Positions 1 through 64,000 of a stretch of DNA of 64,000 nucleotides are shown piece after piece. The stretch comes from Lepidostoma basale. Its lineage: Eukaryota; Arthropoda; Insecta; Trichoptera; Lepidostomatidae. Where the stretch lies: NCBI GenBank assembly GCA_022606425.2, contig JAHDVF020000001.1, positions 992,001 through 1,056,000 of the forward strand. Reading direction: 5' to 3'. Each line of letters begins with the position of its first letter. The first letter of the stretch is position 1. The translations under genes and the position numbers were made by a program. The notes beneath the pieces are model-generated. The model was not told the DNA's origin and did not search any database. It saw only the letters and a list, made by a program, of their open reading frames with translations.

Positions 1-870
1 GTTTTGCATTTCCGGAAGTTGGGACAGAGGTTCAATTCAGAGAATTCCTCGATCTTTGCTCCTTCATAGATACACTCCCGGTCACGCAGATCAAGATCCC
101 GTTTAACCATCAACCTATCAAATCGTATTTTCAATGATATTCCCATCAGACATAATATAATAGTCACAAGAACTGAATATGTACATGTTATCATAATAAG
201 CATATGTTTATCATGTTGGCGTTGAAAACGCCAATCAAGTAAATTTTAATTTACCTGTTAGCCAAAAACTGAATCCATAACATACTGCTTTCTGGACTTC
301 TAAGCATAGATTAAGCTAAGTATTATAAAACATCAAGTTCCCCCCCCCCCCCTAACTTTAATTATTGTTCCACCATTCTATATTTGATCAATAAAACCGA
401 TACTCAAAAGATGCAGATATTTAAAATAGAGCAATGAGAATCGTACTGAGGTGCAGTAGACGCGCACGAATTAAGACGATGCTTGAAGATTTGAAGATGC
501 TATCAATAAGACAGAGGGTCACCTTAACCCTTAACGTACCGTGTTCAAAACAAAACGCTCGCTCCCATGTGGTAAATTCAGTTTACCGCTAACTTTATCT
601 AAATATCAAGCATATGACTCGATGAATCAAAATTTAATTTATGTCATCTTGTAGGGAATTTCATTAGAATAGATCGATATCTATAACATACATGGATTAT
701 TTGAAAAACATATCATTATTAATTTTTTTCTGGAACCATGCGATTTCTGATATGGAATGCGTCACAGCATACGAGCAACTGGAAACCAAGTATAAACTTG
801 TCTCCGCGCAGCGGCCGGCGGGGCGAGACTTTACGAGATTTTACGTATGATAAAGGCACCTAGGCAAAAT
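1..870. other. Unassigned AT-rich DNA
   Basis: I see no gene, repeat family or RNA here. A 13-base C run lies at 340-352. A short GC-richer patch lies near 800-835. Confidence 0.5.
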
Positions 871-875
871 GTATA

Positions 876-936
876 GTACGTTCAAGACAAAGAGTACGTA
901 TTAATATTTGTCCCTTTTGGTAAAGTGTTAATATTT
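876..936 (+). repeat. First copy of a diverged tandem duplication
   Basis: The segment from about 876 (GTTCAAGACAAAGAGTACG) through TTTGTCCCTTTTGGTAAA to about 936 is repeated, with changes, at 1034-1055 joined to 2342-2376 (GTTCAAAACAGCGAGTAAG, then TTTGTCACTTTTGATAAA). The second copy is split by the mariner. Confidence 0.65.
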
Positions 937-1055
937 TCACAGTTCTGATATTATTAAGTTGCCTGCTGCGTTTCCATCCACAGTCGGTATTATTACGTAC
1001 CTATTGAAAAGGTCAAACATATAATTTATAATACGTTCAAAACAGCGAGTAAGTA

Positions 1056-2341
1056 TTAGGTCCTTACATATGAAATTGGCGTTTTGCCGTACTGGCAACT
1101 TTGATCTCAAATATCTTCTCTTTGGTTAGGAATTCCAAATTCAAATTTATACAGCTATTTACTCAAGTATTTGTGTTTCGAAAATTATGATTCATTCGTT
1201 TTTTCCTCAATTGCTTTTTTTCTTTGCGTCATTCAGTTTACAAAATGGAAAACTTGAAATATCGCGTTATTTACGAGTACGAGTTCCACCGTGGCACCAG
1301 TGCTGCAGAAACGGCTCGAAGGATTAATGATGTGTATGGCGACGGTGCCGCAAAAGAAAACACAGTGCGTTTTTGGTTCTAACGTTTTCGTTCTGGAAAT
1401 TTCGACCTGCAGAACAAGCCCCGTGGACGGCCGGAGACCAAAGTTGATAATGAAGAATTGAAGGCTATTGTGGAAGCGGATCCATCGCAAACCACGTCCG
1501 AGTTAGCTGCAGGCTGCGGTGTTAGTGATAAAACTGTTTTAATCCACTTTAAGCAAATTGGGAAGGTGAAAAAGCTTGAAAGGTGGGTATCTCACGAATT
1601 GAGTGAAGCAAATCAACAAACGCGCGTTGACTGCTGCGTTGCCTTGCTCAACCGGCACAATAATGAAGGGATTTTGAATCGAATCATTACCTGTGATGAA
1701 AAGTGGATCCTGTATGATAATCGGAAGCGCTCATCGCAATGGCTGAACCCTGCCGAACCAGCCAAACCATGCCCCAAGCGAAAATTGACTCCAAAAAGTT
1801 ACTTGTGAGCGTTTGGTGGACTAGTGCTGGTGTCGTTCACAACAGCTTTCTTAAATCTGGCCAGACGATTACGGCAGATGTCTATTGTCAGCAACTGCAA
1901 ACCATGATGGAAAAGCTAGCTGCTAAACAACCGAGGCTGGTTAATCGCTCTAGGCCACTGCTGCTTCATGATAACGCTAGAACACACACTGCACAACAGA
2001 CGGCTACCAAATTAGAAGAGCTTCAATTGGAATGTCTAAGATATCCACCGTACTCTCCGGACCTTGCCCCAACAGATTACTATTTTTTTCGAAATTTGGA
2101 TAACTTCTTGCAAGGGAAAAAATTCAACTCCGATGGGGCAGTCCAAACCGACATCAAAGATTTTATTGATTCCCGTCCGAATGGTTTTTTTAGTAAAGGG
2201 ATCGATGAACTACCTATGAGATGGGAAAAGTGCATAGATAGCAATGGTACATACTTTGATTAAATAAATATATTATATTTAAAAAAAATCAACTTTATGT
2301 TCCTCCCATACAAAACGCCAATTTCATATGTAAGGACCTAA
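1056..2341 (+). mobile_element. Mariner transposon, full-length with intact terminal repeats
   Basis: This is a cut-and-paste DNA transposon of the Tc1/mariner superfamily. The ends 1056-1086 and 2311-2341 are perfect 31-bp inverted repeats starting TTAGGTCCTTACATATG. A TA dinucleotide flanks both sides (1054-1055 and 2342-2343), the usual mariner target-site duplication. The length of 1286 bp is typical for the family. The single transposase frame inside (1245-2263) is broken, so the copy cannot move itself. The intact ends could still be used by a transposase supplied from elsewhere. Confidence 0.95.
1245..2263 (+). pseudogene. Mariner transposase, DD34D, broken by a stop codon and a frameshift
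   Basis: The transposase would bind the terminal repeats and cut and rejoin DNA at TA. The start chosen is ATG 1245 (MENLKYRVIYEYEF), which gives the normal N-terminus with its helix-turn-helix region. The catalytic triad is visible: Asp in ITCDEKW (codon 1695-1697), Asp in LLHDNAR (1970-1972) and Asp in PTDYYFF (2075-2077). Exactly 34 residues lie between the last two, so it is DD34D. Two lesions are seen: an in-frame TAA at 1380-1382, and a net -1 frameshift near 1790-1800 just before the KKLLVSVWW block. The downstream frame then runs to the TAA at 2261-2263. Few lesions over about 340 codons suggest a fairly recent arrival. I do not assign a mariner subfamily. Confidence 0.93.
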
Positions 2342-2343
2342 TA

Positions 2344-3330
2344 TTTGTCACTTTTGATAAAATTGTAAATATTAGCAAAACAAATTCTACCTTAACACGA
2401 ATGAAGGTGAGGGCAGTCTTAGAATTTTTTTTTTTTTTGGGATGAAGGAAGTAATTTTTTGCTTTTTTTTTATTACGAAATATTGAGAACACTTCAATGG
2501 AGGATTACAATTTTTTTTATAATATTAGGGTCCATAGGTTTTAAGAAAATCAACTTTAAATTGGCAGTGGAAACTCAATTGACCACATGGCAACGCGACG
2601 GTTAAATACACTTATTTTTGCTTACAAATTGAGGGGTGGGCTTCTTTCAAAATATTTGTGACCAGGCTGCTTACAATTATGAAATACATGGGTACCCGAC
2701 GTGAGACAAAACAAATTTTAGAATCAATAGAACAGTATCAAGGGGTTCCGAAAACAGATTTTTTTATATGGGTTTGAAAGTATTTAATAGCTTGCCGTCA
2801 CGAAGGACTCAGATAATGTTCACAAATTCCGCAACCAATGTATAGTGTACGTCCGGTCACATTTTTGAGTTTTAAAGTTATTAATTTTTTTTCTCGTTGT
2901 CAAATTTCTTCTTTATGTGTTTTGCGCCTAATTGCTATTTTTAAATTTATTTTTATTATAAATTTAACTATTATTTATTTAAAAATGTCATATACTAGTT
3001 GTAAGAATTATGAAATTTTACTAAATAAAGAAACTAAATAAAGAAATATTTTTAAAAAAAGTTGGTCGCTACCCTTAAGTGGCATTGGGCGGAACACGTC
3101 GCTCGTGACACAAGTGAAAAGTGGACAAGGCGAATGCTGTACTGATGCCCGTGTCATTGAGATACCGCCCTTTACTGGGAGTCATCGCTAGCTCGCTCAC
3201 CAAGATGAATCATTTATAAAAGTTCAAGCGAGTCGGATAATTTCTCCCGCGGGTCCGTCGTTCGCCATCCCTGGTAGAGACCATAGGTTCCCAAGGCTTG
3301 TAATTTTTTTCTGCTTAGTGTGCAGCATCA
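2344..3330. other. Unassigned AT-rich DNA
   Basis: I see no recognisable gene or repeat. Poly-T runs occur at about 2428-2440 and 2463-2470. The short open frames are not convincing. Confidence 0.4.
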
Positions 3331-3965
3331 TCAGGTGTTACAATAAACTTAAAAATAGTTTATTGTAACACCTGGTGATGCCAACATCGGTTGGCGAAAC
3401 AGCTGTCGCGACCCTCAATTAATTAAAAGAAATTGTGATACCATAACAGTGTTTTAAATTTTAACAATGTTTGTATGGAAGTGAAGCTTGGAGTTGGCAG
3501 AAGAAGGATGAAAGAAGAATTAATGCCATAGAAATTAGGTCACTAAGAAGGATGTGCGGAAAAACAAAGTATAATAGAATATCTAATGATGAAGAAAGAA
3601 AGGAATGTAAAGCGGATGAATGCGTGATAAATAAAATCAAGAAAGGGTCACTAAGATGGTTTGGACACATGGAACGAATGGATGAGGGAAGAATGGTTAA
3701 AAAGATATATAAAAGTAGTGTGAATGGAAAAAGAAGTCGAAGAAGGCCAAGGAAAACATAACTAAATTAATTAATTACTGAAAGGCGGCCATGTTCGAAG
3801 TAGAAACAATCGACGAGCGTGCATGTCACGATGTGTGAATATAGAAGAGTCGCGAGAGTTATGTCAAGATAGAACAATGTGGCGATCCATCCTCTGGCGT
3901 GATAGTTAGTTAGTTAGTAAGTTTTTAATGTTGAAGTATCCTAGTGTTTCGGCCAAAACAATGGA
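3330..3965 (+). repeat. Family A foldback with a plus-strand hammerhead-like motif, interrupted by LINE-A
   Basis: The right arm reads: core CTGGTGA (3372-3378), extra T, helix II GCCAA/TTGGC (3380-3384 with 3391-3395), GAA (3396-3398), palindrome ACAGCTGT (3399-3406), C3407 at the cleavage position, then GCGAC. The only core difference from CUGANGA is A6 to G. The left arm keeps just the antisense TCATCAG end (about 3336-3342). The element's far flank (GTTTCGGCCAAAAC, 3947-3960) lies beyond the LINE-A copy at 3463-3918, so the LINE landed inside this element. Confidence 0.7.
3463..3918 (+). mobile_element. LINE-A 3' end, 5'-truncated
   Basis: This is the C-terminal tail of a non-LTR retrotransposon ORF2. 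It has MYGSEAWSWQKKDE, the RSLRRMCGKT block, the GSLRWFGHMERMDE block and the KRSRRRPRKT block. The last part is degraded, and some of the usual SAYP...GETA end is deleted before the tail. The copy ends in TTAGTTAGTTAG. The clade is probably RTE-like but is not resolved by eye. Confidence 0.85.
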
Positions 3966-4411
3966 CTATTTATTAATGTGATGTAAAAAAGTATATTTAA
4001 TAGGTTTATTTTCAAAATTCGCACGGACCACCTTTTACGTTAACGACAGTTCAGACTACAGACTACAGCGTAGCGTGCTGTGGAAGGATAGAAAGGAGGG
4101 CGGTCGAGTAGGCGGAAAGCATTACCTGTTGATGTGAAATACTTACCTCGGGTAATGTGTTTCCCGCTTACCTTAGCTGCTGGCATTTCTCAATAACCTT
4201 ATGGCCAGGAGCTAAGATACATTCTACATTTGACTCGGATTGATTTACGTTTATTTTCACTTTCGACACGAATTAACAACTCGGACCCGTACCTGTAATC
4301 TAAAATACCTGTTATCAATCCTAGTCTATTTCGTATAATGGAATATTATTTATCGACTAAAAGACGATATTATTCCTTATATATGAAAAAAACTGCATTT
4401 TGCGTTATACA
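3966..4411. other. Unassigned DNA
   Basis: I see no gene or recognisable repeat in this stretch. Confidence 0.4.
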
Positions 4412-4447
4412 TATTTGATTATTTATTTATAAACTGTTAAATTTAAA

Positions 4448-4523
4448 CAGAACAGTGTGGCGTTCCATTCTTTCTGCCTACCCCTCCGGGGAGACGGCGT
4501 GATGGTTAGTTAGTTAGTTAGTT
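4448..4523 (+). mobile_element. LINE-A 3' terminal fragment
   Basis: Only the last codons are present: the W-R-S-I-L-S-A-Y-P block, a CCCC-TCCG-GGG hairpin, the GGCGTGATGG stop region, and a (TTAG)n tail. It lies inside the left arm of the family A foldback. Confidence 0.85.
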
Positions 4524-4532
4524 TAAATTTAA

Positions 4533-4984
4533 AAATAGCTTGGAGCTGGCAAAAGAAGGATGAAAGCAGGATAAACGCCGTAGAAATGTGATCACTAAGA
4601 AGAATGTGCGGGAAAAGTTGTATGATAGAATACAGAACGATGAAATAAGAAAGAAATGACTGCATCATGGATAAAATTAAAAAAGGGTCCATGAGATGGT
4701 TTGGACATATGGAACGAATGGATGAGAGTAGAATGGTTAAAAAGTTGTACACAAGCAGCGTGAGTGGGAAAAGAAGCCGAGGACGACCGAGGAAAACATG
4801 GCATGACCAAATTAATAAATTACGAAAAGGCGGTCACATTCGAAATCGGAATAATCGACGTGCGTGCATGGTGCGATGTATGATTGTAGAGGAAGCCCGA
4901 GAGGTATGCCAGGACAGAGCATTGTGGCGATCCATCCTCTCTGCCTACCCCTCCGGAGAAATGGCCTAATGGTTAATTAGTTAG
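4533..4984 (+). mobile_element. LINE-A 3' end, 5'-truncated
   Basis: The copy runs from the AWSWQKKDE-like block to WRSILSAYPSGEMA and a TTAATTAGTTAG tail. The 4667-4969 part is open (MDKIKKGSMRWFGHMERMDE, SRGRPRKTWHDQI, ACMVRCM, VCQDRALWRS). Upstream there are several frame breaks and a deletion. It sits next to another LINE-A tail, so two independent insertions hit the same arm. Confidence 0.88.
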
Positions 4985-5549
4985 TTTTTGGTTAAATTTT
5001 AAAAAAAACTTTGTTTTGTGTATTACAATTGTATTTTTATTTTACGCCACTGTTTCGTCTAACTATGTTGACATCATCAGGTGTTACAATGTCAAATTTG
5101 TCAATGTCAAATGTATCAAATGTCAAATTTTCGTGATTTTACGAACCTTTATGTGTATTTGTTACTATGTCAATTTAAATAATTTCTTTGATATAACTGA
5201 AAAAAAAATCTGTAAAGAACTTCAAAATTATATCAAAGATATTATTAAAATTGACATAGGAACAAATACATACATAGGTTGACGAAACAGCTGTCGCGTA
5301 AAATAAAAATACTATTGTGAAACATAAAACAAAGTTTTTTTAATTTAACAGTTTATAATGTTAAAGTATCATAGTGTTTCGGCCAAAACAATGGATTGTT
5401 TATTTTATATATTTGATTATTTATTATTACGTTTGTTGAATGTACACATTTATATAAATATACTCGTATAATCTATTGAAATGGCATCGAGATAATTAAT
5501 CTTGTGTAATTGATAAAATAAACAATTGCTTAATAAATAAAAAAATTCA

Positions 5550-5760
5550 ACTATAGTTTATGGGAATGACATGTTTCGCCTTTCTAATGCATTATTAAAT
5601 GTTGATATAAACACTTGATAAAACCTTAGAAAGGCGAAACAAGTCATTCTCTTAAACCATATTAAAATTTTTAGAAAACAGGCGTTTTAATTGGTAATAA
5701 TTATTTAAAATGGAGTTTTACTTCATTGTTCCAGAAACAATCAATATTTTATATCCCTTG
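5550..5760. repeat. Family D foldback with two opposed hammerhead-like motifs
   Basis: The minus-strand motif (5561-5605) has GAAACATGTC preceded by an AAGGC stem strand. The plus-strand motif (5610-5655) has TTGATAA (5616-5622), a CCTT-AGA-AAGG helix II, GAA, ACAAGT and C. Outside the arms lie TTCTAGAAAACAG-like ends and a conserved flank, ATGGAGTTTTAC (about 5710-5721), that recurs after other D copies. Confidence 0.65.
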
Positions 5761-6225
5761 ACGTAGTATTACAGTACATTTTTTTAACAATCGTGTATTA
5801 ATCAGAGTATTTAATTAATTATTTCGATTCAAATCTCCGTTTTATGAATATTTGATAATTAAAAAAAATTATCTTGTCATAATAATCTCATAAATTGTCA
5901 TGCGGACGACAACATCATCGTGATTAAATATTTGATCAATTTTTATTCTATTTTTTATTTGTATAATACTGATGTTTATGTTTAATTCAATAATACGAGT
6001 ATTTTACATATGTCATCTGGTGTTCAATATAACAAGTTTGTGAAGAGTTTTAAGTTTTAATTTAAGACTCAATATAAAATCCTTTAAATTATATTTATAA
6101 AAAATAAAATGAAACTGTGAAGAAATGAACAGTCAATAGCTACATAAATGTTTTTTTTAACTTTCGTATGAAGCACTTAATTTTTGGTGTGACATTATTA
6201 AATATAATAATAATACAGTGTAATA
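5761..6225. other. Unassigned AT-rich DNA
   Basis: Very AT-rich. I see no gene or repeat family. Confidence 0.4.
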
Positions 6226-6229
6226 TTTG

Positions 6230-6412
6230 TATCTAAACCACTTTATTTGTTATCAACACCAACCGGTTTCGCTCCCGCCGGAGTTTCATCAGGGTACAGA
6301 TAATATACTATCTTAAGTAATTAGTATATTATGTTACCCTGGTGAAGCTCTGGCGGGAGCGAAACCGGTTGGTGTTAATAACAAATAAAGTGGTTTAGAA
6401 AGAAATATTACA
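6230..6412. repeat. Family B foldback with two opposed hammerhead-like motifs
   Basis: Right, plus strand: CTGGTGA (6339-6345), extra A, helix II GCTC/GAGC (6347-6350 with 6357-6360), GAA 6361-6363, ACCGGT 6364-6369, T6370, then GGTG. Helix I pairs TACC (6335-6338) with GGTG (6371-6374). Left, minus strand: the complement of 6286-6292 reads CTGATGA, followed by an extra A, CTCC/GGAG, GAA and ACCGGT. The arms are about 70 bp and nearly complementary over their whole length. Confidence 0.78.
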
Positions 6413-6639
6413 AGTGTTTATTATTATCATATAAATAAATGTTTATGGGTTATTATTTATTTATTATATATTTTTATAAATTATTTTTAATGTAAAATTT
6501 ACCGACGACGTTCACAATATTAATAAAGGCAAGCATCCATCATCATCACTTGCCATTTACAACAGTTTTATTTTCTATAACATACGGTGCATCCAAGAAG
6601 AAAGGAATATGTCAATCACTACCATATTAATTAAATGAT

Positions 6640-6960
6640 TAGCGTTTTTTTACTAAGTGGCGTATAAATAATTACACCTGCAGTAATTCCTCGCCACCTG
6701 CGGCTAATTCGCTCACATTATTCCGATAGCCGTCTTCGCACGCACACCGCCGACTTTTACTTCTAGCGGTGCTGCAGACCGGTCCGCGAAAGTGGGTCAT
6801 CTCTTTTTGTTTCATCGCATTATGCCGTAATAAGAGTGAGAGAGAGAGCTAGTGCCGAGTTACGTTGTATTACATCACATTACACAATAGGCGGTCGGCG
6901 CGTTGCCGCGGATCCCACGCGGCGCGATGCGGCACGACACGACACAATACGACAAATTCT
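6640..6960. other. GC-richer unique stretch with a (GA)n run
   Basis: This stretch is clearly less AT-rich than its neighbours. It has CGGCG and GCGCG clusters and a GAGAGAGAGA run near 6838-6848. No open frame is convincing. It may be regulatory, but I have no direct evidence. Confidence 0.3.
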
Positions 6961-7049
6961 AATGATATTCCCTAACTGTACAATTTTTTTTAAATAAAAA
7001 TAGAATAATAAAAAAAATGGTTGAATAATTTGTATTTATTTATAAACGC

Positions 7050-7430
7050 ATATGAAATGTGGCTCCATCGCCAAATGCTCAGAGTTCCCTGGACAGACAT
7101 GGTTACTAATACCGAAGTCCTGAGGCGAGCTAGAGTTGACAGGGAACTGTTATCAACTATCAAGGTTCGAAAGATTTCACATCTGGGTCATATACTGCAT
7201 GGGGAAAAGTACCACCTTTTCCAACAGATATTGGAGGGTAAAATTGAGGGACGCTGAGGGCCCGGAAGGAGACAAATGTCCTGGCTGCGAAACGTGAGGG
7301 AGTGGACCGGGATTCGAAGTGTGGTGGAGCTGTTCCGAGCGGCGCAGGATAGGGACAGGTTAGCCAAAGTGATCGCCAACATTGGAGGGACCCAACAGGG
7401 CACTTGAAGAAAAGAAGAAGAATAAAAAAT
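7050..7430 (+). mobile_element. LINE-B (HmRTE-like) 3' end
   Basis: The C-terminus of an RTE-type endonuclease/reverse transcriptase: MWLHRQMLRVPWTDMVTNTE, the RELLSTIKVRKISHLGHIL block, then after a stop at 7255-7257 the GPGRRQMSWLRN-like block and the final IANIGGT. The tail is GAAGAAGAAGAATAAAA. Resemblance to HmRTE-e01-type proteins is from memory of the family. Confidence 0.88.
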
Positions 7431-7689
7431 ATAAAAAATAATGAATTCCTCAGCTATAAGGCAAATGTCGGAACATATATAGAGTCAAAGGATAGAGCTT
7501 GAATGAGTCAGCTCAGTAGACTTTAATTTGTATGTAAATTTCTAACACAGAAATAAATTTTATAATAATTAAGTAGTAATATCCATGAGATAAACACCAG
7601 CAAGGATAATATTATAGAAACTAATAAATCAAAAAATACGGTCGGCAATTAATCAATATAAATAAAGTGGCTATTTTTCAAATGCCAAT

Positions 7690-7985
7690 ATCAGGAAGCA
7701 AAAGAAGAGTGGAAGAAAGTTTTGTGAAAAAATATGAAAGGATCACTGAGTTTGTTTGGACACATAGAACGCACAGATGAAGAAAAAATTATTAAGAAGT
7801 ATACGTCGATGATGTGAATTTAGTACGAAATCGAGGAAAACCTGACATGAACAAATTAATCAAATTTTAGAGATCTTCCATGTAAGAAATCGGAAGAATC
7901 GAAGTGTGTATGTGATTGACTGTATGAACGAGGATGAATCTAGAGAAGTGTGTCAGAATAAACGGGGAAACGGCGGGATTGTTTG
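7690..7985 (+). mobile_element. LINE-A fragment, strongly decayed
   Basis: The order of LINE-A blocks can be followed at DNA level (the GSLR-FGHIERTDE-like block, the RGKP block, the CMNEDESREVCQ-like block, then GGAAACGGCGGGA). Many frameshifts are present and no tail remains. Confidence 0.7.
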
Positions 7986-8275
7986 TCGTTGTTTTTGAGG
8001 AAAATTAATGATTATTTTTAATGTTTCCAGCTATTCAGATTCTACATTCCAAGACGATTTATAATTAACTAATACAATTTAGCAATGATTTAGATAACGT
8101 GTGTTTTCCTTAATAATAAAAACATAAAATACATAATAGTTATTTAGACATAAAAAAGCCATAAGAACCGAACCATCGTATACCAGGAAACCTAAATCTA
8201 AGTCCAGTCACCGTTTTCGTTAACTATTTTTTTATATGCGGTGAATCTAGCACCTTTCTCATATCTTATGATATA

Positions 8276-8385
8276 TCTTCATGGCAGAGTGTTAAGAGAT
8301 CTGACTGCCATACTGAAGGTCCCGGGTTCGATTCCCGGCGACTGTGATTATCACAATGTCTTTGGTCTGGTGTAGAATTCGTTTT
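8276..8385 (+). mobile_element. tRNA-derived SINE, 5' half
   Basis: The Pol III A box (TGGCAGAGTG) and B box (GGTTCGATTCC) of the window's SINE are present, then the body hairpin TGTGATTATCACA and GTCTTTGGTCTGGTGTAGAATTC. The SINE 3' half is missing; LINE-D sequence follows directly. Confidence 0.8.
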
Positions 8386-8570
8386 TGAAGGGATCATGTG
8401 GACCGCATAGATAGAGGATACAAGAATTGAAAAAAAATATATGAAAACCCAGCAGCAAGAGATTACCAGGAAGATCGCCGAAAAGATGAAGGGATGGCTG
8501 GACGTCATCATCCCAGGACAGCTTATAGTCATAAACAGATCATACGACCGAAACTAAGATGAAGAAGTAA
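8386..8570 (+). mobile_element. LINE-D 3' end fragment
   Basis: The DNA reads GGGATCATGTGGACCGCAT, then a region also present at 15440-15640 (ATGAAAACCCAGCAG, GAGATTACCAGGAAG, GTCATAAACAGATCATACGACC). It looks like the very 3' end of an RTE-like LINE joined to a SINE head. Confidence 0.55.
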
Positions 8571-8659
8571 ATAAATAGTTAATTTTTAAATAAATAAAAT
8601 TTTACATATAATATCACAATTTATTTATTTAATTTCTATGAAATTGTTCGAATAAATAA

Positions 8660-9085
8660 ATAATGCTATGCAATTGCCCTTTTACAAAAAGTGTTCCAAA
8701 TTATACCATAAATAATATTCCAGGACGGCTAGACTACAGTGGGTCAGTATTGCATTTGAACGGCCGTAACGTTGAAAGGGTGGAAATTTTTAAATACCTT
8801 GGCAGCATACTAACGCAATCTCTTGACCCAGATGTAGAGATAAAATGCAGAATTGAGGCAGCAAGAGCTACGTTTAACAAAATAAAATCACTCTTCTGGT
8901 ATGATAACGTAAACTTGAAACTCCGCCAGAGAATGATCAAATGTGGTCTGTTTTATTGTACGGATGTGAAACGTGGACCTTGAAAGTTAACTCAATGAAC
9001 AGACTGGAAGCATTTAAAATGAGGCTCCATCGCCGAATGCTCAGAGTTCCCTGGACAGACATGGTTACCAATACCGAACATAACC
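8660..9085 (+). mobile_element. LINE-B RT-domain C-terminal part
   Basis: The 8663-8983 frame contains FKYLGSILTQSLDPDVEIKC and RIEAARATFNKIKSLFW, typical of the end of the RT domain and thumb of RTE-type LINEs. After a stop, the next frame shows MNRLEAFKMRLHRRMLRVPW and TDMVTNTE, and the copy is truncated there. It extends further 5' than any other LINE-B copy here. Confidence 0.85.
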
Positions 9086-9229
9086 TGCGTCGCTCATAAT
9101 GTTCTCTGCGAAAATCTAATAATATTAAATTATATGTTTAGGCTAAAACAATGGATTATCTAATTCAAATACATCATTTTTCCGCATTCAAGATTATTTT
9201 TAGTTTATATTTATTATTTAATTTAATAT

Positions 9230-9300
9230 ATATCGTTATCCCGAAAATGAAGGTTTGATACCTTTAAACTTGTCGAGAAAAATAATATTTAAGGTAAAAA
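9230..9300 (+). repeat. Family C hammerhead-like element, decayed
   Basis: CCGAAAATGAAGG, a 7-nt loop, then CCTTTAAACTTGTCGAGAAAAATAA. It keeps helix II and the GTCGAGAAA strand but has lost the GAAAC box. Confidence 0.5.
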
Positions 9301-10030
9301 ATAATAATTGTTCATTAATATTTATAGAGTACCACTATGTGAATGCCTTAATTTTATAAAAATAAAACATTTTGTTTATTTTCATCTTTAACACACCAAT
9401 GTTCAATGAAAAACGATATTGATATCTTTGAATTTAAATAATATAGGTTTTGTACTCCATTTCAGTTATGTAAAAAACGTGAGAACCGATGAGAAAAATC
9501 CACTTTACGAATTGAGCTGTTTCGTCACCATCTTTGATTTGAATGTTCCCACTTCCTTTCAAACGAATTGATCAAACAAAACACAATTTAATTAATTGGG
9601 AGTTTCCACATCGCCATAATTAATTTCCAATTGCCGAATTCTCGTAAAAAGGAAGTAATCGTGGTTCTTGGAATTATTCGCTGACCGGTCGATTACATCG
9701 GGGGGCTGTTTTGAAACCTTTTGGCTGTTCAATTAAATGACATTTACGGTATAACATTAATGATTGGTGCTCAAACTTATTAAGCATAACGTCACTCTTT
9801 CTGAAAGTAAGAATCTCATGGTTTTTCAACAAATCAGAAGTCGTCTTCAGAGAGAAATAATCAGAGATAATGCCACACTTTCTGTTCTGATATACAAAAA
9901 TTTTATATTATCTTTTTTTAAATATCGAATGCATTTTTCCTCATCCGAAAAAAGGAAATATTTGGATTAATTGTGATTTCATTCAAAAATAGTCAATTAA
10001 AATATTATAATTTATATTATATTTATTTAC
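9301..10030. other. Unassigned AT-rich DNA
   Basis: I see no gene or repeat family. The 68-codon frame at 9764-9970 has no recognisable features. Confidence 0.4.
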
Positions 10031-10034
10031 ATAT

Positions 10035-10275
10035 ATTCTTGATTGATGGTTGCGGTTTTAATTTTGTAAAACTCCATTATATTATATAATAAATGGATAC
10101 TAAAAACTAGATTACTTTTTGGGTTTACATTGATTTATTTATGTACAAAAATATGTACACAATAGTGACATTTTTGTTTTCGCTTGAGAGGGCATTCTCA
10201 AACTAAAAAAAACATTCTCAAACTACGATGAAAATTTTGTTTGAGAATGCCCACGTAAGGCGAAATAAATTTGTA
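10035..10275. repeat. Family E foldback with hammerhead-like arms
   Basis: The right arm (10238-10275) reads TTTGAGAATGCCCACG, a GGC stem strand, GAA, ATAAATTTGT and AC. The left arm has the antisense CGCTTGAGAGGGCATTCTCAAAC. The left flank shares GATGGTTG and ACTCCATTA with the E copy at 47.9-48.1 kb. Confidence 0.55.
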
Positions 10276-10299
10276 ACTTTTATTTATATAATTAATATG

Positions 10300-10440
10300 A
10301 ATGAAAACGTCAGTTTTCTAGAAGTTTTATTATATTTTATGGGAATGACATGTTTCACCCTTCTAAAGTCTTATCAAATGTGACATTAATAATGTAATAT
10401 GGAGTTTTACGTCATTGTTCAAGAAACAACAAATATTGTT
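10300..10440 (-). repeat. Family D element, single minus-strand motif
   Basis: On the minus strand: TTGATAA (complement of 10371-10377), CTTT/AAGG helix II, GTGAAACATGTC and ATTCCC. The conserved flank ATGGAGTTTTACG follows at about 10394. Confidence 0.6.
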
Positions 10441-11297
10441 TAAATATTTTTGTATACTTGGACTTGGACTTGGACTTGGGTCTTTTGGCTTACAGAGGAT
10501 GAGCTCTTATGACTATTCCTCTTACGTCTGTAGGAAACATTGTTGGAATGTGCTTGGTAGTTGTTTTATGATGGGGCTAAATGTATGACCCAGAGTGTCC
10601 CTAAATAAATCACTGTTAAACCAAAAAGCTATAGAGCTTTCATTATTCACATATTGTACTATATTTTTTTACTTTATTGTAACAAAATGATTTCAATATT
10701 TTTTAAAGATTATGATAAAATTGGAACTCTATCACAACGATTAATTGTAATTCTACAACAATATATCATATTTATACGATTTAAATACACATTGATGCTA
10801 AATAAACAAATAAAAACACAATTGTGAGAAAAAACATGAAACTTTGAGAACCACCATTAAATAATCAATTAGTCACCAAGTGCCTACCTAGAGGTACTTC
10901 TTAAGAAGAATTTGCTTAGGAATTTCACTTAGAGAATTTCCTCTGTCTTCTGTGTATTATTTTTATTATTTTTTTAAAAGAAAAAAAACTTTTTTTCTCA
11001 ATCATGTATTTTATTGGAAAATACATGTTATGCGAGAAAGTAAAAATTATAGTAAAATAATTTTAATCGGTTTCTATAATTTTTACTCGTTGTAATTGAC
11101 TTAATGCAACGTTGTCTGAAAAAAAATGGGCATTGTTAAAATAGTCATTAAATCCCTTCAAAGGAACCTTAGTTTTCTCATAAACCAACCACCAAATCAC
11201 ATTTCCAAAAACGATTCCATCTGACTTAAGACAAATAACCATAGGAACATAGTCTCCGAATTCTATGAAACCAAAATTAAAAATTAATAAACTGAAA
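10441..11297. other. Mostly unassigned DNA
   Basis: A GACTTGGACTTGGACTTGG run lies at about 10460-10480. I recognise nothing else. Confidence 0.35.
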
Positions 11298-11570
11298 TAA
11301 CTAACTAACTAACCATCACGCCCTCTCGCTGAAGGGGATGGCAGAATGAATGAACCGCCCCACAATTCTATCCTGACATACTTCTCTCGCTTCCACAAAA
11401 TTCACCCATCGTGTCATGCAAGTAGGTACGTCGATTTTCCGATTCCTGACATGCTCATTTGATCTTGCCACGTTTTCGTCAATCCTCCGCTATTTCTTGT
11501 TCCGTTTACATGGTTAACGTATACGAGTATATTCATCACCATTATTAATACATTCATTCTTGTTAAAAGA
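11298..11570 (-). mobile_element. LINE-A 3' end, minus strand
   Basis: It starts with the complement of the (TTAG)n tail (AACTAACTAACCATCACG). The last codons, the CMT-like block and the RNRG block follow in reverse orientation, with several frame breaks. The tetraloop hairpin reads CCCC-TTCA, probably decayed from TTCG. Confidence 0.75.
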
Positions 11571-11574
11571 TTTG

Positions 11575-12480
11575 TAACATTGCACTAAAGATGTTGGGCT
11601 TCATCGTCCGGACCGGAAGAGTTTTCAGAGAACCCCATATGCTCAGAGTCCTATACAACGCATTAGTTCGGCTTTTTGTTCCTGATAGATATCTCCGACA
11701 GCGAAAGCATTGAATGTTTTACCTACCGGCCGCCAGAACTAACCTGTCTCCGGTGACACTGGTGGGAAGAGCAATTAATCTACTGAACGCGGTCTCCTCG
11801 AGGAACGACGTTTTCATATTAGTGAAAGTACGTTCAGAAGACAAATATTCTTGATTTTGGAGAGTATCTTGTCTTCCTAATGTAGAACCATCTCCCATGT
11901 TCTTCTTTAAGTGCCGTGTCAGGTCACCCCAACGTTGGCAATTACTGCAGCAAAGGCATTTCTATCCTACGCCACTTGGAAGAGGTTCTGAACTCTTGTT
12001 ATTCCTGTCCACTCTTTAAGGTTCCGCAGCCAGGACAGCTGCCTTCTACCAATTCCCCGACGTCCCTCCACTTTACCCATTTATATCAGTCGAAGAAGGT
12101 GGTATTTTTCTCCCCTTAGCACATGACCCAAATATGAGACCTTTCTAATTTTCACACTCGACAGCAGTTCTTTATTGGCTCTGGCTCTCTGTAGTACGTT
12201 TGCATTTCTGACCCTATCGGTCCACGGTATACGGAGCATTCTGCGGTATATCCACATCTTGAACGCTTCCAACCGGTTCATTACATCCACTTTCAGAGTC
12301 CAGTCCACAGTAGAACAGACCATATTAACATTTAATCATTCTTTGTCGGAGTTTCAAGTTAGGATTTTAAACTTGTTCTAATAACCTGTTCTCAATAATA
12401 ATAACCTGTTCTCAATAGATGCCTTAAACCTTAATTTTGTAACGTCTATTGATGAAATAAACTTATTTGATTTGATTTGA
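11575..12480 (+). mobile_element. LINE-F (Jockey/CR1-like) 3' end, interrupted by LINE-B
   Basis: Part 1 (11575-11895) encodes a LKMLGFIVRTGRVF-like block and, out of frame, FYLPAARTNLSPVTLVGRAI followed by NLLNAV. Part 2 (about 12326-12480) is the 3' UTR with TGATGAAATAAACTT and a (TTTGA)n tail. A minus-strand LINE-B lies between. The same element at 45.8-46.65 kb confirms that the two parts belong together. Confidence 0.75.
11896..12325 (-). mobile_element. LINE-B 3' end, minus strand, nested in LINE-F
   Basis: The 12081-12323 frame has MNRLEAFKMWIYRRMLRIPW and TDRVRNANVLQRARANKELL, then VSYLGHVLRGEKYHLLRLI. The rest to the tail complement (TTCTTCTTTAAGTGCCG) is frameshifted. Confidence 0.88.
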
Positions 12481-12489
12481 ATTTCCATG

Positions 12490-13135
12490 TGTCCAAACCG
12501 AAAATAAAATAGTTAAAAAAAAAACATTTCTTTATATTTTATTATCCCTCCAAGTTAAGCAACGTTACGGTTAGAATTGGAATTTATTTAAAACCAGTAT
12601 CCTCGTTTTAAACTGGAGAGTCCGTTTTTTTTTTTCGACTGCTCATCGTATTGGGTAACTTGCACAACTAGAAATATCGGACAAATTATTACGTCCGATA
12701 AACTCTGTGTGATGTAACACCAATCGATCGAAATTGGCACATTGAACGGCCGACACTTCTTTCTTATTACCATCCGTGGCACGGTTCAGTTTCGGTCCGG
12801 CGGACGGTCGGTGGCGATGTTTCTCGGTTACTTAATTCATTGAACTTGTGGAGATAAATTACTTCTCTAGTCAACGGATTCTTATGTAACCAAATTAGCC
12901 GCCGGCTAGATATTGTGAATGAATCGGAATTTAGTTTAATGATTTATACCTATAACCCACTTTGAAGCAATCAGCAGAATACCTTCTTTAATGATCTCAA
13001 TATTATTAACTTTAACATCGTCTTGTCTTGTATTAAAATGTTTTCAGGCTTATATAAATTATCTATTTATATCAACAAAAATGTAATGAAAATAATTCCG
13101 TCAATACCAAAATAAATAACTGTTAAAATTAAAAC
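12490..13135. other. Unassigned DNA
   Basis: I see no gene or repeat. 12750-12920 is slightly GC-richer. Confidence 0.4.
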
Positions 13136-13139
13136 GCTG

Positions 13140-13250
13140 TAATGATATCACAATATTTTTTATTTTACGGTGACAGCTGTTTCGCCAACCGAAATTTAAA
13201 AAAATAATAAAAAATGTGATACCCCATAACAGCGTTTAAATTTTAACATT
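13140..13250 (-). repeat. Family A fragment
   Basis: Antisense GACAGCTGTTTCGCCAACC gives TTGGC-GAA-ACAGCTGT-C on the minus strand. The CUGAUGA half is missing. Confidence 0.55.
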
Positions 13251-13253
13251 ATT

Positions 13254-13464
13254 ACTGTTAAAATTTAAAACACTGTCATAATATCACAATTTATTTTTAT
13301 TCACTGAGAGTGTCGTCACAACTGTTTCGTCAGCAGATGTTGGCATCATCAGATGTTACAATAAACTCAGTTTACTATAACACCAAACAGCTGTCGCGAC
13401 ACTCTCAGTGAATAAAAAGAAATTGTGATATTATAACAGTGTTTTAAATTTTAACATTAATCTA
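13254..13464. repeat. Family A foldback, left arm with a complete minus-strand motif
   Basis: The ends form a long inverted repeat (AAAATTTAAAACACTGT... against ...ACAGTGTTTTAAATTTT). Minus strand: CTGATGA (complement of 13346-13352), extra T, GCCAA with a decayed partner, GAAACAG. The right arm has an internal deletion from CUGAUGA through helix II, leaving AAACAGCTGTCGCGACAC. Confidence 0.7.
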
Positions 13465-13469
13465 GTCCA

Positions 13470-13860
13470 CAAAACTCACTTCTCAATACACTCTAAAAGC
13501 TAAAACCGCTATTGTTTACTATAATTTCAACTCACTTGTTAAGAACTTGTGTTCAACTTTGGAACTTCATCTCACACAAGTGCTTTTCCAGGCCAAGTTC
13601 ACGCCGTTGTTCTTGGTGTGGCATTATCATGTGAATGGGTCTCTCGTATATTGGATAAGCAATTTGCAAAATGACCCTAAATGACCCGTAGCATCTGAAG
13701 AAACATGCACCATCACTTCGACATCAAGTCTTGAGCAATATCCTATACAATAAAGATAAAAGCTCTTTCGCCATAGTCGTAAATTAGCCAAACAACATAA
13801 CAGGACTGGCAAGAACGATCAAAACGCATCGGGAAATAGGAAGAATATATTTTTTTTAAA
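13470..13860. other. Unassigned DNA
   Basis: A minus-strand 61-codon frame (13627-13812) has no recognisable features. I do not call a gene. Confidence 0.35.
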
Positions 13861-13865
13861 TAACA

Positions 13866-14495
13866 ACAACAACAAACCATCAAGCCGTTTTTTCATAGGG
13901 GTAGGCAGAGAGAATGGACCGCCACACTACTCTATCCTGGCACACCTCTCTAGCTTCCTCCACATTCATACAACGAGTCATACACGCGCGTCGATTCTTC
14001 CGACTTCTAACATGACCAACCTCTAAACTTTGATTAATTTGGTCATGCCATGTTTTCCTCGGTCTGCCTCGACTCAGTACTCCATTTACATCATTAACGT
14101 ATACTTTCTTAACCATTATTTTTCCATTCATGCGCTCCATATGTCCGAACCAACGCAGCGATCCTTTCATAATTTTGTTCTTAATACCTTCTTCCGCTCT
14201 TCATTCCTTTCTTATATCAGCATTTGAGATTCTGTCGTATATCGTTCTACCACACATACGTCTAAGGGACCTCATCTCTACCGCATTTATTCTGCTTTCA
14301 TCCTTCTTCTGCCAGTTCCATGCTTCGCTTTCATACATTAGGGTTGGGACCAGAACTCCGCTGTGAACGGCCGTTTTCGCTTTCATTGATAAATTATTGT
14401 TTTCAATAACTATTTTTAAAGCTCCATTCACTTTGTTACCCGCACCAACCCTCCTTTTGACGTCACTATCCGTTCGAAGTCACTATCCGTTCTAA
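13866..14495 (-). mobile_element. LINE-A' (TTG-tail subfamily) 3' end, minus strand
   Basis: A long copy in two overlapping frames. 14201-14431 encodes MNGALKIVIENNNLS, a VHSGVLVPTLMYESEAWNW block and RINAVEMRSLRRMCG. 13880-14170 encodes MKGSLRWFGHMERM, SRGRPRKTWHDQI and EVCQDRVVWRSILSAYPYEK. The tail is the complement of (TTG)n (AACAACAACAACAAACC) instead of TTAG, which marks a subfamily. Confidence 0.9.
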
Positions 14496-14514
14496 AAAAA
14501 AATTGTTTGTGTAT

Positions 14515-14600
14515 AGCCCTATTGAAGCTCGCTACAGAGTGAAACCGGTTGGCCAAACTTATTAAAATTAAAATGGTTATCACAAAGAAAAAAAACTGTT
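14515..14600 (+). repeat. Family B element, single plus-strand motif, decayed
   Basis: CCCTATTGAAGCTC, a GAGT stem strand, then GAAACCGGTTGG. The core is mutated (CTATTGA). Confidence 0.55.
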
Positions 14601-14664
14601 TAATTTTTTAGAATAAATTGTGATACATTAATTTCGGTATTTTTATTTACGTTGCACAATTTAT

Positions 14665-15142
14665 GCACAAGTGAAGCATGGAACTGGCACAAGAAGAATG
14701 AAAGTTAAGTAAATGCAGTAAAAATGAGAATTCCTAGACGTATGTGTGGTATATCTGTATGCAATATAGTATAGGTCCTCAATATATTCTGGATCATCTC
14801 CCCCTTCACAAGAAAAAATATTCCAACGCCCCCCTGTTCATAATAATTATTTAACTTTATCTATACCTATTTATATAAAATATTATTTAATTTATCAGAA
14901 ATGTTTATATTAAGATAGTTTCTTAAATTGTTCGTTGTTGTTAAAAGCATTCAATATTATTTATTAAAATATGTACGCCACGATCGCCCCCTTTAACTGC
15001 CTCAAAGAGAGTGTGAAAATCACCACCCAGAACCTGGGACCTTCAGTGTGGCAGTCGTTGACGTGTGTGCATGACACGATGAAAGAATATTGTGGCAGGT
15101 CAATTTTTTTGTCTACCCCTCCGGGGAGACGGCGTGATGGTG
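14665..15142 (+). mobile_element. LINE-A, two decayed pieces
   Basis: 14665-14765 matches the AWNWHKKNE...RRMCG region. 15065-15142 matches the end (ACMTR-like, CTACCCCTCCGGGG, GGCGTGATGGT). The DNA between is unassigned and may be a deletion or insertion scar. Confidence 0.6.
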
Positions 15143-15419
15143 GGTTATTTTTTTAAAGTTTATTATGAACCTTATAATACTAATTATGTAACATTTTATT
15201 TTATTTGAGCATAATTAATAAAAACTAATTAAAATTTGTAAACATTGGCTTTTGGCAAAACAATGTTTACGGGCATTCTTGTGTATAACCCAATACACAT
15301 ACATATAGTTTTTGACACGTGCAGAAATGTGAACCGAACGCTCCATCATAGGCAAAACCCTCAGAGATCGGATCAGAAATGAAACGATAAGGTCTGTCTG
15401 TGGTGTTGAGGACATAGTA

Positions 15420-15665
15420 ATATGGGAAGAAGCAGAAGGTGCTTTTTGAGAGACCACGTGGACCTCATGGACAATACACGAATTGCAAAAAAATGTTAAA
15501 GATGAAAACCCAAGCAGGAAGAGATTACCAGGAAGGCCGCTAAAAAGATGGAGAGATGGCTGAAAATCTTCAGCCCATGACAGCTCACCGTCATAAACAG
15601 GTCATTCGACCTAAACTAAGGAGGAAGAAAAAGAAGAGAAGAAGAAGAAGAGGAGAAGAAGTTTG
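15420..15665 (+). mobile_element. LINE-D 3' end fragment with (GAA)n tail
   Basis: The sequence reads TTTTTGAGAGACCACGTGG, AACCCAAGCAGGAAGAG, ATTACCAGGAAGGCCGC and GTCATAAACAGGTCATTCG. It ends in a GAAGAAGAAG tail. It shares the same 3' region as 8400-8560. Confidence 0.6.
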
Positions 15666-15779
15666 TCATATTTTTGTTTTTACATAAACAACCGAATTTT
15701 ATAACCTTATAAACGACAACCTATCCAGAATTGATTAAAATTTATCAATGTTTTTAACCTACAATAATGACAAAGATGA

Positions 15780-15875
15780 AAGAAAATTGCAATATGTTGT
15801 ATTGGGTATTTGTAGTGCCCACATAATAAATGTTGTATTTGGGTATTTGTAGTACCCACAACATTAAGCATGTTC
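15780..15875. repeat. Short duplicated segment
   Basis: TGTTGTATTGGGTATTTG and TGTAGTGCCCACA at about 15796-15828 recur as TGTTGTATTTGGGTATTTG and TAGTACCCACA at about 15832-15863. Confidence 0.6.
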
Positions 15876-15904
15876 ATCACAAAAAAATAATATCCAAAAA
15901 ATAT

Positions 15905-16066
15905 CATACATATCTTCTTTTTCTTCTTCAGCCTGTTCCGTTCACTTCTAGACAAATGCCGCTTCCATCCGCTTCCACGCCATTCTGTATTGTGGACACT
16001 GCATCCAGGTTATGCTGACGTGGTTCAAGTCATCCTTCCACTGTAGTAGCAGTCGCCCTGCACTGA
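15905..16066 (-). mobile_element. LINE 3' end fragment, minus strand
   Basis: The TTCTTTTTCTTCTTCAGCC start is the complement of a (GAA)n-tailed LINE end. The next block (TTCTAGACAAATGCCGC) is typical of an insect LINE terminus. The family is not determined. Confidence 0.5.
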
Positions 16067-16094
16067 ATATTAAATAATACATTAGAAATAACAT

Positions 16095-16335
16095 GATGAC
16101 CTACGTGGCAGAGTGGAAACTGCTCTGACTGCCATACCGAAGGTCCCGGGTTTGATTCCCGGTGATGGCAGTGTGATTGTCACACTCTCTTTGATCTGTT
16201 GTAGAGTTCACTTCATAATAAAAAGGCGATAGATTAGCTACCAGCATGTCATAAGAATCAATATAATAGCTCAAACAACTTATATACAGTAATTGGGTTC
16301 AAACGACTCGTTGCATACAAAAAAAACAAAGTAAT
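16095..16335 (+). mobile_element. tRNA-derived SINE, near full length
   Basis: The A box (GTGGCAGAGTGG), B box (GGTTTGATTCC), body hairpin AGTGTGA-TTG-TCACACT, the GCGATAGATTAGCTACC body and the 3' part CAGTAATTGGGTTCAAACGA are all present. A-rich tail. Confidence 0.88.
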
Positions 16336-16339
16336 TCTC

Positions 16340-17205
16340 ATGAAATAGAATAAAACTTCATACGCTTTCATTCATTGTTTTTATCATTGTTAAAGATAGT
16401 TTTAAGATACAATAAACAATTATGAAATTCCTCAATACTTATGTTATAAATCCAAACAAAATTATTTAATATTGGTTTTATTTGGACCAATTATATTATA
16501 CAATAAATCTTAACAAAAATGAAAAATAAAATAATTTTAAAAATACGGTAATTTGTTTGTTTCTTCGACAAAGAACATTTGTATGACAATTAATTTCATT
16601 ACCTTAGACTGAAATGTTTATTCAGCATTACGAATCAACTTTCGGCGTCTATTCTAGGATGCAGGAAATAAATTTTGATTCCCAAGTGATATGTTTGCGT
16701 TTTTGATGGATAGACAACGCAACCAGAAATGAGTTTGCATGAAAAACTTTAACACGTAACAGCATAGTAACATAACTATCAAAGAATGCTGTTTTTTTCT
16801 AAGCGTATGGTTACATCACTGTAATCCATAGAGTATTGAAAATGTTAAATAGAGCAGGGCTACCAATAAAATTATCACACTTTTTCCATGCATTATATGA
16901 TTAGGTACCCCCAATGTTGATATTCACATTACAGAAAACTTCTTTACCCTCGACTAACAGCTCCACCTCTAATGTAATGTTAGACGCAACAATAATATTT
17001 GACCGTCTCCGTAACATCCCTATATGCAAATATTCGTTGAATTATATTTATTATTCCTTGAATAATTATGTAAAACTACAAAATAAATATTTTGTTTTGA
17101 TGAAAACGTCTGCTTTCTAGATTTTTTATTATTATTTTTGAGAGTAGCCTGTTTCATGGTTTTTAATTAATGATGTAAAAGTCTAATTTAATAATGATTA
17201 CAAAC
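16340..17205. other. Unassigned AT-rich DNA
   Basis: I see no gene or repeat family. Confidence 0.4.
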
Positions 17206-17412
17206 GGACATGTCTACTTTCTTAAATTTTATAAGAATGACATGTTTCGCCTTGCTAAGGCTTTATCAAACGTTTATTAATGAATTATCATTAAATAATG
17301 AGAGAAAAAATATTATGCAAAATTTCTTTACTATTACATATATATTTAGTGTGCTTCCACTTGTGTTTATCGTGGACCGATTTCGGCAGCTTGCTGTCAT
17401 CTTCTGGTGCCT
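17206..17412 (-). repeat. Family D motif followed by a family F motif, minus strand
   Basis: D (17219-17280): TTGATAA (complement of 17263-17269), extra A, GCCTT/AAGGC helix II, GAA, ACATGT, C, ATTC. F (17340-17412): GAAGATGA, CAGC-AA-GCTG, CC, GAA, ATCGGT, C, CACG. F fits the general scheme less well. Confidence 0.55.
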
Positions 17413-17519
17413 ATGTACATTAAAAATTATTTAGTTTATATAATAAATGATAGTGGTGAATTATCATTAAAACAACAAAACATGATAACAGAGAGGATTG
17501 GGGGCAATTTGTTTTAGCT

Positions 17520-17750
17520 ACGGGCAGTTCTATAATAATAATAATAATATGCTAACTTTTAAAGCGCCGTTTTTGTGATGTAATCACCTCAAGGGCGCAT
17601 TAAGACGTGTTTTAAATCTTAAAAATCTAAATGTGACCGCTTAAAAAACGATCGGTTTAAAAGTATAGTAGAACAAAGTATAAATGTTTAAATTGGGTAT
17701 GAAATATGTAAAAGATGGGTTTTCAATTTAGATCTGAAATCACAAACACA
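17520..17750 (-). mobile_element. LINE-C (CR1/L2-like) 3' UTR, minus strand
   Basis: The (TAA)n tail complement is followed by AAAGCGCCGTTTTTGTGATG and CAAGGGCGCATTAAGACG. This is nearly identical to 32131-32330, where the ORF is attached. Confidence 0.75.
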
Positions 17751-17759
17751 ACCTTCAGT

Positions 17760-19065
17760 AATGAGGAATCGAAGAAAGAGGAAGAAGAATTCGTTATTGC
17801 TTTCACAACGTATACGTATTTTCTTTGGAAGTTTCTATAAAATATCAGACGTTTTTTCTCGTATTATTTTGTTTTATTATTATTACAATGTACACGCAGT
17901 TTCTTTGGATGTTTTGAAACAAGTGAAAACTGCTTATAATCTGAAAATTCGTAAGAAACACGCCTACTTATATAAAAAAATATCCTTCTTCAGTGTCGAG
18001 CCAGAATCTAGTCAGAGCTCGGTACCCAGTACACGGCTGATTGACTTCCGCAATATCCGCGTTCCGACCTTGGAAGTTTGCTTCCGCGTTGATTGTCTGC
18101 TCAGCTCGCCTTACACGCTTCAAACTGCTTAATTATACGTATTATGCAAATCAAACAACCAGTTGCCGACACAAAGTGCGCTCGCACCGAGACGATAATT
18201 TTACAAACAGCCAGGAAAACAGCATCAACTCACTCAAATCCACATATTAATAATACGTTCGTTATTCACGAACTCAAGTGTAGAAAAATACCTTTTTGCA
18301 TTGAGCACTATTTTGAAATTATTTCAATTATATACACCACTGTGAGATTCATAGTGTTCGTCAACACTACTTAATGCGTGATTCATAAACAAGGAAAATT
18401 TTCAAGCGTCACGTGGAAAATCTAAAGAGATTATTACTTTATTGGGGGCAATAGCTAAAGATTCGTTTTTGGTTAACAGGAAATCACTTTTGTCAATACG
18501 GCACACTTTATTTGGTCATAAAATACGAAACGAGAAAAGTATTATAATTTTATTATTATTGTCTTGGTATAATAGACAATAATTTTATGAGAAATCATTT
18601 TAATACCGTAAAGTAAAAAAAATTTAAAGTATTTTTAAATAAAATACATGTTTTTTATTATTATTATTATTATTATTGTTGAGGGTAACAAACAGCAATT
18701 ACAGTATATGAATATAAACACACAGCGACAACAAAACAAGGCCAATTACAAGCTACCACAAATATTATATAACAACTGACATAAGGTTAAATATATAAGA
18801 AGAATGAAGTAACACTTTGATAAGTTAAAGAGAAAACTAGTAGTATTAGTAATAGTGAATAATTAAAGAAGAAAAAAAAGAAAAAGACAAGAAAAGAAAA
18901 GGTAGAGTAACTAGTTTCATTCGCCCCGAAGGGTTGCTCCAACCATTTTTTTAAAATCACTTTCATTAAGATGGAGCACATCGATGTTATGAAAGCACTT
19001 ATTGTACATGTATATTTCTTGTATATACGCCATACTTTGTGTTGTTATGATGGTTTTTTTCTATT
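17760..19065. other. Unassigned DNA with a (TTA)n run
   Basis: The longest frame (17761-18132, 123 codons) has no recognisable domain and overlaps others in all phases. (TTA)n lies at about 18655-18677 and may be a LINE tail. I see no supportable gene. Confidence 0.4.
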
Positions 19066-19069
19066 TTTC

Positions 19070-19310
19070 TTTTTTATACACTTTGTATACACAACACTTA
19101 TATTAAAAAAATAAAATTATATAGACATGTTTCGGACAAACAGTCCTTCTTCATCTTTTTCAAACCATTTAACATCTGTCAGATCATGCAAACAACAACA
19201 ATTTTATAATATTTTTATAAATATGTATCTTTACTGAAGATGGACTGTTTGTCCGAAACATGTCCATATAATATTTTTTTTTTTAATATAAGTGCTGTCG
19301 ATTTCTCCAA
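19070..19310. repeat. Family H foldback with two opposed hammerhead-like motifs
   Basis: Right, plus strand: CTGAAGA (19234-19240; position 7 may be any base in hammerheads), T19241, helix II GGAC/GTCC (19242-19245 with 19251-19254), GAA 19255-19257, ACATGT 19258-19263, C19264. ATATG (19221-19225) can pair with CATAT (19265-19269). Left, minus strand: ATGAAGA, extra A, GGAC/GTCC, GAA, ACATGT, C (complement of about 19132-19160). Confidence 0.75.
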
Positions 19311-19700
19311 CTCCTCACGTGGCCGACATTCAATATTTTATTAATTTGATCATGCCACGTTTTCCTCAGTCTTCTTATATTTCTAGTTCCATTTACATCA
19401 TTAACTTATATTTTTTTAACCATTCATTCTTCATTCATTTTTTCCTTGTGTCCAAATGATCTTAATGTTTCTTTCATTATTTTGTTTATAACACTTTTAT
19501 TCGCATCGCATTCACTTCTTATAATTTCATTTGACACTCTATCATATACAGATTTACCACACATTCATCTTATCCTTCTCCGCTCTCCCACTCTTTGTAA
19601 GCATACTTCCTAAATAAACAAATTCATCCACTTGTTCCAGATTTTCACCATTCACACTAACGTTATAGACCGTCATGTTCTTAGAAGGGCGAAACTTCCT
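19305..19700 (-). mobile_element. LINE-A fragment, minus strand
   Basis: Reverse-complement blocks for RSR, the RPRKTWHDQI region, the GSLRxFGHxE region and the YDRVSNEIIRSECDANK region can be followed, then a piece of the upstream EYVYLGSMLTK-like region. The tail is absent. Confidence 0.7.
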
Positions 19701-19711
19701 AACTTCTAGAA

Positions 19712-19832
19712 GAATTAATACGACTGAAAACGTCTGTTTTCTAGAAGTTTTATTATATTATACGGGAATGACCTGTTTCGCCGTGCTTAACCAAACTCCT
19801 AGTAAACGGACGTTTTCATCCGCATTATTCAT
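19712..19832. repeat. Family D foldback, decayed
   Basis: The outer arms ACTGAAAACGTCTGTTTTC and AACGGACGTTTTCATC remain. The minus-strand motif GGCGAAACAGGTCATTCCCG is still recognisable. Confidence 0.5.
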
Positions 19833-19834
19833 AA

Positions 19835-20520
19835 GGAAATATGTATAAATAAGCATGAAATAATGTGCACAATAGAGTACCGGCCTTTATTTATATATGT
19901 AAATATATAGGTTTTCCCTATTACTTCTTGTAGTGAGCAATATCATTCTAATATGTAATGCAAAACCACTCAAAGCACTTTGAGATCCAAGTACAAAAAC
20001 AGAACGCACCTTTGAACCAGCATCATTACTTAACCTCTGGAAGTGGCTCTCACGACTTCCAGCAGGCGGCAGGCGGGGCGGCGGTATACTTTTTGTTACC
20101 TGAAAGGAAATACCCCATTCTCGGTCGTACGATTGTGTCATAATACGCAATCTTTATTCTTGTGCTCCGCCAGAGACATGATCCGTGCCCGGGGTACTGG
20201 TAGTGGGTAACGCCTTCCGCGTTGCTTGCTCAATCTCTCGTGACCTGAAAATGTCGTAGATTTTTAGATAACCTCATATTTTTTTACGCCTGCGTAAAAT
20301 ACTAAAAATTATGCCATTTCGTGTTATTTAATATTAAGTCACCGCTATGCCTGAACTGTCTCGAAGCAATAAGGATATTATTTGTCACCGATAACTCCAG
20401 ACGAGTTATATAACCATTGCATTAACAGTGATCAATTACGAACGGCTTAGAATTACTTATAATAAAAATAAATAAAATGGTGAATTCGCTTGAACTTTAA
20501 TTATCACCCGCTTTACGGTG
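19835..20520. other. Unassigned DNA
   Basis: 20040-20110 and 20160-20240 are GC-richer than the surroundings. I see no gene. Confidence 0.35.
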
Positions 20521-20559
20521 CTTCTTCTTCTTTTTAGCCAATTTTACTCCACTGCTGGA

Positions 20560-20775
20560 TTTAGGCCTCTTCTAATTTCTTCTTAACTCTTATAAACTCT
20601 TATTAATTCTTATAAACTTTTATAAACTCTTATCAACTCTTATAAACTCTTATAAACTCTTATAAACTCTTATAAACTCTTATAAACTCTTATAAACTCT
20701 TATAAACTCATATAAACTCTTATAAACTCTTCTAAACTCTTTTTAAAGTTTTCTTAACTCTTCTAAACTCTTCCA
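20560..20775. repeat. 10-bp minisatellite
   Basis: The unit is TCTTATAAAC with small variants, roughly twenty copies in tandem. It lies inside LINE-H sequence. Confidence 0.92.
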
Positions 20776-20889
20776 ACATTTTCTATCTTGGGCTGTCTGT
20801 TGTCACCTACCGCCCGCAAATTATTATAGATAACATCATCCGTTCACCTTTTTTGTGGTCGTCCTATTACTCTTCTGCTGTTCCAAGGC

Positions 20890-20990
20890 CTCATTCTAGG
20901 TGACCATATGAACTCATCCTGTCTCGCCACATGCCATGCACATGATTCTAGGTGACCATATGAACTCATCCTGTCTCGCCACATGCCCCG
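20890..20990. repeat. Tandem duplication of about 50 bp within LINE-H
   Basis: ATTCTAGGTGACCATATGAA...CACATGC occurs at about 20893-20933 and again at about 20943-20983. Confidence 0.85.
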
Positions 20991-21164
20991 CCCATTGCCA
21001 TTTGAGCTTTGCTGTTCTTTCTGCGATATCGATAACTTGTGTTCTACGTCTTATCTCCTCATTTCTAATTTTATCGCGGAGACTGACACCCAACATGTGT
21101 ATTTCCATTGCTCGCTTAACATACTTAAACCTTTGTAAGCTTCTGGCGGGTGCTTATTTCATAA

Positions 21165-21315
21165 CAATTGATTTAAATCGAGGTGCGCCCCTGACTCGAT
21201 GTATGAATGTTGAGGAAGGAAGAGTAGTATGTCAGGAAAGAAATTTGTTCCGGTTAATTTGTTCTGCCTACCCCTTCGGGGAGACTGCGTGATGGTTAGT
21301 TAGTTAGTTAGTTAA
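21165..21315 (+). mobile_element. LINE-A 3' terminal fragment
   Basis: Encodes LTRCMNVEEGRVVCQERN and SAYPFGETA, a CCCC-TTCG-GGG hairpin, TGA, then TTAGTTAGTTAGTTAG. Confidence 0.88.
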
Positions 21316-21484
21316 TTCATAACACAGTGATTGACTCATCAGAGTATCATGTTAAAAAATGTTTTTATTTTATATTAGTTATGTCCTAAAATTAAACCTC
21401 GAACAATATTTTTTAAAGCGCAAAAAGTGTACGCATTCAACGTATGTACACACGTCTTGTTCGTGCACAGTGGCGATAGAAATG

Positions 21485-21980
21485 AACTCATAATTTTGTT
21501 CATAATACCTTCTTCCGCTCTACATTCCTTTCTTATTTCAGCATTTGAGATTCTGTCGTATATCGTTCTACCACACATATGTCTTAGGGACCTCATCTCT
21601 ACCGCATTTATTCTGCTTTCATCCTTCTTCTGCCAGTTCCACAATTCGCTTCCATACAATAGGGATGGGACCAGAACTCCATTGTGAACGGCCGTTTTCG
21701 CTTTCATTGATAAATTATTGTTACAAATATTATAACTATTCTTAAAGCTCCATTCACTTTGTTACCCGCACCAACCCTTCTTTCGACGTCACTATCCGTT
21801 CGGCCATCTGCTGTGAACATGCTACCTAAATACACAAATTCCCTCACCTGTTCCAAGTTCTCTTCATTCACACTTATATTACAAACTGTCATTTGCTCTT
21901 CCCTTTCAAAAACCATCACCTTTGACTTTCCGACATTCATCATTAAATCATTTGACTTGCATACCTCATACATTCTCAAA
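21485..21980 (-). mobile_element. LINE-A upstream part (RT thumb region), minus strand
   Basis: 21704-21979 encodes NVGKSKVMVFEREEQMTV and LEQVREFVYLGSMFTADG. 21375-21707 encodes VHNGVLVPSLLYGSELWNW and RSLRHMCGRTIYDRISN. There is one frameshift between the two. Together with 39655-40258 it shows how the family extends upstream. Confidence 0.9.
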
Positions 21981-22250
21981 TAATAATAATAATAATAATA
22001 ATAAATTGGATAATTTATAGAGCGCCATTTTTATGAATTACTCATCTCAAGGGCGCTGTAAAAAAATATGAACTAGTTTAAAATAAACATATTTAGAATG
22101 AGGGCTGCACCCAACGCAGTCGATCAACCCTTCTTATCAGGAAAGGATAATTTGAAAAGGTGCGTTTTGAGTCTCGATCTAAACTCTGACTGATTCTCAA
22201 TGCACTTAAGGTCTGCTGGAAGATTGTTCCAGGCTGATGGGCCGGTAATG
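21981..22250 (-). mobile_element. LINE-C-related 3' end, minus strand
   Basis: A (TAA)n tail complement abuts the LINE-A piece at 21980. AGAGCGCCATTTTTATGAAT, CTCAAGGGCGCTG and the QPDGLEQSSSR-like coding remnant near 22205-22245 follow. Confidence 0.65.
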
Positions 22251-22254
22251 TATA

Positions 22255-22700
22255 AGTGTGACATAACGCAAAGATAAAGAAAAATATGCACTTTTCATGA
22301 TTTTACTATATACGTAAATAAAACATAGTTTGCTTCCTAAAAATCCTTAATCAAATAACTTTAAATCATGAAGCATATGGGATAAACTCAGCATGATTCA
22401 CTGGGAAGTTAACCAGATCAATGTGACCAGTGAATCCTTGAAATTATTTAAATTGGAAATAAAATATTTTTATCAATTTTCTGTATATATTTTTTTACTC
22501 ATTAATAAGCTGACGGGAGTCTCCGACAGATCAGGTTTTACCATCTTATTACTGTCAGATGATTGGGTCGTCTTTTTTATCCACATTTGTAGGATTAGTG
22601 AGGATTCAACCATAAAATATTCCGAGTATAATATTAATTCGATTAGTTTGAAATAACAATTAACAAGTCAAGAAATTAGAAGAAGACCTGTATTTAGTAT
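22255..22700. other. Unassigned AT-rich DNA
   Basis: An 87-codon frame at 22393-22656 has no recognisable features. Confidence 0.35.
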
Positions 22701-22714
22701 AAGTACTCGTATAA

Positions 22715-23135
22715 TATATGGAAGCGAAGCATGAAACTACCATAAGAAGTATACTAGAAGGATACTCTGTGTATCATAAAGTGTCGAATGAAAATATAAG
22801 ATGTGAATGCGGTGCGAATGATGGTGTTATGAACAAAATAATGAATGGTTCATTAATATGGTTTAGACAAATGGAAAAAATTAATGAACAAGGAATGGTT
22901 AAAAAATTATATTTCTACGATGTAAATGGAACTAGAAATAATGGAAGACCGAGGAAAACGTGGCACGATCTAATTAATCAAATATTGAATGTTGGCCACG
23001 TGAGGAGTCAGAGAAATCAAAGCGCGTGCATGACACGATGTCTGAATGTTGAGTAAGCGAGAGAAATATGTCAGGAAAGAAAAGTGCGGCAGCCCATTCA
23101 TTCTGCCTTCGGGGAAACGGCGTGATAGTTAGTAT
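22715..23135 (+). mobile_element. LINE-A 3' end
   Basis: Frame 22718-23056 has YHKVSNENIRCECGANDGVM, NKIMNGSLIWFRQMEKINE and RKTWHDLINQILNVGHVRS. A stop follows in the CLNVE block. The end CTTCGGGG, GGCGTGATAGTTAGT is intact. Confidence 0.87.
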
Positions 23136-23359
23136 GAATTTTTTTTTTAAATCAATATTAAATGCTTAGTATAGAATATTACGTCATTGTTAAAAAAACA
23201 AATAAACAATTTATAAAGTTCTTGTCCAATTTTTGATTGATAATGATACTTTTTGAACGCATACACTATTAAACAATAAATTTAAGAAAACGAAAGCATT
23301 TGTAAAAATGTAATAGTGACATTCAAAGATTTAATGAAAAGCCTTAAAAAAAATATCAA

Positions 23360-23640
23360 ATAAACTAACTAACCATTACGTTGTCTTTCCAAAAGTATAG
23401 GCAGAATGACTGGATCGCCACATTGTCCTTACCTGACATACTTCTCTTGATCCTCAACAATCATACATCTTGTCATGCATGCAAATCGTTGTGTCCGTCT
23501 CCCCCCTTTATCGACATTTTATATTTGATTGATTTGATCGCGCCATGTTTTCTCGGTCTTCCTTTAATTCTTGTTTCGTTAACACATGCTTTCTTTATTC
23601 ATTATTTTCATGTGTCCAAACTATCTTAAAGACCAAGGTT
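23360..23640 (-). mobile_element. LINE-A 3' end, minus strand, decayed
   Basis: The tail complement AAACTAACTAACCATTACG is followed by degraded end blocks, ending at the FGHMK-like region. Confidence 0.72.
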
Positions 23641-23674
23641 TCCCAAGTTAAAATAATAAGATTTTTTCTTTATT

Positions 23675-23765
23675 CGCCATACTGATGAAAAGCTCCTGTT
23701 TCCAAACATGTTAGTGATTTAATTTTTCTTTTTTAATAAAGTTGGTGTTGTGTGCAAAGTTAAAA
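23675..23765 (+). repeat. Family H-related motif, plus strand
   Basis: CTGATGA (23686-23692), extra A, a loop with TCCTGTTTCC, CAAACATGTTAGTG. The GAA box reads CAA, so the core is damaged. The flank GTTGGTGTTGTGTGC resembles H ends. Confidence 0.5.
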
Positions 23766-23784
23766 AAATTACCTTTTCTTTTTC

Positions 23785-23998
23785 CTTGTATACAACAGGT
23801 CGTTTGAACCCAAGTACTGTATACAATTTATTTTAGCTATTATATTGATTCTTATGACATGTGATAGGTAGACAATCTATCGCCATTTTTTTGTCACGAG
23901 AATTCTACACCAGACCAAATACAGTGTGACAATCACACTGCCATCGCCGGGAATCAAACCCAGGACCTTCGGTATGGAAGTCAGAGCTCTTACCACTC
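23785..23998 (-). mobile_element. tRNA-derived SINE, minus strand
   Basis: From the 3' end (TTGTATACAACAGGTCG) to the tRNA-like head (GGGAATCAAACCC, TCTTACCACTC). The last bases of the head are replaced by a small duplication CACTCAATATTGA (about 23994-24006 and 24011-24023). Confidence 0.85.
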
Positions 23999-24012
23999 AA
24001 TATTGAATTCCA

Positions 24013-24110
24013 CTCAATATTGATGATGAATGTGTTAAACCTTCGGAACACGTCGAGAAAAATAAATTCGAAAGTGGAAAATAGGCATTTTAATTCAATA
24101 AAAATTCGTG
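24013..24110 (+). repeat. Family C hammerhead-like element
   Basis: TTGATGA (24020-24026), extra T, GAATG, loop, CCTTC, GGA, ACACGT, C, GAGAAAAATAAA. GAA has mutated to GGA. Confidence 0.6.
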
Positions 24111-24650
24111 ATTATAATTATTAACATAGTGCATGAACTTTTTATTGTGTCATAAATAAATTGGGAATTTCATGTTTATAAAAAAAATCGATTAATCGAT
24201 ATTCGAATCGATATTTTACGTTTCCAATAATCCCAACGCTAGCTCAGACCGGTATATCGGCATTTCCGGGTAGGTAACCACTATAACCGCTCCCGGGCCA
24301 GAGTGACCAGCTAGAGACGGACGGCGGGCCCCATCGTCACGTAAGACTTAATTAAAGCCTCTTCGAAAGGTCAAGGCTCGCGTTGTGGCGGGAATACTGA
24401 TGACTCCCGATCAGCGCCGACTTGATCAATAAAGAGAGATTAACACTTACGCCATAAGTGCAATGCTTTAGAACTGATATCGCACTCATAAATTCAACAA
24501 AAAGATATTTTCTTAAAGAATTGCATTACGGAATTGCAAATAAATTCGAAATGCATAGAACTTTCAAATTATTGGTCAAACAGCAAACTCGAACGAACAG
24601 TCAAATAGTAAATTCTTAAACAAACTATCGAATGTTGCCCTAATAATGTA
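24111..24650. other. Unassigned DNA; 24230-24440 GC-richer
   Basis: I see no gene. The GC-richer middle (CTCCCGGGCCAGAGTGACC, GACGGCGGGCCCC) stands out and is not part of any repeat family in this window. Confidence 0.35.
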
Positions 24651-24654
24651 AAAC

Positions 24655-24735
24655 ATAACTAACTAACTAACTAATCATCACGCCGTCTCCCCGAAAGGGT
24701 AGGCAGAAAGAATGGACTGTCACACTTTAACCAAT
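24655..24735 (-). mobile_element. LINE-A 3' terminal fragment, minus strand
   Basis: AACTAACTAACTAACTAATCATC, then the end codons, up to GGACTGTCACACTTT. A different sequence follows at 24736. Confidence 0.82.
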
Positions 24736-25204
24736 AGGGCACTCCATCCTTCTCTATTCGCCCCGCGAGAGATGCAGTGTGATGGGTTGCGAACCTCATC
24801 GCCACCAATAGATATCTCCCGCACACACTTCGATCGTCCAACTTCCACAAAATAAATCTAAAACAAATTATATAAAATACAATGATATAAAATATAATAA
24901 CAAAATAAAAATAATTTAACACATGTGTAATGTTCTTTTAGATGGTGTACTTGCATAATAGTTTAAAGTTTTTGCTGGTGTTAGATTGTTTTGTAATAAT
25001 TATTAGAGTTTATTGAAAAAAACGGTGGATACGTGGAATATAAATCAAATAAAAACAAATGTTCGGATCGTCCAGCTAACGACACAAATCAAGCCCCTGC
25101 ATAAACCAACAATTCACCTATTCGCTTTTATTGTTCCATCTTCTACCTATTTTCCATAGTACAGATCTTGCAATCTGTTTAAACATGATATCAAATATCG
25201 TCCT

Positions 25205-25350
25205 GTGACGAAGATGTGCAGCTTTTTCTACATCCTTTTGGTGGTTGTCATGGTGTTCGGCAGCCCTCTGGAGTCCCGCGTATCACGATCTTGGAAATCC
25301 TCGTTGGGTCCATCCTCTCGATGTGGTCCCTCCAGAATCGGTTTACTCAC
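25205..25350 (-). mobile_element. LINE-D fragment, minus strand
   Basis: The minus strand encodes FWRDHIERMDP, RISKIVIRGTPEGC and QPPKGC. It matches the plus-strand fragment at 27940-28020. Confidence 0.65.
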
Positions 25351-25354
25351 ACTA

Positions 25355-25750
25355 TGTCATAAATTGTAGAATCTGGATATTTGCAATAAAATATTATATA
25401 ATATAAACAAAAATTAAAACATTTATTTTCCGATTTGTTTATCATCTAAATGTTGTTATTTAAGCTTTTTTTCATTAATTTGAACTTCTAATAAATTATG
25501 CAAAAATGTTATATCCTATTGAGAGTGTTCATTATAAAATCTAGAAGTGTATATTTATGCTCACGATTAAATGTTTTTAGATAGCTAACATCGTTTAAAA
25601 AAGTTGAGTTTCAAAAAACAATATATTATAAAAACAGTGATAATTCAAGCAGACATGTTGATTATTGAAAAAAAAAAGATATGTAGACAATGAATATGCT
25701 GGAGTATCTGCGTAAATTTTATAATGCCAAAAAATATGGTATAATATGGA
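25355..25750. other. Unassigned AT-rich DNA
   Basis: I see nothing recognisable. Confidence 0.35.
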
Positions 25751-25754
25751 TATT

Positions 25755-25848
25755 TTAAACTAACTATGTAACTAATTAACCATCACGCCGTCTCCCTGAA
25801 GAGGTAGCAGAAAGAATGAACTGCCACACTTTACTTTCCTGACATATG
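25755..25848 (-). mobile_element. LINE-A 3' terminal fragment, minus strand
   Basis: AACTAATTAACCATCACGCC, GTCTCCCTGAAGAGGTAGC and GAACTGCCACACTTTAC. The tetraloop is UUCA. Confidence 0.78.
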
Positions 25849-26569
25849 GATAGTGACATACTCGTATATACACCCGCTTGTGAAATCCCCTCCGACCACC
25901 GTCCACCTCGAAGACCACCTAAGAATAGTTGGACCTTATCATCTCGGGAGACATGATTTCTGTGCCACAGATTGCCAGATGTATTAAAAGGAGAAGAAAA
26001 TATTTAATAATAAATACAAATAATAATAAAAATAATGACCTCACTGCCTATCCCTCTAGAGAACGACATTAAATTCCGATTAAAAAGTTATAATTTCTTA
26101 ATAATTAACTCGTAGATAAAAAAGTGTTTCAATTTATATTTTAAAAAAAAAAGTTTAATTTGAAATTCCTTTTTAACTAAAAAAGCGATTTGTTTGTGTT
26201 TTTTGCTGAAAGGTTAATATGATTTATTTATCATTTTCAGTTTAATGAATATAATCTTGATTGAGGATAATAGAGTGTTGAAAACACAACTATAAACCCA
26301 CAACATTCACATACGAAAATCGTATACAGTACATTTGTACGCATCTCAAAGGCAACCGTTCTGTCCTGCCGTACACACACATTCCTCTTACAATTAGAAT
26401 CAATTTGGTCCAATTGAGGGTTCAGGACACTCTCCGCTCTCGTGTCTTGTCCTCTAGTTAAGTTCATCTTACTTCATCGTGACCGAGCCATCACCAACAG
26501 AGCAGTAGCAACCAGAAAGAAAATAAGATGTACATTTCGTTTACACGCTGATTCTGTGAAATCCTCGGC

Positions 26570-26620
26570 GATCCACCCTCTCTCCGGGGAAATGGCATAA
26601 TAGTTAGTTAGTTTTTTAAT
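26570..26620 (+). mobile_element. LINE-A 3' terminal remnant
   Basis: GGCGATCCACCCTCTCTCCG, GGGAAATGGCATAATAG and TTAGTTAG. Confidence 0.65.
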
Positions 26621-26624
26621 TAGT

Positions 26625-27435
26625 TATAATATATTAGTTAGTTATATAAGAGGCTATCATATTTGATGTAAAATATAATAAAACTTCTCGAAAGTGGATA
26701 TTTCTGTCTAAATTCTAACTCGATTTCAATTCATTAGTCTATTCTGGTAACTCTTCTAATCATGTATGTTTGTGGTGGGATGTAATTAACCTTATTTAAA
26801 TTTTTCTATTTATTTTATATAACAGTCACCGTTTGTTACTTTAAATAAATAAATTAAATACGTATTGATTGAATGTGAAAGATTCGTTAAAATTGATATT
26901 TTTGATAAACATTGGACGTGGGAGTCCTTTTCTTTTCGCTTTTAATAAGATATCAAAGTTCAAAATACAGTACGTTTAATAAACCAATGAAAACACCATA
27001 CGTTTTATTAGTAAACTATATTTTGAAACTACTAACCGGTTTCGCTCCAACTGGAATATATTATACAAAAATAACAGGAGTAGTATTTTTAGTACGAAAT
27101 TATAATGATTAAATTAATAAAATTTCACACTTCAAATTTTTATAGTAAAGAAACTTTCGCCATTACGCCACTGATGTATCCATCTATAAACCGTACTTTT
27201 CCAATTGTACAAGCAGTGCGTAGGTACTTCGAATATCATTGTTCAATAGGAAGTATTTTATTGGAGAATACAATGAACCTGCTTAATAAATGATTTATTA
27301 GTTTACCAGACGCCTTTTCAGTTCTGCGAAATAATAAAATACTCCATTTGGTATTCTTCATTAATTATAATAAATTAAGATGTTCTTCTACATTCACCAT
27401 TACATTATGTTGCGGATTCATAATTGAACAATATT
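26625..27435. other. Unassigned AT-rich DNA with a small family B remnant
   Basis: 27033-27053 reads AACCGGTTTCGCTCCAACTGG, the antisense 3' half of a family B motif. Otherwise I see nothing. Confidence 0.4.
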
Positions 27436-27441
27436 TTTTAT

Positions 27442-27745
27442 GGATTAATTGTATCTCAATAGAGACGAAGATGAAATTTTTTTTTTTGAAACTGAATATG
27501 GTAGTCGAGCCGTTTACAGGACTTATGACCTGTCATTGGTTGGGTTAAGCGATCACTTTATGTTAACAACATTCCCCATTCGCCCTTCTTACGACCACCA
27601 CGTCTGACAAATTTTTGGAACTTGTATATATGCTGCTATGTTAAAAATAACTTCACATTTTTAGGTCAATCTACACTAGCGCCATCTATTAAGATTATTT
27701 TTTTTTAAATTTACATCTTCGTCTCTATTGAGATACAATTAATCC
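27442..27745. mobile_element. MITE-like element, copy 1
   Basis: The ends are inverted repeats of about 40 bp (GGATTAATTGTATCTCAATA... and its complement). The interior includes GGACTTATGACCTGTCATTG and CGACCACCACGTCTGACAAA. It has no coding capacity. A second copy lies at 48760-49051. Confidence 0.8.
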
Positions 27746-27820
27746 TTAAAAAATGATTAACCCGCAATGGGTAAAAATCCAGTATTTGTCTACAAGTATT
27801 TGTAAACATTAAAAAAAAAT
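27746..27820 (+). repeat. Dispersed repeat with CCAGTATTTGTCTACAAG
   Basis: CGCAATGGGTAAAAATCCAG and TATTTGTCTACAAGTATTTG recur at 49075-49125 and 52349-52400. Two of the three copies lie next to the MITE-like element. Confidence 0.65.
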
Positions 27821-27849
27821 ACTCTGTATCACAACACAAATTACAAATT

Positions 27850-28195
27850 AAATATTAAGAAACATGTTTCGGTCCAAAAATTTAAGATATAGTGAGATGG
27901 AGTAGGCAGACAAGACAATTCTGATGGGACCACATCGAGAGAATGGATCCAGCAAGAATTCCTTAGATCGTGATGCACGAGACTCCAGAGGGCCGTCGAC
28001 CACCAGCACGACCACCAAAGAAGAATAGAAGGCTGGTCGTATTCATCACAGGAAGAAAGTTGATATCCTGCATAATCAGTAGAAGAAGAATAAGAAGAAG
28101 TTTCGGTACACAGAAGCCCTTCATCAGTTTAGTAGTAAATAATATCAATTTCTTACAACTGTAGTAGTATATTGGTGTATTAATAAAGTTGTATA
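27850..28195 (-). repeat. Family H-related foldback split by a LINE-D fragment
   Basis: The 3' half AAACATGTTTCGGTCC lies at about 27862-27877. Its partner GTTTCGGTACACAGAAGCCC and TTCATCAG at 28100-28126 is antisense to CTGATGA, extra A, GG..CC, GAA, ACTTCT, T. LINE-D occupies 27880-28092. Confidence 0.5.
27880..28092 (+). mobile_element. LINE-D 3' end fragment
   Basis: IVMHETPEGRRPPARPPKK is readable at 27970-28026. The copy ends with AGAAGAAGAATAAGAAG. Confidence 0.68.
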
Positions 28196-28240
28196 CAGAT
28201 ATTGGGTTCAAATAACGTGTTGTGTACAAAAATGTGCAAA
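28185..28240 (+). mobile_element. tRNA-derived SINE, 3' end only
   Basis: GTATACAGATATTGGGTTCA, AATAACGTGTTGTGTACAAA. Confidence 0.65.
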
Positions 28241-28249
28241 GCAATAGGA

Positions 28250-28730
28250 AACTACAATATTAAAATAAGGCCCAAGTGGCATCGCAAGAACCAGCAAATG
28301 TATTAGACTCGATGCTAACCAATCCCTTGGACGAGTTTAATCATCATCACACTCAATTGAAAACACGTATAGGACAATCTGTGGAATTACCTGAGTGCTA
28401 TAAATTCCCATCACGAGTATTCATCAAATTGGCTTAGCAACGATACTCCGCACAAGTCTTGTATAATAAATTCAGTAGCTGAAGCGGGTGACATCAAAGC
28501 AGGCAGTATGAGCCGCCTACATTGTGGCACGTATTCCGTTGCCGCGTTAGATTGAGTCTCTACTTAGGAAGTAATTGCAATCAGTTGCACTGCCAGGATC
28601 GGCGGTACATTCCGGCTAAATTGCTTATTGTTCAATCGAATGCGTCCCGATGATGCTAAAACGCACGAGGCCTCCTGCGCATCTGGTGACTTCTCGACAT
28701 AGCACTAGGTGTCTGAGATCCATGAAAACC
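28250..28730. other. Unassigned, GC-richer DNA
   Basis: Of mixed composition and not similar to the repeats in this window. No supportable gene. Confidence 0.35.
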
Positions 28731-28732
28731 TT

Positions 28733-29270
28733 TCATAACTAACTAACCATCACGCCATTTCCCCAGAGGGGTGGCAGAGAGGATGGATCGCCACAATGCT
28801 CTGTCCTGGCATACCTCTCGTGCTTCCTCTACATTCATACATCGTACCATGCACGCACGTCGACTTCAAATGTGAACGCCTTTTAGTAATTGATTAATTT
28901 GGTCATGCCATGTTTTCCTCGGTCGTCCTCGGCTTCTTTTTCCACTCACGCTGCTTGTGTACAACTTTTTAACCATTCTACTCTCATCCATTCGTTCCAT
29001 ATTTCCAAACCATCATTTTTTAATTTTATCCATGATGCAGTCATCTGCCTTACATTTCTTTCTTATTTCATCGTTCGGTATTCTATCATACAACGTTTTC
29101 CCGCACATTCTTCATAGTGATCTCATTTCTACGGCGTTTATCTTGCTTTCATCCTTCATTTGCCAGCTCCAAGCTTCACTTCCATACATGAGGGTTGGCA
29201 CTAGAACTCCATTGTGTACTGCCATCTTTGCTTCTGTGGATATATTTCTATTTGCAGGAATGACCTTTCA
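28733..29270 (-). mobile_element. LINE-A 3' end, minus strand
   Basis: The tail complement AACTAACTAACCATCACGCC is followed by reverse-complement blocks of the whole C-terminal region, up to the VHNGVLVPTLMYGSEAW-like block near 29170-29215. Frameshifts are present. Confidence 0.87.
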
Positions 29271-29721
29271 TTATGTTATGATATTGTAGGTGCAACGCAC
29301 GTGTGTAAAATTGTGAGATATTCTAACTGATGTTAGCGTTATTTCTTATATTCATCGATTTAGTACTCACTAACTATAATAAAATAGCATATCATTATTC
29401 GCTTCACGTACAGGGTAATATATAGAAAACTGACATCATGATTGAATTTCGCAGGGTTGTAGTAAAAAATAGCAATTATTAACAACTTAGAGAAAAACAG
29501 TGTTCAAACTTTTGAGCGTAGATTATATTATATGAGTAATTTTGCAATTGCTATCAACCTTCAGACGGCTCAGGTGTTAGCACGTCCTTCCACTGATGGG
29601 TTCAAATCTCGGAACTGCCATTATTTCTAAGTAATTATAAAAATATACCATTTTATAAGATTATTAATAATTTTAAATAATCTTATAAATAATAATTAAA
29701 TAAAACGATGTTTTTTTTTAT

Positions 29722-29815
29722 ATTTTCACTTTTGTCTTTACTTCGACAGCGAGCCTGGCGAAACCGGTCGCTGTCGAAATAAAGACAAAGTTGGAAGTAG
29801 TTAAAAAGACTTTTT
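29722..29815 (+). repeat. Family G hairpin, hammerhead-like with the CUGAUGA box missing
   Basis: CGACAGC (29744-29750), GA, GCC-T-GGC, GAA, ACCGGT, C, GCTGTCG (29769-29775). The outer stem runs on through TCTTTA and TAAAGA. Everything of a hammerhead except the first core strand can be aligned. The sister copy is at 61831-61945. Confidence 0.6.
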
Positions 29816-29984
29816 TTTTTTTTAATTATTATTTAAAATGAACTTCCATCAAGAGATTTCAGTAAAATCATTTGATTACGAGTATCTTAATCTTATAAAA
29901 CCGAACACTCTTCTTCTAGTTCCGTTTACAGACCAGTATATAAAAAAAGTTTATTTTTTTATTTGTTACTAACATATTTTAAAT

Positions 29985-30215
29985 ATTCCATTGTTTTGGC
30001 CAAAATACTATGATACCTTGACATTTTAAACTGTTAAATTAAGTTAAGGAACAAATACACATAACGCTTCGAAAAATCACGAAAATTTTACATTTGATAT
30101 ATTATTGTAACACTTGATGATGTCAACATAGGTTGACGAAACAGCTGTCGCGTGAAATAGAATACAATTGTGATACATAAAACAAAGTTTTTTAATTAAA
30201 CAGTTTAATATATTA
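29985..30215 (+). repeat. Family A element with a plus-strand hammerhead-like motif and extended helix I
   Basis: TTGATGA (30114-30120), T30121, helix II GTCAA/TTGAC (30122-30126 with 30133-30137; loop CATAGG), GAA 30138-30140, ACAGCTGT 30141-30148, C30149. Helix I: ACAC (30110-30113) faces GCGT (30150-30153) with one A.C mismatch. After a 9-nt bulge, ATTGTA (30104-30109) pairs perfectly with TACAAT (30163-30168). The left arm has lost its antisense motif. The core has U at position 3. Confidence 0.72.
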
Positions 30216-30219
30216 TAAA

Positions 30220-31000
30220 CTTATATTAAACAATTTCAATCGCCAACTTTATGCTTTTATAGATTTTAATTTATTACAAAACATCTGTCACAATGCTTAA
30301 CTTATGGAAAAATATATTAAAATTTTTAATATCCTGTGTTATATAATACTATTGTTGTTGTAAAGTAAATGTGCTATCTTAGCTAAAATATGTAAAGCCC
30401 TAAAACTCGAAAAATATGTGCATCATTGATACTTATTGATAACAATGATGCTATTAAATGATAAACAACTCAAATAACTCAATGCCGGTATTTCCGCTCA
30501 ATCTCCGTTGAATTCCTCTGAATCTTAGCAAGAAGAGCACTTAAGATTCTAGCAGCAAACCGTCGAGCAAGCAACAGATTCCGAGTAAAGCCCTTATTGG
30601 AATTGGATATGATCACATGATTGGCTGACCGCATGTCTGATTCAAGTAGCTACACCCAGCCCATACGTAATTATTGCGGTGGTGCTGTTTGCTAATAAGT
30701 GGCGTCTTGTACTTGGAACAAAGGATGTGTAACTGTCAAAGGACAAAGATCCTTCTTCGAATACTTTTTGTTTAACTGTCGATGTAGTTTTAGCAAACAA
30801 AACACGTTTCAGAAGACAGTTTTTGTTAAGAACCTTTATTGTTTGTTTATTTTTATTTTTGGAATAACTCTAAAAGTTGCACGTGTTTTTCAATACATCG
30901 TTTATTAAAATTCATCTTACTATTATATATAAACAAGTTTATAGATATAATTTATTGTTTCTTGCACAATGATGCTAATCACCATATTAATATAATCTCC
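30220..31000. other. Unassigned DNA
   Basis: I see no gene or repeat family. 30480-30700 is GC-richer. Confidence 0.35.
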
Positions 31001-31006
31001 ATATTA

Positions 31007-31192
31007 ACGACCTTCGTGGCCGAGTGGTAAGTGCATTGACTGCCACCCCGAAGGTTCCAAGTTCGATTCCCGGCGAGGGCAGTGTGATTGTCACACTGTC
31101 TTTGGTCTGATGTTAGAATTCACGTGACATTAAAACGGCGATAGATTAGCTACCTATCATATGTCACGAGAATCACTATAATAGCTATAATA
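31007..31192 (+). mobile_element. tRNA-derived SINE
   Basis: GACCTTCGTGGCCGAGTGGTAAG head, B box GTTCGATTCC, body hairpin, GCGATAGATTAGCTACCTAT. The 3' end differs from the other copies (ends near ATAGCTATAATA). Confidence 0.85.
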
Positions 31193-31264
31193 CCCTTTAC
31201 ATCGATTTGGCTCATGCTGTAAAGAGCGATTCAACAAAATAATTATAATAATAAAAATAATTAA

Positions 31265-31785
31265 ATAATTAATGTTTTCAAGAATTTTTATTGTAATTTA
31301 TGGAAATGACATGTTTCGCCCGTCTAAGGCATTATCGAATGTTTTAAACGACATTTGATAGAACCAATCTACCTAAGGTAATGCCCGTGGGCAGGGCAAT
31401 AATCCTTCAAACCGTATCTCTTCGTATGTGGACAAATTTCTCGATTATGAAGCTATCCTCAGAAAGCATAATCTCTTATATATTGTATTAAAATGATATT
31501 TATTTTCTTGTTTTTCTAATTGTAATTCATTGTTTTTATATCTCTTCTTAGTTCAAAATTGTTTTAATTGTCTTATGTTTTATCTTACTGTATTGTTCCA
31601 AATGACATATTTTTATTTAATTGTTATTAATAAAATATTTAAATCATAAACGCCTTAGAAAAGTGTCTGTTCATGTTTTTTATAATAAATTTAATTGAAT
31701 CGAATTAATAATGCCTTAGACAGACGAAACATGTGATTCCTATAAATTATAATAAAACTTCTAGAAAACAGACTTTTTCATTAAC
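31265..31785. repeat. Family D foldback with about 270 bp of other DNA in the loop
   Basis: Left, minus strand (about 31300-31345): GCGAAACATGTC with an AT-TATCG core. Right, plus strand (31704-31735): TTAATAA, extra T, GCCTT, AGACG, GAA-type box CGAAACATGTG, ATTCC. The outer arms end in TTCTAGAAAACAG. Unassigned DNA (31375-31640) separates the arms. Confidence 0.58.
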
Positions 31786-32120
31786 ATTAATAAATTATTG
31801 GTATTAGATCTAACCAACCCATATAAACGATTATGACGTCACATATTTTTTTTTAAATACAAACTTCCTATGAGTCACGGTTTAATTCATAATATTTTTG
31901 TTCGGTGATTCATATGGCACAACATTACGAATATGTTGTATTATTGTATTATCCACCAGCAAAAAGCTCGTTCTTAGATTTTATATTAATCAGTGATTGT
32001 TTTCATCACGGTGTTTCTGAAGAGAGGCAGGTAGCAAATACATCTAAAGGCTTCTTCAAATTCATACAGCGTTTTATAACTTATATCTTGAAAGACGCTA
32101 ACAATTAGGACATATTTTAA
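31786..32120. other. Unassigned AT-rich DNA
   Basis: I see nothing recognisable. Confidence 0.35.
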
Positions 32121-32124
32121 TAAT

Positions 32125-32830
32125 AATAATAATAATAATATGCTAACTTTTAAAGCGCCGTTTTTGTGATGTAATCACCTCAAGGGCGCATTAAGACGTG
32201 TTTTAAATCTAAAAATCTTAATGTGACCGCTTAAAACGATCGGGTTTAAAATTATAGTAGAACAAAATATAAATGTTTAAATTGGGTATGAAATATGAAA
32301 AAGATGGGTTTTAAATTTAGATCTGAAATCTGTCGGATCATTTATGCATCTAAGGTGTGAAGGGAGATTGTTCCAAGCTGATGGACCGGCTACCGCGAAC
32401 GCTCGATCCCCGAAATTTGTACTGGGGCAACGCTTCGGCTCAACTAATCTTCCTATTGCTGAGGAGTTCGCCGAGTGAAGTGTGGATTTCCTTGAATTTA
32501 GGCTGTCCGTTATACAGAGTTCAGATATATAACTTGGTGCCATTCCATGTAGCGCTTTGAAGACTGCCCAGCAGAGTTTATACTGGATTCTTTCTGGACT
32601 TTTAAGCCAGTGAAGTTCTTTGAGGTGTTGTGTTATATGGGACTTTTTTGGAATGCCTTTAATGAGCCTTGCTGCTGCATTGAACGCAGATTGAAGTTTG
32701 TTTATTTGTTGTTTTGGAATGTTTGCATAAATTCCATTACAATAGTCAAGTCGTGACACAACGAAGAAATTTACAAGAGTTTTGAAAGTGTCATGGGGAA
32801 TATTTTATTTTCCTTTTTTTCTTGCTCCAT
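32125..32830 (-). mobile_element. LINE-C (CR1/L2-like) 3' end with open C-terminal frame
   Basis: Minus frame 32277-32759 (160 codons): MSRLDYCNGIYANIPKQQIN, NAAARLIKGIPKKSHITQHL, KELHWLKSPERIQYKL, GDRAFAVAGPSAWNNLPSHL, KFKTHLFH. This is the signature C-terminus of CR1/L2-group LINEs. The 3' UTR and (TAA)n-type tail extend to 32125. It is the longest open LINE frame in the window, so the copy is fairly young. Confidence 0.92.
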
Positions 32831-33079
32831 TCACATCGCTCGCAATTTAATAAGCCTATAGTTTTTAAATCTTCTTTCACTACAATATCCTTCATATAAA
32901 GAAAATCTTTTTTGATAACTTAGCGCAGCGGAATAAGTAATAAAATCGTTAAAAGTTATACAAAAACGCCAGACAAAGCTTTGAAAGCATTATCCTGTAT
33001 CCTAAAAACATATCATTTACAATATATTGTAACCTTACATATGCCACAATGCATATCACGCAGAATACATTTTTTTTAA

Positions 33080-33725
33080 TAACTAACTAACCATCACGCC
33101 GTCTCCCCGAAGGGGTAGGCAGAAAGAATGGACTGCCATTTTTTCCTGACATACTTCTCTTGCTTCCTCAGCATGCATACATCATGTCATACACGCGCGT
33201 CGATATCTCTAACTCCTCACGTGGCTGACGTTCAATATTTGCTTTATTTGATCGTGTCACGTTTTCCTCGGTCTTCCTCTATTTCTGGTTCCATTTACAT
33301 CGTTAACATATAATTTTTTTACCATTCTTTTTTTATTCATTCTTTCCATATGTCCAAACCATCTTAATGATCCTTTCATTATTTTGTTCATAATATCATC
33401 ATTCGCGCCGCATACACTTCTTATATTTTTATTCGACACTCTATCATACACAGAGCATCGCACATTCGTCTAAGAGATCCCATTTTACGGCATTAATTCT
33501 ACTTTCATCCTTCTTTAGCCAGATCTATGTTTCGCTTTCATATATAAGGGTCGGTACAACAACACCATTGTGCACTACCATTTTAGCTTTTTTGGAAAGT
33601 TTGCGATGACAACTTTAAGTGCACCATTCACTTTGTTGCCTGCCCCAACTCTTCTTTCAATATCCCTCTCCACTCGCCCATCTTTTGTAAACATGCTACC
33701 CAAATACACGAACTGATCTATATTA
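33080..33725 (-). mobile_element. LINE-A 3' end, minus strand, long copy
   Basis: The tail complement is followed by CCC-CGAAG-GGG (UUCG hairpin). Frame 33257-33463 has YDRVSNKNIRSVCGANDDIM and KGSLRWFGHMERMNKKRM. Upstream, the VHNGVVVPTLIYESET-like and ERRVGAGNKVNGAL-like blocks reach about 33720 with frame breaks. Confidence 0.88.
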
Positions 33726-33729
33726 TATT

Positions 33730-34435
33730 TAACTATTCAAATTAATTCAATGTTAAACGAATATATCCGCATGTCCTGCAAAATTTGCAGAAATATTACG
33801 CGAGTTAAATCGCTTATGGCGCTCAAAATGTTGAGGTTCTACAAATTTGCGAAAACAGGAACCCTTTATTTCTTTCATTCTCTCTTGTTGAACGCATCAC
33901 TTGTTCAGAAGAATTACTTAAAGTTTACTTCTTGTTCTTATCACCCAGGGAGAGCAGAAAGCGGATAGAGATGAGGGGAGAGGTGGACACAAAGCAAGGG
34001 GCGCGGGGGGTAAGAAGTTTAGTGTTCTTGAACTTGAGCACAATATCGCTATTGTTGTCTTTTCAATTACTACACGCTCCAAATACTTCGAACACATAAA
34101 TGAACTGCCGTTTATTCCGTCAAACGGATGTTCAAGAAATGATTACCGTAAATATTACGCGTGCATTATATTATTATTAAATAGGTAGCGGTAATTATTA
34201 TTACTATTATTAAAATGTCTCACTATATCTAGGCAACCTACAAGATATAAGCTGACTGTTGATGATATACCTGTGGAGGTCGCTAGCAGCTCTGACGATA
34301 GATGGACAAAGGGAGAGGCAGGGAGCGGGGGTCAGAGGGATGAAGTTTACGAGCCGAACCTAGGGGTCGTGGCGGGGAGGCGGTGACCCGGGGAGTTGGA
34401 TTAACACTTTGATGGTGAACGGTCGTATCCTATAG
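33730..34435. other. Unassigned DNA; 33940-34010 and 34300-34400 purine/G-rich
   Basis: GGGAGAGGTGGACACAAAG and GGGGGTAAG-type G-rich tracts stand out near 33975-34012 and 34310-34390. I see no gene. Confidence 0.35.
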
Positions 34436-34439
34436 GATA

Positions 34440-34860
34440 AACTGCAATCCATAATGAATGCTGCAGCACGATTAATTTTTGGTGCATCAAAATTCACACA
34501 TATAACCTCAATGCTTTATCGACTTCACTGGTTAAGGTTACCTGAGCGAATCGAATATAAACTATATCTACTTGTTCACAAAGCCTTACATAGACAAGCA
34601 CCCCACTACCTCACAGAACTTTGCAAGCTAATCGATCTGAACCCTCGGCAGTCAACTCTACGATCCTCGATGAAAGAAGCAACTAGCATCGCAGGACTGA
34701 CGGCTTGGAACAGGCTGCCCTACAATATCCGCAATCAAGACGACGAAGAAGTGTTCAGAAGCTCTCTTAAAACTTTTCTTTTTAAGAGAAGCTTTCCGGA
34801 CGAAGAGCGCCCTTGAATTGAATCTCTCACAAAAATGGCGCTATACAAATCATCATCATC
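34440..34860 (+). mobile_element. LINE-C' (CR1/L2-like) 3' end
   Basis: Frame 34454-34816: MNAAARLIFGASKFTHITSM, LHWLRLPERIEYKLYLLVHK, RLPYNIRNQDDEEVFRSSLK, TFLFKRSF. A short 3' end AATGGCGCTATACAAATC and an (ATC)n tail follow. It is a different subfamily from 32125-32830. Copies of the same subfamily are at 59575-59685 and 60605-60965. Confidence 0.9.
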
Positions 34861-34864
34861 ATCG

Positions 34865-35050
34865 TCAAAACGCCTCCTTTGCTGGTGTTCTAGAACTGTG
34901 ACCGGAAACCCAGAACGTCCCCAACTTCGTTGGAGGGACTACATTAAAGGGACCGCCGGTATGACATGGATGCGTGTTGCCCAGGATTGACAGATACGGA
35001 AGCAGATGGAGGAGACCTACGTCCAGAAGTGGACATGGATGATGAACAAA
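34865..35050 (+). mobile_element. LINE-G 3' end
   Basis: RTVTGNPERPQLRWRDYIKG, TAGMTWMRVAQD, stop, QIRKQMEETYVQKWTWMM: a conserved LINE terminus, 5'-truncated right after the LINE-C' tail. Confidence 0.75.
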
Positions 35051-35054
35051 TTAA

Positions 35055-35795
35055 TTTAATGTCAACATTAAATTTAATGGAATAGCATTCTAAAAAATAT
35101 TGCGACATTATTATTGTGTAAGAATAATTATCTTTGAAGACGAGTAGTCAGGCTTATTGGAAATGGAATTCCATATAATCAATTAATGTATCCGTTAGTT
35201 CAAAGCGGTCGCATGCAACCGTCATGCAAGTCACGAGTAATTTCACCTGATACTGTCGACTGTAACGGAAGAGGGAGGAAAACTAATGAAAACTGTTATT
35301 CCTAATAAGCGAAGGAGATCTGATGCGAAACCGTTGACATAAAGACCCGGAACCTAGGATACACCGTAACACCAGTACATACACAACCACATAGTGAATA
35401 TTGTATAGACATGATCTTCTGACATGTATTATGACACTATAATCAAGATAACATCGATAAAAATCAATGATCGTTATCTTCTCATATATAAATATGTATG
35501 TATCACTATCACATGTCTTAATGGGTATTCCTTCATTAGTGGATGTCAGTTGATTTATGTCAGTGTAAACAGATGGATTCTGAAAACCAAAATTTGAAAC
35601 GAAAAATTAAGCGAAATTTACGGAAACATTTTTTTTACTTTTATCTGTTCGCTTCTTTAGAGTTTATGTAACTCATTTGAAGTCGTTCATAGACAAACAT
35701 TAACATTAAACTATATGAAAAATGATAATTTTTATAAACTTTAACGTTACTACTGTGGAATATCATATTTTAACGAATTTGTTTTTGAATTAAAA
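35055..35795. other. Unassigned DNA
   Basis: I see no gene or repeat family. Confidence 0.4.
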
Positions 35796-35797
35796 CA

Positions 35798-35985
35798 CGC
35801 TTTTATTTCACTTCTGAGTTTTATTTTCTCTACAAGTTTCGAAGGTTTTACACCTTCATTATCTAAAATCTATCTCTTTTTTTCTTTTTTTATACACTTC
35901 GTTCATACAACACTTACATACATTTAAAAATTTTAAATTACATAGACATGTTTCGGACAACCAGTCCTTCTTCAGTGATACATAT
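35798..35985 (-). repeat. Family C then family H hammerhead-like motifs, minus strand
   Basis: C (35825-35875): GATAATGAAGG, CCTTC, GAA, ACTTGT, A, GAGAAAATAAAA. H (35940-35985): CTGAAGA (complement of about 35970-35976), extra A, GGAC/GTCC, GAA, ACATGT, C, TATGTAAT. The H core is intact; the C core has decayed. Confidence 0.68.
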
Positions 35986-36014
35986 TATAAAGATATATAA
36001 ATATTATAAAATTG

Positions 36015-36275
<261 letters not shown>

Positions 36276-36284
36276 TTACATGTG

Positions 36285-36400
36285 TATTCAGTTTTATTCT
36301 ACGTGTTATTCAAGTTTCGACCGGTGCCTGAAGCTCGCTTCCATATTCCGACTACAACCGGTCGCAAGTAGAAGCACAAGTAAAATAAAACTAAATATAA
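36285..36400. repeat. Family F/G-like hairpin
   Basis: GTTTCGACCGGTGCC on the left (antisense) and AACCGGTCGCAAGTAGAAGC on the right. ACCGGT followed by C and a helix I-like strand fits the scheme, but no CUGAUGA box is left. Confidence 0.4.
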
Positions 36401-36409
36401 GCTATTTTC

Positions 36410-36680
36410 ATTAGATTAAGTTGGTATGGACGTATACAAAGAATGAATGAAGAAATAATGGTAAGGAAATTTCTTATATATTAACGATGTAAACGGAACA
36501 AGAGAAAGAGAAGGATCGAGAAAACAGTTCACAATCAAATATATTAAATATTCAATATCCGTAACTTGAGGAGTAATCGAAGTGCATGCATGACACTATG
36601 TACAAATGTCAGGAAACAACAGTTTGGTTTTCCATCTTTCTGCGTACCCCTTAGTAGAGACGATGTGATGATTAGTTTGT
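36410..36680 (+). mobile_element. LINE-A 3' end, decayed
   Basis: WYGRIQRMNEE-like, then DVNGTRERE, SRKTVHNQI, CMTLCTN and a CCCCTTAGTAGAGACG end with GATGATTAGTTTG. Confidence 0.72.
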
Positions 36681-36924
36681 TTATTTGCATAAGTACGCAA
36701 ATTTCAATGTGTACCAAAATAATTGTATCGCCTCTCTACATTATCTATTTATAATATTAGGATTTCTTTGAATTAGAGCTATTTTATAACGTAAATTATT
36801 GTATCTTACTTATGACTGAATATTAATTTTATATATTGATTAAATTTTACAGTTAAATATTACAAAATAATATAATAATTACATTGAATCAACATCAAAA
36901 CTAAACAAATCTTGTGATTATTTA

Positions 36925-37095
36925 TTCTTCTTTCAGTGCCGTGTCAGGTCCCCCCAACGTTAGCGATCACTGCAGCAAAGGCATCTCTATCCTGCGCCAC
37001 TTGGAACAGGTTCTGAACTATTGTTATTCCTGTACACTCTTTGATGTTCCGCAGCTAGGATAGCTGCCTTCTACCAATTCCCCGACGTCCCTCCA
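36925..37095 (-). mobile_element. LINE-B 3' terminal fragment, minus strand
   Basis: TTCTTCTTTCAGTGCCGTGT, CCCCCCAACGTTAGCGATCA, GACGTCCCTCCATAT: the reverse of RRDVGELV..., FQVAQDRDAFAAVIANVGG and the tail. Confidence 0.75.
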
Positions 37096-37099
37096 TATT

Positions 37100-37355
37100 G
37101 TGATTATATAAAAATTACTATCTATAGCTCAAAACGCTGTTACTATCGGTACTAATATAATAGACAATATTATTGAATGCCTAAAAATATAATTATTTAT
37201 TTTTTAAGTAAAAAATATTGATTGGTTCCGATTTTTTTAGTTTTCACCTTTAATATTTAATATTGTACAAGCTCACCTGTTCCACAATACAATATTCTTA
37301 CATCATATCCCCGCATCAAATAAATTTTAATTGATTAAATTGAATATAAAATAGA
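37100..37355. other. Unassigned AT-rich DNA
   Basis: I see nothing recognisable. Confidence 0.35.
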
Positions 37356-37359
37356 AATA

Positions 37360-37700
37360 GTTCCGCAATGGCCCGCGGACCGAGACCGCTTCTTGGCTCC
37401 ACCTTGACATTGCGAATCGCGACCTTGAAAGTGCGGCCGGCGGGCGCTAGGCGGCGCCATCGCCGCTGAGTGAAAGGAGAAAGAGCGGCCGTGAAAAGCG
37501 CGGGAACTTCCGCCATGACAGTTTGTTCTTTCCCGCCACGAGCAATTAGCCACGGTGCGATGGCGCGGCGCATGCGCGGGACGGCATTTTCCGCTTTTCG
37601 ATTTGTTTTCGCTAATTATTTACTTCCATTGTTACATCCGAATGCATAAATAACATGTTTGTGTTTACAAGTCGCGCTCTCGAAACTCGGCGACGAAACG
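37360..37700. promoter_or_regulatory. CpG-rich island with an NRF1/Ewg-like palindrome; possible regulatory element
   Basis: This stretch is much richer in G, C and CpG than anything nearby. GGCGCATGCGCG at about 37567-37578 matches the core of the NRF-1/Ewg palindrome (GCGCATGCGC). Overlapping GC-driven open frames on the minus strand (37316-37573) have no recognisable domain. It could be a promoter or enhancer of a nearby gene. That is inference from composition and one motif. Confidence 0.35.
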
Positions 37701-37704
37701 GTCG

Positions 37705-39650
37705 ATGTTTAGCAGAAATCCTCGCATTATAAAAAATTCTTAGAAAATGATTCCACCATACTCTAAAATGTCAACCATAACTGGTCTTCTATTCCCTGAC
37801 CGAGAAAAATGAAAGACGACGTAAATAGAAATTTTGATCCACTTTATAAATACGCTTACCTACCTACCTTATCTCACTTAAAATTAATATAACATACGTT
37901 ATTATGATTAAAATGTCCTAATTTATATACCTCAAATCGTTTTTAATGATAACAGATTGGTCGGTATATAGTCATAAAAAATCTAAAGTTCGTTGTTCAA
38001 TTAATTCATAGGCAAGATAAGGGATGAAAATGTAGAAAAAATGTGTTTCAATAACGATATTTCGCACCTTGGCGGACCTTATTTAGCCTAACCCTCATTT
38101 TTCACAATGAAGGAATTGGGCAATAATAAAATATTACACCCATAAAACTGCGGTGTTTTTCAGGTATCAAGTCCTGCCATTGGAGCTAGAACACATATTT
38201 TTGACACCAGTTTTAATCACTGGGTCCTGACAGGATACGCCATGTCCTGCGGTCCGATCGATAGATTTCTGAAGAAATAATATTACATCGGTCCTTGACG
38301 AGATAAAAAAAAACAACGGTCGAATGCAGTCTGGTCACTTCCTTGCAGATAAAGAGCATACGAGTATATAGAAAACAAATGTGTTTATTTATTGTTTCTT
38401 GAATTGTGGTGTAAAATTAGTACTTAACTATTGATACGTTTAATATTAATAGAAGTTTTATTATATTTTATGGGATGTTTTGCCTTGTTAATTATAAGAA
38501 ATGAAACAAAATTAAAACAAATTCGTATGTCTTGTCTGTTAATTCGATCATGCATATGTTTATTATCCTGCTAATTTTCCAACAATCTAAATTTCATTAT
38601 ATACAAAATCTAGGTACAAGTACAAACCTACCATGTTACCCAACTTTTAAAATCATGATATCCGACTATTGTATTAATAGTAAATTTATTGTTCACTTAT
38701 TACATAAATTTTATGAACCATTTCTGTAAAAAAGTACTTTTTATATAGGATTCAAGAAATCGTACAATCAAGTACACTTTTTTCTAAAAAAATAAACGTA
38801 AATTGATAGAATAACTTAACCAAATAAATAAACCATTCTAACCAAGAATACTTTATCTTCTATTAGTAAGAAATGTACACAAAAACTTCAAAACATTGAG
38901 ATTTTACTAAGACATTAGTATAACAGCTTAATGAAAATTATTTCAACGTGTTAATAAAACACGTGCGCATCAGTGTAAATGAATATGAAAAAAATACGAT
39001 TATGTACATTAAAAATATATATTTGTTTGTATTTTATTAAACTGATTAAAAAAAATTACGAATTTATCTTACTAGTCCATTTCAAAAACGGTTAAAAAAT
39101 AACGGTCAGTTTTTTTTATTAAAAATTAAAGAAACCGAACAACTGTATTGATTAGTTGTAGTTTCGTTAACATATTAATTATCTTCTTGGAGTCAATCAC
39201 TATTTTATTGCTTTAACTGTGATACCATCTTTAGTAAATTTTGGTATAATCTGAATTTTCCTCTCACCATCGTATTGGCTCATAAAAATTCTAACTTTAT
39301 TTTGGGATCAAAAGGCAAAACACAATAACTCCTAAATATTACATTTACATGTTCGGTAATCTACCTGTTGATTGTCATTTGTAGGCATTTCTAAAAGATT
39401 TATTAAGAAATTCAATGTACTGCCAAATTATTTTAAAAGCATTTGGTTTTCTTACATTTAATAAAAATCTTTATTTAAATTGGCTACAATAGGCTTCTCC
39501 TAACAAAATCCTTTGAAGAGGTTATCTTGATTTTGAATGATATTTTTCGTCAACAAAAAGCATATAAAAATACATTTGCGAGAAAAAAGTCCTTTTGTAG
39601 TTTTCCATCCCAAGATAAATGGATTTCCAGCATTATTCTGTTTCGATGAA
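37705..39650. other. Unassigned AT-rich DNA; family D remnant at 38450-38500
   Basis: AGAAGTTTTATTATATTTTA, TGGGATGTTTTGCC is a decayed D arm. Nothing else is recognised in almost 2 kb, the longest repeat-poor stretch of the window. Confidence 0.4.
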
Positions 39651-39654
39651 AAAA

Positions 39655-40258
39655 TTGAATAAAAATTGGAACAAGTTACCGAATTTATTTATCTGGGAAG
39701 CATGTTTACAAAAGATGGATAAATAGAGAGAGAGATATTGAAAGAAGGGTTTGTGCTGGAAACAAAACAAATGGTGCAGTCAAAATCATCACTGCAAATA
39801 GAAATATATCGACTGAAGTAAATATAAAGCAGGATAAACGCCGTAGAAATGAGATCACTAAGAAGAATGTGCGGGAAAACGTTGTATGATAGAATACCGA
39901 ACGATGAAATAAGAAAGAAATGTAAGGCAGATGACTGCATCATGAATAAAATTAAAAAAGGATCCCTGAGATGGTTTGGACATATGGAACGAATGGATGA
40001 GAGTAGAATGGTTAAAAAGTTGTACACAAGCAGCGTGAATGGGAAAAGAAGCCGAGGACGACCGAGGAAAACATGGCATGACCAAATTAATCAAAAACTA
40101 AAAGGCGGCCACATTCGAAGTCGGAATAATCGACATGCGTGCATGGTACGATGTATGAATGTAGAAGAAGCCCGAGAGGTATGCCAGGACAGGCCATTGT
40201 GGCGATCCATCCTCTCTGCCTACCCCTACGGAGAAATGGCGTGATGGTTAGTTAGTTA
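39655..40258 (+). mobile_element. LINE-A 3' end, best preserved copy
   Basis: Starts in the LEQVTEFIYLGSMFTKDG-like block, then VCAGNKTNGAVKIITANRN, with a deletion before DKRRRNEIT. The open frame 39849-40244 has RSLRRMCGKTLYDRIPNDEI, KIKKGSLRWFGHMERMDESR, SRGRPRKTWHDQINQKLKGG, ACMVRCMNVEEAREVCQD and WRSILSAYPYGEMA. The tetraloop is UACG. The stop TGA lies 4 nt before TTAGTTAGTTAA. Because the last 131 codons are open, this is the reference copy for the family here. Confidence 0.93.
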
Positions 40259-40259
40259 A

Positions 40260-40975
40260 TTATCCAATTCATTATATTATATATTGTACATTATTTAGAA
40301 TATATTCCTGTCATATAGATTATTTAAGATGTATTGCAGTTTACTTCTCCCATTAATTATTAATAACGCATTTTAAAACGAATTTGTTGCGGATGGCGGT
40401 AAATGATCGCATCATCCTGCTGCAACGATCTAGGAAATGAAATGAACGAGGAATTCGTTTGAAAAAATAGGATCGCCATAAAAAAATGGCAGATGTATAC
40501 TCGGGTCTGTTTCAGGCATTTATCTAGCAAACCTTTTCATTCGCTTTTTTCTCCGGCGCGGCCATCTTGGTTCCGAGAAGCGCGCCATTTCGGATGGTGA
40601 TGCTTTGTATCCGGCATTTATCTTTCTGGAAATGTTAAAAAGGTTCGGCCCTTGATGGGACGCATTTAATTTAGATGTCTGTTTTTTTACGTAACCGAGA
40701 AATTGTTATTCGGGAATATGAGATCCGAGGTCGCCAGCACCTGCTTATCAATTATCATTTTTTGTTCCGTTAGATGTAACGTGAGAATATTTATGGCCGC
40801 TGGAGCCAATATTTTGTCACTTTTTCGGCGGTTTTTTACAATACATTTTGCTCTCATATTATTCAATATTTCTTTACAAAGCATCTCGCGTTTACACTAA
40901 TCTTCAGTAAATCCGTATATCGGAGCCCATGAAAAAAATCTTAAAGAAAGACTAGCCACTTTTTTAACTATGAAC
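40260..40975. other. Unassigned DNA; GC-richer patch with YY1-like sites
   Basis: GCGGCCATCTTGG (about 40557-40569) and GCGCCATTTCGG (about 40582-40593) resemble YY1/Pho sites. No gene is recognised. Regulatory function is speculative. Confidence 0.3.
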
Positions 40976-40984
40976 TTGTATTGA

Positions 40985-41185
40985 CATTGCAAATAATTGC
41001 AAATAATTGCAAATAATTGTAAATAATTGCAAATAATGGCAAATAATGGCAAATAATTGCAAATAATTGCAAATAATTGCTAATAATTACAAATAATTGC
41101 AAATAGTTGCAAATAATTGCAATTATTTGCAAATAATTACAAATAATTGCAAATAGTTGCAAATAATTGCAATTATTTGCAAAAA
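40985..41185. repeat. 10-bp minisatellite
   Basis: GCAAATAATT units in tandem, about twenty, with variants GGCAAATAAT and GCAAATAGTT. Some units near 41115-41130 and 41170-41180 read in the inverse sense (GCAATTATTTGC). Confidence 0.92.
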
Positions 41186-41194
41186 ATAAAAAGA

Positions 41195-41310
41195 TCTACA
41201 ACATGTTTCAGAGGTAACATCCTCCATCCTCGAGTATAAATATTAAGAGAGGATGGGGGCACCTCCGGAATATGTTGTGAATAATATTTTTATTTTGTAA
41301 AAATTAACAC
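41195..41310. repeat. Family J foldback, hammerhead-like but divergent
   Basis: Minus strand: CGAGGAT, GGAGG, loop, CCTC, TGAAACATGTTGTAG (complement of about 41208-41246). Plus strand: GAGGATGGGGGCACCTCCG, GAATATGTTGTG (about 41256-41285). Helix II and the ACATGT-like palindrome are there, but the C3-U4 positions do not match. Confidence 0.45.
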
Positions 41311-41444
41311 TTTCATTGGCCAACATTTTCAGATATCTGGTAAGATGATGTACTCGTATATCCAATAATAATATATTTTTTTATTAAAAATGTTCCTAAT
41401 AAAAAAAAACTATTTTTTTGTACTTTTTTTTTAGCATTTATTAA

Positions 41445-41765
41445 AACCACAAACGCGTTGGACGCGTATTAACGAGTACTTAACGAGATTTCGGTAGTAC
41501 GCGCCTGGCGCGTTCTCAGCAATCAACGTCTTAAGTGGTTTATACAGTGTTTAAAATAATTGTATGTACAATAACAACAGCTAAAATAAGAATTTTTTGT
41601 AAGAAATTTCATTGTTAATAATATAGATTAAAAAAATCTTTAAAATGTTTATTTAGTTAAAATCTACTAATGTTTACGTCTTCAAAAGATGAAAAAGCCT
41701 GTCGAAGAAACAAACATTAGTGAATTTTAACTAAATATACATTTCAATTTTTTTTTAGATTTTTA
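41445..41765. repeat. Two further small inverted repeats
   Basis: AACGCGTTGGACGCGT...CGAGATTTCGGTAGTACGCG (41450-41530), and TTTAGTTAAAATCTACTAAT... against ...ATTAGTGAATTTTAACTAAA (41652-41750). They resemble the foldback elements in size but lack a clear core. Confidence 0.5.
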
Positions 41766-42045
41766 TTTTATTTTAGGAATGAGTGAAGAGAGAATGGTGA
41801 AGTAGGTATATGTAAACGACGTGAACGGAACTAGAAATAGAGGAAGGCCGAGGAAAACGTGGCACGATCAAATCAATCAAATATTAAATGTCAGTCAATC
41901 AGTCGGAGAAATCCACGTGCGTGCATGACAAGATGTATGAATGTAGAGGAAGCGAGAGAAGTATGTCAGGACAGAACAGTGTGACGTTCCATTCTTTCCG
42001 CCTATCCCTCCGGGTAGACGGCGTGATGTTTAGTTAGTTAGTTTT
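41765..42045 (+). mobile_element. LINE-A 3' end
   Basis: GVKREW-like start, VNDVNGTRNRGRPRKTWHDQ, CMTRCMNVEEAREVCQDR, SAYPSG; CCCTCCGGG hairpin; GGCGTGATGTTTAGTTAGTTAG. Confidence 0.85.
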
Positions 42046-42049
42046 TTTT

Positions 42050-42780
42050 TCTATGAGGTGGTTAGCAAATTCAGAAAAATTATTTTTAGAGAGACATCTT
42101 ATGTGCTATTTTATTCTTAATTTAAAATTACGCCTTGTTTTACCAATATAAAAAGATGAGCAATCAGTACATTTCAGTTTATAAATCCCTGATTGAGATA
42201 AATTATCTTCCTTGTCTTTATTATTTTTATTAATTTACCTAAAAGAAGGCGTAAGCTACTAGAGCAGTATGGCGGTCCATCCTCTCTGTCACTCCGCCAC
42301 AAAGATCGTATTTTTGTTGGCGTGTTGTTGTTGGTGTCTAAACTATTCAGTTATGTTTTGTTTAGAAATAGTCAAATCATAAAAGAGCTTTCTCAAGTAA
42401 GTTGTGATTATATCGGTATGTCAATTATACGTACATGTCACTGAACTCGCGTGCTATACGCATTGCGGTGCACCGGGATATCTCTGGGTACCTTCGATTG
42501 GCGTGCCTTCTCTTAGGAGACATGATACAGCTATTAACTGTTCATGCTTCACATGTGTCTGTTCAATTATACACTAATAAATTGTTGGTCCCGATCGCAA
42601 TAACTTGGAGACCGTTAGACGCACGTCCGTCAGAAGCCGCCAGTCTGGACCAGGCGTGTATGTATTCAACAAATGTACATCGATAAGTGCGAGCCGATAC
42701 GTATATCGTTGGCTCAACACTATAAAAACTATTAATGTTATTAATTGAAATTTCTTTGCAAAAAATTAAAAAAATAAGTT
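42050..42780. other. Unassigned DNA, partly GC-richer
   Basis: 83-codon frame 42435-42686 has no recognisable domain. I see no supportable gene. Confidence 0.35.
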
Positions 42781-42784
42781 ATTT

Positions 42785-43275
42785 TATAACTAACTAACTA
42801 ACTAACCATTACGCCGTCTCCCCGAAGGGGTAGTATAAATGAAAGGACTGCCACACTTTTCTTTTCTGACATATTTCTCTCGCTTCCTCAACATTCATAC
42901 ATCGTGTCATGCACGCGCGTCGATTTCTCTGACTCCTCACATGGCCGACATTCAATATTTGATTTATTCGATCGTACCACGTTTTCCTCGGTCTTCCTCT
43001 ATTTCTGGTTCCATTTACATCGTTATGATCCTTTCATTATTTTGTTCATAACACCATCATTCTCACCGCATTCACTTCTTATATTTTCATTCGACACTCT
43101 ATCATACACAGAGTATCCGCACATTCGTCTAAGAGATCTCATTTCTACTGCATTTATTCTACTTCCATGCTTCGATTCCATACATAAGGGTAGGTAGAAG
43201 AACACCATTGTGCACTGCCATTCTAGCTTTTTTGGATAGGTTTTTGTTTGCGATGACAACATTAAATGCACCAAG
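42785..43275 (-). mobile_element. LINE-A 3' end, minus strand
   Basis: Tail complement, then the UUCG hairpin and the usual blocks. An internal deletion joins the RNRG block directly to GSL (about 43023). Frame 43023-43274 shows RINAVEMRSLRRMCGYSVYD, NENIRSECGENDGVMNKIMK. Confidence 0.87.
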
Positions 43276-43279
43276 ATTT

Positions 43280-43910
43280 TGAAACTGGAAAATTGTTAAA
43301 TTGAATTGTTTATTAAATCTCATATAAATAGTGCGGATGGCTACATTTGAAGTCTGAAGACTACATTTGCAGCTCCTATTTGAATGTTATTTAATAAACA
43401 TTTTTACTTCAGTTGCTTATTCTATTTAATTGCACTTAATATTATAATGAACGGAACTGTAAATGTAAACAGTATAGTAAAATATCATTTTTTTACTGCA
43501 AATGAAGCCAGCAATAGAGGTTAAAATTTATAAACGAACAGGAACGCAGAAATATGCCGGGAGAGGTGAAGTATACGCATAATCGCTAGGAGAGATAAAA
43601 AGAACACGTTCAGTGCCTGCCCCTCCGAGAAAGGCGCGATGGTAATTCAGCTAGTTAATTAGCAACATACTCGTAGTTCCTCCTGCTATCCGGATTCTCG
43701 CCCCGAGCGGGAAACTCTTGACATACTTTTCACAACTCTACAAGTCAACAACGGGACTCCAGCCATGGAATGATCGAGTCTACATATAGAGGAAACATAG
43801 GTTTCAGTATTCAGCAAATGGAAGGTTCTAATATTCATGATAGATGACCATTATTACTAAGATTGATATAAAACTTTTATTCAGTATTAAATATTCACTT
43901 TCGTTTCTTG
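43280..43910. other. Mostly unassigned; short LINE-A remnant near 43600-43650
   Basis: TGCCTGCCCCTCCGAGAAAG, GCGCGATGGTAA is a LINE-A terminal remnant. Nothing else is recognised. Confidence 0.35.
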
Positions 43911-43914
43911 TCAA

Positions 43915-44402
43915 ATACAACTAAAAGAAGTGAATGCAGTGCGAATGAAAGTGCTATGAAAAAAATAATGAATGGGTCATTAAGATCGTTTGGATACCTC
44001 TTAATACGACGTTGACGACCTTCGTGGCAGAGTTTAGAGCCTGACTGTCATACCGAAGGTTCCGGGTTAGATTCCCGGTTAAAAGGCGACAGATTAGCTA
44101 CCTATCACATGTCATATGTGTATACAGTAATTGGGTTCAAGCGACCTGTTGTATACGTAAAAAATAATAATAATAAAAAATAATAAAAAATACAAATTAA
44201 TAAAAAAATTAAATAAATGTATGAAGAAATGATGATTAAGGAATATCGGCCTCGTGAGGAGTCGTAGAAATCGACGTGCATGCATGATACGATGCACGAA
44301 TGTTGAGGAATCGAGAGAAGTATGACAGGAAAGAACAGTGGGCCGACAGATTCTTTCTACCTACCATTTCGTGGAGACGCCGTGATGGTTAGTTAGTTAG
44401 TT
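43915..44402 (+). mobile_element. LINE-A 3' end, interrupted by a SINE
   Basis: Part 1 (43920-44005) covers the RSECSANESAMKKIMNGSLR region. Part 2 (about 44215-44402) covers MYEEMMIKEY, the RSRRNRRACMIRCTNVEESR region and the (TTAG)n tail. The SINE at 44020-44165 lies between. Confidence 0.8.
44020..44165 (+). mobile_element. tRNA-derived SINE with internal deletion
   Basis: GACGACCTTCGTGGCAGAGT head; B box is GGTTAGATTCC. The body hairpin is deleted. The 3' part CAGTAATTGGGTTCAAGCGA, CCTGTTGTATAC is intact. Confidence 0.83.
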
Positions 44403-44464
44403 AATTTGATATTATCATATTAAATTAAAATATTTTTTCCCATATAATATAAGAAAATTTAAAA

Positions 44465-44555
44465 AACTAATCTTCACGCCGTTTCCACGGAGGCGTAGGC
44501 AGAAAGGATGGACTGCCACTCTACTCTCACCTAATATACCTTTCGAGCTTAAAAT
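44465..44555 (-). mobile_element. LINE-A 3' terminal fragment, minus strand
   Basis: CTAATCTTCACGCCGTTTCC, ACGGAGGCGTAGGC, GGATGGACTGCCACTCTACT. Tetraloop UCCG with a changed stem. Confidence 0.78.
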
Positions 44556-44690
44556 TGCCTTCTTCATTGGTTTTAAATACTAAGTATGTTTTTTTTTATA
44601 ATTGATCATGAAACAATTAATAAAAAGATAGAAAATAAAAATAAATAAAAATATATCTTAGAAGACTATTTACATTATTTCAAAATAAAA

Positions 44691-44868
44691 TCTTTGTATT
44701 TAACCACGGTATGGTTATTATAATTGATGCCAACTAGTTTCGCTTGGACCCGAGCTTCATCGGGGCAGTATAACAACAACAGTTGTTTTACTGCCCTGAT
44801 GAAGCTCGGATCCAAGCGAAACTAGTTGGCATCAATTATAATAACCATACCGTGGTTAAATACAAAGT
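44691..44868. repeat. Family B foldback, almost perfect, with two opposed hammerhead-like motifs
   Basis: Arms of about 75 bp. Plus strand: CTGATGA (44796-44802), A44803, helix II GCT/AGC (44804-44806 with 44815-44817), GAA 44818-44820, ACTAGT 44821-44826, T44827. Helix I TGCC (44792-44795) pairs with GGCA (44828-44831). Minus strand: CCGATGA (complement of 44758-44764), A, GCT/AGC, GAA, ACTAGT, T, GGCATC. The arms are so similar that the copy must be young or recently homogenised. Confidence 0.82.
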
Positions 44869-44964
44869 TTTTTTATTTATTTTATATTTTTAATGTCTAA
44901 CCACAAATGAATTCATATGAAAATTTATATATTATTTTTCCTTTCTTAAATTGATTAATAGTGT

Positions 44965-45045
44965 GAAAAGACAGTGGTCTAAGGGATAGAACGCTTGGCT
45001 CCTGATCCAGGGGACTTGGGTTCAAGCCTGGACACGACCAGATTC
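44965..45045 (+). mobile_element. tRNA-like sequence, probably a SINE head of another family
   Basis: TGGTCTAAGGGATAGAACG resembles an A box region and GGGTTCAAGCCTGG a B box. No proper acceptor stem is seen, so it is unlikely to be a functional tRNA. Confidence 0.4.
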
Positions 45046-45588
45046 CTTCTTCATAATAATGAGCTATTTTCTGCTCACATTGAAGATTGTTATAATAAAT
45101 TCTAATATCATTAAATTAAATCCTTGGTATTAGTCTTTTTATAAAAAATAATAAAAAAATTAGTTGACTCAGCACCAGTACCCGGGCATTTGACATAGAA
45201 GTTGGGTTCAGATCGTTACACTAATAACCCACTGTATATATAATACAATAATATTATATACACATATATAAACTGCACTTCAACAACACTACACAGCCGA
45301 GGACACATCACGTTAGCTGAGAGCACCTAACAAGACATAGCTTTCCCGAATAAATCAACTATGTATCCGCGAATCTCGGTTAACTCGGTATTCCGAGAAA
45401 GCGGAACATATTTATTTCTTCACGGTTAATGAGCGGCTTTAGGGTCCTCTGTAAACACTTCTGGTATATCACAACTAACTTGTGCACTGTGATATCTAAA
45501 TATTATAGAACATAACGAGAATAATCTTACTGAATGTTGATCTTAAAGCTCACGGTGGAATTCCATAATGACGAATGTTTTATGAATC
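45046..45588. other. Unassigned DNA
   Basis: I see no gene or repeat family. Confidence 0.35.
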
Positions 45589-45589
45589 A

Positions 45590-45740
45590 AAACACTTTTT
45601 TTGCACTTATACTCGATATGTTTCGAAGGATTTACGCCTTCATCATCGGAAGAACGATATAAACTTGTGTATATCGTTCTCCCGGTGATGAAGGTGTAAA
45701 GCAAAAGTGGAAAAAACAGTATTTTAATTTATATAAAAAT
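45590..45740. repeat. Family C foldback; left arm has a complete minus-strand motif
   Basis: Minus: CCGATGA (complement of 45643-45649), extra T, GAAGG/CCTTC helix II, GAA, ACATAT, C, GAG. The plus right arm (about 45679-45700) keeps CCGGTGATGAAGGTGTAAA but lost the GAAAC half. AAAAGTGGAAAAAACAGTAT is the common C flank. Confidence 0.7.
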
Positions 45741-45779
45741 CGTCTCTCTCATGCGTTCCTGGTATTATATATTTATTAT

Positions 45780-46650
45780 ATTTTATCTCCGACAGCATAG
45801 ATTGTTTTACCTACCGGCCGCCAGAGCCAACCTGCCTCTGGTGACACCGGTGGGTAGAGCAATTAATCTGTTGAACGCGGTCACCTCGGAGATCGACGTA
45901 TTTCATATTAGTGAAAGTATGTATATAAGTAGAATAAATGCAGTAGAAATGAGATCTCTTAGACGAATGTGTGGATATTCTGTGTATGATAGAGTGTCGA
46001 ATGAAAATATAAAAAGTGAATGCGGTGCGAATGATGGTGTCATGAACAAAATAATGAAAGGATCATTAAGATGGTTTGGACATATAGAAAGAATGAATGA
46101 AGAAAGAATGGTAAAATATTATATGTTAGTGATGTAAATGGAACCAGAAATAGAGGAAGACCGAGAAAAACGTGGCACGATCAAATAAATCAAATATTGA
46201 ATGTCGGCCATGTGAGGAGTCAGAGAAATCGACGCGCGTGCATGACACGATGTATGAATGTTGAGAAAGCGAGAGAAATATGTCAGGAAAGAAAAGTGTG
46301 GTAGTCCATTCTTTCTGCCTACCCCTTCGGGGAGACGGCGTGATGGTTAGTAAGTTAGTTAGTTAGTGAAAGTATGTTCAGAAGGCAAATACTCTTAATT
46401 CTGGAGAGTATCCGGTCTCTCTAATGTTGAACCATCTCTCATTCGTTTCTGGTAGTATACTATACACAATATATTCTTTTACCTGTTCTCAATGCCTTAA
46501 ATTTTTATTTTGTAATGTCTGTAGATGAAATTAACTGATTTGATTTGATTTACCTGTTCTCAATAGATGTCTAAAACTATTATAATATATAATAATTGTT
46601 TGTCTTTTGAGAAAATAAACTGATTTGATTTGATTTGATATTTCTAGACT
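45780..46650 (+). mobile_element. LINE-F 3' end, split by LINE-A
   Basis: 45786-45921 encodes RQHRLFYLPAARANLPLVTP, VGRAINLLNAVTSEIDVFHI. It resumes at about 46367 (GTTCAGAAGGCAAATACTC), and ends in the AATAAACTGATTTGATTTG-type tail at about 46610-46645. A (TTTGA)n-like stretch also occurs at 46540. Confidence 0.82.
45922..46362 (+). mobile_element. LINE-A insertion with target-site duplication
   Basis: Starts at SRINAVEMRSLRRMCGYSVY, runs through NKIMKGSLRWFGHIERMNEE, a frameshift near 46115, then the RGRPRKTWHDQ and CMTRCMNVEKAREIC blocks and SAYPFGETA. UUCG hairpin. Flanked by TTAGTGAAAGTATG on both sides (45908-45921 and 46363-46376); the first TTAG may belong to the tail, so the duplication is 10-14 bp. 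Confidence 0.93.
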
Positions 46651-46765
46651 TCGCATCAGACCACAATTCTCTTCCTACCCTGGCTCTATGTAGCACCTCA
46701 TCGTTGGTGACCATGTCAGTTCAAGAGATCCGTAACATTCTGCGATGGAGCCACATTTCAAGTGT
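46650..46765 (-). mobile_element. LINE-B fragment, minus strand
   Basis: The minus strand encodes LEMWLHRRMLRIS, TDMVTNDEVLHRARVGREL. Truncated at both ends. Confidence 0.78.
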
Positions 46766-46769
46766 TTAC

Positions 46770-47220
46770 ATACATCAATTTACACTCATACACATTGTTT
46801 AGATACATACAATTTTAAATCAGAGTACGGTGTTTGTAAGAGATAGTATTTTTTCTAATGGGTATTTAATTTCCAATTAACCCAGTGATCGCTGGGCCAT
46901 CGCAGATCACAAGCGCGGCGCGGCACCGAGAGCAACCGAGCGGAGTATGGAGCAGTTCCTAGAATGTCACCGAGACAGTTTTTACCTCTACTGAATGAAC
47001 GCGGAAGCTGCAAACCGTTCTGCGCCCAGACCCGTTGCTTGATCTCGGCGGCACGAGGTTACAGACTGTACTTGGATTATATTATTTGTGCCGTGCCATA
47101 ATCAAGGAGCGCATTATGCAATCGGTTGTCAATCATTTCCAAGTAGAGAAACACTTTGAGACATTTTGAATAACGATTTTATGTCTACGCACCTTATATT
47201 ATACTGTTAAAATGGATGAT
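46770..47220. other. Unassigned; 46880-47060 GC-richer
   Basis: GATCACAAGCGCGGCGCGGC and CCGAGCGGAG stand out. No repeat match in the window. I see no gene. Confidence 0.35.
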
Positions 47221-47224
47221 CTTA

Positions 47225-47365
47225 ATTCTAACTAACTAACAAACACGCCATCTTCTTTCAGCCTATCTTTTCCTGACGGCAGTGTGATGGTTGACTCGTA
47301 CAAACCAGATAGTTAGGCTTAATATTTGATTGAAATGATCATACCACGTTTTCAAATTATTATTA
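47225..47365 (-). mobile_element. LINE-A remnants, minus strand
   Basis: AACTAACTAACAAACACGCC tail side and AATATTTGATTGAAATGATC, ATACCACGTTTTC coding side, with the middle replaced. Confidence 0.55.
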
Positions 47366-47379
47366 TTATTATTTTGTAT

Positions 47380-47690
47380 ACAACAGGTCGTTTGATTACT
47401 GTATGCAATTCTTATTTTTAGCTATTACATTGATTCTTTGGACATCACCAGACTCCCCTATATTGCATTGCTAATCAACCTCATGGGACTCGTCCTCGTG
47501 GAAGACCTCCTAAAAGATGGAAGGACAGCTGGGAGTCTACCTCACAGAAGGAGCAACACCCTCGAGAACAGACCACATAGGTCTACAACAAGGAAGAAGA
47601 AGAAGATATTGATTCTTATGACATGTGATAAGAAGCCAATCTATTACCATTTTATTGTCATGTCATATTATAGGAGATACTAATATGATA
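47380..47690 (-). mobile_element. tRNA-derived SINE 3' part, minus strand, split by a LINE-D fragment
   Basis: GTATACAACAGGTCGTTTGA to ATTACATTGATTCTT, then the insert, then TATTGATTCTTATGACATG, CCAATCTATTACCATTTTAT. The tRNA-like head is missing. Confidence 0.85.
47439..47607 (+). mobile_element. LINE-D 3' end inserted in the SINE, with 10-bp target-site duplication
   Basis: ATTGATTCTT flanks both sides (47429-47438 and 47608-47617). The insert, 169 bp, reads SLYCIANQPHG-like, RPRGRPPKRWKDSWES, and ends in a (GAA)n tail. Confidence 0.9.
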
Positions 47691-47784
47691 GAATTAATTG
47701 ATTACATCACTATCTTCCTCGTATATCAAAGAATTAATAAACAAACACTCGAGGTCGTGATGCGCTAGTAGAAATCTGACTAAA

Positions 47785-47830
47785 GTCACTTAGTAATCTG
47801 ACTAAAGTTACTTAGTAATCTGACTATATT
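47785..47830. repeat. 23-bp tandem repeat
   Basis: TAATCTGACTAAAGTYACTTAG occurs about two and a half times. Confidence 0.8.
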
Positions 47831-47869
47831 CAGCCGTAGCGGGCAAAGAGTTAACCTTGTTAATTTATA

Positions 47870-48070
47870 ATAAATAGTAAACAAGATTGTTTAGAAGTTT
47901 TACTTGGATTTAATTTATATAAATTATATAAATTGAGACGAATTTGTTTCACCTTGCGAGGGCATTCTCTCAAACTGTTTGAGAATACCCTCGCAAGACA
48001 AACCAAATTTGTCACAATTTATATAATTTATATAAATTAAATCCAAGTAAAACCACTAAACGGGTTTACT
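47870..48070. repeat. Family E foldback with hammerhead-like arms
   Basis: Outer arms TTTACTTGGATTTAATTTAT against its complement. Minus motif: TTGAGAGAAT, GCC, CTCGCAA, GGT, GAA, ACAAATTCGT, C. Plus motif: TTTGAGAATACCCTCGC, AAGACAAACCAAATTTGTC. Inferred family consensus: TTGAGAA, T, GCC/GGC, GAA, ACAAATTTGT, C. Confidence 0.6.
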
Positions 48071-48074
48071 ATTA

Positions 48075-48740
48075 TAAATTAATAATGGAGTTTTACAAAA
48101 TTAATACCTCAACCATCAATAAGCTAACATTGTATTGTTCCGTACCAGTTATGCATTCTACGCAGAAAATCGTTATTGCTAAAACCCATTATTAAAAAAA
48201 AAACATTTACATATTACTGTCGTCGGTTTTTTCTTATTATATATCTCGTATAAAAATCTAGAGAGGTGAGTATTACTAGTTACCGAGTCGGGGTGAAATT
48301 GTGATCTCCTGACCTGTTCGTTACATCCGCCTCTATACTGTTTATTCCAAGAAAGGTTCACCTCCTGTTCGGATTGGAATTGTAGTAGAAAAAAGTGGGT
48401 AAACTAACGGGCGATGGATAGCTGAGGTCTCCGCATAGACCTCTATGCACTGAACAAACGACTAAAAGATGTACTTCAATTCGAGATCACAACAGAACCG
48501 TCCCACAAAATATTCCTCTTATCATAATTTTAAAGTTCCTCGCTGTCGTTCAGCTCTAGCCAAAAAGCAATTTCCATTCCGCGCGCCCTATATTTTCAAT
48601 CGTCTTCCTTAGAATCTAAAATCTATTAACGACATAAAGAAATTTAAACGTGCTCTAACCAAATATATAAAGGGGTCAACCAAAGACGTAGAAAATGTTT
48701 TTTTTCTTTTAGATTTAGAAGAGTTTTCCTATCTATCATT
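48075..48740. other. Unassigned DNA
   Basis: 48475-48670 reads like a worn LINE end (RRTVPQNIPLIIILKFLAV-like, DIKKFKRALTKYI), but I cannot assign it with confidence. Confidence 0.35.
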
Positions 48741-48759
48741 GTATGTAAATTTTTTATAT

Positions 48760-49051
48760 GGATTAATTGTATCTCAATAGAGACGCAGATGTAAATTTTT
48801 TTCTGGGAACAGAATATGGTGGCCGAGGCGCTTACAGGACTTATGACCTGTCATTGGTTGGGTTGAGCGATCGCTTTATGTTAAACAACATTCCCCATTC
48901 CTCCCTTCTTACGACCACCACGTCTGACAAATTTTTGGCGATCGCTCAACCCAACCAATGACATGTCATAAGTCCTGTAAGCGCCTCGGCCACCATATTC
49001 TGTTCCCAGAAAAAATTAACATCTTCGTCTCTATTGAGATACAATTAATCC
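48760..49051. mobile_element. MITE-like element, copy 2, converted to a near-perfect foldback
   Basis: Same ends and left half as 27442-27745, but the right half is an inverted copy of the left: about 115-bp arms meeting at GCGATCGC. The loop is TTTATGTTAAACAACATTCC... to about 48935. Confidence 0.85.
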
Positions 49052-49074
49052 TTATAAAAAAATCATTTATCCGA

Positions 49075-49125
49075 AATGGGTAAAATCCAGTATTTGTCTA
49101 CAAGAATTTGTATACATTCAAAATG
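49075..49125 (+). repeat. Dispersed repeat with CCAGTATTTGTCTACAAG
   Basis: Same sequence as 27765-27815. Confidence 0.65.
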
Positions 49126-49129
49126 TTGT

Positions 49130-49950
49130 ATGTAAATTTATTATCACAACTTTCCTACCATTTAATTTTAATTATATCATCATGTTGCGATAAGTCTCTT
49201 ACCAATGTGGGCATAAGATTACTAACAAATACTAACAAACCGCTATTTTACTAACATGCTATTTTAGGTAGTTGCCACGATACAGGCCATGCCTAGTGTG
49301 ACAACTACAGTCCATAAACGTTTTTGTGTCAAATTAATGTATAAAATGTAAAAGTAAAATAAATAAATAAATAAAAAATTCAATAAATGTGAATGGTTTA
49401 TCCAAGAAATGTAACTGAAAATTGGAACCCCATGTGACTATTAACCCTTTTGTTTTAGAAGAATCCAGATAAAAAAAAGCTTAAAATGGATACTGCAATC
49501 ATCTCCGAAACTGTTTTCTATAAGTAAACCACAAGACACGGATATACGAGTACACAAGATCTAAAGAATTATGCGGTAACTTTTTATAGCAAGTTAGCGT
49601 TTGTCATAGTGGTGCAGTCGACTCGAAACAATGTCCCGGTCCCCGTTAGCTGACGGTACCCAGTAACCTGTAACCAGCGTATGTGGTAACACTTGGACCT
49701 GGTTGTGGAATGACATCGTAACCAATTCACCCTACAGTAGTCAGTCACTAAGAAATATTAATTATTCGAATTCACCGAGCATAACTGAACAACGAGACAT
49801 ATCAAGTAACTGTGAATTGTATGCATCTGGGTGGCAATCTATGGGAAATAACGCCTCACAATTAATTAACTCGTTAACCGGGATGAAAAAATATTTCAAA
49901 ATGAAACCTATTTTTTGTTTCTTGAACAATGATGTAACACTCCAAATTAA
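49130..49950. other. Unassigned DNA
   Basis: 83-codon frame 49703-49954 has no recognisable features. Confidence 0.35.
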
Positions 49951-49954
49951 ATAA

Positions 49955-50135
49955 TTACTAGTAGTATGAATGGAAACGTCTGATTACTAGAAGTTTTATT
50001 ATAATTTATTGGATTGACATTCGCCTTTCTGAGACATTATCAAATGTACTGCCTTACTCGGGCGAAACGTGTCATTCCCAAAAATTATAATAAATCTTCC
50101 AGAAAAAGACTTTTCATTCGTATTAATTAAAGAAA
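49955..50135. repeat. Family D foldback
   Basis: Minus: TTGATAA (complement of about 50039-50045), T, GTCTC-AGA-AAGGC, GAA, then a deletion in the palindrome. Plus right arm keeps GGGCGAAACGTGTCATTCCC only. Outer ends TCTAGTAATCAGACGTTTCC and AGACTTTTCATTCGTATTAA. Confidence 0.58.
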
Positions 50136-50230
50136 ACCATTACAAGAAGGAAACAGTAGCGGGTCTGACGAACTATTCCGCCAAAACGTTTTTAATTTCC
50201 CCCAATTAAGAAGGCGGCAATATGATATGT

Positions 50231-50694
50231 TCCATCAAGATCATCATCGGCTGTCCCTCTTGTCCGAGGAAGACTGTCCTTTACGGTTGTGGATCTGCAT
50301 GTGACTGAAGAGCCCGATCCTGGTCCCACACATTCTGAGGCATCTGGGGCAGGGGAAGGCACTTGTTATTGGGAGTCTTGTCTCAGGCATTCTGATGACG
50401 TGACCAGCCCAGCGCAGTTGTCTCTGAATAATGGCAGCCTCAATACTTGTCTTATTGACCTCAGCAAGTATGCTGTCATTTATCCGTTTGTCCTGCCATT
50501 TCACATTTAGGATCCTACGTAGACAGCGTTGGTGATATCGCTCTAGGGCTTTTATGTGTCTTCTGTATGGGGTCCATGTTTCCGAAGCATACAGGGCGCG
50601 GATGAGAAGGAGAATATTTGACAACCATGACCTTAGAAAGGACACCAAAGTGCTTGTTTACAAATCCGTTGTCCTGCCAACACTCCATCAAGAT
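50231..50694 (-). mobile_element. Twin-primed LINE-E insertion with 11-bp target-site duplication
   Basis: TCCATCAAGAT flanks both sides (50231-50241 and 50684-50694). The 3' part is on the minus strand (50242-about 50602): ALYASETWTPYRRHIKALER, LRWAGHVIRMPETRLP and a C-terminal zinc finger, CPRCLRMCGTRIGLFSHMQI with the final H. The adjoining upstream part is inverted (plus strand, about 50605-50683): RIFDNHDLRKDTKVLVYKSV, VLPTL. The breakpoint falls exactly between VVLPTL and LYASETW. This is the structure made by twin priming. Confidence 0.92.
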
Positions 50695-50846
50695 AGGGCG
50701 CTTGTGACGGACACGTAAGAATAATTGACGACGATAACTCAGTAAACCTCCTCACACTCTCCACGCCCCAAGGACGACAAATACCAGGAAGGCCCAAAAC
50801 AGGATGGATGGACTCTGTCAATGCTGATACATCTACACTTGCATAA
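50695..50846 (+). mobile_element. LINE fragment, family not named
   Basis: TPQGRQIPGRPKTGWMDSVN, ADTSTLA then stop. Starts right after the duplication of the twin-primed insertion, so that insertion may have landed in or beside it. Confidence 0.6.
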
Positions 50847-50859
50847 TTTACTTAAACAG

Positions 50860-50955
50860 CCGATATCGTCCACTATCGCACTGCTGGGCATAGACCTCCC
50901 CCATACATCTCCATATACTCCTCTCTTGCACCTTCTGCATCCAGTAACTAACATT
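50860..50955 (-). mobile_element. LINE terminal fragment, minus strand
   Basis: CACTATCGCACTGCTGGGCA, TAGACCTCCCCCATACATCT is the complement of a common insect LINE terminus. Confidence 0.5.
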
Positions 50956-50999
50956 TTTTCTATACTTTCTAAATGATTGCCAAATGCAAATTTTATATA

Positions 51000-51185
51000 T
51001 GAATGCAGTCCTTATCAAAGCATTATGAACAAAACAATAAAAGGTTTATTAAGATGGTATGGATACGTGGAAGGAATGAATGAAGAAAGAATGGTAACGA
51101 AAGTGTTCGTTAATATTTAATGTATGCCACATGAGGAGTCGAAAGTATGTCAAATATAACAGCATGACGGTCCATTATTTTGGCT
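51000..51185 (+). mobile_element. LINE-A fragment, heavily decayed
   Basis: LKRLLRWYGYVEGMNEERMV-like translation and a broken end. Confidence 0.6.
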
Positions 51186-51309
51186 AGTTTTGTAATTAGT
51201 TACTTATTTAATTTTCTACTAAAACCGTTTAGATTTAAAAATAGTCGAGTAAGAACAAGGAAAACAAAATATAACCAAGCTTACCTATTAATAAAAAGTA
51301 ACTGAAATA

Positions 51310-51570
51310 ATATGGTGGCTCTACGGATAGGCGGGCTGAAGTGGCGGTGGGCTGGCGGAGAACCGACAGCCGATGGGGAAGACGGGTTCTGGAGTGGAGA
51401 CCGCGTACAGGATTCCGTAGAGTTGGACGTCCCCCTGCCCGCTGGACCGACGATCTGAAGAGGATTGCTGGACATGGATGGATGGGAGCGGCAATGGATA
51501 GGGGGCGGTGGCGGGCTTTGGGAGAGGCCTAGATGACAGACGGCTGATGATGATGATGATGATGATGATG
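51310..51570 (+). mobile_element. LINE-I 3' end with (ATG)n tail
   Basis: Frame 51341-51532: DSRWGRRVLEWRPRTGFRRV, GRPPARWTDDLKRIAGHGWM, DRGRWRALGEA, stop, and a (GAT)n tail at about 51547-51570. Typical insect LINE C-terminus with a GC-rich coding bias unlike the neighbourhood. Confidence 0.85.
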
Positions 51571-51574
51571 AACT

Positions 51575-51915
51575 GAAATAAAATTACATTTTCAAGTTAT
51601 TTCCTCTTCAAAATTTACCACGAATTTACAGCGCCAAGTAACATACAGTCCTTTCAATTTTAGGTGATTTTTTTTCTTCTAAAAGTGTATACGCGTTTGA
51701 AAAGTGATAGGACCATCCGATTATTTGCCAACAAATCACGCTGAATAATTGTTCCCGAATTCCAGGATTTCGTTTTCTTTCAAGTTTACATAATACAAAT
51801 GGGAAACAACTCACAGGTATGATGTATTCACACTTAACAATGGAATTTCACAAAGTTTCCCAAACTAAAAATTCTCATAACAGTCGAACCTTAAAATTAT
51901 TTTCAAAAATACATA
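51575..51915. other. Unassigned DNA
   Basis: I see nothing recognisable. Confidence 0.35.
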
Positions 51916-51919
51916 AAAC

Positions 51920-52330
51920 ATTAAGATTAGGAATGATCAAATGTTATGTGTGGTCTGTTTTAGTGTATGGATGTGAAACGTGAACCATAAAAGTCAAAAC
52001 AATGAACATACTGGAAGCATTTGAAATGTGGCTCTATCGCCGAATGCTCAGAATTCCCTGGACAGACATGGTTATCAATACCTAAGTCCTGAGGCGAGCT
52101 AGAGTTGACTATCAACTATCAAGGTTCGGAAGCTTTCACATCTGGGTCATATACTGCGTGGGGAAAAGTACCACCTTCTCCAACTAATATTGGAAGGAAA
52201 AATTGAGGAACGCCGAGGGCCCAGTAGGAGACAGATGTCCTGGCTGCGAAACTTGAGGGAGTGGACCGGCTTCCGAAGTGTGGAGGAGCTGTTGCGAGCG
52301 GCGCAGGACAGAGACAGCTTCATCAACTTA
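51920..52330 (+). mobile_element. LINE-B 3' end
   Basis: LRLGMIKCYVWSVLVYGCET-like, MNILEAFEMWLYRRMLRIPW, then MEGKIEERRGPSRRQMSWLR (from 52190), NLREWTGFRSVEELLRAAQD. A dispersed repeat replaces the usual tail at about 52331. Confidence 0.88.
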
Positions 52331-52405
52331 ATGGGTAAAATTAACCCACAATGGATAAAAATCCAGTATTTGTCTACAAGTATTTGTATACAAAAAAAAA
52401 TATGT
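52331..52405 (+). repeat. Dispersed repeat with CCAGTATTTGTCTACAAG
   Basis: ACCCACAATGGATAAAAATC, CAGTATTTGTCTACAAG and an ATTTGTATACA end. Third copy of this repeat. Confidence 0.65.
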
Positions 52406-52409
52406 ATAC

Positions 52410-52985
52410 AGGTGTTTCATTTTCAGCATACCTGGAATAAAATCAACCTTTACCCCCAATGTTTACGATTTTTGGACAAATATTATAATTATCACAATGC
52501 ATATTAGTTCTAGAGGTAATAAATCTACAAATATTTCAATAAATGAGATTCCCCGCGTTTGAGAACCTTTGCCTGAGACTGCTTTCAAAAATATCACACA
52601 TTGAAGTGTGAAGGAACCGATCCACAGTTCTCGAGGAACTATTATCCTAGTGTATTAAAATCGGAGTTAGCTGGTTTTTAGCCAACAATGCGGATTCTTC
52701 CTCTAGTTTACCTTCTCCTTGTTCCTTGTATCGTGTCCTTCCTTTTGTGGTGGCGATACGAGCCTTTACCTCAACATTCTCCACAATGGACCCGATCAGA
52801 ATGTGCACTTAGAATGATTACAACTCAAATAATATAAAAAATATCGGCAATTTATTTATATTACAATTTTCGTTGGAATAAGTTTATAAACAAGTACATT
52901 GTACAACTAAAATTTTCGAACAATTAAATGTATGCTTTTCTACAATCGGTTTAAAATTAATGTTGATACAAACTTATTTTAAATT
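52410..52985. other. Unassigned DNA
   Basis: I see nothing recognisable. Confidence 0.35.
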
Positions 52986-52989
52986 AAGT

Positions 52990-53240
52990 AAAAAATTTAA
53001 ACTGTTAAATTGAATAACTTTGTTTTTGGTATCACAATTGTATTTTATTTTACGCAACAGCTGTTTCATCAACCTATGTTGACATTATCAGATAGGTTGA
53101 TAGATGTCAACATAGGTTGATGAAACAGCTGTCGCGTAAAATAAAAAAATACAATTCGGATACAAAGAACAAAGTTACTTAATTTAAAATGTTAAGTTAT
53201 CATAGTGTTTCGGCCAAAACAATAGACTATTTAAGTAAAA
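52990..53240. repeat. Family A foldback
   Basis: Left, minus: CTGATAA, T, GTCAA/TTGAT, GAA, ACAGCTGT, T, GCGTAAAATA (complement of about 53053-53092). Right arm: the CUGAUGA half is lost, GATGAAACAGCTGTCGCG kept (about 53118-53135). Flank GTTTCGGCCAAAAC at about 53206-53219. Confidence 0.65.
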
Positions 53241-53449
53241 ATTAATAACTTAAGATTTTTTTTCTTTATGTATGCCTGTCAGTCAGTGATTCGTTTAGTA
53301 AACATAATTCAGTTTGTTAAATTGATTTAACTAATTTTATATTACTAAAACCTAATCTTATTCTAACCTTACTAAAGCGCTTTACTAAATACAAGCAAAT
53401 TTAGGGAAATACAAAAAAAAATGCTTTCTCGAGTAATTGAATAATTGAT

Positions 53450-53640
53450 ATGAACAAAAACGTCTGTTTTTTCGAAGTTTTATTACAATTTACGGGAATG
53501 ACACATTTCGCCTTTCAAATGACATTTGAAAATCCCCTAATTAAATAATAAAACTTCTAGAAAATATACGATTTCATTCGTATTAATTGTTTAATACGGA
53601 ATTTTACATTGCTGTTCAAGAAACAACACGAATGATTGAT
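53450..53640. repeat. Family D foldback, decayed
   Basis: AAACGTCTGTTTTTTCGAAG, GGGAATGACACATTTCGCC, AACTTCTAGAAAATATACG, then the ACGGAATTTTACATTGCTG flank. Confidence 0.5.
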
Positions 53641-53644
53641 TGTA

Positions 53645-54715
53645 TGTTGTTGACTTTAATTGTTATATATTTATTATATCACTATTACTCAAAAATGTAT
53701 CTATTATAATTAAGAATGTATTTTGTTTCTATATACTGTTGGCACGATGTAAATTGATTTATATGATTTTTTTCCCTAAGGAATGCATACAATATGTCTA
53801 ACCAAATAGTTTTGATTAAATGTGACCCATTTCTCTTATAAACCAATATATTGAACATAAAAACACAATGCAATACTCTGCGTTGATCACAATATTCGCA
53901 TGAGATATTGGAACTTCTTTATATAAACAAACAAAGCAAGAAAAATTCTCCAGTGCGCCATGATCCAGCATCTCCTACACAGACTTTCAGGTCTCATCTT
54001 TGTATCTTTTGTGATGTCTTTCACCTCATCTGAAGGAGCAACCGTCCTTTGTTGGTTATGGAGTTTTTTTCTTTGCCCGCCGAAGTTAGTTCTCCATTAT
54101 GCGCCCATTTTATTTATGTTTCCTGTTTATTGTTATCAAGAGCCCTCTGTTCGCACGACCAACATCCCTAAAACCTGATCTGCAATCATTCGAATAGATA
54201 AACCATAGGCAAAAGGGACATTTATTAAAAAGTGTTACTATCAATAGTTAAATAAATTTAGTATTTGATTCGAACAATACACAACTTGGGTAGGTACAAT
54301 ACAAATTTGTTAACGCCATTACAATCTATGAAAAAATGTGTTCGAAATTTAAATTTATTTATTTAATCACTAGAAACCGAATGCATCCTTATTTTTATAA
54401 AGTTAGGACGTTAACACTGTTATTATAAAGTTTAACGATGGATGTTTAATTTACTGTTTTTCCAATGTAATAACTAAAAACTGTAAAAATGTAAGAAAAA
54501 AAATATTGTGTTTTAATTCTTAAATATAAATCATCATTATCCGTCTACCATTTCATTGGCTCTTGGTGCTATGCAATCACTTAAGATTCAAAATTAGAAT
54601 CAGAAATCCAAAAAATTTAATTTTCACGTGATATTATCTCAATTAAAAACAGTTGAAGTAAAAAACGATAATCGATTCATATTTTTTAAACACAAAATAC
54701 GACATTAACGTATAC
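53645..54715. other. Unassigned DNA
   Basis: Short frames (for example 53960-54178) show no recognisable domain. Confidence 0.4.
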
Positions 54716-54719
54716 TTTA

Positions 54720-54885
54720 TTTTCCGGTCGATCACGTAAGAAGTAGGAGAAATCTACGTGCGTTCATGACACGATGTACGAATGTAGAGGAAACATAATA
54801 AGTATGTCAGGACAGAATAATGTGGCGATTCATTCTTTCTGCCTACCCTTCGGAGAGACGGTGTAATGGTTAGTTAGTTAGGTTT
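54720..54885 (+). mobile_element. LINE-A 3' end
   Basis: SRRNLRAFMTRCTNVEET-like, WRFILSAYP; CCC-TTCG-GAG hairpin; GGTGTAATGGTTAGTTAGTTAG. Confidence 0.82.
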
Positions 54886-54889
54886 TTTA

Positions 54890-55330
54890 TTTTTATTTAA
54901 TAGATTTAATATGGGAGTATCGTGAGAGGACTTTCATTATTGATACCCCACTATTTATGACATGAGTTATTTGCCTGACAATATTTATGACATGAGTTCT
55001 TTTAAACATTATTAGTATAACCAGTAAATATACTTATTGTATAATAGTTTGTGAAAAATTATACAAAAATTTACTTAAAACTAACTAAACAATCGAAGAA
55101 ATAACAAATTACGGCAAGTAAAAATTACATTAAAATTTAAGTTTTTAAATGTAAAATATAAATATAAATTAATAAATATATGAATTCTCGGTTTGAAACA
55201 AAAACGCAGAGTGAGATTTGAAAATATAACGAAATAATTCATACAAAAAAATATAGGATATGAGTTAGAAATTTAATATCATTTTAAATAAATTGCAGTA
55301 TTATAATAGTGTTCCTAAGAAAGTTTCCGT
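54890..55330. other. Unassigned AT-rich DNA
   Basis: I see nothing recognisable. Confidence 0.35.
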
Positions 55331-55334
55331 GTTT

Positions 55335-55450
55335 CAATTCCATTTCTCCAAACCTTCTTATTGATCCTTCTTATTGATCCTTTCGTAATTTTGTTCGTAT
55401 CACTTTTAACGACATTGCATTATTATCTTATATCGAAGTTTGACAGATTA
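55335..55450 (-). mobile_element. LINE-A fragment, minus strand
   Basis: Complement of the KIMKGSIRRFGEME-like region; CTTCTTATTGATCCTT is duplicated inside it (55365-55380). Confidence 0.6.
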
Positions 55451-55474
55451 GCGGTTAATCTATAAATATATCTT

Positions 55475-55865
55475 CTTGTTCTTCTTCAAGTGCCCTGTCG
55501 GGTCCCTCCAACGTTGGGGATCACCTCGGCGAACCTGTTCCTGTCCTATGCCACTCGGAACAGCTCCTCCACACTTCGGATTCCGGTCCACTCCCTCACG
55601 TTTCGCAGCCAGGACATTTGTCTCCTTCCGGGCCCTCGGCGTCCCTCAATTTTCCCCTCCAATATCAGTCGGAAAAGGTGGTACTTTTCCCCACGCAGTA
55701 TATGAACCTTGATAGTTGAGAACAATTCCCTGTCAACTCTAGCTCGCCTTAGGACTTCGGTATTGGTAACCATGCCTGTCCAGGGAGCTCTGAGCATTCG
55801 GCGATGGAGCCGCATTTCAAATGCTTCCAGTCTGGTCATTGAGCTAACTTTCAAGGTCCAAGTTG
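55475..55865 (-). mobile_element. LINE-B 3' end, minus strand, well preserved
   Basis: Frame 55546-55854: MTRLEAFEMRLHRRMLRAPW, VTNTEVLRRARVDRELFSTI, a small deletion, HILRGEKYHLFRLILEGKIE, GRRGPGRRQMSWLRNVREWT. The tail complement TTCTTGTTCTTCTTCAAGTG is present. Confidence 0.92.
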
Positions 55866-55869
55866 TTAT

Positions 55870-56478
55870 ACGAGTATATAACAGAATAAATATTCTGTTA
55901 TAAATATATAACAGAATTTTATTAACTGTTTTTGCAGGAAGTTACAAATTGACCCTTTTTATAAAGAAGTCATATTTTAAACGGGAGCATTTTAGATACA
56001 GGTAAGTAAAATGCGTTCCGATGATGGCGCATTCTTCGGCAAACCAAAACATCCAGATATGAATGATGCGAGCTCTTCGAATTTCATACGAAATACACTT
56101 ATTCCGGTAGAACCTACACACAATGCCGCAGTTCATCATAATGGATGCACAATCGAGTAATATAAAAGTTTAATTTTGGTGACTACTCAAATGGAGACTG
56201 CATAGAATCTGTGAATGGGAATCTTCTATGGATGCGTATGTGCCCATTCTCATAGAATTTAGTCAGTATGAGTATAATGTCTGGTATGCTGTTTGACTAA
56301 CATATAATAATATTTGATCTTTTGTCATATTTGACAGAATCCTTTCTTATGAATCAAGTTTTACGTAGAATTTTACGAATATATTGTTTGTTATAAATAT
56401 TCAAAAGTAATTCTTCACTGCTGAAATTAAAACATCCATCACTTAGACGAACTATTTAAATTTAGAGTGATATGTACA
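55870..56478. other. Unassigned DNA
   Basis: I see nothing recognisable. Confidence 0.35.
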
Positions 56479-56481
56479 CAG

Positions 56482-57021
56482 TATAGGGTGATTTTTTTAG
56501 GAGTATAAAATACATATTCAAAATGAAAAAAACACATTATAATAATATAAGAAGAAAAAAAACAAATGAATATAATGTTAATGTCTATGATATTGGCTTT
56601 ATTTAATAGATAATTTAATGCCATTATTGTTTAAATGTGATTTCGGGCATTTGAGCGCCACGGCTAGCTCGAATGAAGCGCAATCGTGAAATTCAATTTT
56701 CTACAATTGTCGTCTTTGTGGATGCGTATTATCCACTAGAGTGTACATGGTGTGATAACGATCCATGGTTTTCCGAATAACTTGCTCGGATGGACGATTA
56801 TGTCGACTGTAAAATGGACCTAGTGCACGATAAGTTTGGCGAACCGAACCATGATTTTCTAAATAAATTTGCACAATTTGCAACCGCTGTTTTGACGTCT
56901 ATCTATTTATGGTAAAATGCAAAATATATTGACCACAAATAAACGATTAATTGTTAAATTGACAGTCTGTAGAAACAATGTTACCAGTTTAAAAACCAAA
57001 CCTCTAAAAAAATACCCTATA
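56482..57021 (-). mobile_element. Internally deleted Tc1/mariner-like element with transposase N-terminus
   Basis: Ends are short inverted repeats TATAGGGT(G)ATTTTTTTAG (56482-56500) and its complement near 57003-57021; TA flanks fit a TA duplication. The minus frame 56701-56883 has LENHGSVRQTYRALGPFYSR, NRPSEQVIRKTMDRYH, an N-terminal helix-turn-helix known from insect IS630/Tc1-like transposases. No catalytic domain is present. Confidence 0.75.
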
Positions 57022-57024
57022 TAA

Positions 57025-57525
57025 ACAGAAAAATATGAATATTAATAGAAAATAACAATAATTACAAAAATAATTATTATAATTTATAGCAAAACAGAGT
57101 AGCAACATAACAGTTTTTATAAATACAAACCGTTTTAATGTCATCAATATATTATGTATCGGTGATGATAAAAAGCAAAAAAAACAATACAAGCTTGGAC
57201 AAGGTTCGCCACCAATAATACTCAGTATATGTTCATGAATTGTTCTCAATTTCATATGTAATTGATCCTATCTTCTCTATTTACCTTTTTCATTTAAAAA
57301 AATTTAGGTTTTTTTTTCTTTTCGTTTCGAGAATTTGGTTTAAATTATATTTTCATATTTCAACGAGTCTTATGTATCTATCTATCTTATGTATTAAAAT
57401 ATCAATACGAGTATTATATTTCTTAGACACATACGAGTATATTATAGTATTTATCACAGTGTGATATGGTTTCTTATATGAATTACATTTGAAAAACGTA
57501 TTTTCAAAAACACTTTATTAGACTC
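57025..57525. other. Unassigned AT-rich DNA
   Basis: I see nothing recognisable. Confidence 0.35.
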
Positions 57526-57529
57526 TTCA

Positions 57530-57640
57530 CATATATGTTTAGAAAGATTCTTGACGTTCTTCAGTGTAAAAATGTATACACCGAAGATGGATGAGAACCA
57601 CCCGAAACATGTTTTTGACGAGTGTGAGAGTACGAGCTGA
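57530..57640. repeat. Family H foldback, partly decayed
   Basis: Left, minus: CTGAAGA, A, CGTCAAG (complement of about 57550-57564). Right, plus: CCGAAGA (57581-57587), T, GG..CC, GAA, ACATGT, T (about 57604-57613). Confidence 0.55.
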
Positions 57641-57654
57641 TGCACCCAATCATA

Positions 57655-57840
57655 TAGGGTAAAATAGGGTCGTCGAGGTGTGAGGAGAAAACAGATCTTC
57701 TGGCTCTGGTACTTACGTGATTGGACGAGGATTAGAAGAGTCGATGCACTGTTTTAAACAGCGCAAGACAGGGACATGTACTGTCAAGTGATTGTTATTA
57801 TCGGGCGGAGCCGGCAGAATATTATACATAAAGAAGAAGA
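57655..57840 (+). mobile_element. LINE-B 3' terminal fragment, diverged
   Basis: RRGVRRKQIFWLWYLRDWTR-like, then RRVDALF, stop, TAQDRDMYCQVIVIIG; (GAA)n-like end. Confidence 0.72.
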
Positions 57841-57859
57841 TGAAAACTTTTTACAAAAC

Positions 57860-58340
57860 TATTCAAATGCAAGCGAATCGAATCATGGAACTAGCAGAAG
57901 AAGGATGAGAACAGTATAAATGCGGTAGAGATGGGATCCCTATAAGTGTGTTAAAATATATACGGCAGAATCTCAAATGCTGATATAAGAAACGAATGTA
58001 GAGCGGAAGAAGGTATTATGAATAAAATTATGAAAGGATCGCTGCGTTGGTTCGGACATATGGAGCGCATGGATGGAAAAATAATGGTTAAGAAAGTATA
58101 CGTTAATGATGTAAATGGAGTACCGAATAATGTAAATGGAGGCAGACCGAGGAAAACATGGCATGACCAAATTAATCCAATTTTAAAGGTTGATCATGTT
58201 AGAAGTCGGAAGAATCGACGTGCATGTATGACTCACTGTATTAATGAGAAGGAAGCTAGAGAGGTGTGCCAGGATAGAGTAGTGTGGCGGTCCATTCTCT
58301 CTGCCTACCCCTGCGGGGAAACGGCGCGATGGTTTGTTTT
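57860..58340 (+). mobile_element. LINE-A' (TTG-tail subfamily) 3' end
   Basis: Frame 58018-58374: MNKIMKGSLRWFGHMERMDG, KKVYVNDVNGVPNNVNGGRP (with a small in-frame duplication NVNG), RKTWHDQINPILKVDHVRSR, REVCQDRVVWRSILSAYPCG. Tetraloop UGCG. Ends CGCGATGGTTTGTTT. Confidence 0.9.
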
Positions 58341-58344
58341 CAAA

Positions 58345-58990
58345 TGCAATAGTTATGTCCAAAAAATATTATAGGTCCATTTTTTATTATTAATATTTAT
58401 TTACAGATCATAACAAAATTAGTAAACAATTTTACTCCAAACCCAAAATTGCGTAACAATAGACATACGAGTATGTGTCACGACAAAATTCGATACCTTC
58501 AAAGGAAAATAACCGTTATTTTAAATTTACACAATATAACTTTTTCGATCCGCGAGGGCGTCCTTTCTGGGCGTCTTGGCGAAATCAAAAGCACCATTGT
58601 GCATGTTTGCGTTTCCATATTCCGCTTCCATTCTTCCAGCAAAAAAAGTGCATTGAATTGTACGGGGATATAAAAAGAGGACTCTTGCGAGTCGTGAGAA
58701 CGTCTTAGCGGTTTCTTTTATACACATCAACAATTTTTTCTTCTTCTTCTTTGGGATACCGTTCCCGCCAGTTCCGCAAGCATAAATCTCGTTGAATTCA
58801 CCCACGAAATACATTATTGTTTATTACAATAGTGCGCGGCCATCTCGACCTTGCGGTAATATTTGAAATGAGATTTCGCGCGCAAATCCACAATATTTAT
58901 TGCGGTGTATAGGAATTTCATACAATTTAATGGTAGATTGCAAATTTGTTATTTTTTTCCAATGATATTTCTCGATTCTAATCATAGTTT
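58345..58990. other. Unassigned; 58545-58700 GC-richer
   Basis: Several overlapping short frames, none recognised. I do not call a gene. Confidence 0.35.
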
Positions 58991-58994
58991 TTTT

Positions 58995-59265
58995 TTCATT
59001 TATGTTTTTTTTATATATCATTAAGTGTTTATAAAATGTTGTTTTATAAGTACCGATGTTTAAAGTTGTTGTAAGTACCGATGTTTTAAAGGTTTTTTTT
59101 TTTTTTTTTTCATTTGTATTTTTTTATATTATTAATTGTTTATAAAATGTTGTTTTCATAAGTACCGATGTTTAAAGTTGTTGTAAGTACCGATGTTTTT
59201 TTTTTTCATTTGTGTTTTTTTTTATTATTTATTATTTATAAAATGTTGTTTTATAAGTTGTAAAA
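58995..59265. repeat. Tandem repeat with units of about 110-120 bp
   Basis: TTTATAAAATGTTGTTTT, ATAAGTACCGATGTTTAAAG, TTGTTGTAAGTACCGATGTT, poly-T, TTCATTTGTGTTTTTTT: two full units and a partial third. Confidence 0.85.
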
Positions 59266-59334
59266 TGTTTCTGTAAATTTTTATAACTTTATTAAATTAA
59301 ATGAATAAACAGTTACTTAAAATTATATCATCTA

Positions 59335-59580
59335 AAAATTACAGAGTTTAAAATCATTATTACTGTTAAAATTTAAAACACTGTTATAATATCACAATTT
59401 ATTTTTATTCACTGCGAGTGTCGCGACAGCTGTTTCGCCAACCAATGTTGGCATCATCAGGTGTTAAAATAAACTTATTTTAACTAGTTAATTGTAACAC
59501 CTGATGATGCCAGCATCGACTGGCGAAACAGCTGTCTCGACACTTTCAGTTAATAAAAGAAATTGTGATATCACTTCAAG
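59335..59580. repeat. Family A foldback with two opposed hammerhead-like motifs, both cores intact
   Basis: Plus: CTGATGA (59501-59507), T59508, helix II GCCAG/CTGGC (59509-59513 with 59520-59524), GAA 59525-59527, ACAGCTGT 59528-59535, C59536. Minus: CTGATGA (complement of 59454-59460), T, GCCAA/TTGGC, GAA, ACAGCTGT, C, GCGACAC. The helix II variants (CAG/CTG and CAA/TTG) covary. Outer arms match AAAATTTAAAACACTG and TTATTTTTATTCACTG as in 13254-13464. Confidence 0.83.
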
Positions 59581-59685
59581 GGCGCTTAAAGCTTCTCTTA
59601 AAAATAAAAGTTTTAAGAGAGCTTCTGAACACTCCTTCGTCGTCTTGATTGCGGATATTTTAGGGCAGCCTGTTCCACGAGGAGC
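59575..59685 (-). mobile_element. LINE-C' fragment, minus strand
   Basis: Complement of the RLPKISAIKTTKECSEALLK-like and KTFIFKRS-like region; the rest is missing. Confidence 0.7.
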
Positions 59686-59775
59686 TATTCGCAGGATAGG
59701 GAAGAGTTTACCAGAGTGATCTCCAACGTCGGGGGGACCTGACAGGGGACTTCAAGAAGAAGAAGAAAACCAAGA
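59686..59775 (+). mobile_element. LINE-B 3' terminal fragment
   Basis: GAGGAGCTATTCGCAGGATA, GAGTGATCTCCAACGTCGGG, GGACTTCAAGAAGAAGAAG. Confidence 0.75.
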
Positions 59776-59779
59776 AAAT

Positions 59780-60230
59780 ATATAATATTTATTTCGTCGT
59801 TCGATCCGACCATTAACACATAATAGTACATAAATGTTTAGGTACCACATAGAAACATTTTTCTCTGAATAGACCAAATAAATAATAATGTTTACACCGC
59901 ATTCCCTTGTTCCATCGGGGTTTTTTCAAAATGTCTCCCATTATCAAATATAGAGTCCTTTTATTGGATGTCCAAGGAACGTCAATAAAGTCTGACTCCG
60001 ACACATCCTGGTCCGGCTGGCTCCCTGCCCCGCCCACCGACACGATCACGAGGGAAGAAGCAACAGTCATCCATCTTGTGTCACTCTCCGCCCACTGGCT
60101 CTTTCACAAATTATACAACAATGTGTAGAAAAATATGTCTTATGCTGTTTCAAAGGGAGTTCAGAATATATCGTCTGATTAATAATGGGGTAAGGATGAA
60201 TCAGTATTTGGACGAAGCCAATATTTAAAA
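59780..60230. other. Unassigned DNA
   Basis: Two opposite overlapping frames (59813-60070 minus and 59907-60128 plus); neither shows a known domain. 59980-60060 is GC-richer. Confidence 0.35.
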
Positions 60231-60234
60231 AAAC

Positions 60235-60305
60235 TAACTAACTAACTTACCCTCACGCCGTCTCTCCGAAGGGGAAGGCATTCATACATCGTGTCATGCA
60301 CGCTA
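60235..60305 (-). mobile_element. LINE-A 3' terminal fragment with internal deletion, minus strand
   Basis: ACTAACTAACTAACTTACCC, GCCGTCTCTCCGAAGGGGAA, then directly CATACATCGTGTCATGCACG (RACMTRCM block). Confidence 0.82.
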
Positions 60306-60314
60306 ATTCTTGTT

Positions 60315-60480
60315 TAGATAATCTATTGTTTTGGCAGAAACAATTTGATATTTCAACATTATTAACTGTTGAAGAATAGTTGGAGTAGTAGTTGGTAGTA
60401 ATACAGCATTGGTTAGCGAAACAGCTATCGCAAGAAATTGTGATCAATTGTGAAATTTATTAAATTACAAAGTTTTTTTT
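60315..60480 (+). repeat. Family A fragment
   Basis: Left flank CTATTGTTTTGGCAGAAACA; right GCATTGGTTAGCGAAACAGC, TATCGCAAGAAATTGTGAT. The CUGAUGA half is missing. Confidence 0.5.
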
Positions 60481-60514
60481 TAAACATTTACTAATTATTG
60501 TAATAAATAACCAT

Positions 60515-60615
60515 CTAAATATCGACTATAAACTATAACTATAAACATCGACTATAAACTGTGTCTACATCGACTATAAACTATAGACTATAAACATCGA
60601 CTATAAACTGTGTCT
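60515..60615. repeat. Minisatellite
   Basis: ATCGACTATAAACT units with variants (TATAACTATAAAC, GTGTCTAC), about six. Confidence 0.85.
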
Positions 60616-60965
60616 ACTTGTTCACAAGGCCTTACATGGACGAGCGCCCCACTACCTCACAGAACTTTGCAAGCTGACAAATTTGAACCCTCGGCGGTCA
60701 ACTCTACGATCCTCGAAGGAAGAAGCAACACACAAACTTCTCGTCCCGCGGCGCCAAGGAGCTTCAAACTTCGCAGATCGCGAGACCGACGGCGTGGAAC
60801 AGGCTGCCCTACAATATCCGCAATCAAGACGACGAAGAAGTGTTCAGAAGCTCTCTTAAAACTTTTCTTTTTAAGAGAAGCTTTCTGGACGTTGAGCGCC
60901 CTTGAAGTGAATCTTTCACAAAAATGGCGCTATATAAATCATCATTATCATCATCATCATCATCT
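60605..60965 (+). mobile_element. LINE-C' 3' end
   Basis: LLVHKALHGRAPHYLTELCK, LTNLNPRRSTLRSS, a frameshift, ETDGVEQAALQYPQ-type out-of-frame reading, FKRSFLDVERP, stop, AAATGGCGCTATATAAATC and an (ATC)n tail. Confidence 0.85.
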
Positions 60966-60969
60966 AAAG

Positions 60970-61530
60970 AACGTAAACAAATATATAAATAATAACTGTG
61001 AATAATTAGAAAATAATGTTTCGGAATTAGAAAACTAGGACGAATTTTTTTTCTTATACACTTAATTCAAAAATATCAGAAGTAATTAATAATTCCTTCT
61101 GTATCACGTGATTGCTTTAAACACTGCCCCTACCACCTTCGAAACCCGTCTAATTACGTACACATAATTACTTTTTAAACTTAAATATTACATTTCTTAA
61201 ACCTTACAAATTAATCAACTAGCTTTTAAATTCAGAAGCCTTTAAATTATAATTATTAAAAAGATTTGTTACACTGTTAACATATTATAATCTAAAAGAT
61301 GGGCCGGACTAACCTGTTATGACTGTTGAAGGAGGAAACCTTTAATGTTCTTCCACGTCTATATACCTATAGTATGTATTTATCATCCCGGTCTGCAACA
61401 GGTTTCATTAGTTAATGGCGTCTTCAAGATATCTGATAGAGATTATTAATTGCCTTTAATAATCACTCGTATTTTTAAACCATAATGTTTAAAAACAAAA
61501 CAAACTTTTTAAGATAATTTTTTTTTTTTT
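60970..61530. other. Unassigned DNA
   Basis: I see nothing recognisable; poly-T at about 61520-61536. Confidence 0.35.
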
Positions 61531-61534
61531 TTTT

Positions 61535-61772
61535 TTACGTATACAACAGGTCGCTTGAACCCAATTACAGTATACAATTTGTTTTTAAGCTGATATATTG
61601 ATTCTCGTGACATGTGACAGGTAGCCAATCTATCGCCATTTTATTGTCACGAGAATACTACGCCAGACCAAAGACAGTGTGACAATCACACTGCCATCGC
61701 CGGGAATCGAACCCAGAACCTTCGGAATGGGAATCAGAGCTCTTACCACTCTGCCACGAAGGTCGTCAATTT
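61535..61772 (-). mobile_element. tRNA-derived SINE, best full-length copy, minus strand
   Basis: All parts are present: head GACGACCTTCGTGGCAGAGT, B box GGTTCGATTCC, hairpin AGTGTGA-TTG-TCACACT, body, and end CCTGTTGTATACGTAAAAAA. Pol III transcription from the internal boxes is expected from the family. Confidence 0.92.
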
Positions 61773-61830
61773 GATGGTGTTACTGAAATCTCTCGATGAA
61801 AATTTATTTTGAATATTAATGAAATAAACC

Positions 61831-61945
61831 GATGTTTTTTTTAAATAACTTCTTCCACTTTTGTCTTTATTTCGACAACCAGCCTGGCGAAACCGGTCGT
61901 TGTCGAAATAAAAACAAAGGTGGATGTAGTTATTAAAAAACATCG
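61831..61945 (+). repeat. Family G hairpin, hammerhead-like with the CUGAUGA box missing
   Basis: CGACAAC (61873-61879), CA, GCC-T-GGC, GAA, ACCGGT, C, GTTGTCG. The stem pair that is G-C at 29722-29815 is A-T here. Outer inverted repeat CGATGTTTTTTTTAAATAAC against ...TTATTAAAAAACATCG. Confidence 0.62.
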
Positions 61946-61949
61946 TTAA

Positions 61950-62280
61950 ATTTAATTTTAAACAATATTTATTCTGTGAACTCGTTAAACAAGTAGAACT
62001 TACATTCAAATTTTATTTTATTTTACTATTTGCTAGTTTTTCAATCAATCTGCAAATCTAGGATTAACCTACTTATGTTTATTATATTTTCTCCTACTTG
62101 TATGCTCAAAATCTTGTACTTCTTTTTCTTCTGCTTTATTTAGGACTGTGTTCTGTTATTCCTCGGAGCCTGTTCCTGATGCTGATTTCCAAGTGCTTGC
62201 CAAATTCTCAAAATATTTAACATTTAAAAAAAATGTTTTTTTTTAATTAAATTAAAACGTAGGTACTTTTATTATTGTAT
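61950..62280. other. Unassigned AT-rich DNA
   Basis: I see nothing recognisable. Confidence 0.35.
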
Positions 62281-62284
62281 GTTT

Positions 62285-62485
62285 AGATAAATTGGAATTT
62301 GGGGAAGACTGAGAAGATGCTACTGGAGAGATCATGTGGAAAGAGCATGTTCTGAAAGAGTGATAAATATAGCCGCAAATAAAGTACCAACAGGAAATCG
62401 ACCTAAAAGATGGCGAGACAGTTGGACATCTGCATCCCAGGAAAAGTCTCCGAGAAATAACAGGACACAGTTCTAAATAAAGCAG
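62285..62485 (+). mobile_element. LINE-D-like 3' end fragment
   Basis: GRLRRCYWRDHVERACSERV-like, INIAANKVPTGNRPKRWRDS, WTSASQEKSPRNNRTQF, stop, AAGCAGAAGAAGAAAAAAAT tail. Confidence 0.68.
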
Positions 62486-62489
62486 AAGA

Positions 62490-63195
62490 AGAAAAAAATG
62501 AAATTTGGGGGTTATCTGGTATGTAGTCAAATGTTAAAAATTTTGAAATTGGAAAAATAATTATAGTTACAGCATTTTCAGCTCAATATTTATTTTAGAA
62601 AATTCAGTCAAATGATGTTGATCCTAATACAAATTAAAAGCAGATGCCCTTTACACCTTGAAAACTCTACACACTAAGAAAAATTCGAGTAACTATAAAA
62701 ATTATATGATATTTATATCACTTTACTTTTGACTTCAAATAATTTTCTAGCACTTCGTTTACTATGTATTATAATGTATGTATATTATAATACCCATATA
62801 ACTTGCACTATTTTTTCATCTTACCAAAAAGCCCTTGCTAATTTGAACACCTTTCAAGGGATGATGAAAAACTGATTAAACGATGTAAAATTGTACCCTA
62901 GAAGACGATCATTGTATGATAAATCACAAAATGCATCCCTTGTGTCTCGGGAGAGGATTCTTGACTAAAGACTTATTTCCTTGCTCAACCTTTGGACCAG
63001 CAACAAAAAACGTAACGGATTTGTATAGATTTTGCTAGTCCCAAAGATTTACTGATTTTAAAAGTCGATAAGAATTTAAAAATTGCAAACGAATAAAGTG
63101 CGGTTTCTATGAATTGTTTTTTATACATATGAAGCACTTAATTTGTGGAGCACAATTTAAAAAAAAAAAAGTAACTTGGTTTTTACATTACCTAC
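62490..63195. other. Unassigned AT-rich DNA
   Basis: I see nothing recognisable. Confidence 0.35.
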
Positions 63196-63199
63196 TTAT

Positions 63200-63260
63200 T
63201 TTGTTTTTATCGAACTAACCGGTTTCGCACCCGCCGAAATCGTCAGGGTTACAAAATATA
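63200..63260 (-). repeat. Family B element, single minus-strand motif
   Basis: CTGACGA (C at the free position 7), T, decayed helix II, GC-GAA, ACCGGT, T. Complement of about 63216-63247. Confidence 0.55.
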
Positions 63261-63464
63261 ACTGATCAATTTTATTTATTTAATTGTATTTCATTCAGTA
63301 TTGGTAACTGAACTGTATTTTTTATGTTAACTTCAATAAAGTCGATTTTTTTTATTTTAAATAAACTTACTATTGTTATCTCCCTAGTACTAGCCAAGTT
63401 AACTAACACACGTTATACATAATTCTAGATTCTTGCACTCAGTTAGTAATAATTTTGGTTAATT

Positions 63465-63545
63465 TATATCTTTCTCCCGATGCTGAAGGTGTAAGCCTTC
63501 GAAACATCTCGAGAAAAATAAACTCAAAAGTGGAAAAAACTGTGT
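63465..63545 (+). repeat. Family C element with plus-strand hammerhead-like motif and 6-bp helix I
   Basis: CCGATGC (63477-63483), T63484, GAAGG/CCTTC (63485-63489 with 63496-63500), GAA 63501-63503, ACATCT 63504-63509, C63510. TTTCTC (63471-63476) pairs perfectly with GAGAAA (63511-63516). Two core changes (U4C, A9C) probably reduce activity in this copy. Confidence 0.75.
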
Positions 63546-63639
63546 TTTAATTCATAAAAAGTCGATTTTTTTTAAATAATAACACTCCTTTTTCCAATTT
63601 TAAGATTATCACTTTTGTAGGAAGTAGGTACTTAATTTG

Positions 63640-63960
63640 AAAGAATTGTAGAGCAGCAGAAGGTATTATGAACAAAATTATGACACATGACATATGGAGC
63701 ACATGGATGGAGAAAGAATGGTCAAGAAAGTATACGTTAACGATATTAATGGAGTGCAAAGTCGAGGTAGACCGAGGAAAACATGGCATGACCAAATTAA
63801 TCCAATATTTTAGGTCGGTCATGTTAGAAGTAGGAGGAATCGACGTGCGTGTTAGACTCACTGTATGAATGTGGAGGAAGCTAGAGAGGTGTGTCAGGAT
63901 AGAGTAGTGCGGTGGTCCATTCTCTCTGCCTACCCCTGTTGTTGTTGTTGTTGTTGCATT
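63640..63960 (+). mobile_element. LINE-A' (TTG-tail subfamily) 3' end
   Basis: NCRAAEGIMNKIM, a deletion in the GSLRWFGHMERM block, KKVYVNDINGVQSRGRPRKT, WHDQINPIF, stop, CMNVEEAREVCQDRVV, SAYPC; then a (GTT)n tail with no hairpin 3' half. Confidence 0.87.
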
Positions 63961-64000
63961 AATAAAAATATTTTTCTAACACTTTTATATGTTTCTTATA

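Follow-up and report, generated by a model that had tools for sequence, protein, structure and literature searches.

Hammerhead-like foldback repeats in Lepidostoma basale are very likely truncated Penelope-like elements

The small foldback repeats of a 64,000-nucleotide stretch of Lepidostoma basale DNA (contig JAHDVF020000001.1, positions 992,001 to 1,056,000; hereafter the window) are very likely 5'-truncated copies of several families of Penelope-like elements (PLEs), which often lie as head-to-head inverted pairs and carry a minimal type I hammerhead near their 3' end. This origin would explain why such a genome is full of ribozyme-like foldbacks. The hammerhead motif, whose helix III is a loopless palindrome, lies no more than about 110 nt from the end of each element, leaving aside the optional tail.

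A strict hammerhead descriptor, requiring a box with at most one mismatch, a helix II of 3 bp or more, GAA, a palindromic helix III and any base but G at H17, matched 11 times on the two strands of the window. In 100 dinucleotide shuffles it matched 0.42 times on average and never more than twice; when the box had to be perfect, the window gave 5 matches and the shuffles 0.05. Scanning the primary sequence of the window for the box followed by GAAAC gave 22 matches, of which 13 have a helix II of at least 3 bp (mean 1.46, maximum 8 in 10,000 insert shuffles) and 14 run on into a palindrome 6 nt long or longer. A covariance model trained on 22 window motifs returned, with filters off and at E <= 0.1, 30 matches in the window, 8 of them outside the training set; the match at 28083-28137 is probably due to chance. 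The sequence-only reading, which had counted about thirty hammerhead-like motifs in at least six divergent families, is confirmed, and the motif families are at least seven (A/A', B, C/E/H, G, X, a further one at 57581, and Y). An eighth family, P1, was recognised by homology in two small foldbacks (29683-29878 and 61774-61957) whose arms are truncated within the motif. Across 577 kb of IMG/VR contigs (L001-L065, 63 of the 65 chosen for containing a motif piece) the model, run with default filters, gave two matches at E <= 5, in L021 and L053 (20.1 and 18.1 bits), and pattern scans of IMG/VR and GTDB contigs for relatives of the motif yielded no credible one. The elements of the window are as follows (strands in brackets; inverted pairs are given without strand):

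3325-3466, family A inverted pair; right-arm motif 3362-3419 (+), left arm broken inside helix II
4996-5397 (outer limits approximate), family A' inverted pair; motif 5036-5090 (-), right arm with tail and cut inside helix II
5556-5657, family Y inverted pair; motifs 5556-5608 (-) and 5605-5657 (+), U3/A8 core
6154-6434, family E inverted pair; motifs 6249-6302 (-) and 6329-6382 (+), tail only on the left arm; a direct repeat of 10 bp, ATAAATGTTT, borders it as a candidate target-site duplication (6144-6153 and 6435-6444)
9231-9286 (+), degenerate family G motif; no partner found in the partner search
10335-10387 (-), family Y motif; no partner found in the partner search
13115-13460, two inverted pairs of family A next to each other, their arms unequal; motif 13305-13362 (-)
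14509-14562 (+), family E-like motif
17227-17279 (-), family Y motif
19060-19296, family B inverted pair; motifs 19112-19164 (-) and 19224-19276 (+), tail only on the left arm
29683-29878, inverted pair of family P1; the hammerhead is truncated in both arms, tail only on the right arm (43 bp, 29836-29878, 43/43 identical to the tail of the coding copy L115)
29975-30205 (outer limits approximate), family A' inverted pair; short left arm with tail, right arm with motif 30104-30161 (+) and without tail
31296-31348 (-), family Y motif from outside the training set
31696-31747 (+), degenerate family Y motif
35819-35875 (-), family G motif with U3/A8
35933-35985 (-), family B motif with tail
41188-41243 (-), family X motif; a 60-nt stretch is 75% identical to the end of family P2, which codes for EN
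44682-44877, family C inverted pair; motifs 44720-44773 (-) and 44786-44839 (+), 96-nt arms, 94% identical, with 4 nt between them
45579-45735, family G inverted pair, recognised in an alignment and by eye; motif 45603-45659 (-), only part of the right arm present (its score of 59 falls short of the pairing threshold)
52995-53230, family A' inverted pair; motif 53044-53101 (-) and degenerate motif 53092-53145 (+), tail only on the right arm; a direct repeat of 11 bp, TTAAGTAAAAA, borders it as a candidate target-site duplication (52984-52994 and 53231-53241)
57571-57625 (+), motif of the further family, with a CCGAAGA box; weak left partner at about 57535-57564 by eye, below the pairing threshold
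59380-59573, family A inverted pair; motifs 59413-59470 (-) and 59491-59548 (+)
61774-61957, family P1 inverted pair; tail only on the left arm
63205-63256 (-), family H motif (C/E group); tail in common with E in its 3' flank
63467-63522 (+), family G motif; 6-bp helix I (TTTCTC/GAGAAA)

Candidate target-site duplications were seen in only 2 of 14 flank pairs (10 and 11 nt), in search windows chosen after looking; among 2000 random flank pairs, equally long repeats occurred 16 times (10 nt) and 3 times (11 nt). The direct repeats at 13115-13460 are element sequence and were left out of this count.

The type I hammerhead order that had been read from the letters is found as a family consensus, not in every copy, and helices I and II covary. 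The layout described for the motifs at 59501, 19234 and 44796 (all on the forward strand) is present, i.e. CTGA(T/A)GA, one base, helix II, GAA, a palindrome A...T and a non-G base; its last part, a helix I strand, is weak or absent next to the core in families A and B. The core is numbered by the hammerhead positions (C3, U4, G5, A6, N7, G8, A9 / G12, A13, A14 / A15.1-U16.1). In a genome sample (200 kb of arbitrary sequence from the same 769-Mb genome) the model found 57 motifs, 18 of which are perfect at all catalytic core sites; single sites are kept in 32 (C3), 51 (U4), 50 (G5), 54 (A6), 37 (G8), 55 (A9), 50 (G12), 57 (A13), 56 (A14), 56 (A15.1) and 57 (U16.1) motifs. The 3-8 pair is C-G in 30, U-A in 15 and U-G in 4 of them; a test of C3-G8 in the 22-motif alignment is weak alone, with 35 of 500 shuffles scoring equally high. 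The U3/A8 variant characterises family Y and single copies of other families, and the U6 variant P1, the autonomous family. In the 57 motifs, pair cells are formed at 81.1% overall (helix I 65.4%, helix II 89.9%, helix III 94.7%) vs at most 47.5% when slid. Helices I and II contain changes on both sides; in helix III only the inner pair varies much.

The Rfam hammerhead covariance models, proposed earlier as a check, found nothing in the window, whether at gathering score or at E <= 10, and nothing in two short stretches either. Many weak matches to Rfam microRNA families in the window were read simply as long hairpins, and the three inverted pairs tested by folding are all predicted as plain hairpins. 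The motif might be an imperfect hairpin instead of a hammerhead, with the box paired to the 5' half of helix III; this is the predicted lowest-energy fold of the single copies 6339+ and 63477+. Across the 22 motifs, however, these pairs are formed in 34.8% of the cells and without any both-side change, and A6 (54/57) and C15.2 (53/57) are both conserved yet unable to pair with each other. We therefore rejected this pairing, and consider such a hairpin very unlikely.

The inverted pairing of the motifs is borne out: 14 of the 30 window motifs have a head-to-head partner scoring above the 99th percentile of random positions, compared to 1 with a direct partner downstream and none with a tail-to-tail partner (top score 61; thresholds 72 for head-to-head and 98 for tail-to-tail). 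Among neighbouring motifs of the 200-kb sample, 11 are head-to-head, none tail-to-tail and 1 direct; a direct partner upstream was found for 1/57 motifs. Motif density is 2.85 per 10 kb in the sample and 4.7 per 10 kb in the window, on which the model itself was trained; a rough extrapolation suggests about 200,000 motifs in the whole genome. The sequence-only reading had held the density and the inverted pairs in one window to be undescribed, which we cannot uphold, since the window is not special and both follow from known PLE behaviour, i.e. 5' truncation, inverted head-to-head pLTRs and an optional tail, as reported for Penelope of Adineta vaga (PMC3846280). Truncation usually spares the 3' end and removes the 5' side, so that most remnants still carry the motif, which accounts for the density. 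Metazoan retrozymes are small tandem repeats that carry type I hammerheads and produce circular RNA; they would share with our elements the hammerhead type, the AT-richness, the short units and a possible mobilisation by PLEs (PMC7229834, PMC7761336). Retrozymes are tandem direct repeats, though, and with direct partners in just 1/30 (window) and 1/57 (sample) motifs and units that are inverted pairs we rejected this identity as highly improbable.

Coding copies in the same genome connect the motif with PLEs. A GIY-YIG search of the genome, in which 150 of 542 candidates were scored, gave at least 62 matches at E <= 0.001. Twenty GIY-YIG loci were retrieved, and 14 have a motif on the same strand within 600 nt downstream, which bears out the earlier pointer to Penelope-like elements; in eleven of them the distance is 354-454 nt (P1: L100-L103, L106, L107, L114; P2: L098, L108, L110, L112). 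L115 is a 3,170-bp copy in which a frame with RT and GIY-YIG (1332-3575, minus strand, 747 aa; family models RVT_1 E 1.2e-13, GIY-YIG E 4.8e-5) lies between inverted 456-nt arms, 453/456 identical, with a motif in each arm. A second copy, L116, has the same 3,170-bp structure including the inverted 456-nt arms, is 99.6% identical to L115, and carries its GIY-YIG inside a 758-aa open frame; the 3' flanks of the two diverge after the tail. Direct (tandem) pLTRs, which many other PLEs have, were seen in neither, a point against the PLE reading. Among the 120 protein relatives listed of 1,870, the named ones are mostly from insects, e.g. Phthorimaea and Schistocerca. By family models and named relatives, the RT of L115 is probably of the PLE type. 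RT and GIY-YIG share one frame in P1; P2 was seen as a GIY-YIG stretch only. These two families are the only ones with coding ties: family X of the window matches P2 weakly, the other window families match neither, and we infer PLE membership for those that have no known coding relative.

The lengths of paired arms (1020/990, 898/272, 176/797 and 943/109) reveal unequal 5' truncation with common 3' ends. A 3' tail is present on exactly one arm in 15/15 clear pairs, a set which excludes the G pair at 45649 (ambiguous tail score), L085 (tail in a separate piece), the L076 pieces, families C, Y and X, the further family at 57581 and the main A pairs. It comprises the P1 pairs L100, L101, L102, L103, L115, L116, L075, L093 and those at 29683 and 61774 in the window, as well as three pairs of A' and one each of B and E. 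Unequal arms, the one-armed tail and RT-coding relatives led us to reject MITE or foldback DNA transposons, whose hammerhead-like pattern would be due to chance or to a DNA-level cause. Near-perfect palindromes (e.g. 44682-44877) and a mariner transposase fragment nearby would favour them, but the outer arm ends are fixed while inner truncation points differ, and the coding copies L115 and L116, with RT and GIY-YIG, already disfavour them; such an origin seems extremely improbable.

For the PLE origin, we infer that the pairs arise by target-primed reverse transcription, which would start on both strands of the cut target and leave an inverted pair; two RNA start sites, separated by about 43 nt in P1, would place the tail on one arm. 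The PLE protein of Anolis is described as cutting and extending both strands and starting reverse transcription internally (PMC11167929). It is quite possible, without being likely, that the elements are PLEs whose pairs form by self-priming, the growing cDNA folding back and copying itself instead of a second RNA, which the authors of the Adineta vaga study favour for head-to-head pairs with palindromic junctions (PMC3846280). The family C arms at 44682, joined with 4 nt between, speak for self-priming; relative to L116, the two L100 arms have 23 and 24 differences, 19 of them common to both (15 of these are absent from other pairs), a pattern no less compatible with a single template copied twice than with two RNAs. 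On the other hand, the tail-less arm stops at reference 3166-3170 in six P1 pairs (L100, L101, L102, L103, L115, L116), which agrees more with a second start site than with a random stop, and the three left-arm differences of L103 occur in other pairs but not in its own right arm, which counts against self-priming. At L076, two tail-bearing P1 end pieces (46 and 63 nt) face each other about 400 nt apart; they lack the motif, were not counted and are not head-to-head, and count against our explanation of the pairs.

Self-cleavage as the main role of the fold is disfavoured by sequence: a core base is changed in P1, the three pairs that were folded are predicted as plain hairpins, and 0/183 arm matches begin exactly at the cleavage site. 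Five begin within 2 nt of it, and no pile-up of arm 5' ends at the site was found among the 183. It is conceivable, if rather unlikely, that the fold is kept mainly as an RNA dimer linker, whose self-complementary helix III would join two element RNAs to be copied from both target ends. Two RNAs copied from one cut target could then leave a head-to-head pair, in which a small offset between their start sites would put the tail on a single arm. Cleavage would have become secondary or have disappeared, the young P1 family with its changed core base being an example, and family Y might keep the fold through its compensating U3-A8 pair. The kind of element is known; its abundance and regular layout here bear on the open question of what purpose the ribozyme serves in PLEs. 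The genome offers a natural data set with several families, two near-identical autonomous copies, head-to-head order and one tail per clear pair, in which core variants separate fold from catalysis, so that cleavage and dimerisation can be tested directly against each other.

Inverted pLTRs, tails and minimal hammerheads are each already known in PLEs. Minimal type I hammerheads of PLEs and Terminons were reportedly described by Cervera and de la Pena in 2014 and by Lunse, Weinberg and Breaker in 2017. As portrayed in later papers, minimal hammerheads occur in PLEs and as dispersed motifs (PMC7761336, PMC7229834), and those of PLEs and Terminons share with ours the type I order, a helix III that is very short or lacking, copies dispersed in their thousands and a proposed action as double hammerheads (dimers) with palindromic helix III (PMC7761336, PMC6466107). 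Compared to what these citing papers convey, our motifs differ in a loopless helix III palindrome of 6-8 nt, in the U3/A8 and U6 variants and in their inverted partners, with which no such dimer can form in cis. The endonuclease-containing Penelope of Adineta vaga (PMC3846280) resembles our elements in inverted, mostly head-to-head pLTRs, junction palindromes, 5' truncation and an optional tail on one inverted pLTR (31 bp in A. vaga), and has short target-site duplications, of which our elements show candidates; its pLTRs are also direct, whereas the L115 and L116 arms are only inverted, and solo inverted pairs are frequent in Lepidostoma basale. The word hammerhead is absent from that paper. 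Retrozymes of the metazoan non-LTR kind likewise have type I hammerheads in short AT-rich repeats, but as tandem direct repeats with full-size hammerheads (PMC7229834), in contrast to the inverted pairs and minimal ones found here. Poseidon PAc of Anolis carolinensis (PMC11167929) has the same frame with RT and GIY-YIG, a hammerhead, a genomic tail, AT-rich targets and both strands cut and extended (in PAc, by the protein); PAc is tandem with its hammerhead at the ORF start, while in our elements the arms are inverted and the hammerhead lies close to their outer 3' ends.

The window is AT-rich in composition, and the hammerhead-like motifs that the sequence-only reading had counted at about thirty lie far above chance there, with a strict descriptor, a core-only test and a covariance model all in agreement. 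The Rfam hammerhead families, which that reading had named as a check, gave no match whatever. In an alignment of 22 motifs, 81.7% of the hammerhead-structure cells are paired, compared with at most 49.2% when the structure is slid, and all base pairs in helices I and II, together with the inner one of helix III, have changes on both sides. Since helix II and the palindrome had served to pick the first motifs, the core-only test and a sample of the genome provide the cleaner evidence. Good covariation of helix I is seen in the C/E/H group of families (TGCC/GGCA, TACC/GGTG, AACC/.GTT) and in family G (TTTCTC/GAGAAA); this helix is poor in families A and B.

The genome sample consisted of twenty 10-kb stretches, chosen arbitrarily on 13 contigs of the 768.8-Mb assembly in which the window is C1:992001-1056000. 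It held 57 motifs at E <= 0.1, on average 2.85 per 10 kb; the window holds 30 motifs per 64 kb, as counted with a covariance model trained on the window itself. Extrapolation gives a genome total of about 200,000 motifs, with a wide margin given the rough calibration of the model. In the sample, 81.1% of the cells are paired (at most 47.5% when slid) in an alignment that had been fitted to the model.

Coding copies point to Penelope-like elements (PLEs) as the probable source of these motifs. A genome search for GIY-YIG domains yielded at least 62 matches at E <= 0.001, with 150 of 542 candidates scored, and 14 of 20 fetched loci carry a same-strand motif at most 600 nt downstream of the domain; in eleven the distance is 354-454 nt, and the match at L099 is weak (E 0.046). 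No same-strand motif was found within 600 nt downstream at L104, L105, L113, L095, L096 and L097, the last three of which, judged by their letters, presumably resemble UvrC (two) and SLX1 (one). The frames that hold the matches at L095 (contig C102) and L097 (contig C729) are 623 and 621 aa long and seem to be of bacterial UvrC type; both contigs may stem from a symbiont or a contaminant in the assembly. Two coding families were recognized among the GIY-YIG loci: P1, with the motif CAGT-CTGTCGA-T-GCCAG..CTGGC-GAA-ACCGGT-C-GCTG, and P2, with ACAC-CTGAAGA-T-GGAG..CTCC-GAA-ACATGT-C-GTGT, whose core is canonical. Named protein relatives, among 120 of 1,870 listed, include those from Phthorimaea, Euphydryas, Schistocerca, Diabrotica, Harmonia and Cacopsylla, which makes an insect or another arthropod the likely host. 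The P1 copies L115 and L116 (3,170 bp, 99.6% identical) have the same 456-nt inverted arms; the L115 frame of 747 aa is read from a TTG, and in the genome search the GIY-YIG domain of L116 lies within an open frame of 758 aa. Their 3' flanks share a tail, i.e. an extra stretch beyond the end of the arm, and diverge after it, so that we take them as separate insertions; both 5' flanks are TA repeats, and the two could still be alleles differing in such a repeat. A long TA repeat also occupies 36019-36267 of the window. The location of L115 and L116 within or next to such repeats may reflect a target preference.

The motifs have a regular layout. Among neighbours at most 250 nt apart in the sample, 11 are head-to-head, none tail-to-tail and one direct; two of the 11 unite different families (L086 2271/2522, L091 6138/6288), leaving nine true element pairs by our reading. 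Counting both arms of each pair, arm similarity is found head-to-head for 25/57 sample motifs, tail-to-tail for 0/57, direct downstream for 0/57 and direct upstream for 1/57; in the window the figures are 14/30 head-to-head and 0/30 tail-to-tail. The inner cut points of P1 arms differ and their outer ends coincide. A 43-bp tail is present on exactly one arm of the P1 pairs L100, L101, L102, L103, L115 and L116, and likewise of those at 29683-29878 and 61774-61957 in the window, L075 and L093; single P1 arms occur without the tail (L106, L107) and with it (L114). In other window families, three A' pairs, B19 (19060-19296) and E6 (6154-6434) also have a one-arm tail, so that it is found in 15/15 clear pairs, with L085 and the G pair at 45649 left aside as too unclear. 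L076 holds two end pieces with tails, facing each other. For Adineta vaga, inverted pLTRs (the flanking repeats of PLEs) of which one carries a tail have been described (PMC3846280).

Our favoured account would involve target-primed reverse transcription on both strands of the target, each cDNA being 5'-truncated and the two cDNA ends being joined in the middle. The main rival is self-priming as the source of the inverted pairs, and here the P1 arm variants give a mixed picture: the arms of L100 have 19 differences in common, 15 of them absent from other pairs; those of L101 have four, all present elsewhere; and those of L103 have none, its three left-arm differences being present elsewhere. 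That the tail-less arm stops at a regular place speaks for a second start site. A dimer-linker role of the hammerhead fold is something we only infer.

Three results speak against cleavage as the central role. Transcripts of inverted pairs are predicted as plain hairpins (-151 kcal/mol for C44 at 44682-44877, -147 for E6 and -109 for A59 at 59380-59573), and the hammerhead fold could then form only with one arm transcribed or in other contexts. A6 is presumably important for catalysis; every P1 copy whose letters were read has U at core position 6, although L115 and L116 are young. Finally, none of 183 blast matches has an arm starting exactly at the cleavage site and five start within 2 nt, in a count where related references overlap and real insertion ends are mixed with fading similarity. 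Two of these five are left arms of window P1 pairs (29752, 61877); inspected visually, their junctions can also be read with a start at the cleavage site itself. Insertion in vitro without need for cleavage is described in an Anolis paper (PMC11167929). As a counterpoint, the core sites are strongly conserved overall. The U3/A8 double change, with which the folded ribozyme retains its 3-8 pair, occurs in 15/57 sample motifs. By our reading 14 of these belong to family Y, so a single event may underlie it; in the window the change is found in 6/30 (five Y, one G). Perfect palindromic helices III (39/57 in the sample) outnumber perfect catalytic cores (18/57), a comparison biased by the model's preference for the palindrome region. 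Hammerheads are not known to cleave after a G at H17, the cleavage site, and H17 is G in 3/30 window motifs. A weak inverted pair resembling family Y, below the cut-offs, lies at 10155-10287, with a TTGAGAA box that again combines T at 3 with A at 8.

Other repeats accompany the motifs. The window has 153 frames of 70 aa or more, and a Pfam-A scan of 142 of these gave nothing beyond mariner-type transposase matches; the transposase remnant spans 1309-2263 (Transposase_1, E 3.2e-18), and as its part 1309-1960 matches a segment of another locus (L110) at 98% identity, it may be recent. At 20567-20772 and 40986-41187 lie two arrays in which a 10-bp unit is repeated about 20 times, the second adjoining an X-family motif. 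The following stretches are probably tRNA-derived SINEs; two of them fall below the Rfam cut-off.

tRNA-like stretches in the window
16099-16170, tRNA-like
31010-31081, tRNA-like
44974-45081, tRNA-like; copy elsewhere in the genome (95% to L109)
61692-61763, tRNA-like, over the Rfam cut-off; 61526-61767 has a copy elsewhere (99% to L114)

Among the titles and abstract openings listed, a scope that leaves out two key hammerhead papers, none joins hammerheads with inverted pLTR pairs, and we claim no priority for this combination. Every ingredient has been published before: hammerheads of PLEs and minimal ones in dispersed form (PMC7761336, PMC7229834), inverted head-to-head pLTRs with tails and palindromic junctions (PMC3846280), and the cutting of both strands together with an internal start (PMC11167929).
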